From assembly GCA_032358255.1 (NCBI GenBank), contig JAULBX010026241.1, positions 1 to 50,813 of the forward strand: 50,813 bases of DNA, in the 5' to 3' direction. Position numbers and translations under genes: made by a program. Origin of the DNA: Heterotrichella gracilis. Taxonomy: Eukaryota > Sar > Xanthophyceae > Tribonematales > Xanthonemataceae. Of the stretch, positions 1 through 50,813 are shown piece by piece. Under the pieces are notes generated by a model. It was not told where the DNA came from. It made no database searches and saw only the letters and a list, made by a program, of their open reading frames with translations. The number at the start of each line of letters is the position of its first letter. The stretch's first letter is position 1.

Positions 1-3000
1 GGAAGCCATGCTGATGCGATCCATGCCATGGCGTGCAGGGCTGGCATGGTTGTGCATCGGTCGGTGAGCAACCAGGGTGCGCGAGCGGGGGTGCATTGGG
101 CTGCAGGTGTTTTCAATGTTTATTTATGTTGTATGAAGACGGAAATTTTGAAAATTTTATGCATGCATGCGGTGCCATGCCACGCCAAGGACAGATTTGC
201 CGTGTGCGTGCAAGGGGACCTACTTGGTGCCTTCCCCAGTATGTGCACTGGTATGAGGCGGTGTGGGGGGCTGAGCGTCACCTCCACCTGCTCCACCACC
301 CCCTGCTCCAGCACGCGGATCTTGGCGGCCTCGCCTGCAGGGTGGGGTGGGGTGGGGATCAGAAATAGTCCCCATGGTTTAGGTTTTAGGGTTGATGATC
401 TGTGGATCTGGGCGGTGCTGGTGGGCGGGTGGGCGGGGATAAGAAAGGGGATTTGCCAACAGACCATGTGTACCGTTAAATTGCTGAACCCTACATGTGA
501 AACCAAACCCTACAGGTGCCACCAAACCCTACAAATACCACCAAACCCTGCACCCACCCAAGAGCGTGTGTCCAACCAAACATGAAACCTTACAAGTAGG
601 GTTGAGCATCGGATCCCTTGGAAACGCTCACTTGGCGGGCAAAACCCAACACAGTGGAGAAACGAGGATGGCCCCCAACTGGTAGACTTGTAGTGGTTCT
701 GAGTGTTAGGTTTGGTCAACATGCATGGTGTGGGGATGGGGGTTGGGGTTGGGGACCAAGGATTCGATATTGACAGGATTTGAGAAAGTTGAGCCAAATC
801 GGAGACAGGCTTCTAGACAGACAGCAGGGGGCAAATACCCCTGCACCCCAAGTAGGGTTTCTGCGACACCAGGTAGCTGAACCCTAACCTAGGATGATCT
901 CCCCACACCCACCTGTATACTTTTGCGACACCAGGTAGCTGAACCCGATCCGCTCGCCCGACCGAAACGGGATGGTCCCATCATTGGCAATGTCCACCCC
1001 ATCAAAGCTCATCAGGATGTCCCCAGAGTGCAGCAGCGCGGCAGCGGGCGCTGTGGGCTCCACCCTCCGCACCAGCACACCTTTCTGGCCTGGTGCCATG
1101 CCCAGCGCCTGGCGCAGGGCGGGGCTCTCCAGCTTCTGCCACTCCACGCCCAGCGCAGGGAAGCCTGTGGGTCATATGGTTTAGGGTTTTTGTCAAAAGG
1201 GGGCAGAATCACACGGTTGTTGCAAAAGGGTCTAGGGAAGCTTGTATGCGGGGCGTAGAATTTGGGGATGTGTTGCATGCACCCTACATATTGTCTCCTC
1301 TGGTGCTGAAGACTGCTGCCTGGGATTTTGCCTGTTCTTGATGACATGAAAAAGGCTGTTCAGGCCCGCCCCTGCACATGTATATTATCCTTCTACTCAG
1401 ACAGCCGACCTCTACATGCGCGGCATGCACACACGTCATCCACAACACCACCCACCACCACTCAGCACCCACCTGTGTACCGCCCGTTCCGCTCGTAGTC
1501 TGAAATGAAGTGATTGATGACCGGCGGGGGGATGATGTAGCTGATGTTCTCGGCATCCTCAACGCCGCGCAGGGACTGGAAGGCGATGCCCACGCACTCA
1601 CCCTGCATACGGTTTAGGGTTTAGGGTTTGCTTTTCAGGGTTTAAAAGTACGGATAGGTACGGATCGGTAATGTGTTGGCCAGCGCGCGTCTGTCTAGGG
1701 ACGGCTATCCAAATGCACACAGGCACGCACAGACAGGCATAAAACAGGGTCACACACATATCTTGGCACATCCACATAGCCCGGACCTGGTCATTAGATG
1801 CCGGCGCTAATATGACCATTGACCCTACACCTAGCCAGCACTCCGTCATTGCAGCCGACATTATCATGCACCTTAAAACCCCAAACCCTACATCCTACAC
1901 CATGCCCGCACCCGGTCATTGAACGCCGGCCCACCGCTGTTCCCGCTGTTAATTGCGGCATCCACCTGGATGCCCAGCAGCTCCGCGGTGCCGTGCACAT
2001 ATGGGGTGACCTCAATGCGGGACACCACGCCACTGGTCACTGACATGGTGTCGCCTCCTATGGGGAACCTGCAGAGGATGACAGTGGGGGTTTAGGGTTT
2101 AGGAAGAATGTGGGGAGAGGGTGGTGTCGATTGGGGTGTGGTGGGTGTGGTGGTGGTGGCAGTCGCCTCAATGCGCGACACCACTCCGGTGGTCACCGAC
2201 ATGGTGTCGCCACCAATAGGGAACCTGGGGGGAAAGGAAGCAGTGGAGGTTTAGGGTTCTGCTTTAGGGAATTTGCAGGGGAGGGGGGGGGAGTAGTGGT
2301 GGTGGTGGTGGTGGTGACTAGGAAGGTGGGGGCAGTGATGGTGGGGATACAGTGGTGGTGGTGTGGTTGGGATGGTGGGATAGTCATGACTGCAGACCTG
2401 ATGCCTGAGTCTTGGCAGGCTGCCGAACTTCAGCACACCCTACACCCTGATTAGGGTTGATACACCACGAACCTGAACCCTAGGGTGCTCACCCGATGAC
2501 TGTGACCGAGTCCTGTAGCCTGGGCAGGCTGCCAAACCTGACCTGCTGCAAATCCTCCCAGAAGGCCTCATCCTCAACAGTCAGCATGGCTGCAGCAGGG
2601 CAAGGATAGGGTTCAGTGGTTTGTGCTAGAGTTAAGTGGTTCATGAAAGAGTATTTCCACCGTCAGCATGACTGCAGCAGGGCAAGGAAAGGGGTTAGTG
2701 GTTTGTCCTAGGGTTCATGGTTCATACTAGGGTTCTTAACCCGTCAGCATGGCTGCAGTAGCAAGAGCAGTAAGAGACTAGCGGTGAGGTCCATCGGCTC
2801 GGGCTAGGCTTTGGCACGTCAGGGTTGGGCATGTCAACAGGTTCCTGCTGCAAGGCTACAGGCCGACAACGCACGCATACAGCATGCGGCACGCCAACTG
2901 CTTGTGGGCATGTGAGGCCATATGCTCATCGTGCTAGTGACTGGCGCACTTGGCCCCATGGCTGTGCGTATACCCGGGTGGGGTCTGTTGCCCAACCTCC

Positions 3001-4836
3001 CAATACCCCACCGCTCATATACCAACCGCCCAAGTCGAACTCTGTACCCATCGCCAAGCACACCCTGCGTCCCCCCCAGGCACCTCCCCGCCCCTCCAAA
3101 CCCCACCACACCTCACCTATGTCGCACTCTGTCCCCACCGCCAGCACCGCCGCTAGGTACTTGGTGTCAGACCCTCGCCGCTTCACTTTCACCTAAGGGA
3201 GTGCGTTGGATGGGGGCAACACGTCAGGGCAAACGCCAATGCGCGTTAAGTATGCGTGTCCACAGATCATACGAACAGACTATGATGCACAAATGCAGTG
3301 CTTCAAACGAGGCCTCCCTAAAATGCAGGATGAGAATTTACGTGTAATGTGCTCTTCCTTATTCTTGATCACACCTGCGTGTGGTAGTCCACGCAGTGAG
3401 CGTTGGTCAGTATGCGGCGCCCCGATATGACAAATCCAGAGCCCGTTGACTGGAACTGGCGCTTCTTCTGCCAGGGCAGGCTGAAGTTGGGCTCGCTGTG
3501 CACGCAGAACACCTGGGAAAGGGGATCGTGATGAACTAATTCCTTTTGATTTTGCAGACCCACCAAGGGAGCCCTAGGGTTTGGCGAGGGGTCTTTTTTT
3601 CACATTGTAAGGGACACAGCAAGATAGTGTGCATGGCATCGCCCGATGAGGTCAGTACAATGGCAACTGTTTCTGGTCTTTGCTGTACACTGTGAAAATT
3701 GAGCTCGCAGAGCACTGCTATGGCGGGTCGACCTGCCTGATAAAGGACATACTTCCCAACTACCCCTAAAACTACTTATCCCAAACCATCGCTTGCACCC
3801 ACCTTGACCACCGCGTCCATGAGCAAATTGTTGTCCCTGGCTCGCTGCGCATCCTCGTCCATGTATCCCGGGGATGCGGGCATATCATCGGCATAATAAT
3901 CCTCGGAGGTGCCGGGGAAGCCGGCGGCAGGGCCTGCGCCAGGGCCTGCATCTGGGGGTGGTAGCAAGAAATATTAAGTATAGGATGAAATCAAAATTAA
4001 CCTCGAATGTGCAGCGGGCATGGATGATATCGTGCTGGCCAAATGCCGGCTTTGTACTTTATGTTGTGGACTTCCATTGCTTTATATTTAATGCATAGTA
4101 GTCCTTGAAGAAGCCCGGGGAAGGCGGCGGCGGGGGCTGCGCAAGCAGCCAGGTTCTGGTATGGGCAGGGGGCTAGTGGGGGCGGTGTTGAGGGGAGGTT
4201 ATCTGGTTCAGGTTGGTTCTGAGCCGCAGGCAGAGCAACAGCTCGGGCAGTGCAACGGGCAGTGCACAGGCACCAGGGGGTCCTATGGGACATACCTTGC
4301 ACCCGGCTGCGGCGCTTCCTGGCGCCAGCCTCTGGCGCCTCCACCTCCTGGTGTGGCCGCCTGCGGGAGGAGGCCCTAGGTGCTGCGTCCTCTGCGGCTT
4401 TGGACTTGGTGGCGGGCGCGGGATCGGCCTGAAATACCATTGGCAGCAAGGGCATTGGTGGCGAATGCGAGCTGGTCGATACAGGTGCTGATGGCTTGAC
4501 AGATCCCTTTGGCCAAGCGCCAGAATGTCCAAGGAACTAGCCCCATCAACGCTATCAGGGGTGTTAATATATAAACCAGAAATTCCTGGTTTATATATTA
4601 ACACGCCTGACGCTATTGGCCAAGGCAGAGCCTCCCCCATAGTGTGCACCCTTGTGGGGGTTTCAGGCAGTCCAGGGGTGTCCAGGTGCATATGCCTATA
4701 TCGAGGTGAACCACTGCAGTGACCTAATACACCGCGTCAGGTCAGGTGCGGAGCATAAACACCGTTTGACGTGTGCCTGTGAAGAAGCTCATACCTCCGA
4801 TTTCGCCCCAGCCTTGGCGCTACGCTTCTTTGGCAT
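1..4836 (-). CDS. DEG9: DEG9-type HtrA/Deg serine protease (partial, 3' end outside window)
   Basis: ATP-independent serine protease of the Deg/HtrA family; the plant DEG9 branch is nuclear/nucleolar. Exons I can join in phase: 4836-4795, 4428-4296, 3951-3803, 3512-3375, 3192-3117, 2589-2493, 2068-1912, 1602-1473, 1164-913, 334-224 (428 aa here). The triad is visible: His147 in TNAHCVD, Asp178 in GTECDI, Ser256 in NSGNSGGP. The [18 protein letters not shown] block and the first PDZ stretch ([20 protein letters not shown]) match the plant DEG9 family rather than bacterial-like plastid Degs. The N-terminus is Lys/Arg-rich ([12 protein letters not shown]; later RKRRSRVQ), suiting nuclear targeting. 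The start is the ATG at 4836, opening a 14-codon exon with a clean GTATGA donor. The second PDZ region lies beyond the left edge. Family assignment is firm; intron edges are inferred. Confidence 0.9.
2166..2226 (-). repeat. 61-bp copy of the start of the catalytic-Ser exon of the Deg gene
   Basis: This stretch repeats 2010-2070, the first part of the exon coding [19 protein letters not shown], 156 bp upstream in the gene's direction. It keeps the AG acceptor context and an open frame ([19 protein letters not shown]) but then runs into intron sequence, and lacks the catalytic Ser part. It is a partial exon duplication, not an extra exon. Confidence 0.85.
2578..2762 (-). repeat. Three copies of an intron-exon junction in the Deg gene
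   Basis: The 3' splice site and first codons of the exon at 2589-2493 occur three times on the minus strand, at about 2578-2630, 2661-2711 and 2741-2762. Each has the CTGCAG acceptor (CTGCAGTCATGC in the second) followed by ATGCTGAC. Only the copy nearest the exon continues into coding sequence. Confidence 0.8.
4556..4609. mobile_element. 54-bp foldback mini-element with 7-bp target duplication (copy A)
   Basis: Almost the whole element is an inverted repeat: a 19-bp perfect arm GTGTTAATATATAAACCAG, a 6-base loop, then its complement, with outer ends CAGG...CCTG. It is flanked by the direct repeat ACGCTAT (4549-4555 and 4610-4616). It sits in the first intron of the Deg gene. The arms match the element at 12570-12632. 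The ends (CAGGG) resemble hAT termini, but the flanking duplication is 7, not 8, bp. Confidence 0.8.
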
Positions 4837-6019
4837 GGCGGTAAATGGTTATAGCTGCAACCAACCAACACTCCCTGGAGTTTCAGGAACAAGTGGCGCA
4901 GCTGACACAGCTTTAATCAACGAATGCGCAGGTCCGATTGACACAGGTTAGAGTGGCGGTTTTCCAGGGACAGAGCCTGAGACAGTGTGGCGTCAAACGC
5001 TTTGCATGCACTCCCATCAAGGCATCAGATACTGTAGTGGAGGCCTGAGGTGGGAAAGGCAACAGTTGTAGTTTTGGTTCCAAACATATAGCGCTGTGAC
5101 GCTGAACGCAACGGCTTTTGTCCAAAGCTGGGAGTTTGTTCCACAGGTTGGGTGTTGCCAAATGCATGCATATGGAGGCTTTCCTCCGCGTCGCATCATT
5201 ACTATATCTCCCTGGCAAGGGTTTCTGCATGCACCCTGTTTTAGCCAAGCTTCTGTGCGGGGCTGCTTTTTATACACCTTGCTTCCTTTTGTTTGCGCCA
5301 GGTCCACCAGTCGGTTAAGGAGTGTTGTGCCACAAGTTGTGGCTTACAGCAGAGCTGCATTTAGGAGGTCGACACCCGCATGCTAGGCACCAAATTGGCA
5401 ACCCGGTGGCAGGGCTAGGCGCTGCGGTGTATTGCCAGTACTCCCCGCGCACTCAACGCACTTGTCAAATACCTGGTAGGGTAATGCGCTGCACTCGCTG
5501 TACATGTATGCATGCACACTGTCAGTGCATGTTACTTTGCCACCGGCCCTTCCAGTTGTGTGCACCCCCTTGCACTGCAACTCACGAACTTGCCTTCGAA
5601 AGGTAACACTATCACGGTGATACGGGCCGGCAGCAAGGGGTACACGAAAGAAACATCTTTCTATGTACCCTTGTCCTGTTCGCTCACCTCACCTCACCTC
5701 GCACCTGGTCGCACCTGGCCTGACTAGCAGCTTTGGGAAAAGGCAGGGACTCCTAGACACACAGCTTGGCAGCAGATTTCTTCATCCGGCCGTCTCCACT
5801 GCAGGCAGGCAACCCCAGCGGCAGCACAGCTCAACACCAGACCAGTGCACAACAATTAGGGGTTTCGCGTCAACCCTACGACTGGCACAGCCTTCAACTT
5901 GCCACTGGCCACAATGGGCACCACCACCACCATCACCACCACCACCGTCCCCGCCGCTGCTGCCGCCGTAACCACCATCAGCCCCAGCCTTGCTAGTCAG
6001 GCAAGGGGCCCACAGGACC
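4837..6019. other. Intergenic region between divergent Deg gene and the 6020 gene
   Basis: I see no convincing exon here. The spacer must hold the promoters of both flanking genes, which diverge. It contains a CAC-triplet run near 5915-5945 and several GCATGC words. Open frames across it have no recognisable protein character. Confidence 0.5.
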
Positions 6020-7831
6020 ATGCAGGAAACCGCACTGGTAGTCCGATCTGTGGTGAAGGACAGGGGCGGCTGTGTGCTGCCGAAGGCGTTGGAGGTAAGA
6101 AACCCTAAAACCTAATCTCGCTTTGATATGGTGAGGGACAGGGGGGTGCGTGCTGCCAAGGGCGTTGGAGGTGAGAAACCCTATACATACACAGCGTACC
6201 AGAAATCGCTGCAGCCCATTTGATACTTTCTGCGTCGTTTCCCCTTTGCACCCCTCCTGATACTTTCTTGTCCGTCCACTGTTATTCAGAGCAAGCAAAG
6301 TATCCCCTCCCACGCAGCTCCCCCCCGAGCAGCGCTCCTGGCGCACCACCACCCACCTGGAGGCGCTGCGCGTGCGGGAGGAGCTCAATCAGGCAGTGGA
6401 GGGGCTGCCCCATGAGCCGACCCTGGCACCAGGCCACACGCGTGTTTGCGCTGGTGGTGCGATGGAGGCACGCGCAGTACGGCTGGGAAACCATGTCTGG
6501 CGGGGAGGCTGTCGCACAGGTGTGTAAGGTAGTAGGGTTTTAGGGCTTCAGGATAGGGTGTAGGGTTTGTGGCTGGGAAATCATCTCTTGCGGGGAGGCT
6601 GTCGCACAGGTGCGTGGCAGTGCAGTAGGATTTTAGGGCGTAGGGTTTTAGGTTCAGGGTTTAGGGTCTGCCGCTGGTGCATGGGCCACCAGAAAGGGGT
6701 GCGCTAGCTTGACCTGCAGAGGGTGAAATTATGGTTTGGGGCCCGCATCCTCCAGGGCCGCAATCTTAGAAGTCGCCACTTGCACCTGCTTCGTGCTGCA
6801 GACCCTAAACCCTAAACCCTTAACCCTAGACATCATCTGCATGGGGCTGCGGCCCCTGGGGAGGGCCCAGGGAAACCTCCCACCCCCCTCACATTTTGCT
6901 GCACATGTCTCAGGTGTTTGGCCCCCCCTCACATTTCTGCCGCACACATCTACCCGTTTTGATACAGGTGTTTCGCCTGGCCTACGGGGAGCAGGCGCGT
7001 GCCGAGAGGCGAGGCAGTGCGGAGCTGAGCCATGTGGAAGCTGCACAGGAAGCTGTGCGGGTGGCGGGCACTGGGCTGGTGGCGGGGATGGTGTCTCATT
7101 ACAACCCGCCCGACCCAACTTCAGTAGATGGTATGTGCGGCTGTGCAGTCATCACACTAGTCATCACACTAGTAATTGCCACTGATCCAACTTTGGTAGA
7201 TGGTACGTGCGGTTGCACAAAGTCATTACACTAGTGATTATCCCTCTAGTTAGTACCCCTAGTCATTACCACCAGTGACTATACTGGTTATTGCATTAGC
7301 CCCATTTCTGACAGCACCGGTGCCCAGGTGCCCTGGGGCACATGTCACAGCAATTGCGGAGGGGTACTGAGTGCCACCTACTGCACTTGGAGTTGGATGG
7401 GTTGCAGCATTACAGCCTTGTTACACTCACAGCTATCCCATGCTGCACAATTGCTCTAGCGACCATTGCCATATATACAGTCGCTGTGATGGGTACCTTT
7501 GGTCTTACCTTGCTTGCATTGTGGGATGTGTTCATATACCTTAATGAGGAGCGCCCACAATTCTTGCTGAAGAACATTGTGGAAAATAGCACCATATGCG
7601 GATTTTGGTACTAATACTGTTATTGGCCTCAATTGTGTTGCCCATTGCTTGTGCAGCGGCATGGGAGCCATGGGAGTGGGGTTTTTGGCTAGGATTTAGG
7701 GTTAAGGGTCTATCAAATCCATGCCAATTGCTGGTGCAGGGACATGGGAGGCATGGGAGGACGTTGAAGGCCTGTCAAGCGAGACTCCGCTGCCCGCCGT
7801 GGAGCTATATGGCGTCACATGGGATCAGTAG
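6020..7831 (+). CDS. Truncated relative of the front half of the downstream MYND gene
   Basis: Unrecognised family. Exons: 6020-6094 (MQETALVVRSVVKDRGGCVL...), then 6433-6519 (ATRVFALVVRWRHAQYGW...), 6968-7130 and 7740-7831, phases consistent, giving about 138 aa. A further exon 6318-6371 (LPPEQRSW...) with a 61-base intron would give 156 aa. The last two exons are related to 12318-13001: GTGLVAGM...TSVDG versus CGGLVVGA...ASLDG, and PLPAVELYGVTWDQ versus TLPAVELYGVAWDQ. Here the codon after DQ is TAG where the other copy has the GT of a splice donor, so this copy ends and the TPR-like and MYND parts are missing. It may be a short functional paralogue or a broken duplicate. The exon 2 boundary is uncertain. 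Confidence 0.5.
6129..6185 (+). repeat. Copy of exon 1 end plus 5' splice site of the 6020 gene
   Basis: Repeats about 6048-6106 (the end of the first exon, its donor and the first intron bases) with scattered changes. Both copies carry GTTGGAG followed by a good donor (GTAAGA versus GTGAGA) and then AACCCTA. Confidence 0.8.
6571..6640 (+). repeat. Copy of exon 2 end plus 5' splice site of the 6020 gene
   Basis: Repeats 6481-6546: the coding end GGCTGGGAAA...GTCGCACAG, the donor, and a TTTTAGGG run. The copy lies about 90 bp downstream inside the next intron and keeps a usable donor (GTGCGT). Confidence 0.85.
7183..7231 (+). repeat. Copy of exon 3 end plus 5' splice site of the 6020 gene
   Basis: Repeats about 7111-7163: coding end for DPTSVDG, donor GTAYGTGCGG, and the following ACTAGT-containing intron bases. 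Both donors look intact. Confidence 0.8.
7643..7682 (+). repeat. Copy of the 3' splice site and start of exon 4 of the 6020 gene
   Basis: This stretch (CCATTGCTTGTGCAG then CATGGGAGCCATGGGAG) repeats the genuine acceptor and exon start at 7724-7764 (TTGCTGGTGCAG then ACATGGGAGGCATGGGAG), about 80 bp upstream of it. Confidence 0.75.
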
Positions 7832-9602
7832 CGGCGCTGGGGAAACCCTAGCAGGGTATCGGTGCTTCACCCCTTACCACATGTACGCCACACTATAAGC
7901 AGCAACAATCGTAAGCAGCAGCAGCAGACGGTTGCGCCTTCTAGTGCGGTGGCATTTGCGCCTTGAGCACATGGTTATCTCCGGTGCTGGAGATGTACAT
8001 GCAACCTTTGACAATGTCTATTACCCTGGCTGGTTCGTAACAATGCAAAACCTCTAATACTTTGCTGTCAAGCCCATCAGGCTTGTATGTTTTGCCAGGA
8101 GGTGAATGTGTAGCCAGGGGTGCCACCGCCCGTGGATCATGGTGCATCCACGCATATGTTGCGCGTTGTGTATGCACTGCACCATCACTCCTGTCCTGCA
8201 CGGTGTGGACAATTGGTTTGCATACGCATGCATCCATGTGTTGTGTAGCTGTATCTGGTTAACACACCACCTTCGGCAGGTTGGCAATAAATATGGCATG
8301 CCGGTGGCATGTCATGCTTGCATGGCGCAGGTGGGAAAATATTTTATTTTTAGGAAATTACGGCTAGCAGTTGACCAACCCTCTAACGGTGACTGCAAAA
8401 CAAACTATGTTAACCACGTACACTAGACAGCATACCGCCCAACCACAGCCAACCACCAACCCAGCAACTATGCGCACCCGGCACAAATAAATGTTTTAAA
8501 AAATCATAAATGGATCACATCAGGTTGGGCAGGAAGTCCCTCTGCGCGGGGGGGTACGGCTCCACAGCTCAGCCAGTGTGCATCCCCGCTTGGCGCACCC
8601 CAGCCACCACCCCCCGGGACTGTAGTGTAGGGACGCAGAAAAATAGATTCGGATGTATACGCATCCCTAGGCGTTTTGAGTTCCCATGTCAGCATGTTGG
8701 CTTTTTTGTGTGGTCCTGCCAAGTGGCAGCGATGATGTTCGCCCTGCCACGTGTCACACACTGCGGCAGCTACTTATAATATATATTTGAATATTTTGAA
8801 AAAAAATTTGGGTTGCACCTGCAGGTTCCTGTACCTACGTTGGTGGCGTGCCAAGCAGCGTTGCTCTTTGATTCAGCTGCTGCTGAGGTTTTGCCAGAAT
8901 GGACCAGGAATGCATTGTTTTAGCAGCCATGATTGTTTTGGTATTGCCACACCAATACAGGAGCAAGTTGCAACTAGGACCTACTAGGTCCCTGGTTGGA
9001 AGCTTACCACAGTGCCAAAGTGCCTCAAAGACTCCAATTGGGGTGCCTGCTGTGAGTCTTGCAAAATTTCCAAAGTGAAGCGGGGAATGTGTGAAAAACC
9101 TGCGGGATGCCAAAATTTGGGGAAAGATTTTTATGTTCCCCCCAATTGCCTTTATTATTGAGGCCTATGCCTCCTGCTGCAACACTCTGTGGTGAGACCC
9201 TGTGCAATTGGTGTGTGGGCTGCTTATAGGGGGAAGCAGACCCCCACGGCCCGTACGGGCCGTAGTGCACTGTGTTGACCCTTTGCATGCATGCATAAGA
9301 TAACTTCATCCAGCCCCTCCTTTACATAATGCCTTGTTGAGCAAGCAACTTGTGTTGCAGTTTTTTCGTTTGTCTTTTTTCACAGCCAGTGGCAAGTGGA
9401 AGAGGCTCTGCTTCTGGACACGAAGCTCGTGGCTTTGTGACGAAGCTGGTCAATGGAGTCAAAGGGTGTGGCCGCCTCGTAACAAACTTCTAGGTAGTGT
9501 ATCGTTGCCTCTTTGCTGTTTTTGTTAATATGCACGTGTTTTATTTGAGGTCGTTCCTTTGCTTCAACAGGTGACACAACGGCTCAAACCCTCACAGGGA
9601 CA
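7832..9602. other. Spacer upstream of the 9603 gene
   Basis: No exon with protein character recognised, except a possible upstream exon of the next gene at about 9385-9492: its open frame ends in phase with the acceptor at 9570, but its sequence has no support. An 18-bp perfect palindrome (ACGGCCCGTACGGGCCGT) lies at 9246-9263. TGCATGCATGCAT occurs near 9285. Confidence 0.4.
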
Positions 9603-10788
9603 ATGCCTTCTTTCCAGTGCTTATATGCTGCCGCAAATGACATCCTCTCCACTGAAGTAGATGCTGAGAACAGCGCCGGAGAACTTCGGGATCAGTCTTC
9701 GGTTGAAGCTGAGGGCTTGGAAAAACTGAAAGAGAAGATATATGGGTATGACCTGTGCACTCATGGCTTCATCCGCTTTGCACACACGACAGTGGGCCAT
9801 GGTTCTTATGTGGGGTGCCTGCCAGCGGTTGGTGCTGCAAGCACTGGCTTCCAGCTGGCCACACTGGTTACACTGTTCAAACTGTGCTCAACTTGTTCCC
9901 TTATTGCCTGTTTGTAGCATACGCGCTGAAATGGGAGCATTGCAAGGGCATGGCCAAGCAGTGCCTGGATACACCGACCCAGTGCCACCTGCAGGAAGCA
10001 CTGTCCCGGCAAAGCCTGCCAAGGTATATTCCTGAGTTTCTGCCATTTTGTATGAAAGCAGCGCCCAACTGCTGAACCCCAGTGCTGATAGTTCACTTGT
10101 TCCTCAGACCTGTCTGTTTGTCAAAGACCAAGCCAAGACTGCGACAATCGACGAGCTTTCGGCAACACTTGAATTTTTGGAAGACTCATTGCAAACATTG
10201 ATAACAGAAGAAGAAGACCGACCCAAGCTGCTTGCCATCGAAAGCGTGCTGGACCTGGGCAAGCACAAGTACAAGACTGCCCTGGTGGACCTCAACCTTG
10301 CAACCGAAGAGGAGGCTTTTCACCTTGCAAAGCACCTCTCGTGGCGCGCACTGCTGAAGAGAGGCAGGAACCACAAGCGGGCGGTATGCATGGCCATGGC
10401 TTGCTTTCTCGCAAACTTGTACCTTGCCTGTTTGGTCCACTGGGCCCTACCAGTCCCACTTATGTCAGTGCTGTGTTGTGTTCCGCAGTTAGAAGATGCC
10501 ACCGGCATGACATGGAGCGCCATCGAAGCCACAAGCACCAGGGGGTCCGGCAAACAGCTCAACGCTGCGGCATACGAGTTCACGCCGCTTCAACATGCGC
10601 GTGCTGCCCTCCAAGGAGGCGGACCTTGCAGCGCACACCACCTTGCCCAATACTTCAAGGCCAAGTACCAGATGTGGCCAGAAGAGTATCTGGAGCTGAA
10701 TGAGAAGCGAGAGTTTGAAGACACAGAGGAGGAGGAGGAGGATGACGAGGAGGGGGGCGATGACGAGGAGGAGGGGGGCGGCCATTAG
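9603..10788 (+). CDS. Unrecognised protein with acidic C-terminal tail
   Basis: Exons 9603-9745, 9918-10023, 10108-10383 and 10489-10788 join in phase (274 aa). I do not recognise the family. The N-terminal third reads YAAANDILSTEVDAEN and is mildly acidic. The 92-aa third exon is rich in charged helix-forming residues (ATLEFLEDSLQTLITEEEDR, LSWRALLKRGRNHKRA). The last exon ends in a run of Glu, Asp and Gly (about residues 248-272), like tails of nuclear or histone-binding proteins; that likeness is only compositional. The start is the first ATG in frame after an acceptor at 9570, and an additional upstream exon is possible. The gene lies between the two related halves of the MYND gene duplication, on the same strand. 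Confidence 0.6.
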
Positions 10789-12317
10789 GAACAGCCAAGC
10801 AGAGGTGGGTAGTGGTTTGTCATCTGCCCTGTCTCCATGTTGCAACGGCAGAACCAGACTGTATTCACTTGCAGCGTCCTCAACCCACTGTGCCCTCCTA
10901 ACCTTCGGTCCATGCCACAGGTGGGAAGCCCAAATGAGACCGTGACCTCGGCATCAATCACGCGGATCCGCTCACCTTGCCAAGTCAACAACGCCCTGCC
11001 CAAGTCGGCCATGCTTATCCAGATAGCACTTCACGTGTGCGTGTGGCTCAGTCATTGCATTGGAGTAAACCAAGCCCGAGCAGTTTTCCAATATAAGGTC
11101 ACAAAGGAATTGCAATTGCTCTAAGTTTTACAAATGCTGTTAGACACAGTGGATATTACACTTTGTCAAACCTGCAGTTTATTGCCTACAGCAACCAGGA
11201 GTCTGTCAGTTTGATTACATTGCTGAACCCCCCTTGGCAAGCCTTGCAAACGTTGTGCAACTGAATCTCGCTGTTGGCGCTTTGATGAAAGTGCAACTGG
11301 TTCCTGTTGTTGCTCCTGTCCTGCAGTTTTGGTGGTGGCGTGTGGGCTCAACCCATTAGTGGTTGCCGAATGGGCAGGTCACTTGGCTGTCTATTCTGAT
11401 GCTATTGACAGTGCCGGTCACTGTAATTGCTGGCAGGATATTGCAACTCTGATATCTCTGCATGGAGTGACACAGTACAGCACGGTAGTGTGTAAATGCA
11501 CCTTGTCCGCCCTGCCTGATGGAGAAGAACGGTGGGATCCTGGCAGGATGACCGCTTCAAAAATACACTGCAATCATGTTGGTGGCTGCCACATCCGGCA
11601 AGAGTATGCAAGTACAGCAGTACACCACGGATGCAGGATACTTGCCCATCCACCGCGAGTCTGGCCTGTGTGCAGTCCGCTGCTGCTGTCTCAGACAGTT
11701 TACCTGTGCATCAATCTAAACACGTTGCAGTAGACCCTAGCTATTTCTACACTGCCCCCGCAGTTGTGCAGGCAGTTTCAGCGCCTGGTAAGAACGGGCA
11801 GCAGTTTGGCAGCAGGGCGAAGTGGCTAAACACAGCTTACACTACAACATGGGCGTGGGGCAAGGCTGGGGTACTGCGGTCATCAGGGAGGTTGCCAATA
11901 AGGTGCGTGGCGGGGGGGCGTGCGTTTAAGGATTCTAGCCAGCTGTGACTAGGGTTTAGGATGTTGCGGGGAGCTGGGGACCACTTTCAAGGGTAATAAG
12001 ATAAAATAGGGTTATATAATTATCTTATTACCCTTGCCACTTTGAAGATGCATGGCTGTGGTGGGTGGTGTGGTGTGGTGGGAAAGCAGGTCCTGGCAAG
12101 GATGGTGTGGTTGTCACAAATTGGTTCACGGCAGCCATGGTGGTGTGGCCCAGCGTCAAACATGCCCACCATCGGCCACTCAAGGTGCTGGAGCAGGGGG
12201 TGGTATTGGATTGGTTAGGGGGGGAGGTGAGGGATGCATGCGCTAGCGACCTCAGAAAAATATTCGCCTGACGGTCAAGGGGGGCGTCGAGAGGCAAGGC
12301 AAGGCAAGGCAGTCAGG
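10789..12317. other. Spacer upstream of the MYND gene
   Basis: No gene I can support. Short exon-like stretches occur (about 11810-11920, frame QQGEVAKHSLHYNMGVGQGW, followed by GTGCGT; and 12130-12235), and either could be an upstream exon of the MYND gene. The spacer contains foldback element D at 11988-12036. Confidence 0.35.
11988..12036. mobile_element. 49-bp foldback mini-element with 7-bp target duplication (copy D)
   Basis: Ends are CAAGGGTAATAAGATAA and its complement TTATCTTATTACCCTTG, a perfect 17-bp terminal inverted repeat around a 15-base AT-rich centre. The flanking direct repeat is CCACTTT (11981-11987 and 12037-12043). Arm sequence differs from copies A and B, but size, C-A...T-G ends and 7-bp duplication are the same. 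Confidence 0.8.
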
Positions 12318-15300
12318 ATGAGGTTCAGAAGGAAGCTGGGGAGCATTGGTGCGGGTTGTGGCGGTCTGGTGGTGGGTGCAACCCTATCCTTGTACATTGA
12401 GCCTGAACACGCTGTAGCTTCTCTAGACGGTATGTGATCTTATTCGTGGGTACCGTAGTTATTACCGTATTATACCAGTACTTTTGCAACTGTGTGCCCT
12501 GGGTGGGGTGCATTAGCCACATTACACCATGGACTGCTAGCCTGCACAGTACCTGTGCATAGGCTGCATCAGGGGTGTTGATATATAAACCAGGAACAAG
12601 ACTTGTTCCTGGTTTATATGTTAACACCCCTGGCTGCATACATGGAGCCTTGGGAGCCTTCCTAGGAGATGGAAACTCCTCCCAACAACATGGCCTTGGG
12701 TTGTCCTGCGTACACCCTCAAACATCCAGGGGTGGGATTACTATAAACCAGGAACAAGTCTTGTTTATTGCATAGCCACCCTGGTCCTAGCCTCCCACAT
12801 GTGCCGACGGTTGCTGTAAGACTTAGAGCCAGGGTTAAGGTTGGGGTTATCCTTGGACCGTCTCTATGTGGCCTTCTAATAACCATGTCAAGTGTGTCAC
12901 TCTATTGCAGACGCCAATAGAGCATGGCAGGGCATCAAAGACCCTGTTTCGAGAAGACTACGCTGCCTGCTGTTGAGCTGTACGGCGTCGCATGGGACCA
13001 GGTGGGGGGCTGGGGAAGCCCTACTAGGGTACTGGTCCCCCTTGGATGCCTCACAACCCTACTAGGGTCTTGGTGGCCCCGTGGACGTATTGCACCCTAC
13101 TAGGATCTTGGTACCCTACAGATCTCACAACCCTCCACCTCGACGCGCCCCACTCCACCCCCCCCACTCACCCACCACGACAGGTGCGGTGGGTGTGTGC
13201 GGACACGCTGGCCACCCCATTGCCGCCCAGCTCATGCTGGCTGCCGCACGTATCCTGGTTGAGATCCAGCCCGACAACTGCTTCTGCTGGTTCATGCTGG
13301 CCAAGGCGCAGCAGTTCCTGGGCATGGCCACACGTAGTAGTACAGCCGTCAATGGCAGAGGTGCGTGGGCGAAACCCTTCTCCCTAAACCTTAAACCCTA
13401 AACCCTAAAGCTGGGTGTGCGTGGAGGCCATGGGCACAGGGCAGAGGTGCGCACGGGCTTGCAGGCAGCACGGGGTGTAGGGTGTAGGAAAACCCTTAGC
13501 TACAGAAACCCTAGCTAGGGAGGGTTCAGGGTTCGTGTCACCAAGTTGCTATGCGTTGGGATGTATCTTAGTCCACCTGGGACCTTAGGAGGGCAGCAGT
13601 GTGTCACCAATGTAGCATTGTAGAATACGTTAGGGTTAAGGGTGGGGATAGTCTTGTCACCGAGTGTGGCACGGGATGCATGCTGTGTGATATCAGACGT
13701 ATTTAACAGACAAGCTGTTCCAGAAGATGGTTCCAGAAAATGTGACCTTTCAAGAAATCATCGAGATGTAAATATGTCGTCCCTTTAAATTTCCCAGGCG
13801 ATGGCAGAAATGTCGAGGCACACAACTTGTAGGTAAGAAATCGTTGTGTAGTAGTCCAAAGCAGGGTTCTTGCACCTGCTGTTGGCGATCAACCTTGAAG
13901 CAAATGACGGCAGAATACCCCCGTGGTTTCTGTCACTGCCTGGATGCAAGAAACCCTCACCAGGGATTCCCAATGCCTGCAGAGCTCATGCCCAGCGTGC
14001 GGCGCGGCATAGCTGTGTGTGAAACCCCTGGGCGTTTGGATGAGATCTACCTGTGCAAGTGCGTGTGGGAGGTGGCACTGGGCATTGTCAACGGGAATGG
14101 CCACGGCCAAAGACCGGATTGCTTTGTGGATGTTGAGGTGCCCTCCAAACCCTAGACCCTAGACCCTGGGTAAAACCCTTGACCTCGGGGAAGGGGTGTT
14201 GAGGTGGTCTTTGAACCCTGGGCCCAGGGGAAGGAGTGCCAGGTGGTGATTTTGGTCCTGGGGAAAGAGGTGGCCGTGGGGGGTTTGGCGGGTGCAAGGA
14301 GGGGTGGTGTGGCGGGGTGGTTGGAGTGAGGTTTGGGGTTGTAGTGGCGTCAGCCTAGGGCAGTGGTCCGAGGGACGTTGCGTTTAGGGTTTAGGGTTTT
14401 AGGTGCCAGTGCTAATGCAGCAAATGCAAGGCTAGCTGCTTACTTGGCTGGATTGCTTGGATGCATTATAGTCATATGGGATGTGACTTACAAATGTACA
14501 GTGCAAACCCTGTGCAAGGGTTGCTTGCCGTTGGCTAACCATCAAGGAAGTCCTCCGAGGCGCCGTGAACCCTTGGGTAGGGTTTGGGTCGGGGGTGGAC
14601 CTGAGGGTACTGTTGCACTTTTGAAAGCAGTCTGTCTAAGGATATATGTGGCAACAGGTTTGTTCCCTACATATTCAAGACAGACAGGTCTGTAGGGGGC
14701 GCTGGCTGCCACAATAGGGTGTCCCAATCTGGGACATGTGAATTGAGTTTGGGGATGTCGGGGATGATAGCAAGCAGGGCTCAGGTCCTATTATTCTTAT
14801 TCTGATTCTTGCTTATTGAGAGGTGATGGGGAAGACAACCGGTAGACTGACTGGTAGCCAGAGTACCCATGCACTGATCATGTATCTCTCCTCTGGTGCA
14901 GGAGCTGCATGCCCTGAAACCCTAGGGTTAGACAACCCAAACCCTACTCCCTTGTGCAGGAGCTGCGTGCCCTGAAACCCTAGGGTTAAACTACCCAAAC
15001 CCTACTCCCTGGTGCAGGAGCTGCGTGCCATGATGCGCAAGGGGGATGAGAGCCTGCGCACGCTCAAGAAACTGGGGAATGTGGTGGAGCGACACGAGTG
15101 TGCTCGGCAGTGGGCTGTAGCGGAGCGCCAGCTGGCGGTAGTGGAGGCGCATGCACACATACTCATGCGGCCGGGCTGGCGGAGGTGAGTTGCAAGGACT
15201 GGGTAGGGTTCTGCTAGGGTTTGCAAGGGGGTGTAGCGCCCATGGTTGGCCACATGTCAGAGTACCCCAGCAAAGTCCCGACACACCCAGTGGCAAAGGG

Positions 15301-16016
15301 TGGCGCCTGAGGTGTATCGGCGTCTGACTAGGATTTGCTAGGGTGTGCAAGTAGGTGCGAAATAGGGGATCGCCAGCTGGTGGTTGCTGGGTGTGCGTGC
15401 TGTTGTTGCATATGAGGGGGTTTGCGTACCCTTGCAAGGGTGTGGGTGTACCAGCATCTCATCGCGCCGTCACCACCACCACCACCACCACCGTCATTTT
15501 CTCATCCCCACCATCACAGCCTTATGCTTCTTTGCTCTCACATTGGAACCTAGTCTTCAATTCCCGCTGGCAAACCCAATCCGATATACCTCGAGCATGC
15601 CATGAAGCAGAGGTGTCAAACTGCCTACCCTGCATGGCCCCAGGTCTGATGAAACCCTACACACTACACACTACACAGCCAACGGCCACCCAAACCCTTG
15701 TCCCTCTCCAGACACAACTACCCCGGGTGACCACCGCGGCTCTCAACCCTTATCCCTGAACCCTAAACCCTAATTCCCTGCCCACAGCAACCCTGGGATG
15801 AACGCCTTTGGCCGGGTCATGGACCAAGCCAAGCGTTCGGCCAGGCAGGAGTTTGACCAGAAGCTCATGTGCGAGTGCTGCCACGTCACCACCCCGAGCT
15901 CAAGGCTGTGCACCGGGTGCCGCCAGGTGCGCTACTGCAGCAAGGCGTGCCAGAAGGAGGACTGGCCTAGCCACAAGGCGGCGTGCAAGGCGGCGCAGGC
16001 GGACAGGGAGGGGTGA
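12318..16016 (+). CDS. MYND zinc-finger protein with helical (TPR-like) middle region
   Basis: Exons in phase: 12318-12429, 12931-13001, 13231-13360, 13710-13767, 13798-13832, 13983-14071 (or to 14139), 15018-15184, 15788-16016; about 296 aa with the shorter choice. The C-terminal exon holds a MYND finger: CECC...CTGC...YCSKAC...DWPSHKAAC, the Cys/His pattern of the family, which usually mediates protein-protein contacts. Exon 13231-13360 (LAAARILVEIQPDNCFCWFM, LAKAQQFLG) looks like TPR helices. Exon 15018-15184 is also helical. The front (12318-13001) is related to the shorter gene at 6020. The first exon is uncertain; earlier exons may exist. The MYND assignment is solid, the rest is a by-eye model. 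Confidence 0.65.
12570..12632. mobile_element. 63-bp foldback mini-element with 7-bp target duplication (copy B)
   Basis: Left arm begins CAGGGGTGTTGATATATAAA and runs to a one-base loop; the right arm is its complement with a few differences, ending AACACCCCTG. The direct repeat GCTGCAT flanks it (12563-12569, 12633-12639). Arms share ATATATAAACCAG with copy A in the Deg gene. It lies in an intron of the MYND gene. Confidence 0.85.
12727..12770. mobile_element. Degenerate third relative of the foldback element (copy C)
   Basis: Starts CAGGGGTG and contains TATAAACCAGGAACAAG followed by CTTGTTTAT, that is a full left arm and a shortened right arm of the copy B type. No flanking duplication can be seen. 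It lies 95 bp after copy B in the same intron. Confidence 0.6.
14628..14692. repeat. Imperfect stem-loop in a MYND-gene intron
   Basis: CAGTCTGTCTAAGGATATAT pairs imperfectly with ATATTCAAGACAGACAG across a short loop, giving a bulged hairpin of about 65 bases. No flanking duplication is visible. Confidence 0.5.
14893..15040 (+). repeat. Three tandem 58-bp copies of a 3' splice site plus exon start (MYND gene)
   Basis: GTGCAGGAGCTGC occurs at 14896, 14954 and 15012, exactly 58 bp apart. Each copy has the acceptor, the first codons (ELRA/ELHA) and, in the two upstream copies, CTGAAACCCTAGGGTTA. Only the third continues into the exon ELRAMMRKGDESL. The upstream two would run into intron stops. 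Confidence 0.9.
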
Positions 16017-16706
16017 GGCTGGGCGCGTACCCACGTGCTGCAAATGGGTGGGATGAGTGTCCTTAAGCTTGGCCATGCTTAGCGCTGCCGGCAGACCTTG
16101 TGCAGTGCATTTTTTATACATTTACAAGCAACCAATATTTTTTATTACCTTTTTTTGTTTATGTGTGTGTTTGTGTGTGTCATGTGTGTAGATTTTGTGT
16201 TACAACTTTGAAGTTCAGAATCTGCTGGACACCTCAGGTGGCTACCCACGGGGCCTGGCTGTGCATCCAGGACCACCTTCAAGCTCCTAAAAGGACATTG
16301 GAATGTTCATTGTCAAGCCATATATACAGTGGGTGCTATATTATAGCGTCCAGTGTAGCCACTGTAGCAGGGTTTATGTTGAAGTATTTGAATGAGACTG
16401 GTAACCAAGTTCCAATCATGAATAAAAAACCGCCATGCAGTGCCTGTGGTGACCAGATGGTAAATATGGTATCAGCAACAGCGCGCCACACAAGCATTCA
16501 GAATCTGTAGGCTCGCTGGCAACGACTGCGTAGCCTAATCAGGACATGACAGGTAACGCACGATCTGCTACAAAATAGAGAAGAAAAGACCCCGTTGGTT
16601 ATGTAGGTCAAGTCATGGCACTTGAACAGGCACCGCACCATGCACAGCGAGCAAACCAACCCATGTGCCTTGCAAAAAAAGGCCCCAATCAACGGTTACT
16701 AAATGC

Positions 16707-16895
16707 TTATCTGTCTTTGCCCGGCTGGTTAGGCTTGCCCTTCCCCACCCCCCCCTTGGCCGCAAAGACCTTGCCACCAAAACCCTTGCCTCCTGGCGAC
16801 TTCCCGCCAAAACCCTTGCCCTCAGCACCATCGTTCAACCGGGCGGGCTTGGTGTCCATGTCTGCTGAAGAGGAAGCGTACACCAACCCACCCAA
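16707..16895 (-). repeat. Decayed second copy of the last EBP2 exon, downstream of the stop
   Basis: The frame here reads SSSADMDTKPARLNDGAEGK and then Gly/Lys-Phe-Gly repeats ending KGKPNQPGKDR, closely following the authentic C-terminus (SSADMDSFKPARFNDGAKGK ... KGKPNRPGKARR). It lies just past the EBP2 stop codon, so it is a tandem copy of the 3' part of the last exon, now in the 3' flank or UTR. Confidence 0.85.
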
Positions 16896-16908
16896 TTGGC
16901 CCTACAAA

Positions 16909-19884
16909 TCAACGGTTGTTGGACGCCCGCCTGGCTTTGCCCGGCCGGTTAGGCTTGCCCTTGCCCACCCCCCCCTTGGCCCCAAAGCCCTTGCCACCAA
17001 AGCCCTTCCCACCCTTGCCCTTGCCCTTTGCGCCATCGTTGAACCGGGCGGGCTTGAAGGAATCCATGTCGGCTGAAGAGGAGGCGTCGTTTTGCTTGCC
17101 CAGCTTCTTGCGTCCCCCAAACCCAAACTTGCCGTCCTTGTAGGACCGCTTTTTCGAGGATTGTTGGTCCCCGCCTGAGAACCGCTCCCCGGGCTTGGGC
17201 TTGGGTTTGCCCATCCCCGCAATCGCCGCGTCAAAATCGACGTCTCCAGCAAAGCCCTGAGCGCATGGACAGGGATTGTGTCAGGAAAATAAAATAAAAC
17301 AAAACAATATATTAAGATAAAGCGCTGATTGATGTTCGGCGCTTACAGCTATTAGCTTTACAATATCAACATGTACATAATCCTAATATTATCGTATAAA
17401 TAATGGCACCAACTTTGTAAGTACATGGCCCTCGCCGCTCGCTGGCGCTGCTTGCGCAGCCCCGTGATGCTCTTGAATGACTACTTGGATGATAAAATGT
17501 TAATATTTACAACCACATTTAGTGAAACCAATTTTATCCGGGCCCTCACCGCTCGCTGGCGCTGCTTGCGCGGCCCCGTGATGCTCTTGAATGACTACTT
17601 GGATGATAAAATGTTAATATTTACAACCACATTTAGTGAAACCAATTCTATCCGTGCCCTCACCGCTCGCTGCCGCTGCTTGCGCAGCCCCGTGATGCTC
17701 TTGATGGACTCCTTCTTGGACTGGTCCTTGGCGCGCTGCTTCTCCGCCTGCACCTGCTTGGAGAACTTCTTGTTGTCGCGGGCCTTGCGCCGCTCCTCGG
17801 CGGCCTCGATCTGGCGCTGCTCGTACATCAGCTGCTCCTTCACCTGGGTAGGGTGGGGTATGGGGGGTGAGGAGGTGAGGTGGGCTGGGGGTATGGATGG
17901 GGGGTGAGGTGGGTTGGCGAGGAGGTGGGGGAGAAATGGGAGGGGTTGAGGGAGCGTATTGCATGTGATTGCAGACTGACTGCGCAAGGGTGTGCACAAG
18001 TGGGCCCGGTTTAGTGGGCACCCACCTGTCGGGGTTTAGGGTTTGAGGTTTAGGGATAAGGGTTGGCTATATGCGAAAATGTGGACCCTGTTTAGTGGGC
18101 ACCCACCTGTGGAATTTAGGCGCTATCCGTAGGAGGGGACTCTTAAAATGCGCATATTTTATGCGTAAATGTGGACCCTGTTTAGTGGGCACCCGCCTGT
18201 GGGATGCAGGCGCTACCCGTGGGAGGGGACTCCGGATGTCAGCCGGGCAGCGCCACGAAGCGCCACCTGGCACCTCACTGCCAGGCAAGCCCGGTGTGTG
18301 ACAGACAGGTGGCGCGACGCGACGCCGCCAGTTTGGTGTGGGCAGCGCGGGTGGGCGCGGGGGCGGGGGGTCGCCCCCGTGCACGGCAGCAAGGTGGGTA
18401 AACCCACAGTGCACGCGCTGCCGGAAAAGGCTGTGATGCATGCAGCAGGGGTAGGTGCATGCAGTTGTGGATGCGCACAGAGCCGCATGAAAGTTTTTTG
18501 GCATAGGGTGTGTGTGCTTGGTGGCATGTGCAATACGCCTGGAGGAGCTGGTGTCCTGCTGCACCTCATGAAGTATTGGCAACAGTTCCATTCTGACTCA
18601 TTCCTTGCACCCTGCAACCCTTGGGGCCCGTACCTTTGCCATGTGATCGTCGCTCTTGACCATCTCTGCATAGTAATCGGGCGGCCGCAGCCACTGCACG
18701 CCGGCTCGCTCATAGGTGCCGATGGCCTCTCGGGTACCAGCAAGCGCCTGCAGGCAGGGGGCATAATACATGAGAAAGATGAGAGCTCTTACCTCAGCGC
18801 GGGTGCCGCACACCACTGCATGGTGCATTGTCTCGGTGCATTGCCTTGGTTTGGGCACCGTGGGGGACGTGATTGCAGGGCGCTGCCATGCTGGGCTGTG
18901 CAGGTGAGGGTGACAAAGTATGCTCTGCAAAGTTGCAAAGGGTTGATGATACCCTATGGGTGCGGTGATCATGCAGCTGGCAAGTGCACTTTGGTGCAGG
19001 GTCTATACTGCTCTTGTATGACCTTCAAAGTTGCACTCTAGGCTCAACACACTGTCGAGGGTGCAGGGTTTCTACTGCCGCCTGCCCTGCTCACCATGTT
19101 GTAAAAGGCCAGCTCCCTAGCCAGGTCGTCATCAACGTCCACCCCCACAGCCGTTTGGTCCCTGGTAATCACGGGCAGGTCGTCCCAGGTGCCATCTGTC
19201 CAGGCAATATCCTCCAGCTTGTCGTGGATGGTGTCCACATTGTAGATAGGCTCGCGCTCTACTAGCCCCCCTTCCTCGGCCTCGGCAAGCGAGCCGGGTT
19301 GCAGTCCCAGTGCCACCTCCTGTACATCGGTGTTGTGCTGATGAGTTGTACTTGTTTGTAATATGATGGTGCACTGGGCTGTAAGGGCTAGGTCTGTAAG
19401 GGATGGTGCTGTGAGGGATAGTGCTGTGTGCGCTGTCGAAACGAGCCAGGCTGCGGCCCCAGTGCCACCTCGTGTGCGGAGGTTTATGGTGTTAAAGTTC
19501 CCTTTTATTATGGTGTTTAGCGCTGCTTGGGTTGCAAGGGCTAGGGCTGCGTGTGCTGTGAAACTGACGATGCATGCATGCATATGAGTTGGCAAGGTTA
19601 CAAGCCAAGTGCCAACTCCTGTGCTGGCGTGTCGGGCTGTCACAAATTATTTGACATCACAAACATGCGCTAGTCGCTAACCAGTGCTAAGGCTGTGTGC
19701 GCCGGCGCACGCTGCACTTTAAGACATGCATGCATGCATATGCAGTGAGACATGTGCAGGCTTTGGGAGCTCAAGCCGAAAGGTATTTCAATTTGGGTCA
19801 GCGGTTGAATTATACTGTTTCAAAGGAAAGAAAAGCACAGCGTACCTCCTCATCAGAGGAATAATCCTCCTCGCTTGACGACAT
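16909..19884 (-). CDS. EBP2: EBP2 (EBNA1BP2) rRNA-processing protein
   Basis: Nucleolar 60S ribosome-assembly factor. Exons 19884-19846, 19319-19095, 18747-18634, 17843-17664 and 17256-16909 join in phase: 301 aa, normal for the family. Family hallmarks in order: acidic start MSSSEEDYSSDEE; IHDKLEDIAW; DDDLARELAFYNMALAGTRE; the EBP2 signature LRPPDYYAEMVKSDDHMAKV; a charged helix (RRKARDNKKFSKQVQAEKQR); then the basic tail with GFAGDVDFD, KDGKFGFGGRKK, SSADMDSF and Gly-Lys repeats. The start is the ATG at 19884. It converges with the MYND gene. The intron after 17664 contains two extra copies of the exon end, and the 3' flank carries a copy of the last exon. Confidence 0.95.
17427..17770 (-). 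repeat. 114-bp tandem repeat (3 copies) of an EBP2 exon end and 5' splice site
   Basis: Copies begin at 17427, 17541 and 17655, exactly 114 bp apart and nearly identical. Each holds coding sequence for KSITGLRKQRQRA, the donor GTGAGGGC and about 75 bases of AT-rich intron. The copy at 17655 is joined to the rest of the exon. The other two are preceded in frame by TAG, so use of their donors would truncate the protein. Confidence 0.95.
18010..18235 (-). repeat. Threefold repeat in an EBP2 intron
   Basis: TTTAGTGGGCACCC begins at 18010, 18091 and 18181, and the last two copies share over 80 bp. Copies are 81 and 90 bp apart. They do not match a recognised exon. Confidence 0.8.
19290..19625 (-). 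repeat. Three copies of the acceptor and start of EBP2 exon 2
   Basis: The genuine exon start (GAGGTGGCACTGGGACTGCA on the minus strand, from 19319) is echoed at about 19450-19480 and again, more decayed, at about 19590-19620. Spacing is roughly 150 bp. Confidence 0.7.
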
Positions 19885-21675
19885 CTTGAGGGTCGCAGCC
19901 TCACCAGCCGCCAACGCTGTTCCTGGAACCTGTTTCCAGCCAAGCTTCCGGTGTTGCTGCTTTACCTTGCAGTTGATACGAGATGGATACGCCTCGGGTA
20001 GACCGCAACGGTTGTTGTCAGTGGCAGCCAGGGATGGCGACTCCCTGACGGCGACAAGGCCACGAAACGCCTCGAGGGGCCGCCTGGCTCTACCCACCCG
20101 AGAGTTTCACCTTGTTTAGAAGTAGGCAAGGTACGAGCAGTTGTAAGTTGCTAGCAGGAGTGGCAGAAACGCACGGGGCACTTGTTGCGGCTGAACGCAT
20201 GCAAACGGCAAACGGACTGCTACATGCGTTGTCGATACCGTGTAACAGTTCACTTCACTTCAGAGGGGAGGGCAGTGTTGTTTAGTAAGACAGCAGTGAC
20301 GAAGGAACGTCCGCCTTACCAAAGCCCAGCTACACCATGCGCTGCACCTGGCGGCCCAGCAACTCCCGCGCACTCCCGAACCCTAAAACCCTACACTGTG
20401 GGACTTGCGCAGTTGCAACATGGCAAGTATCACTTAGTTGCCAAGCCTACGGTAGATACACTGAGGTACTGTTGCACTCCCTTGCTGCTAGTGCTCAGCC
20501 GGCGTTCCTGCTTGTTGAGTTCAGAGGCTCAGCTACCACACTGTGCTAAGTACTTCATAGTTTGAAAGGGGTGACTGTCACCAGTGTCCAGTAGCTTCGC
20601 TTTTGAAGCAGAGCCTTTTTGAGCCTTTTTTACTGTTGCCTTAGTATCCCTGTTTAACAAGGACTGACTAGGACTGCTTGACAAGGACTGGGTGTGGCTA
20701 GTTGGCTCATAGCAGAAGAAATACCATGTTGTAAAATGTTACAAAGGAAGCGACAGTTTGGGTGTAAGCGACAGGCTATGGTGTAATCACAAGCAGAAGA
20801 ATACAGGCTGCAATATCTAGTGGTCCAAGCCACAACCGGTCGCGTTGTGCCCCAGTAAAAAAGCTTGCACTAAAGCACATGTACCACTACCACTTGATAA
20901 AAAGACGCCTGCTCCACTGATCAGTCTGCTAGACGATGCCACTGCTGCTCTCTAGGCAACAGCTCTCAACATGAACCGAAGTGCAAACAGCACAGAATTG
21001 CAGGGTACAAAGTTTGTTAACGACCCAGAAACAATCATACAGTTATTGCAAGACGGCGTAAACTACCGCAAGTTTATGGAACACAATTTCACTAATTAAT
21101 GCCGTTTCACACAGAATCTGATAAAAGAATGATCGCCCACCATAATCATGATGACAAGTTTGGACAGTTATTGCAGGAACCCGCCAAGGCAAGGATGCTT
21201 TTGGATGTAAAAAAACCCGTCTCACAACTAATTATTTGTTTTGCTGGCGTGCGTACCAAGACCATGAGGTACTCATTGACAGGTACACCAGCAGAAATTC
21301 CATCGCATTATGCAGTGACATGGTATAGTCCCCGACCACACCAGCAACATGGTATAGTCCCCGTATTGCCGACAAGAAAGCCCTTGGGGTTATTGATGTG
21401 CTGGCCCATGCTCCTGCCTGCCTCTGCACCAACCCCCCGCACCATGTGGAGCGCGCGTATGCTCGTTGCTCGCCTGTAATTGTGGCCGGCTGCTCCGCTG
21501 GCACACCCACTGGTGGCTGTGCAGCTTGCACCCATGGGACTCCCCTCGTGGCTAATTCCCAGCTGGGACTTAAAAACCCCCGATGGGGATTTGAATTCTA
21601 CGATGGCCTCCTTTGTGATTGCGCGCCTTGCCAGGGTGGCGGTGGAGGGCAGTGAGAATGGACCCACATCCCCTC
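19885..21675. other. Spacer between EBP2 and the 21676 gene
   Basis: Holds the EBP2 promoter and the 3' flank of the 21676 gene. I see no gene in it. A short direct repeat, CATGGTATAGTCCCCG, occurs twice at about 21319-21362. TGCATGCATGCATATG words flank EBP2 at 19570 and 19727. Confidence 0.45.
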
Positions 21676-24066
21676 CTAGTGGGTGGCTGCGCCCAGTGGG
21701 GATGGGGCCAGCTCTGGCGCATCCCCGTGAGTCAGCGAGGGCTGGGTGCTGATGCAGGGGCTGGGGATGGGGGAGTACTTCTGCAGGGGGGCCACAAAAG
21801 TATTGAGAACCACGGACCAAGGACAAGGGATGGAAGGGAGAAATGCTGGATGAGGGGAGGCAACAAAAGCATCGGAAGCAGGGGTCAAGCACAGGGAAGA
21901 GCTGCCGCATGGGGGGAGGCGCACAACAGATGTGCCTCGACACATACATAACCAAAAAAGGCACAGGGTCGACGTGCACATCTGCCTAGGGCTCAGCCCC
22001 TAGGCTTAAGGGTTAAGGGTTGAAAATTAGGGTTTAGCACATACCTCCACCACAGGGTCAAAGTGCACCGCGGTGCGCAGCTCGTCGTCGTGGGGCACAC
22101 AAGTCTAAGGGTTTAACATTTAGGGTTCAGTGTTGCCTCCTTACCTCCACCACAGGGTGAAAATGCACACCTGCCTAGGGTTCAGCACTCAATTCAGGGT
22201 GTTTAGGGTTTAGCACGCACCTCCACCACAGGGTCAAAGTGCACCGCGGTGCGCAGATCATCATCATGGGGCACCAGCGCCTCCTCAACATGCAGGCTGA
22301 AGCGCACGTGGCCATCCAGCGAGGCGCCCTCGCTCAGCGGCAGCGACCGGGCCACCGCGGGGCTTTCGAGGGACACTGATTCGCCTAGCGCAGCTCCAAG
22401 CGCGTCCACTGCGGCACCACGCCAGGCTCGGGGTCAGTGCCTACTGCTAGGGTTAGTGTTTAGGGTTTGCGCTGAAACACAAGTGACCAGGGGCATGCAC
22501 CTCGCCCAACACTACCGTCAAACCCTCTTCAAACCCTACCGTCCAGGTTGTTCCCGGTGGACTGCGCGGCCTCCGCCTCTCCCCCTTCCCAGCTACAGCT
22601 CAGGCTTGTGCAGGACATGATGCATCCCCACATGGTGCGATAAGCCTAACACAGGCCTGTTACATCCCTCTATCCACCAACCCAATACCCTACCCAAACC
22701 CTACCGTCTAGGTTGCTTCCGCAGGCTTGCATGCTGGCCTCCGCCTCCGCCTCTGCATCCCGGCTGCGGCTGCGGCTGCCCCCGCACGCTCCTTGTGCAA
22801 ACAAATGATTAACATTTCCAGGTGCGCCAAGCCTAACACAGGCGCAATTTCCTTCACCAAATCCTACCGCCAAACCGTACCAAAGTCCTACCGTCCAGGT
22901 TCTCCCCTGTGGACTGCGCGCTGGCCTCCGCCTCTGCATCCTGGCTGCGGCTCAGGCTGTTGCGCGCCAGGCGCTCCTTGTGCACTAGGAAGGACCCCAG
23001 GCGCCGCTGCGAGCTGATCTTGTTCAAAAACCTGAAGGGCGTTTCCTCAATGCCCTCCTCCTCCTCTTCGGAGGCGGGGTCGGGCGCGCGGGCGTTGTCG
23101 CCCGAGCGGTTCCTCTGTGGGGAAAGAGGGGAGAAAGGGTGTAGTAAGTACCGGTACCCCAAGAAGAAAGTTCAATGCAACTTCATTCTGTTAGCCTGTT
23201 CCAAGCACTCTCCACACCCACTCTAAAATCAGTCCCGGGGCCAAGCCCTTTATCAGCAAGCGAAAGTGGGGCTGAGAGCCAGCTGGGGTGACAGACCATG
23301 GCCTGCTGGTATGGGGCTGAGCAGGGTATCTCCTGTACTACCACACCCTACCACAACAGCAGAAGGGTTGAGCCAAGCCAGCGCAAGCTGGCACCTGAAA
23401 CAGCTATGGTTCAAATTACAGTCCCTGGACCTAGCCAGTACCATGGGAGGTTAGGTTTAGGGTTTAGGGTCTTTATAAGGGTTTAGGGTTTAGGGTGTGC
23501 AGGGTGCCCTTACCTCGATGCGCGCCTTATGCACTGCAACGCTGTCCACTCTTTGGACAAACTCCAGCCCCTCTTCCAGCGTGTCCGCATCGCCATCCAG
23601 GGCAGTGTGCCTGCCGGTGAACGGGGAGAAGACTGCTGCTGCTGGGTCCCTGCACGAGGGGTGAAACAGGTGTCTACAGGGGGGTTGACAGCCGCTGCTG
23701 GGTCCTTTTGAAGTTATTTGGGGGGAGGCAGGGGCTGGTGGGTCGTTGTGTAAGCCAACACCACAGCAGGGTTTCAATAGATGCTGGAAGGAACCCAGAT
23801 CCAGGCCAGGCTTTGTCAGCGCAGGAGCAAACCAACAACAGCTTGGCAGACATTGGGATTGAGTGGGGTGGCTGCGGGGACTGCCGCAGGTGCCCTGAGT
23901 GCACTAGGACCCTGCATGTGGTTGCGTTGAAGACCCCCGTGGTTGGCACATGGGTAACAGATGCAGAAGCTTCACAAGGGGGGTGGGGTACGTACTGTGC
24001 TTTTGAAGACGGCTCTGACGTTCCGCTACCCTTCAGCCCCTCTTCCCGGGCTTTGGACGTCGCCAT
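21676..24066 (-). CDS. Unrecognised 240-aa protein
   Basis: Exons 24066-23996, 23649-23514, 23114-22892, 22408-22221 and 21780-21676 join in phase from ATG to TAG. I do not recognise the family. Visible features: a Lys/Ser-rich start; a middle with an acidic run (SEEEEEGIEETPFRFLNKI) followed by a basic-hydrophobic segment (SSQRRLGSFLVHKERLARNS); a Ser-rich stretch with DAEAEASAQS; then HVRFSLHVEEALVPHDDDLR, which looks like a folded segment. No signal peptide or membrane span. It diverges from the MIF-like gene (1.1 kb spacer). Two of its 5' splice sites are present in three copies each. The model is consistent but unsupported by homology. Confidence 0.55.
22045..22275 (-). repeat. Three copies of an exon end with alternative 5' splice sites
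   Basis: The end of exon 22408-22221 (TAVHFDPVVE plus donor GTGCGT) is repeated at about 22045-22100 (same coding words, donor GTATGT) and, partly, at about 22142-22165 (donor GTAAGG). Both copies have better-looking donors than the exon itself. A further decayed fragment lies near 21965. Confidence 0.85.
22535..22960 (-). repeat. Three copies of an exon end plus 5' splice site
   Basis: The end of exon 23114-22892 (coding DAEAEASAQSTGENLDG, donor GTAGG) recurs at about 22703-22760 (DAEAEAEASMQACGSNLDG then GTAGG) and about 22535-22590 (AEAAQSTGNNLDG then GTAGG). Spacing is about 170-190 bp. Confidence 0.85.
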
Positions 24067-25148
24067 CGTCGCTCCGCACCGGTGGTTGGAACGCTGGATC
24101 GGGAGCCACGTAGAACTGCACAACGAAAAAACCTGGCAATGTCAACCCCCATGGCATGCCAGCTATTATCACCAAAGCCAATGCAACGACCAGGATGCGC
24201 AAGCTAACGAGCCTGACTAGTCACATGCAACCCAATGCTCGTCGCCACACAACCCACCGTCTCGGTGGTCAAGCTGGCTAGGTGAGCGCACATGCATGTG
24301 TGCAAGCTCGGTTAGGGTAGGCGTGTGGTGCGTTCCCTTATACACTAAACACCCATGCACTGGCCTGCACTTTAAGTGTCGAAGCAGATGCAGGAACGCT
24401 GAAGGCAGTTGTGCCTGCCAGACGCGACTTACTCTGCTCACTTTGGGGTGTTTTGGGATGTCACTTTGGGTGCCTGAGATGGTAACCCCCTCCAAAGGCC
24501 TGGAAACAAGCAAAGAGAAAGCTACTCTTCGGTTTGCGCCTCTGGGCTGTCTCCTTACGGCGGAGAGAGGTACCTGGTGGGCGGTCCTGGGGTTGCAACG
24601 GGTTCTGTTGGGTATACACACGGGAGTACTTGTCTCCCAATTGGGAGTTTGGTGAACCTAAACGTGACGAAGAATGAGGCGTGAAGGTAACCTGGATAGG
24701 TGAAGTTGCGTATTACGTTGGCGAAATGAGAAACGTGGGTCACAGCTGTCGGCATCAAAGAAGGTGGTGAGCCATTTGTGTCCAAGGTTTTCGCCGAAGG
24801 TGTGAAAATATGTGCAGTGTGGAGGGCGCACGCTGGGCACGCAGCGTGCTCCACTGGCAATATTCCACCAGCGCAGAAAGACTTTGGCTTCGTTGACGCA
24901 ACCCAAAAGCTTTTAAGGAAAGGCGTCAAACAGTGTGCGCGCTGCAAAGGTTTTGCAGAGAGTTGGGGTTTTGCATCTTACCAGATTTGCATGCATGCGG
25001 TGATGCATGCGGAGAGCTTTCTTGCAAATCGAGCACAAGAAGAATTTTTTGTTATCATACAGTGTAACATAGCCGAGTAAAATAGCCTTGCGTGGTTGAC
25101 AACATCCCTACCAGTCCAAGTTTCAAGCACTTGGTACAACAGACAACC
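24067..25148. other. Divergent promoter region of the 21676 and MIF-like genes
   Basis: 1.08 kb with no supportable gene. A 100-codon frame at 24778-25080 contains two loosely similar Cys-bearing blocks (GVKICAVWRAHAGHA, GVKQCARCKGFAESW), but I see no splice or homology support. Repeated GCATGC words occur near 24990. Confidence 0.4.
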
Positions 25149-26551
25149 ATGCCAGCTCTGACTGTGAGGACCAATGGTAAGGGGTCCCAGCCCTAAGACC
25201 GCACCTGCTAACTTACCTGATGCCCCAGCTTTTGTCAATACACAGCATTGCATCTACTGCCTCGCCATTTCACCGAAAGATCTGGCATGCCTTGCCAAAC
25301 CTCGTTGCCTATGCACAGAACCCACTGCCCAACAATACTCACGCACCAAGCTCCACTGCCTATGCATACATATGTGCATGTTGTAACACTGCCTATACAT
25401 GCATACCGCACAATACATACATACACACAGCGTGTGCGGCACAAGGTCACTGTGTTGCTAATAAAACACGTCTTATGACCAGCCATGTCCGTTTTGCAGT
25501 GCCCGGCAATGCCGTTGACGCCTCTGACACCATCCTGGCCCTGTCCAAGGCTGTCTCGAAGTCCATTGGCAAGCCCGAGCAAGTAAGTGGCACCGACACA
25601 GCGCACCTCACACCCAGGTCACTGACCCATTCGCACCACACTCGAAACCCTGGACCCTAAACCCTCATTGTAAGAGTCCCACTGCCTTGGCTGCAATCCA
25701 TCATCTGGTGGTGGCCCAGGATGCAGACAGGTCTGCGAGATTTGGCCAAACCCTAAACCCTAAGCGCACCCCTGCCTTGGCCGTAGTATGTGGTGGGTGA
25801 CACTGAATGCAGACAGGGCTGCCGCACCTGGCCAAAACCCTAAACCCTAAAAGCGCCCCTGCCATGGCTGCAGTATGTGGTGGTGACCCTGGATACAGAC
25901 AGGGCAGTCGCCTTTGCCGGCAGTGAGGCGCCTGCCGCCTACTGCCAGCTGCTATCCATCGGGGGCATCGGTGGCGCCAAGAACAAAAAGATCAGCGCCG
26001 CAATTACTGAAGTCCTGGCTGCCAAGCTCAACCTGCCCGGGGACAGGGTGTACATCACGGTGGGTGGCTGGGTTTGGAGGGGGAACGGATGTGGGTGCAA
26101 TGTGGGTGGGTTGAGAGGGGTGTTGTGGGGGACCTCCATGATGGGTGGGTATGGGGGGATGTGGGGTGTTAGTGGGTGGGGTGGTCAGCTCACTGAGGTC
26201 CTGGCCGCCAAGCTGTCAGCGAACAACCCGAAGACAGGGTTTGCATTACCCTGCGTGTTGCACCTGGACAGTCACCTGTCACACTGGCCGTTACCTTTGT
26301 TTCCTTTCTTCTGGGTGGGGGGGAGGGGGTGGGGGGATCAGCGCTACTGACCCAGAGTTTGGGTAACACAGACACTACTGCAGGGATTGGATCAGTGACA
26401 CGGTGGCATGGCCTTGTCTTGCGCCAGTAGCAGCATGTTGCATGACAACCTTTTCCTGTGGACCGCGCACTGACCCCCACCCCCCTGCTATGCGCAGTTC
26501 CACGACTTGGGGGCATCGGATTGGGGCTGGAATGGGAGCACCTTTGGATGA
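25149..26551 (+). CDS. MDL: MIF / D-dopachrome tautomerase-like protein
   Basis: Tautomerase-superfamily protein of the MIF/DDT type (plant MDL). Exons 25149-25176, 25500-25582, 25874-26059 and 26498-26551 give 116 aa, the family's normal size. Pro2 follows the start Met (MPALTVRTNVPGNAV) and becomes the catalytic N-terminal Pro. Lys34 (SIGKPEQYV) corresponds to human Lys32. LSIGGIGGAKNKK matches the SIGKIGGAQN loop, and VYITFHDLGASDWGWNGSTF matches the C-terminal VYINYYDM...GWNNSTF. The oxidoreductase CALC motif is altered to AAYC: the first Cys is gone, as in most plant relatives. No peroxisomal SKL end. The start is unambiguous because Pro must follow Met. Introns 2 and 3 carry copies of exon 3 ends. 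Confidence 0.96.
25683..25930 (+). repeat. Three copies of the 3' splice site and start of MIF exon 3
   Basis: Copies near 25683, 25770 and 25858, about 87 bp apart, each hold a GCCTTGGCYG-type acceptor tract, TATGTGGTGG-like exon start, ATGCAGACAGG and (in the first two) GCCAAACCCTAAACCC. Acceptors read CAAT, TAGT and CAGT, so only the last two retain AG; the last is joined to coding sequence. Confidence 0.9.
26184..26245 (+). repeat. Copy of MIF exon 3 end inside intron 3
   Basis: Codes for LTEVLAAKL and then diverges, matching ITEVLAAKLNLPGDRV of exon 3; a remnant GACAGGGT lines up with the exon end. No donor remains. Confidence 0.8.
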
Positions 26552-27122
26552 ACGCAGCCCTGGGCAAGGATTTTATCGATGATGAATTTCAAAGGAGATC
26601 TGTAGCCTAAGGGCGTACTCACACTGCTGCTAAGCACGGGGTCTGCATATTCCGTCCCAAATGATTGACGATTTTGAATGCCATTTCAATGCATTACTGG
26701 TGAATCCTGGACCAGCAGCTTGCGAGCCCTGTTTATTATGACCCATTAGGGCCCTCCGGAGTACCGCCAGACGTCATTTACTGTAACATTTTACTGGATG
26801 ACTCATCAGAGGTCCCATCCCTGTCAGCCTGTCACCCAGTCTGGATGCTTTGAGGCAAGTCTTACAAGGCCACTTGCGGCTGGTCTGAAAACTCAATCAC
26901 AACAGGAGGAGTACATGGGCTGTCAGTAAGTCACACATTAACGCCGTTTGACCCCCATGGCTGGCCCATTGGATGCTTCAAGCTTGGGCTTACTGGCTGA
27001 AGCAAAGTTGCAAATGCCAGCAGGACCCCTACGCTCGACATATGTTGAAATGCCATGCATGTCCCTCCTCTAGGGCCAATAGGCTATTTCCTACGCCAAA
27101 ACCTGGCCTCCCAAATGATGCC
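26552..27122. other. Convergent 3' flanks of the MIF-like and EH-domain genes
   Basis: The two genes converge here. The green-algal polyadenylation word TGTAA occurs on the plus strand at 26782-26786, 230 bp after the MIF stop, and on the minus strand at 26866-26862, 257 bp after the EH-gene stop. If both are used, the two 3' ends overlap by roughly 80-100 bp. No other gene seen. Confidence 0.5.
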
Positions 27123-30100
27123 CTAGAAGGTTGACCACTGGCTGCTCTGCACAGGCGCCTCGCCAGGGGGCGCCATGGGCGCCTGGGCGGGGGCAGGCGC
27201 TGGCGCTGCAGGGGCTTGGCCAAATGCATCGAGCGCCGGGGCCGGGGCCGGGGCGGGGGCGGCGGCGGGGGCGGCGGCGGGGGCGGGGGCTGCAAGCAGG
27301 GGAGCAGGAGGTTATGCAGGCAGTGGCGGCGCGGCTACCCATGCACCCATGGTCAGCGTTGGGTGGAGCATGCAACAGCTGCGCGCGTGCTCTGAGACTG
27401 ACAGGCATCATGCGCGATGGGGCAGGGTAGCAAGTCATTTTCAGTGCATGGAAAGCAAGAAAAACCGACTTGGTCTGGACAGCACACTTTCAGGACCAAC
27501 CATACCAAGCACATGCAGCACCCCCTTAACCCTAAACCCTACCCCGGCCCTGCAAGATTGCTGCGTTTAGCTCCAAGAAAAATACCACACACCACACACG
27601 CACAAAACCATGCACCACCTCACCTGCAGCTGCGGCAAACGTGTCAAACGCCGGTGCCGCCGCCCCCGGGGACGACTGGTGCGACGCGAATCCCGAGAAA
27701 TCGCCGGCAGACCCCGGCCGACTCCCCATACCCCCAGGGGGTGCGAGGACATTCCCAGGAACCGCCAGCGGCTGTGCGGCGGTGGGGTGTGGGGGCAGTG
27801 GGGGGTGCGCGGCGGTAAAGGAGGGGGGGGAGGGGAGGGGTGGCTGCGCTGCATCGGAGGTGGTTGGTGGCGCGAGCGGCTCTGAGCCGATGCTGGTGGC
27901 GGGGGTGAGGTCGGGGAGGGCATCCACCACTGTGAAGCCTGCACAGGAATAAAAGGACAGTAAATAATATTATGAAAGCTTTGCATTTTTCAATACCACT
28001 TCTGTTCATGCACTAATACTTTTCGTAATTATTTTTATTGTAGCTATATCCATTCACTTTACTAAATTATCTCCTGAAGTCAATCATCCAAATACATGAC
28101 TATTTCCCCCAAGTGGCGGAGGAACACACAGGTTCCCCAGTTGTCTGCACAGGCTATCTGTCGACCCTGAACCCAAACTCCCACAAGCCAGACTGAAAAG
28201 GCACGCTACCAACCCACCTACCTTCGTCCGCAAACCCATCATCAAAGTCAGCCGCCCCGACATTCGCCAGGCCATCATACGCCAGCCCCGCCCCACCCCC
28301 TGCCCCAAGCTTGGGCAGGTCATCAGGCACCTTCACCCCGTACAGCGCCGCGCTCCCCACCAGTGACTCGAATGCCTGCGCCACCTTGCGCATGAGGGCG
28401 TGGACCTGCTCGGTGGCGGCCGCGCCATCCTGAATCAGCTTCTGGCGCACCTGGGGTGGGTGGGTGGGTGGGGGTCAAGGGTCAGGGTCAAGGTGTTTGG
28501 ATGTGGGTTAAATTGGTGAGAGTAGGGGAGGGGTCAGGGCATGGGGGGGGGGGGGGTTGTCGGGCAGCGACTCCTGCGCATGTGGGCATTAACCTGCTGT
28601 CCCATCCTGGATCAGCTTCTGGCACACCTGGGGGGTGGGGTTAGGGTTTAGGGTTGGATGTAGCTCAGAAATGCAGAGGGAACGAGGGATAAGGGTGGGT
28701 TTCCGCAGGACCTTACTCACTGCCAGGACCTTGAAACCCTAAAACGCAAACCCTTCACCCACACACACCGACCAGGAATGCCCCAGCACCAACACACACA
28801 CCCCTGCCCCAGGGAGGGGGCCCGCCGCACACAACACGCCACGCACCGCCAGGATCTCCTCCTCGCTCCCCTTGACATCCACCTCAGCAGCAGCGATGGC
28901 CAGCTGCAGTCCCGACACCTGCCCCTCCAGCGCAGCCTTCTTCTCACGGAACCCAGCGGTGGCGGCCTCGAGGGTGGCCTTGTGGACCTCGGCTGCGTTG
29001 ACAGCGCCCTGCAGCCTGGCCAGGTCAGCGGCCTCGGCATCCACATGGCCCTGCAGGGAGGGTAGATTGATTTTAGGGTTTAGCGTTGAGGGTTGAGGCA
29101 AAGTTGACAGCCTGGCCAGGTGAGCGGCCTCGGCTTCCACGTGGCCCTGCAAGGGGTGTGGAGGTTGTTAGGGTTCAGGATTTAGTTAGGGTTTTAGGGT
29201 CGAGGCGAAGTTGACTGCGCCCTGCAGCCTGGCCAGGTCAGCGGCCTCGGCATCCACGTGGCCCTGCACGAGGGTTGGGTATTATTTTTTAGGTTTAGGG
29301 TTTATTTAGGGTTTAATTAGGGTCGAGGCGGAATTGGCTACGCCCTGCAGCCTGGCCAGGTCAGCGGCCTCGGCATCCACGAGGCCCTGCAGGGAGGGGA
29401 GGTGGTTTTTTACAGGGTTACGGGTTTAGTTAGGTTGAGGTCAGCGGCCTCGGCACCGATGCAACTCCTCCATCACCGCCACCACGGCCCGACACCCCAC
29501 CCGGTCCATCACCCCTATGCTGCACCAGGGTCCGGCTCGCTGCCACCACCACCACCACCGCCCCCCCCATCCCCACCACCCACCTGCATCAGCGCCTGCA
29601 GCCCCGCCAGCTCCCCATGCAGCGCCCGCAGCTTCTCCGTGGCCTCCCCCCTTTTCACCCGCAGCTCCTCTACCTCGGTCTTGATCTGGGCTGCAGTGCT
29701 GGACTGCTGCTCCGCCGACTTGTGCAGGGTGGTGTACTGGGCCTCGGCGGCTTCGGCGGCGGCCTTTTCGCGCTCTGTGGGCAGAAAGGGTTGGTTGGCG
29801 GGTTGGTGGAGGTGGAATGCGGTGCTGCGGGTGGTGGATGGGTGGGAGTGCACGTGTGTGGCGGGTGGAGGGTGGCGGTGTGTGCAATGCGGTGGTGGTG
29901 GTGGTGGTGGTGGTGGTGGTGGTGGTGGTGGTGGGGTGGGGGTGCATGTGTGACTATGCAAACCTTTCTACGCTCTGCTGGTGACTACAGCTACCCACAA
30001 CCCAGCCACCCCCATCCCTCGTCACCCCCACATACACACAACCACACACCCGCCGTCTCCTGCGCCTGCAGCAGCGCCACGTCCGCCTTGCTCTTCAGCA

Positions 30101-33100
30101 CCCGCAGCTCAGCCAGTTGCGCCTGGTAGAACTGCGCGCGCGCCTTGGCGGCGTCCGCCTCGCCCTGCGCCGCAAACACCGCCTGGTCCCGAGTGACGAC
30201 CTCCGCGCGCTTGTCGCCCAGGGCTGACATATCGGCGGCGGGGAGACCCTGCGGTAGGGTTTTTGCGAGTTCAGGGGGGAGAGGCTTCTGACTAGAGTCA
30301 CCGCCTCTGCACGGTTTGTCGCCCAGGGCAAATATGCAGGCGGCTGGGAGACCCTTCTGGAGGGTTTTCTGAATTTGAGTTATTCAGCCTTGGGGTTTGG
30401 AGACCGGCGATTGATAGCAGGTGGCGGTTGTGCAGATGCCGGTTCTAGCCATGCATTGAGTGCGGCAGCCGATTGGGAAACAACATGTCAGCCTTGGCAA
30501 GCTGGCTGGATAGCTGACGTGAAACAACCAGACCATGCCCCATTTGCAGCTTAGGGTCCTCAAGGGTGGGCAGGCCCCTTGCGCTAGGGTTTAGGGTTTA
30601 GCATTTAGGGTTTAGGGTTTGCCCCACCTGCAGCTTAGGGTCCTCGAGGCTGGGCAGGCCCCGTGCACTGGCATCATACGCTGCAGGTGGGGGCGCCTGG
30701 AAGGTGGCCATGGGGGGGACCACAGGCACCACGATGGGTGGCGCCTGGGGGGGCGGTGGGGGTGGCTGCGAGGGTAAAGAATGGGGGTTGCGAGCTGGCT
30801 CACGATAGGGTTATCGTCCAGGACTTAGGGTAGAGAAGGCAGCAAGCACATGGCATAGGAAGTATGGGGTAGAGTCAGGCATGGGGTTTGTGAGCTGTCC
30901 CAGTTGACATCTTTATGATGAAAGGTGTCATGTTCAACTCTTGCATGTTGGACGCCATACCTACATGCACACTTGCGTGGCAAGCTCAAGCAGCGCATGC
31001 GGGGTGGTGCCGCACAACTACTCCAACTTCATTATAAGATACGACTTAAGAGTCCTCAAGGAGGGCAGCACCATCCTAGGGGTCGACTGTTCCTTAGGTA
31101 CCCTAGAGGGTAACCAACCTCAAATGGCAACATTCCTCCTGAAAGAAACCTGGGCGGTTAGGGTGCAGCACCAACCCTAGAGGGCACCACAAATACCCTG
31201 AATGTCACCATTACCCTAGAGATGCGCACCTGGAAGGCGGGGCCAGCTGGCGCCACAGGTGGGAATGGGCCTGGTGGCAGCTTGGAGGGGACGGGGAAGC
31301 CCTGCACAAGGGTTTAGAGTTTAGGGCACCACAGCACCGCACGCCTTGCAGCATACAGGGCACAACCCTGAACCCTAAACCCTAAATCCAGAGCACAGCA
31401 CATTTCACGGCATACACTACATCGTGTACAGGTCAGCAGGGACAATGCACGCCTCTGGGCCCCAGATTCGTTGTGCATCCCCGTTGCGTCCCATCCCTCC
31501 CCTCCCCTTCCCCTAGATCCCCCCCCCCCGTCACCACACTTGTTGGATTGTGCTTCCAGGCTTGTACATCCCCACCCACCCACACACACACACCAACTCC
31601 ACAAGCATCCCCACCCCCTCCCTCCACTCACCTTCTTTGTTACCCCCCACACTCAACCACCCCAACACCCCCACCGCCCTCTCTCCACTCACCTTCTTTG
31701 CGTTGTGCATGAGGTAGAGGCAGGTTGAGAACTGCTGCAGGTTGAGCTGGCCCTCGTTGCCCGCCACCACGTCCCACACCTGCTTCAGCAGCGCCTTGGA
31801 CAGGCCCCACTGCATGAAGAAGCCGAAGCAATCCCCGCCCTGTGGGGTGGGGGTGGGGGAGTGAGTGGGGAGCGGGTGTGTGGGGTGTACAGGGTTGCAT
31901 ATAGCAGCCACACAGCTGCTGTTGCGGGGCCACCAGAGGGGGGGGGGGGTTGTTGGTGGCGGTGGGAGGGAGTCGCAAGCCCAAGGGAGCTGCAATGCTT
32001 GCATGGAGGGCTCGTTCATGTGTGGACGCCGCCGCAAGGCCACATGGGCCGCCAAAGGTTTCAATTCACACAATCGATTTGCCACAACACAGTCTGTCCA
32101 GACGATCCAAGAGGCGCATGCTGTCCCCACGCCTACAAACGACCAAGTCCAAATGACATCCTATTGATTGAAGCAGGTGAAGTGCCCCTAAATCAGCCAA
32201 ATTTGCACCCCCCCTTCCCCGCACCTGCACAATGCCGTCCATGTCTGTGTCCAGCTGCCTGAAGAATGCCTGGTACTTGGCAATGTCCTCGGGGGTGGCG
32301 GGGGGTGGACCGGTGGGGGCAGGGGGCGGGGGCCCCACAGGCTGCTGGGGCGCCATCTGGACAGCAAGGGTTAAGAATTAGGGTGTAGGGTGTAGAGTGT
32401 TGGGTGTCGCCTGGACAGGGGAAGAGGTTGGCACTTGGCAGTGGGTGGGTGGGGTGGTGGGTGGGGTGTGTGCTGGAGGTGGTTGGCTTGGTAAGAGAGG
32501 CAATAGATTGGGATGTAGCGGGCAGGGAGTGGAAAATGAGACATGCAGCACAGGTTGTTGAGTGTAGTTTGGAGGGCGTTGGGAGACGCTGCATGCAGTG
32601 GGGACTGCAGGATGCGGGCGGCTGCAGCCATGGGGCGGTGGCAAACGTACCGGAGGTGGTGCATGGAAGGACGGCTGGGGTGCCACCGCCTGCGGCGGAG
32701 GTGGGGGTGGCGCCTGGGGCCTGGCGGGGGTTTGCAGCCCCGCCATCTGTGGCGGCGGGACTGCGGGGCCCATGCCGATGAGCACCGAGCGCGCCTGAGC
32801 CTCTGGGAGGACGCCGTTGCTCAACTGCAAGGAAGATAAAACGGGGATGGGTGAGGGATGCTGTTGTTGGAATACAGTCACAGGTGCATGCCGGCCCAGG
32901 GAGGGGTGCGTGCACCGTTCCCAGGGTGAAGTGGGGTGTGCTGTGGATAGCCCCAGTGGGATGGGGAGAGGCCTGTGGGTACAGGTCGCGCCCACGCCTG
33001 TGGTAGGACACCACTGCTCAGCTGGAAGGGTGCAGGGTGGGTGAAGCTGCTGGTGGTGCGTCAATGCGGTTGCTGCGCGCCTCAAGAGTGGTGCAACCGC

Positions 33101-33662
33101 AGTTGCAGGTGGTATGGTGCTGCGTTCGTCCGTCAGCCAGGCAGGCAGGACTGTAGCGTCCCTGATGAACAGCTGGCGGCGCCTGAACCTAGCTGACTGC
33201 TGGTAGGGATGTAACTTATCTGATACAGCACCACTCATAATAAGTTATTAACTAGACGTCCTGTAGCGTACCTGGGCCAGGGAGACCAGACGCATTGCGC
33301 TGTAGAACTGTGGCTTGGTGAGGTGATCGCTGTCTCCAGCCACCAGGCCCCACACCTGCACAGGGGACCCGTAACCATCACACAAGGGGCCCTTCAGATG
33401 AGTGGGTACATGGTGATGCCACGTGAAACATGCAACCCAAAGACTTTTGTGTCTGGTTTGTGAAAAGACAAGCTAAGAACTGCTTCGAAACGCATCCAAA
33501 AGGAGGTTGTGTGCTCCAGCAACGCCCAGGACTTGCCTTGAAAAGGGTGTCCTGGTGCAAGTTACTCCTCCTGAAGAACTCCACCGCTTCTCCACCCAGC
33601 AGCTTGCCATCCTTGTCCTTGTCTGCAATCCTGAACCACTGATCGAACAGATCCACGTCCAT
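27123..33662 (-). CDS. Two-EH-domain coiled-coil endocytic protein (plant EH1/Pan1, Eps15 type)
   Basis: Thirteen exons join in phase, 725 aa: 33662-33537, 33355-33272, 32824-32651, 32356-32225, 31839-31693, 31301-31230, 30765-30628, 30248-30050, 29774-29584, 29050-28847, 28450-28222, 27938-27624, 27289-27123. EH domain 1 (1-70) has a canonical EF loop DKDKDGKLLGGE (14-25) and VWGLVAGDSDHLTKPQFYSA. EH domain 2 (about 149-221) has DTDMDGIVQGGD and LKQVWDVVAGNEGQLNLQQF. A Pro-rich linker follows, then a coiled coil of about 270 residues (exons 8-11), then a Pro/Ala-rich tail with FDTFAA and LDAFGQ, ending QSSQWSTF. EH domains bind NPF motifs; plant members act with the TPLATE endocytic complex. 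The start is the ATG before DVDLFDQWF. Intron 1 appears to use a GC donor. Five junctions are duplicated. Confidence 0.93.
28600..28635 (-). repeat. Copy of the acceptor and start of exon 11 of the EH gene
   Basis: CACCTGGGG-type acceptor, then codons for CQKLIQDGT, matching the genuine VRQKLIQDGA at 28450. It lies 180 bp upstream in the gene's direction, next to a TTTAGGG run. Confidence 0.85.
29003..29460 (-). repeat. Five tandem copies of the acceptor and start of a coiled-coil exon (EH gene)
   Basis: The exon start coding GHVDAEAADLARLQGAVN (from 29050) is repeated, with its CTGCAG acceptor, at about 29105-29150, 29218-29270, 29340-29392 and, shortened, 29436-29456. Spacing is about 100-120 bp. 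The copies are almost identical over 45 bp and separated by TTTAGGG-bearing DNA. All are in the same orientation, and the first three still read V/L-DAEAADLARLQG. Confidence 0.93.
29891..29935. repeat. GGT trinucleotide run
   Basis: About fifteen GGT units in an intron of the EH gene. Similar shorter triplet runs occur at 2296-2318, 5915-5945 and 15470-15492. Confidence 0.95.
30292..30360 (-). repeat. Copy of the acceptor and start of exon 8 of the EH gene
   Basis: Shares TTGTCGCCCAGGGC, the GGCGGC/GGCGGCTGGGAGACCC exon start and the flanking AGGGTTTT with 30209-30265. It lies about 90 bp upstream in the gene's direction. Confidence 0.8.
30544..30582 (-). repeat. Copy of exon 7 end of the EH gene
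   Basis: Codes GLPTLEDPKLQ, nearly identical to the genuine GLPSLEDPKLQ that ends at 30628. The donor GTGGGG is replaced by ATGGGG, so it cannot splice. The two are separated by TTTAGGG repeats. Confidence 0.85.
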
Positions 33663-34270
33663 GGCTGCCACAATCGAGCTCAACACCAGCTGTCGATGTA
33701 TCAACAGAGGTGGTTTGTGATGCTTCAATAGCACAAGGCCTACGCCCTATTCGAAGCAGGACTGCGTAAAAGCGTGCTGGGTTTTCACCAGAAGCTTCAG
33801 ACACCTCCCGTGTTCAATGGACGCCCTTACAACGCCCTGGATCTGTGGCACGGTGGGCGATGCATGGCGTATTATGGGGTCGAGTGCACCCCCAACCCAG
33901 GCATCTGCACTTGGGCAAAAGGGCACAGCGAAATGCATGCACCAGGCACTCGAGGAGGTCACAGCTGTCTTTTGTCCTGGACTTTGCTTGAAGGCCTTGA
34001 AGGCTGCTTGGCCAATGCTTGGTCCGGTAATTAAAGCACGCGACGTTCAGTAGCGTTGCAACACGATAAGGCGCTTGTGGGCCAAGACAATCCGCGCCCA
34101 ACTCGCCCGCATGCCATTCCTATGCATGCATGCAGCGGAGCTTCGCTAGGGCGTTGAGAGCCTGTCTCGCACCGCAAGTACTGGAAGGAAACTTCAGGAC
34201 AAAGCTTTTCCTTGACAAAGTGCCACAGGAGCAGTTTGGACGGTGTGCTCGACACCTGGCCACCAGAAGC
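33663..34270. other. Divergent promoter region, EH gene and thioredoxin-like gene
   Basis: About 600 bp shared upstream region of two diverging genes. No exon recognised. ATGCATGCATGCAG lies at about 34118. Confidence 0.5.
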
Positions 34271-35960
34271 ATGCCGAGCTTAGTGGGCTCCCCTATCACA
34301 CCCATACGTACGTACTTGGCTTCCACCACACAATCTATAACGCCCCACTGTTATCGACGCTTGCAACCGCGTTTTATCTTGGTGGAAGTTCCGATGTCAT
34401 GCATGCATATTGTATGTGGGGCTTCGTATTATACCCAGTGGTGTGGGGACATTGCGAACCAGGGGACTTTCCACGCCTGGGTTAGGTTTAGGTACACAGC
34501 TCTAGGTGTTCAAAGGCTGCACCGATACCTCCTCCTTGCCTGCAGGTGGCCTGCAGTTCATCAAGGGCGAGGAGGTCGAAGTCCCCTCCACCTCGGGCCC
34601 TAGGGTGCTGGAGCTATGGGCCTCCTGGTGAGTGACGTGTGCAATGGCATAAGCACACACAGCGCACTGCCAATCCACTCTACCATCTAGTGTCAGGACA
34701 TAGCAGGCCAGGGAATTGCTGGTCCCGCTCAATTGAACGTTGGCATCGTAGCACCACCACCCACGCATGCCGAAGGCACCCAGCGTTGTTGTGAAGCTTG
34801 TTCCCGACCCTATGCTGAAGGCAATGCTCCTGTGGTGTGTGCAGGTGCGGCCCCTGTCGCGCCATGTTCCCGCACCTGTCGGGGCTGCAGTGCAAGTACC
34901 AGGACAAGGGGCTCAAGGTGGTCGGGGTGAACATAGAGGGCATGTCGCCGCAGGTGCAGGCATTTGTCAAGCAGCAGGGCGGCAACATGGAGTATTCGGT
35001 GGCGGTGGATATGACTGGGAGCGCACAGCAGCTAATGGTGCAGGTGGGTGGGGTGGGAGGGGTGGCATGGACCAGGCCGGACTGGCAGTGACTTGAGGGC
35101 TATGATCCAACGTCCATGGCGTGTGTGGCAACCGCAATCGTGCCCACTGTTTTGCTTGCTACTATCAGTGCATGCACTTGTGAGCCGCCGCCATGAGGAT
35201 CAGTTTGGTGCACAGGAAACGGTTACCGTGTCTTTCTTTTAGTAAAATCCTTTTCTTCCAAATAATTGTTTAATGTATTTTTAATTTGTTACATAGTATG
35301 TATTACACTGTGCTGTCGATTCAGTGCTATGTATTCACTAATTCTAGTGGTGTGTACTCTGTGCTTGCAGGCAGGAGTGAGTGGAATTCCATTTGCGCTG
35401 ATCATCGATGCTGCTGGCGTGGTGCGATTTCAAGGACATCCAGGAGACCCGCAGTTTGAAAAGACGCTCAAACAGGTAAATGCACGCACAGCACGACAAA
35501 TTTGCATACATGTCCATGCATTTCCCTTCACATTGGCTTTGTGCGTTGCCACCTTGCATATTGCATATGCCACAGGTGGATCCTTCTAAGGCTGATCCTT
35601 TTGATGTCATCATTGATGGCACACTGAATAGGGTACCAACACCATTCTTTGGCAACATTTTAATCAGAAAAATACAAGGTGCGGTAACCTCGATTGTGCT
35701 CTGCGTGTGGCCAATCCATCACATCGCCATGACCACATGTCATGCAGGTCTGCGAGGCAGGGACCAGTGCAGCAGCACATGAGCCCAAGAAGCGCCTGCT
35801 GCCTGTGAAGGCCACCCGAGAAGAGCTACTGGCCACCCCTGTCAGGGAGCTGAAGCAGATCTTGAACGACCGCAAGATAGGCTTTGCAGACTTGCACGAG
35901 AAGCCGGAGCTGGTTGACCGGATCATTGAGCGCTGCTCCAACGTCGAGTACAGCGTATAG
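34271..35960 (+). CDS. Thioredoxin-fold protein (TlpA/redoxin type) with C-terminal SAP-like domain
   Basis: Exons 34271-34307, 34546-34627, 34845-35043, 35371-35475, 35576-35632 and 35748-35960 join in phase: 230 aa. MPSLVGSPITPIRGLQFIKG opens the fold. RVLELWASWCGPCRAMFPHL carries the redox pair Cys41 and Cys44. VSGIPFALIID contains the cis-Pro, and GHPGDPQFEKTLKQ is the last helix, so a full redoxin domain spans about 1-150. The final 45 residues (LLATPVRELKQILNDRKIGF, ending RIIERCSNVEYSV) look like the SAP-type helix-extended-helix seen at the C-terminus of MANF/ARMET. The 57-nt exon 35576-35632 (VDPSKADPFDVIIDG) is optional: skipping it preserves frame. No clear signal peptide. Likely disulfide or peroxide chemistry; target unknown. 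Confidence 0.82.
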
Positions 35961-36365
35961 CGTCCGTCACCAACAGTCGGGTACAGTGCTTTACTGGGGA
36001 TGGTACACTATACGCTGCAACGGTTGTTTCTGTTGGGATAATTTTCAAAACAATAAATGCATGCTGAGTCACAGCATGGCCAGTACTCAAAGGTAGTGCA
36101 GGATCACTCAAATTGCACTGCGTTGGCAGTAGTTGCGCTGTTGGAATTTGCTCGCTGTCTGTTTGACGCAGCCACAGGGCTGGTGTAGACCCTTATTCCT
36201 CTATGGCCGTGCACATTGAGCTGAATAAAAGGTACAACTGATGAAGTCGGTATGAAGTTCTGCCGCACTACTCAAAACCCATTCCCTGGACATCCGAATC
36301 CCCAAGATAAATACGCCATGATGGTACACACGATGGCTGTTGTCACATCAGTTGTAGCTACAAAC
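35961..36365. other. Convergent 3' region
   Basis: Lies between the thioredoxin-like gene (+) and the 36366 gene (-). AATAAA occurs at 36052 and 36222. No gene seen. Confidence 0.5.
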
Positions 36366-37029
36366 CTAGCTGGTTGGAGCGACATACACTTCTCCTGCTG
36401 CCACTTTCAGCTCCCCTACGACTGGCAAGGGTCCTGGATCCAAGGCCTGCAGAATGCAACACACATAGTGTAACTCTATAACTTGAGCTCGCCAAGTGCT
36501 GTGAAGGGTGGCATTCAAGTAGCAAGGCGTGTGTGTGGGGGTGGGTCTCACCTTGGCTGCTTGCTGTTTCTGGCTGTGCTGCTCCTCAAAAAAGCCATCA
36601 GCTACATCACCATCCTCGTCCTCTTTCAGCCGGGCTTGGTACCAAGAAAGGCCCTACAGGTGGGGTTCTGGGGCGTGGGTACGCAACGCAGCAAGGGCCA
36701 GCAGTGATCTGGGCAAAATGTCCCCACCTGAACCCCGCCATTCCCCGTATACTTAGTCTCTGATAGAAGTGGCTGGTGGGGCACCCGCTGCGGCTTCTCA
36801 GTGTGTACCTCACGGCGGGGTTTGCTCGAGCTGGAAGGTTGCTTGGTGGGTGAATCTTGTTGTGGTTTGTGCTTGTCCTCCTGTGGCTGACAAGGAGCAA
36901 TAACAGCAGGGTCATAGCGCCACCACAAACCACAGGAACAACACAAGGAAGGGCAAAAAGGGCTGGAAGGCTTACCTGGCCCGCACTGTAACCAAAGAAC
37001 GTTTTGATACTCTCTTTAAGGTAATTCAT
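36366..37029 (-). CDS. Small acidic-motif protein, family not named
   Basis: Exons 37029-36976, 36886-36728, 36653-36552 and 36446-36366 join in phase: 131 aa. It opens MNYLKESIKTFFGYSAGQ, is Gln/Ser/Lys/Pro-rich in the middle, then has a conserved-looking block GLSWYQARLKEDEDGDVADG FFEE, and ends AAGEVYVAPTS. The W-Y-x(3)-L-x(2)-DEDGDVAD pattern reminds me of short uncharacterised plant proteins, but I cannot name the family. No membrane span. It diverges from DGD1 with about 940 bp between starts. Confidence 0.68.
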
Positions 37030-37968
37030 GGCTGTCGCATTCTATTGCTGCTGCCAAGCTGTGGGTGCCCTTTGTGTGCTGTTATAGGCTATTGGTATCA
37101 CTTGTGATACGTCAGGGGGTTACAATACAGAGTGTCGCAAGCTCCAAACGCACAAGACGACGTGGACACCCAACGGTGTGGGCATATGCATGCATACGTC
37201 AACTGGTGTGTCCTATTGCAGTTGCAAGTTTATTTGTGCGTCAAGAAACCCTGCAAAAGCACCAATATCTCGTTGGGGAGAGTATTGACGCAGCGCTGGC
37301 ACGTTGGTGAACGTTTCAAGCCAGATTGCCCAACCGATATAAGCGGAGAGGGTGGTGCAGGTGGGTCAACAGCTTAACAGCTTCAAGACTGTCCAGGCAT
37401 GCACCTGTTTTTCAAAAAGGCGAGTCTTTCCAGACGTTGGCTCCACCAGTGGTGGACCACCATACCTTGTTATAACGTCCCTCCAGTCCGTCCTGGGTGG
37501 AATATCTGCATTTTTTAAAGGAAATTCATTTCAATAAAAGATTTTACAGCCACTTCCAGCCAGTTTCCTCAGTTCCCAAGTTCCGCAGAACGCGAAAAGC
37601 ACCACCTCTCGGCCAGATGTTCCACTTTGTGCTAAACACACTACTTTGCGTACGCGGTCCTCGCTAAACAAGCTACTTGTGCCCCAGTTTCTGTTGGAAA
37701 TTTACCTCTTGGCTGTCTTGGGCTACCCACCTTGACCTCTCTCCCTCACCCACAATGATACCACGCTAGTTTCAGAGCTAGACCGGTCAGTGCTTCCCAC
37801 CGTGTGCAACAGCAGCCTGGGAGCAATTGGCACGTTTGGATCGTGCTTGACGAGGCTGTTGGGGCCCCGTCTTTTGCTGGAACCGGTTGAGATAGTTGCA
37901 CTTGCCCAGTGTGTGAGACCAGTCACATAGTTGGGTTGCAGAAAACTGTACAGCGCAGCGCCAGCACA
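37030..37968. other. Divergent promoter region, 36366 gene and DGD1
   Basis: No exon recognised. The in-frame stretch just upstream of 37969 has no ATG, so it is taken as 5' UTR. Confidence 0.45.
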
Positions 37969-40900
37969 ATGGACGATCGCAAGCGAGACTCTGGCAAAGT
38001 CACTTTTGGGCGGCACAGCTTTGGCCCGATGCAGAAGGCTCCGATGCTGGGTATGGCCGGCGATGGGGCCAACCCCATAGTCAGCATCTCAGAGGGGCTC
38101 AAGGACGCCAGGAAGAGTGCCGACAACCTCATTCGCACTGCAACCAACAACACGCATATCAAGAGGATAACCAGTGGGCTGGACAGCTGGGAGAACCAGC
38201 TTTCTTCGCTCAAGGAGAAGGCTCAAGCCAGCCTGGGGAGCATTGGCACAGACGACCGGAACGTATCTGCTGAGGACTATGTCCTGCTGCGGAACCTGGG
38301 CAGATCGGGCTCCAAGCCCATCTCACGGATGCGCAAGTCAGCCTCGGAGAGCAACTTCAACCACATGCTTAAGGTCAGGCCCGATGACAGCGCCAGCGAG
38401 TCTGTGCCAGAGGGCAAGGAGTGGGATATGTTCGCAGCACTCAACCCAGTCAAGCAGCACGAAGCCCACTACTCCCGTGGGATGCTGCGTGTCCCCACGG
38501 CGCCCAACCTAGCGGACCAGGTACGCCCTTTGTTTCAAAGCTTTGCCAAAAGGCAACCCATCTGTACATGCAATGGGTTCAGTTGTATGCATTGTGGATA
38601 ACTGTGTAACATTCCTGACATATAGCTGGTTGCCACCAGGGTGTATGGCAAAGTCTTGTGCGTGTTGCCTGCCTCCAAAGCCTGAGCCCAGTCAGTCTAG
38701 ATACCCAATTGATACTAACAGAGTCCACCACTGCCCAGGCCCGTGTGCTGGCAGCGCTTGAGCCCGGCAAGAGCCTGGGGGAGATGGCGCAGCACGTGGT
38801 GCAGGTCACGCAGCAGACCAAGGACAACATCCACAGCAACATGCAGCAGCTCAGCACCTTTTTGCAGTCCAAGGTGCAGGAGGTGCAGCCGCGCATCCAG
38901 CAGGGCGTGCAGCAGAGCGTGGCGCAGCGCAACAAGGTGGTCAGGGACCTGCGGGAAAAGCTGACGGCACTGTCGCTACAGGTGAGGCCAGGGCCTGACC
39001 CAGCGGGACCAGCCAGCTGGAAATCAAAGCGCAAAATATCAACAGGCGTTGCCCACGGTAGCAGAAGAGAAAGCTTTGGCGTGGATTTATCTGTGTTGCT
39101 AGTAGCTGAATTTAAAGCAACAGGGTTTTGGGTGCATCCCAACTGGGGGGCGCTTGTAAACATAGAGCCTGCTTCTAAAAACGCAACTATGTCCCTGCAG
39201 GCCAGGGAGACGGGCAGTGCCAGCCTGGGATCCCCACAGTCAGGCGACGGCGACTCCAGCTTCTCCACCGCGCCCTGGTCGGTGCTGCCGGGGTACCTGC
39301 GTGCGCGCGAGCTTGCTGCGATTGAGGAGGCCGTGAAGGAGCTGGAGGAGGAGGACGAGGAGGAGGAGGCGATGATGGCAAGCACCTCAGCGGGGGGGCT
39401 CCCAGTGGGGCCCATGCAGGTGCGCGCAGTAGTGGTGGCCTGTGGCGTTGCTTGGTATGCACGGCAGAACACTGAGCAAAACATGGCAGTGGTTTTGAGC
39501 ACAATAGCAGCTACTGCATGACTTGCAGTACGTACCATCGTGCACGCAAGCAGGGTTGCATGCAGGGGGTATCTAGCCCCAGGCAAGTGCACACTGCACA
39601 CAACACAGGCTTGCAACCTCTACCGGCGCGCCGCTGACCGCCTCACGATCACCTCTCATACATCCCTCCCACCCTGCAGCTTGAGGCGCAGCGCAGGCGC
39701 GAGGCGCGGCGCAAGAAGCACAGCAGCCTGCGGGAGCCGGGGCGCCAGGTGGCCATCGTCACCACCGCCGCGCTGCCCTGGATGACGGGCACCTCGGTCA
39801 ACCCGCTGCTGCGAGCAGCGTACCTGTCAAAGGACCCCAACCGCAAGGTGAGATTTGTAAACCGTGAACCCTAAACCCAAAAAGCCGCGTACTAACCCAA
39901 GGACCATAATAGCAAGGCAAGGCTTGCAATATGTAACATGTAGTATATATGCACTGGTGCACGGGAACAGCTTGCTGGCTCGCACTGGTGGCAGCTGTCG
40001 GCGCAGATTCTGTTGGTTCCCGCACGCGCCGCAATACTGCTGGGTGTTACGCGTGAAATGACGGATGGGAAGGCACCACGAAACTGCTTATAGTGCAGTA
40101 TGGGGTACTCGCGCCCTCGAGCCTGCTCCACCTTGCCAAATCTCACCTCCACAACCTTCCTCGCCGAAACCCTGAGTGCGGCACTCTTCCCCAGGTCACG
40201 CCGCTCGTAAACCCTAAACCCTACACCCTATCCCTCAGGTTACGCTGCTCATCCCCTGGCTGGCCAAGTCCGACCAGCCCAAGGTGTTCCCCAAGGACAT
40301 GGTGTTTGAGACGCCTGCCGAACAGGAGAAGTACGTACGGGACTGGGTCAAGCGCCGCACAGGGTTCGACTCCACATTCAAGGTCACGTTCTACCCGGGG
40401 CGCTACGCGCCCGAGAAGTGCAGCATCCTGCCCGTGGGCGACATCACCGCCTACATCCCGGAGCACGAGGTGGGTTGATCACGGATCGTAAGGGTGGCGG
40501 CCCAGGTGCATTGGCGGTGGCAACCTGCCTGTCCACCCGGTATGCAGCATGGCATTGCTTTTACACTGAATGAAGCATTAATAAGCATGGCCTGTATATT
40601 GAAAGAAGTTGCAAGATTACCAAGCCTCAGCCCTAGTGCTGGGTGTGTGCCGCTAGGTACTGGAGGTCCATACCCTTGCCAGGCTTTTCACCCCCCATCC
40701 CCATGCGCCCCCCCTTCTGAGCCGCACTAACCCTCCCCCCAAACCCTCTCAGGCTGACGTGGCTGTGCTCGAGGAGCCCGAGCACCTCAACTGGTACCAC
40801 CACGGGCGGCGCTGGACCGACAAGTTCAACCACGTGGTGGGCGTGGTGCACACCAACTACCTGGACTACGCGCGGCGCGAGGAGGGCGGGGACATGAAGG

Positions 40901-43715
40901 AGGTGTTTTTGCGCCGCATCAACCAGTGGATGTGCCGCATCTACTGCCACAAGGTGGGTGGAGTGGAATATGAAGGAGGTTTTGTTCAAGTGCATGAACC
41001 AGTGGATGTGCCGCATCTACTGTTACAAGGTGGGTGGGGGATGGGGGGTAGGGCGGGGTGGGTGGGATAGGAATCGGGGGTACCTCAGGCGCATCAACCA
41101 GTAGATGTGCTGCATCTACTGCCGTAAGGTGGGTGGGCAGCTTGGGGTGGGATGTGAAGGAGGAGTTCTTCATGCACAAGATGGGTGACTAGTTGGGGAG
41201 GGTGCATGTGGAAAATGGAGTCGGGTTGGGGGGGGCGCATCTGCGGATGCTGGCAGGTTGGCTGGCCGTGAGCTCATGGTGACTGACGAGGTGCTGTGAG
41301 GTCATGAAATTTTGTTCATGCTTCATGTAGTAAAATCAACCCTTAATCTCAAAATCGATCAAGAAAGTCTCAAACAACTTGCAGGTGATCAAGCTGTCTG
41401 ACGCTGTCCAGCCCCTCCCGCGCGAGACCACCCAGTTTGTGCACGGCGTGCCCCAGACCTTCCTGGATGTGGGCGACAAGAAGGGGAGCCACACAGCAGG
41501 TAGGGCCAAAGGTGTAGTAAATTCAAGGCTCACATACCCCTTGGTAGGGTCTGCACCTGGCCACTGTGCAATATGGTATGCCCTTGGTGGCGCATGCATG
41601 GCACCGCTTGCACCATCCTGCACTGCATAGCATGAGGCAAGTGGGGACCTACCATTGCTGGGTACATATCCATAAATCCCACTTAAATGCATGTGGAGAC
41701 ATGGGAAATGATGCCCCTACTTCTGTCACTGCACGAGTGCACGTGGAATCCCGCCCCGGGGTTGCAGTGCAACCCGGGTTGCATGAGTGCACTGGGATGC
41801 CCATTGCTCCCCTGCATCCCACGAGGCAGTGGAACCCCACCCGGGGGCGCCCCTCCAAACCACTTGGAGGCCGGCCCCCCCGCCCTTGTTCACCCCCGCA
41901 CCCCCTCGCAGTGACACCTGTCACACCTGTCTCACCGGCAGATGATGGCAGCGCGCGCTTCTCCAAGGGGGCCTACTTCATGGGCAAGGCGGTGTGGGCC
42001 AAGGGCTACTCGGAGCTGCTTGACCTGATGGCGCAGCACACGCGGGCCCAAGGGGAGGAGGTGCACGTGGACTGCTATGGAAACGGGGAGGACCTGGAGG
42101 AGGTGCGTGCAGAAAAAATCCAGCAATTGAGAAACGCTTGCATGGGCATGTTGGCATTGCGCTTTTGCTGGGTTGATTGCACCGAACAATGGTGTACAGC
42201 TTGTCAATGCAGAGCCGGGGTGGTGCATCGCGGGCAGTTGCGCACACATCCAGCTGTACTGGGACGAGCACCCGCATAATCATGACGGGTGTGCACATTA
42301 CCACTGTGGTACAACGCCCCCTACCCCAAGCCCCACCCCACTTACCCACCATAAACTCGCCCCATGCAGATCAAGGGTGACGCCAACCGGCGCCGATTGG
42401 CCGCCACCTTCCACGGGGGCAAGGACCACCTGGACCCATCAATGCACGAGTACAAGGTAAGGGCCAATCTAAACCCTAAAACCTAAATCCTTCATGGTAG
42501 GGCTGTGCACACTGACCCCAGTCAAACTCTAGTCGTGAACTTGAGTAAAAGACGAGGCAGGGCTGCGCCTGCAGGTCCACCAAGGATTGTAGCAAGTTGC
42601 GGCAAGAGGAGGGATCCACAGCGTGTAATTTGGATGGTCCTGAAAGGATAGGAAATGGTTATGAAGCAATAGGAAATGGACACAGGCAAAGTTGAGAAGT
42701 TACAGAATAACCATGAAAGTGGTGTGCGATCGTAGTGGTGCATGCGGCTGACCCCTGCCCTGTGCCCTCTCCAGGTGTTCATCAACCCCAGCACCAGTGA
42801 CGTTGTGGCCACCACCACCGCCGAGGCGCTGGCCATGGGCAAGTGGGTCATCTGCGCGGAGCACCCCTCAAACACATTCTTCTCGCAGTTCAAGAACTGC
42901 CTGGTGTACAAGACGCCCGAGGAGTTCTCACAGCACCTACAGTGAGTGGCAGGGGATTGGGAATATATTGGGGGTGCCTGGGTGCATTGTTGTAGGGTTT
43001 TTAGGGTTGACCTGGTGTACAAGACGCTAGAGGAGTTCTCTCAGCACCTCCAGTGAGTGGCAGGCCCTTGCACTTGTCGCTTGGGCCTGGCTGGAAAGCA
43101 CAGGCTTGCTTCCTGCTTACCACCACTTGCCGCCCTCACCCTCTCTCAGCCCTCCGCCAAGGTTCGGGCATCTTGTAAGGAAGGACGAAGATGCTGAAAA
43201 CCGCTTGGCGGTGGTGTGCGTAGGCAGATCTTCTGATAAGTATTCCCATGCCACAGCTCAAACACTCAAACTCCAACCCCCCCGCCCCCAGGTTTGCGCT
43301 GAAGAACGACCCCCACGCCATGGAGGCGGAGGAGAAGCACCGCCTCACCTGGGAGGACGCCACTGAGCGCTTCCTGGACGCTGCCGAGATCAGCCGCGCA
43401 GACCGCCCGGGGCGCGTGGAATCCGCCATGGACAACCTGTTCTGGGTGGCGCACCACGCCCTCTCGGGCCTCGAGCCCGTCAGGGCGGTCAGCGGGGCGG
43501 GGGTGCACACCCGGGACAACCCGCAGCGGGTGGTGGACTACCAGCCCACAGCGCACGTGGGCGGGTTCTTTGATCGGGATCGGAGCCAGCTGGCGCAGCA
43601 GCGGCAGCGGCATGTGCAGCACGCGCAGGGGATGCGGGCGCGGGGGGCCGGCGGCCGGAGGGACGTGCAGTCACACGCGCTGGCGCTGCCCGCTGATGCG
43701 GAGGTCAACAGCTGA
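37969..43715 (+). CDS. DGD1: Digalactosyldiacylglycerol synthase
   Basis: UDP-galactose:MGDG galactosyltransferase making DGDG at the plastid outer envelope (GT4 family). Exons: 37969-38520, 38739-38981, 39201-39419, 39680-39847, 40239-40469, 40753-40953, 41385-41499, 41942-42102, 42370-42456, 42775-42941, 43292-43715; 855 aa, all in phase. The long helical N-terminal extension (about 1-338) corresponds to that of DGD1, which DGD2 lacks. The catalytic part begins [20 protein letters not shown] and continues with [64 protein letters not shown], and the donor-site region [24 protein letters not shown]. The start is the first ATG (MDDRKRDSG). The last 90 residues are an Arg/Gln/His-rich extension. 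Intron junctions of exons 5, 6 and 10 are duplicated. Confidence 0.97.
40188..40250 (+). repeat. Duplicate acceptor of DGD1 exon 5
   Basis: CCCCAGGTCACGCCGCTC at 40192 precedes the real CCCTCAGGTTACGCTGCTC by 45 bp. Both have AG then codons VTPLV/VTLLI. Between them lies CCCTAAACCCTA. Confidence 0.8.
40966..41182 (+). repeat. Two to three copies of DGD1 exon 6 end and its 5' splice site
   Basis: The exon end coding [11 protein letters not shown] plus donor GTGGGTGG (to 40953) is repeated at about 40966-41037 ([11 protein letters not shown], donor intact) and 41085-41140 (INQ, then TAG, then MCCIYCRK, donor intact). A weaker echo of KEEFFMHK lies at 41155-41182. Confidence 0.9.
43005..43066 (+). 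repeat. Copy of DGD1 exon 10 end and its 5' splice site
   Basis: Codes [15 protein letters not shown] against the genuine [15 protein letters not shown], followed by the same GTGAGTGGCAGG donor region. It lies 114 bp downstream in the intron, next to a TTTTAGGG word. Confidence 0.9.
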
Positions 43716-45666
43716 AGGGTGGGAAAACACTGCTGAAGGGTGGTGACGGGGGGTCGGGGTGGGGAGGAGGACTGCGGGTGAGCAGTGGGTTTTGTGTGGG
43801 GAGGGAGGGGGGGCTTGCTGCAATGCAATGGGAGGTCGGCGGCGAGTGAAAGAGGTTACTGGTTTCTTTTTGGTTATGTACTGGAGCGAGGGGTTTGGGA
43901 TTGGCAACGTGGGGAGGGCAAGTGGCTTGGTGGGGTAGGAAGGGAGGGGAGATGTTGTTGAGCAGAGGCGCATATTGTTTGGTGGCTGCGATCTCTTGCC
44001 CGACAGGGTGGGGTGGTTTGACCCTGATAATGTATCCTTCCTTGGCCCAGTATTTTGGCGGTAAAAGTCCACCTTGTGTTCATGCAAATGGGAATTTGAG
44101 ATTAGGAGAAGGCGCGCGTTCAGTTGTGGCGATTGTGGGCCACAGTAGGAGAGTACAGCATTTGAAACACTGACAAATGTATATGACAGCAGGTCCGTAC
44201 TGCTTTGACGGCCATGTAGCAAACGGCAAACATAACGGTGGAAGAGTGAATCTATGAGTCGCGCAGCTGGTGAATCTTTGGTGCCGCGTGCTGCAACATG
44301 TATGAGGCGTTTGGCCCTAGAAATCCTTTTTTGGGGATTTCTTCCACCCTTGTCATACTGGCGTTGGTGCAAGGTGCAGATTGTCCTCGTGCACCCTATG
44401 GGTGGGTTTGTTTTTGTGGGTGTCCTGCTGTGCTTGGTCTAAAACTTGTCTCTTGGTGTTTTAATTTGGTGGCTAGGTGTTCAGGTCCGGTCCGTATTGT
44501 CATTTCGTTTGGGGCAAAGGATGAGAAATTGCCCATGGCCCTGGTCGTTGTCTTTGGTCTACGTGTAATGTTTGATTTCAATTGTGAGAAGGGTTTGTTT
44601 AGAGGCTGCAACCATTGTTAGCAAATAGGAATCGATCTGGTGTCTTTGGTTTAGGGTTTAGGATTTGTACTACCTGCCAGGGGTGTGGTAACACAGCCCA
44701 CTATACATGCCCTTTAGCTTGCTCCACCCTGGTTGCTACCCAGCTGGTTTGTGTTTTTCAAAACAATGATCGCTGGTGTGTGGTGTGCCGCCTTTTGGGC
44801 ATTTATATTCCTTTCTCTTTTTTTCCTTTAGATGGGGAAATTGCAAACTTGTGAGCGAGAGTCCCTCCACTGTGTGGAGTTGCTCGCTGCCGGTTTGTTC
44901 ACATCCCAAAGGCTGGGAACGTTTAGTTTAGGCCAGATGGCCGTATTTTGCCTGTCTCCAGTTGAATTGATTATTTTTATGCAAGGCGCGCAGATCTAAT
45001 GGCCAATAGCTGGCCCGATGACATTGTGTAGCTCGCGTCATCCCCATGTGACATTTTTGTCAACCGTTTGAGCATTACTGCCGTAAGACCCAGCTCCAAA
45101 CTGGTTGAAGCGCCTGCCTGTCGTTACTGGCATACGTAAATTGACTTTTGCCCTGTTGAGGCTCTGATTGCAACCCACCGTGTTTGACACCTGTATCACA
45201 TGTATCATTTGATGGACTCTATGTTTGTTGATTTCTGATGTCTCCAGTATGCGAGACTTATCTACTCACTCTACTCTTCATGACATTGTGGACCTAGTGT
45301 CCCACATGTGTGCCCTTCAGGGGCACACAAGGCAATAAGCCGATGACGGCTTGAAACGCCTTTTGTTTGTTTGTATCACAGGTATGTGATACAGGTAGTT
45401 GGGCCACAGTCTGAAGTGATTTTTGCAGAGCACTTGCCCAGGTCTATGGCAAGTCTCCCGCCAGCAAGTTCACTACTAGCATAACCAAACCCTAGGTGGC
45501 TGCTGGAAACGCGGTCCAGATATAGATAGACAAAGGACAGGTGGCTGCAGGACCTTTTGTTAATGCAGCCAATACCAGTATGTGTCGTTGACAACAGCAC
45601 ACACTCTTAGATGGCATTGATATTGAACGTTGAGAACCCGTGACACACACGGTGAAACTCGGTACG
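43716..45666. other. Spacer between DGD1 and the DUF1995 gene
   Basis: Nearly 2 kb without a supportable gene. The first TGTAA after the DGD1 stop is at 44564, which would mean a long 3' UTR. Two hairpins occur near 45310 (TGTGTGCCC, loop, GGGCACACA) and 45374 (GTATCACA, loop, TGTGATAC). Confidence 0.4.
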
Positions 45667-48119
45667 ATGCAAACAGCTGGAGCTCTGTCGCATGCAAGCT
45701 ACAGCCGTGGCGTTCCTTGGGTGCCCCACCCACCAGCGAGCACCTCCGCGTCCACGCTGGCACCCTTATCCCCTCGCCGTATCCCGCCCACCCCATGCTG
45801 CTGGCATGCCTCGAGACATCACACGGCAACGCACGGCGCAGCGGTGTTCCGCACACATAGACGACCGCGAGGGCTGCGAGTGGTGACGTCGGTTGCGAGC
45901 TCTGCCGCGGACAACGCGCCTGCCATCCCTGGTTCACGGGAGGAGTCGGTGCGGGATGTCGGTGTTGCACTGCGCCTATGACACACATAAGAGCTTTTGC
46001 TTGGTGCATGCAGACCCTTGAACGGTTCAACCGATTAATATGCAGCAATGCTAGGATATGGGTTTGCTAAACCTCTGCTTCCATGGACCAAGCCAGGCGC
46101 ATCCACTGCGGCGTATGCATGCATTGGGCACATGCATGCATATGTGTTCTAGTAAAGCAATGCATGCAACGCCACCTTTGCTTCCCTCTCGTTGCAGATA
46201 CAGCAGGTGGTGACAGCGCTGACGTCACAGCTGGTGTCAGGGAAGGCTGCCAAAAAGGTTGGGCGCCAGAAAATCCTACACAAAACCCTATCCAGCGGCA
46301 CCTTCGTAATACCCAGCTGGCTTAATCGCACACACCGCCATTTGCTTATTGCTCACAGACCACAATGCCAGGTGTTTTGTTTGTACCATATTGCATACCG
46401 TGTTCTTTATGGTAACCCTTGAGTGTGCAGCATTCGCCCTACCAGCCCAAACCATAGAGGGTTTGCAACAGCAAGTAGTACCCACTGCCTTGTTGCCGTG
46501 CAGGGTTTCAAGGTGGGCAGTGTGAAGAAGCTGGCAGTGGAGGTGCCTGTGGCAGACACCTCGCCTCCTACGGTACGGCCCACCCACCACCACCTATGTA
46601 GGGTTCAGGGTTTAGGTTAACAGCTTGAACGTATCGATGGTTCTTCCCGTGATACGATTGCCGTCACTACATGGGGGCAGAAGCTTTCTGGCCCACAGCA
46701 TGTGATCCATAGGCGTTTAGATCATCATTATGTATTGGTTGACTGCTGATCTGGTCATTGTGGCTGGTACGCTTGTAATAATAATAATATATCTATTGGT
46801 GGGTTATTATGTGTAAAATATAAATATTGGCAGTGTATATGACACTCACTGACACTGATCCATACCGACAATACCCCCCAGGTGGTGGATCTGGTGAAGG
46901 ACATCCTCCAGGGCCTCCCAGGGTCGGAGCTGGGCCCCTGGGCAAACGATATCACCCTGGTATTTGGGGACCCCGCAGCCGCGGAGTGCGCATCAAAAAT
47001 CGGCCTCCCGGGGATCCCCACGGTGCTGACGGTGAATGCCGCACTGCCCAGCCAGCTCAGCGGCCTGCTGCTGGTGGTAGGGGCCAAGTACGAGCAGGTG
47101 GGTGGGGTTTAGGGTTTGGGTTTCAGGGATTTTATCTCGGGACATTGCAGAGCGTCAATTGCGCCATGTCGGTGCACTTCAGCCATGGCATGCGGAGTTG
47201 CGCCTCAAAGCATGTGGGAATTTGCTTTATTTATCTATTGATATAATGATATACACGTTCGTCAAGTCCAAAACCAAGGTGCAGAAAACATGTAACGAAT
47301 TATGTAAACATTTCTTGCTACTCAGTGTGTCACCATATGAGGTATACGTCAGGAAAACTACCCCACATCCTTACCTGTCCTCCCCTGCCTGCCAGGTGGC
47401 GCTCACCCAGGCGCTGCTTGCTGACTGGCGGGGCCGGGCAGCGGTGCTGGTGAATGCAGAGTGGAACCCAGAGGAGCTTCCGGCGGAGTACCGCGCATTT
47501 GCCAAGAGCTTTGAGGTGGTGTACAGCTTTCTGCCCCTGGCCATCCAGGTGCGGAACCCTACAGGTTACCCTAGCTAGGGTACTGGGTTTCGATTGAATT
47601 GGCATGCGTTGAAGGTGCCGAATAGTACAGACTGCCTTCGAGCTTGCACTAGCTAGGTAGTGCAATGTTGCCCTTGCGCCAGACTCAACAAATACCCTAA
47701 CCTGGCACCAGCCAGCACAGAAGTCGTCTACCAACACATGTACATAAATTGCTGCTCAAGATTCACAACGAGAGCTTGCGGATCCATACCTTTGTCAATC
47801 CTTGTTGGCACCTCAACCTCCCATCCTGGCCCCATACATTTCCCCCCTTTACCCCCCCGCCACTCCCCCCCTACCCCAGGGTTTCCTGAGCCAGCAGCAA
47901 GGGGCGGTATTCAAGTGGGTGGTGAAGGGGACGCCCTCCGGCACGCCCTGGCGCATCTACGTGATGGAGGGGGAGGAGTTCAAGTGCGTGGGGAGGCAAA
48001 GCAAGCGGCCGGAGCAGGGGGAAATCGAACTGGCGCTGTACAACGCTGCTGCCGCCAAGAGTCCCCTGGCGGCGGGCGCGCGGTTTCTGAAGAAGATCAC
48101 GACCAAGAAGATGGACTGA
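45667..48119 (+). CDS. Plastid DUF1995-domain protein
   Basis: Exons 45667-45948, 46198-46257, 46504-46572, 46882-47097, 47396-47548 and 47880-48119 join in phase: 339 aa. The first 75 or so residues are Ser/Ala/Arg/His-rich with almost no acids (MQTAGALSHASYSRGVPWVP...), a chloroplast transit peptide type. The DUF1995 pattern follows: AIPGSREESIQQVVTALTSQ, KKLAVEVPVAD, WANDITLVFGDPAAAECASK, AAVLVNAEWNPEELPAEYRA, FEVVYSFLPLAIQGFLSQQQ, GAVFKWVVKGTPSGTPWRIY and FKCVGRQSKRP. Members include LPA3-type assembly factors of photosystem II, but the domain is widespread and the exact role is open. The start is the only ATG giving the transit peptide. Confidence 0.85.
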
Positions 48120-48197
48120 TTGCCAGCTTGGCAGCTTGGCAAGTCCACCTCAGATGCGTGCTGGGGGGGGTGGGATCGCAAGTGCGTGTGGATGCAC

Positions 48198-48260
48198 AGC
48201 AAGGGGAGGAAGCGCTAGCAAGGGGAGGAAGCGCAAGCAAGGGGAGGAAGCGCTAGCAAG
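48198..48260. repeat. 19-bp tandem repeat, about 3.3 copies
   Basis: AGCAAGGGGAGGAAGCGCT starts at 48198, 48217, 48236 and (partly) 48255, 80-140 bp after the DUF1995 stop codon, probably in the 3' UTR. Confidence 0.95.
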
Positions 48261-49171
48261 GCCACCAACAACCATCCAGTCCTCAAGGGTGGCATGGAAG
48301 TCCCGGCAGCTGTTGCAGAGGCGCACTTTCAGCAGATTGCTGGTATTGGCGCAGAGGTCGAGCCAGCATTCCAGCCATAGATGGCAGGGTTGAACCAGGG
48401 TGGTAGGTGCGTTCATGAGGTTGAGTGTTTGGCCAGGCAACTCTTACAGTTGTGTGTGAAGGGGTTATTGCAGCTGGTTTGCCAGAAACAGTCACTGAAA
48501 CCCTTGTGCTGAACTAGCCGTAATATGCCCTTCACAACCCAGTGTTAAGAGTTGGCTTGCCAAGCACTCAGCTCAAAAACGCGCCTACCACCCTGGGCTT
48601 CGACCCTGCCCTTTGAACTTTAGCTCCCACCTTATGAACTGTGTTCAATACACTTCTTTGAAGCACATCCAGTGATTGCAATTCTATCTCATGCTCCACC
48701 CGCACGCAGCAGACTGAAACCCCAGCAGCAGCCAGCTTTGGGAGTGGTCAGTGTGGGAGGACTCCCGCAGTTTAGGGTTTAGGGTGCTTTTTGCACGCCG
48801 GTTGTGCCCAGTGCGGTTCCCTCTGCAATGACTCCAGCGTTGCCCTCAACTCCCCTGAAGAGTTTTAAGTGAAATTCGGCAGCTGCGTCGGTCGATCCCC
48901 GTGTGGGAAGCTGAAAGGGAGGAGGTGTCACACATTTTGGAAAGTCTATGGGATGCAGGCAGACATCAGGCCACCACAGAGAAGGCTTTACGGGCTGCAC
49001 AGAGCTGCACAAAGTAGTACTACGGTGCTACTGGTTGGCCTATGTTGGCACCCACGTTTGAGGGCTGGACTCTCGTACCCACATCTCCATATATATATTG
49101 GGACAGAATATTGGCACTAATTGATGTGTATTTTTGACCCACCTGCCTGATAGGCCTCCAAGTGTATGCAT

Positions 49172-49688
49172 CAGGGTGCAGGTCGACTGGCGACCCCAGG
49201 AGGTCGCCCTGGGTCGATCGGGGTCGCTCGACCTGTCGACCCCGGGACCCCAAAACCAGGGGTCGACTAGGTCGCATTTTTTCCAATGTTTTGGTCAATT
49301 TTCTGTGATTTTGGTTGTCTGAACACTTACTTAGACTGCTACCAACCTAAGCAAGGCTACCAGGAGACGGTGCTGATAGCAAATTGCTCAAAACTAGGTG
49401 TTTTCTTTATTTGATGGGGACATTCGGTTCCCCTGTGGCACCCACGTCCATCAAGGAACATGGATTTTTGCAGCCGGGAACCCGCAAGTGTACCTTCTGG
49501 TGCAAATAAAAAGCCTTGACAAGTCCTTGGCCGTAATAAAGGCTTGAAATGGGTCGCTAAACTGGTTTTAGTCTCTGATTGGGTGTAATTCGGCTGTTCT
49601 ACCTGCGACCTGTCGGCCCCCCGGGTCGACCACCGACTCAAGGGGGGCGACCGTCGACCTCCAAGCGGGGAGGGCGACCTGCACCCTG
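49172..49688. mobile_element. Non-autonomous hAT-like DNA transposon (MITE), 517 bp
   Basis: Terminal inverted repeats begin CAGGGTGCAGGTCG at both ends, and GTATGCAT is present directly on each side (49164-49171, 49689-49696): an 8-bp target duplication, as for hAT elements, whose ends commonly start CAGGG. Both subterminal regions (about 110 and 90 bp) are packed with GGTCGAC/GGTCGC words in both orientations, which in hAT elements are transposase-binding repeats. The middle has no coding capacity, so it would need a transposase supplied elsewhere. The intact duplication suggests recent insertion. Confidence 0.85.
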
Positions 49689-49998
49689 GTATGCATACAG
49701 TACATACCGCTCCAGGAGGCAGCATTCCCGTATGTTGCAGCAAAACCGTTTTGTTTTGCTTGACGCCCTGATACCGGGGTCGACACAGCGGCAGACTCAA
49801 CGCAAACCTGCAGAGACTAACACTCCAGTTGCCCAGTACAATGCATGCATATGGCACCTTTGAACCGCATATTGACCTGTCACCCAGCACCGGTGGTGTT
49901 GACCAGAGCAGCGCCTAGACACTAGCATCACCACACCCAGCCCTTGTACCCAAAAGCGCAGCTCCCACCTCTCCCCCGTCACCAAAACGGTGCCCACC

Positions 49999-50813
49999 AT
50001 GCCAGGCGTCTCGGCGCACCTCTCACGCACGTTACCAGCTCCAGCCCAGTCGCACCACACTCCCTTGGCGAAACCCACCTCGCCCATCCGCGCAATCAGG
50101 CCTTTCGGCTCCCTTTCACACAACTCCCTTCGCTGCACAAAGCCAGGCGTAACCATCCATGCCAGGCAACGACATGGTGTCCTGGTGTCGTGTACCCTGG
50201 CCAAGGTAGCGTCAGCATCAGACGATGGCATCGAGATCCCTGCGAAGGTGCCCAAATACCTGTGGCGAGGTCTCGCGGCCGTGCTGCTGGCCGGCCAAGT
50301 CATGTTGAAGATTGTGACAGGTAATGTAACCGCAACAATGCATGCATATGAGGACAAGCATGCAAATCAAGGGTTGAGCAGGACCTTGCATCAGGAAGTA
50401 CTGCGCTCCAGTAGCATGGCTGGCAAACTGGGTAGCGCAGAAGTGCTGTATGTGGTGACTGGCATATGACAAACCCACCCATCGCCTCACAGCATATGCA
50501 CTACAACTCACCTCATACAGGCTAGCACCTTGCAACCGCACTGGGCGCTGGCTGCAATACCGTTACCACCCACTCCACTCACCACCACACGCATCGTGCA
50601 CCCGGTTTCTGTTTGTGCTTCCACCCCTGTATGCCCGTGTGTAGGGTAATTCGTTACCCTGAACCCTAAACCCTAGCCCCCCTGCTCCAGGCAAGGTCCA
50701 CGTGAAGAACACCCTAGCCCAGCTCAAGTCTGTGGGGCCAGGGTCTCTGGGGGTGGCGCTGCTGACTGCAGGGTTCGTGGGCATGGTGTTCACAATCCAG
50801 GTGGGGGGGTGGG
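49999..50813 (+). CDS. TGD1: TGD1 chloroplast lipid ABC-transporter permease (partial)
   Basis: Inner-envelope permease (MlaE/ABC1 family) of the TGD1-2-3 complex that brings ER-derived lipid into the plastid. Exons 49999-50320 and 50691-50800 lie in the window (144 aa); the rest is beyond the right edge. A Ser/Thr/Arg/His-rich transit peptide (MPGVSAHLSRTLPAPAQSHH...) is followed by the family's conserved start: PKYLWRGLAAVLLAGQVMLK, then GKVHVKNTLAQLKSVGPGSL and GVALLTAGFVGMVFTIQ. The start is the first ATG in frame. The second exon is preceded by CCCTAAACCCTAG and a CTGCTCCAG acceptor. The product supplies precursors for galactolipids, linking it to the nearby DGD1. Confidence 0.92.

Follow-up and report, generated by a model that had tools for sequence, protein, structure and literature searches.

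Why do the introns of the xanthophycean alga Heterotrichella gracilis carry short pieces of their own genes, usually with an exon edge, duplicated nearby in the same orientation, and is it the exon, its splice junction or the tolerance of noncoding DNA that decides where such copies are found? The question was raised by a 50,813-bp stretch of genomic DNA (the window), which we analyzed together with twenty random 10-kb stretches on other contigs and a set of kinase loci, in all 0.29 Mb of the 68.5-Mb assembly, using exon and intron models predicted from the genomic sequence by a self-trained gene finder. It is important to note that the random stretches, drawn from contigs C2 to C27 in a listing of telomeric patterns, are random in position and not across the 903 contigs, and that the kinase loci are non-random, comprising 35 regions from 149 matches, each with at least two exon matches in one frame; an intron was recovered between the exons in 28 of the 38 pairs, and in 25 its score was good. 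Among the encoded proteins, a light-harvesting one matches chlorophyll a-b proteins whose structures are solved, a match that we took to point to the green lineage.

Same-strand copies in the window and the wider sample

BLAST comparison of the window with itself returned 42 direct vs. 2 inverted pairs at spacings of 30-250 bp, and the random sample holds 97 direct vs. 1 inverted pair at 30-400 bp, while second-order Markov shuffles (250 kb) yielded no direct pair; both the same orientation of the copies, as described in the first-pass annotation, and their excess over shuffled sequence thus hold. At a score of at least 38 bits, the window contributes 25 non-overlapping direct-repeat arrays, the random stretches 67 and the kinase loci 10, for a total of 102, with overlapping repeats merged to the best-scoring one and serial copies hence counted once. 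The window's total of 25 agrees with the earlier estimate of about twenty cases; 16 of these arrays link exon and intron, 2 stay within introns, 5 lie clear of any modelled gene, one runs from an exon to past the stop and one is mixed. Direct pairs in 16 of the 20 random stretches show that the phenomenon is not confined to the window. Spacing lies at 55-229 bp in 99 of the 102 arrays across all loci and copied length at 38-174 bp (10th-90th percentile); in an ungapped scan, able to detect shorter spacings, 25 of the 123 arrays have copies less than 50 bp apart. Serial copying, proposed earlier as one to four extra copies, is seen in the 11 of 78 exon-linked arrays that hold three or more copies, whereas the other 67 hold two only.

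Within the window, the minus-strand Deg-type protease gene features four exon-edge copies: a 26-bp one at 859-946 (boundary ~913, spacing 62 bp, 96% identity) and others at 2010-2316 (boundary ~2069, spacing 156 bp, 75%, with telomeric 7-mers), 2574-2761 (~2590, 82 bp, 80%) and 3891-4145 (~3934, 202 bp, 79%). Four of the five arrays outside genes follow at 6.0-7.8 kb (6051-6183, 6481-6677, 7112-7238 and 7639-7759), a stretch devoid of any gene-finder model and therefore counted as intergenic. In the plus-strand zf-MYND gene the acceptor-side exon start (boundary ~15018) recurs at 14888-15033 as 2.5 units of 58 bp at 92% identity, separated by telomeric runs. EBP2, on the minus strand, combines a 180-bp duplication of its last coding part at 16687-17087 (78%; mixed exon, intron and outside in the model), 2.4 units of 114 bp spanning exon end and donor at 17427-17714 (boundary ~17664, 95%), where the exons are backed by Pfam EBP2 and a protein search with one exon gave 10 proteins, an intron-only array at 18070-18232 (spacing 90 bp, 90%) and an exon-edge copy at 19287-19475 (boundary ~19320, spacing 152 bp, 84%). 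The minus-strand gene designated 21676 carries exon-edge copies at 21962-22274 (boundary ~22221, spacing 189 bp, 78%), with shorter internal ones, and weak exon-edge copies at 22522-22984 (boundary ~22892, spacing 165 bp, 66%).

The plus-strand MIF gene, whose protein matches Pfam MIF, presents acceptor and exon start three times at 25654-25911 (boundary ~25874, 2.3 units of ~86-96 bp, with telomeric runs) and an exon-end copy inside the next intron at 26006-26257 (spacing 186 bp, 71%), which at 34.6 bits falls outside the 102-array counts. Five arrays lie in the minus-strand EH/EF-hand gene: exon-edge copies at 28425-28639 (boundary ~28451, spacing 177 bp, 90%) and 30191-30368 (~30249, 104 bp, 77%), an exon piece with several more copies and telomeric runs between them at 29012-29455 (77%), an intron-only, partly simple-repeat array at 29804-29952 (spacing 95 bp, 78%), and 50-bp exon-edge copies at 30536-30669 (boundary ~30628, 88%) with 34 bp between them that are almost all telomeric. 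On the plus strand, the glycosyltransferase gene DGD1 (Pfam Glycos_transf_1 by protein match) shows exon end and donor, read as the exon end plus GTGGGTGG, three times at 40890-41137 (array 40894-41137, boundary ~40954) and a further donor-side copy at 42900-43064 (boundary ~42942, spacing 111 bp, 93%), with a telomeric run immediately ahead of its second copy. The plus-strand DUF1995 gene, identified by Pfam and previously thought free of copies, also has one: a last-exon piece at 47960-48008 recurs at 48157-48206, past the stop codon at ~48119 (array 47960-48206, spacing 197 bp, 78%).

Exon bias and splice junctions

Sixty-eight of the 102 arrays are exon-intron, 10 intron-only and 14 outside modelled genes, such that the predominance of exon-junction copies over intron-internal repeats extends beyond the window to the whole 0.29-Mb sample. 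For the 92 arrays of the window and random sample, to which the placement and insertion-model counts refer (the 10 kinase arrays being excluded), an insertion model predicts 0.34 exon-intron arrays per intron-only one, where 5.5 are observed, and the ratio of intergenic to intron-only arrays fits the same model (1.2-1.3 vs. 1.4). Tolerated placements are expected to give 10.6 one-junction, 30.7 intron-only and 27.6 intergenic arrays, against 45, 10 and 14 seen. In the random sample, 42 of 67 arrays are exon-intron, more than in any of 200 random whole-array shifts (mean 25.5, maximum 35); at the kinase loci alone, the 10 exon-intron arrays are within the random-shift range (mean 6.5, maximum 10). 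Arrays of at least 88% identity comprise 24 exon-intron vs. 2 intron-only cases.

Two sources of inflation were weighed. Exon-linked copies enjoy a detection advantage of ~1.6-fold in simulation, too small for constraint-driven detection to be the whole cause of the bias, and base composition (G+C of 0.591 in noncoding arrays vs. 0.522 in background, and 0.563 vs. 0.519, with exons at 0.639) contributes a factor that we roughly estimate, by our own arithmetic, at ~1.9-fold, likewise insufficient. After both corrections the exon bias retains p ~2.6e-6. It thus seems to exceed what chance, detection and base composition can explain, and the copies seem to originate from exon-bearing DNA and to persist where they land outside coding sequence.

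The junction itself is included in or adjoins the exon-bearing copy in 64 of 68 arrays, vs. 71% by random placement (p 5e-6). This speaks in part for a junction-specific reading; that the junction is the unit of copying is not supported, as the junction may lie anywhere within the copy, with 9, 9, 12, 12 and 10 of 52 arrays in five positional bins, and as in five arrays a stretch of coding sequence is repeated beyond the modelled 3′ gene end without any splice site. The intron portion of the copies has a median of 32 bp. Among the 60 one-junction arrays suited to splice-site and side-identity counts, donors (27) and acceptors (33) are both affected. Copied splice dinucleotides are intact in 48 of 58 cases where neutral decay predicts 77% (p 0.35), which supports neither purging nor retention of the copied sites.

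Growth of introns through such copies, also proposed earlier, is modest in its visible contribution: arrays touch 78 of the 305 introns of the window and random sample, and dropping one unit per array shortens their summed length by 7.7%. No new intron bounded by two copies was found among these predicted models, since in all 60 one-junction arrays the second copy sits within the same, existing intron.

Telomeric words and age of the copies

The segments between copies are distinguished by telomeric words, the most enriched words there, with TTAGGG in 18 of 76 segments where 2.9 are expected, and telomeric bases make up 7.4% of noncoding DNA inside arrays vs. 1.65% outside. The CCCTAAA/TTTAGGG runs noted earlier are indeed common, a telomeric 7-mer occurring in 33 of the 58 exon-intron arrays of the window and random sample (17.1 expected), but they are not general, being absent from the other 25, and intron-only arrays show no excess (3 of 10 vs. 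2.6 expected). That such runs seed the copying is not shown by their position: among the 63 exon-linked arrays whose copies are separated by 8 bp or more, a run lies within 25 bp of the copy's inner edge in 11. Telomerase extension of a copy end also misfits, with 144 telomeric bases in the half and orientation it predicts and 228 in the opposite one. The enrichment of telomeric words between copies suggests break repair.

What else lies between the copies appears to be unique. In a genome search, 13 of 15 young inter-copy segments match themselves alone and the other 2 give simple-repeat or weak partial matches, which disfavours a mobile element as well as captured filler, whose sequence would be found elsewhere. 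Of all 76 segments, distant matches within the sampled sequence exist for 4, one of these a dispersed repeat, and segment-to-segment comparison with telomeric words masked gave 5 rows past an E value of 0.01 and no shared element. The young copies also depart from plain tandem duplication in that, in 12 of 14 exon-linked arrays, they span only 17-80% of the spacing.

Exon-side identity (0.876) exceeds intron-side identity (0.809), and exon-linked copies therefore outlast others. On the exon side the median mismatch is 13%, with values below 6% in 3 of the 56 arrays suited to mismatch and age counts, giving little support to the earlier suggestion that duplication is still active today. In the set of 54 arrays available for codon-position and indel comparisons, frame-breaking indels are present in 14 of 17, and third codon positions differ by 21.3%, more than neutral drift of a copy should leave when its source exon is constrained, with 7.9% of second positions changed.

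Origin of the copies and relation to known systems

The observations themselves are that copies lie near their source and point the same way, that they favor exons and mostly include a junction, that telomeric words are enriched and that the copies decay as noncoding DNA does; break repair as the cause, selection as the filter and exchange as a second step are our inferences. Broken or stalled ends would be repaired inaccurately, leaving a local DNA copy mostly 55-230 bp from its source, either by end joining once staggered ends have been filled in or by a same-strand template switch, sometimes with telomeric filler, and exon-bearing DNA would be hit at several times the rate of intron-only or intergenic DNA. 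Copies inside coding sequence would be lost and those in introns or past the stop codon kept, as the original exon would go on functioning together with its splice site, so that nearly every surviving exon copy would bear a splice junction; some arrays may later have gained units through misaligned exchange between copies. That short-range, same-strand duplication across much of the genome is such an exon-biased by-product of error-prone repair is, in our judgment, about evenly poised between right and wrong, and the break-repair account offers no cause for the favoring of exons. Also weighing against it are the partial coverage of the spacing by young copies, the uniqueness of the sequence between them, the misfit of telomeric orientation, the exon-intron arrays devoid of telomeric 7-mers, the lack of telomeric excess in intron-only arrays, the high third-position divergence, the predicted nature of the gene models and the kinase-locus count within the random-shift range. 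A bolder version, in which chromatin, methylation or transcription would steer a repair or replication process to exons, telomere-maintenance enzymes would take part, introns and gene ends would have been seeded with exon-edge copies and introns would grow by amassing spare splice sites derived from their own margins, we consider unlikely.

The nearest competitor, less probable than the exon-biased repair reading yet a serious one, is uniform short tandem duplication with a survival filter, whereby strikes are even, coding ones are lost, constrained exon copies stay recognizable longer and the junction pattern reflects geometry and survival alone. It accounts for the flat junction position, the higher exon-side identity with its longer-lasting exon-linked copies and the exon-like G+C richness of noncoding arrays, and random shifting alone already gives 25.5 of 67 exon-intron arrays; the observed 42, however, top every shift, the bias survives the detection and GC corrections, and at high identity exon-intron arrays still outnumber intron-only ones twelvefold (24 vs. 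2). A process that targets splice sites, such as repair templated by pre-mRNA near the spliceosome with the junction itself copied, would fit the near-universal inclusion of a junction, the single orientation and the involvement of donors and acceptors alike, but we hold it improbable in view of junctions not centered in the copy, copies reaching well into the intron, which precludes mature mRNA as template, and the gene-end copies that contain no splice site. Least credible of all is an assembly artefact that set pieces of two haplotypes in series, with exons in common and introns different: shared exons, the rarity of very young copies and the prominence of third-position differences are what it would produce, whereas the median exon-side mismatch, the frame-breaking indels and second-position changes, the arrays with three or more copies and the spread over 16 of 20 random stretches speak against it.

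End joining is already known to create short tandem duplications. Fill-in by CST and Pol alpha-primase produces small tandem duplications that, combined with end joining, are likewise short, direct and same-strand and involve telomere-maintenance enzymes (PMC8355091); in the alga such enzymes may play a part, and the copies are not head to tail but usually split by unique sequence, with frequent telomeric words and a strong over-representation of exon-bearing DNA. Mammalian telomeric repeats inserted at chromosome-internal breaks similarly duplicate their flanks at some loci (6 of 130 in rodents, 4 of 25 in primates), but there duplication is the minority outcome, whereas in the alga it occurs as a rule and telomeric words need not be present, and exon bias is not among the features reported in the sections consulted (PMC2246262). 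In a single potato gene, tandem duplication across an intron-exon boundary also copied splice signals and yielded one new intron (PMC4974935; PMC3443670), while in H. gracilis the copies accrue within introns already present, across dozens of genes. Introners and intron gain through break repair likewise add intron sequence genome-wide, some families having direct repeats where they inserted, with target duplications of 3-9 bp (PMC9860276), but the alga's inter-copy sequences have no common element and its repeats are far longer. Searches of the open-licence literature turned up no description of exon edges systematically copied into introns and none of comparable density, exon bias or telomere link.

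If borne out, these arrays would make exon-biased duplication testable within a single genome. As copied splice dinucleotides remain intact at the frequency of neutral decay, competing splice sites should, judging from the sequence, be common in transcripts. With ~7.7% of the intron sequence of the window and random sample owed to detectable arrays, the duplications would then offer introns a measurable way to lengthen and acquire duplicate splice sites without mobile elements.

Local direct repeats and predicted gene models

A BLAST comparison of the window (bases 1–50813 of contig C373, in a genome of 68.5 Mb and 903 contigs) with itself yields 42 direct pairs and 2 inverted ones at spacings of 30–250 bp, and twenty 10-kb stretches at random positions in other contigs (the random sample) yield 97 direct and 1 inverted pair at 30–400 bp. 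At least one direct pair is present in 16 of these 20 stretches; Markov shuffles totalling 250 kb contain none. Inspection of the DNA further reveals exon ends or starts that recur within the intron together with the splice site and adjacent intron sequence. The same-strand, exon-edge copies described in the first-pass annotation are thus borne out by both the pair counts and the DNA itself, and they extend past the limits of the window.

Local same-strand repeat groups scoring at least 38 bits were merged into 102 arrays: 25 from the window, 67 from the random sample and 10 from 35 kinase loci. Spacing lies between 55 and 229 bp in 99 of them, with 44 at 72–106 bp and 18 at 174–202 bp; in an ungapped scan it falls below 50 bp in 25 of 123 arrays. 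Across all 102 arrays the second cluster sits at about double the spacing of the first, perhaps through loss of a middle copy.

All exon boundaries are predictions, made without RNA by a small hidden Markov gene finder trained on kinase exons positioned by Pfam and re-estimated from the window and random sample. It recovers the MIF, EBP2 and LHCII proteins at full length. Pfam matches in the window comprise a trypsin-like protease with PDZ (Deg-type), zf-MYND, EBP2, MIF, an EF-hand protein with a sub-threshold EH match, a glycosyltransferase (DGD1 in the first-pass annotation) and DUF1995; a light-harvesting gene outside it matches chlorophyll a-b proteins, on which ground we regard the genome as that of a green alga. 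The finder places no model at 6.0–7.8 kb of the window, so that four arrays there are scored as outside genes and hence against any exon bias; the composition of some further noncoding arrays is exon-like, and certain arrays have copies that are themselves scored as exons. The EH gene copies at 29012–29455 are read in frame as repeated short exons with a DAEAADLARLQG motif, and this array may therefore also be a coding repeat. Palindromic (self-complementary) stretches lie at window positions 4555–4610, 12570–12632 and 48383–48610 (56, 63 and about 230 bp), and a dispersed repeat at 1975–2176 of locus L026, possibly a small mobile element, has relatives in at least 8 other loci.

Exon bias against null models

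By predicted class, the 102 arrays comprise 68 exon-intron and 10 intron-only arrays, 14 that lie outside genes and 10 of mixed or exon-only type. Under random shifts of whole arrays (200 trials), 25.5 exon-intron arrays are expected among the 67 of the random sample (maximum 35, seen 42) and 8.5 in the window (maximum 15, seen 16); in the kinase loci the 10 seen, against 6.5 expected, equal the shift maximum of 10 and by themselves therefore provide no evidence. When positions for the copied piece are drawn randomly from those that would be tolerated, the prediction is 10.6 one-junction arrays, 30.7 intron-only ones and 27.6 intergenic ones, where 45, 10 and 14 are seen. Random insertion within non-coding DNA from a nearby template predicts an exon-intron to intron-only ratio of 0.34, as opposed to the observed 5.5, and matches the intergenic to intron-only ratio. 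Exon-linked arrays stay recognisable longer in simulation, an advantage of about 1.6-fold, and we estimate an extra GC preference of about 1.9-fold. After both corrections the bias retains p = 2.6e-6; we hold it to be real, its corrected size being uncertain, perhaps 2- to 5-fold.

Telomeric words and proposed break repair

Telomeric 7-mers make up 7.4% of array non-coding bases vs. 1.65% elsewhere, and occur in 33 of 58 exon-intron arrays (17.1 expected), 6 of 14 outside genes (2.5) and 3 of 10 intron-only ones (2.6). The twelve most enriched inter-copy 6-mers are all pieces of the telomere repeat, and at 30536–30669 two 50-bp copies flank an interval that is almost wholly telomeric. The proposed association with CCCTAAA/TTTAGGG runs stands as enrichment. 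However, just 11 of 63 arrays have telomeric 7-mers no more than 25 bp from the inner edge of the copy, and their orientation is mismatched to simple telomerase extension. We take telomeric words to mark break repair rather than to cause copying. Within introns of the window and of loci L009–L028 the CCCTAAA sense orientation is favoured (703 vs. 393 occurrences); sense TTTAG|GG is acceptor-like and may be selected against.

Published accounts describe fill-in of 3' overhangs by CST and Pol alpha-primase followed by end joining, which produces small tandem duplications (PMC8355091); telomeric repeats inserted at mammalian breaks, where the flank is duplicated at 6 of 130 rodent loci and 4 of 25 primate loci (PMC2246262); and one potato duplication spanning an intron-exon boundary (PMC4974935). 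A search of mainly open-licence literature turned up no account of exon-edge copies by the dozen in a quarter megabase.

Layout, decay and source of the copies

The copy spans only 17–80% of the spacing in 12 of 14 young exon-linked arrays, and copies are therefore usually separate from the outset. Of the 15 inter-copy segments tested, 13 are unique, and the remaining two show only simple-repeat or weak partial matches. Four tighter window arrays measure 2.3–2.5 units by Tandem Repeats Finder, a number that an A-B-A array would reach by gaining a unit through exchange between its A copies.

Median mismatch on the exon side is 13%, and it falls below 6% in 3 of 56 arrays; the continuing process proposed earlier has no evident present-day rate, though assembly may collapse near-identical repeats. 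Indels break the frame in 14 of 17 cases, and mismatch at codon positions 1, 2 and 3 is 10.6, 7.9 and 21.3% (54 exon-linked arrays); by both measures the copies decay like non-coding DNA. Splice dinucleotides are intact in 48 of 58 copies, as expected under neutrality. Mismatch at third codon positions is higher than a constrained exon and its neutrally evolving copy should show, an excess that lies beyond our account.

In the 68 exon-intron arrays, the exon-bearing copy includes one junction in 56 cases and more than one in 6; in 2 it lies within 15 bp of a junction and in 4 none is near, whereas 29% of random exon-touching pieces would have no junction (p = 5e-6). The 60 one-junction arrays divide into 33 acceptors and 27 donors, and in all 60 the second copy is intron-side in the same intron, partly because of how source and copy are defined. 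Duplication of the junction as such, as first proposed, agrees with the prevalence of junctions in exon-bearing copies but not with their position, which may be anywhere within the copy (52 arrays), nor with the 5 intron-free cases, all beyond a gene's 3' end and DUF1995 included, among 8 arrays that join an exon to DNA outside genes. Copying of exon-bearing DNA, with survival outside coding sequence, suits the data better than would targeting of the splice sites themselves, and the junction-centred reading gives way to exon-sourced local duplication that persists outside coding sequence.
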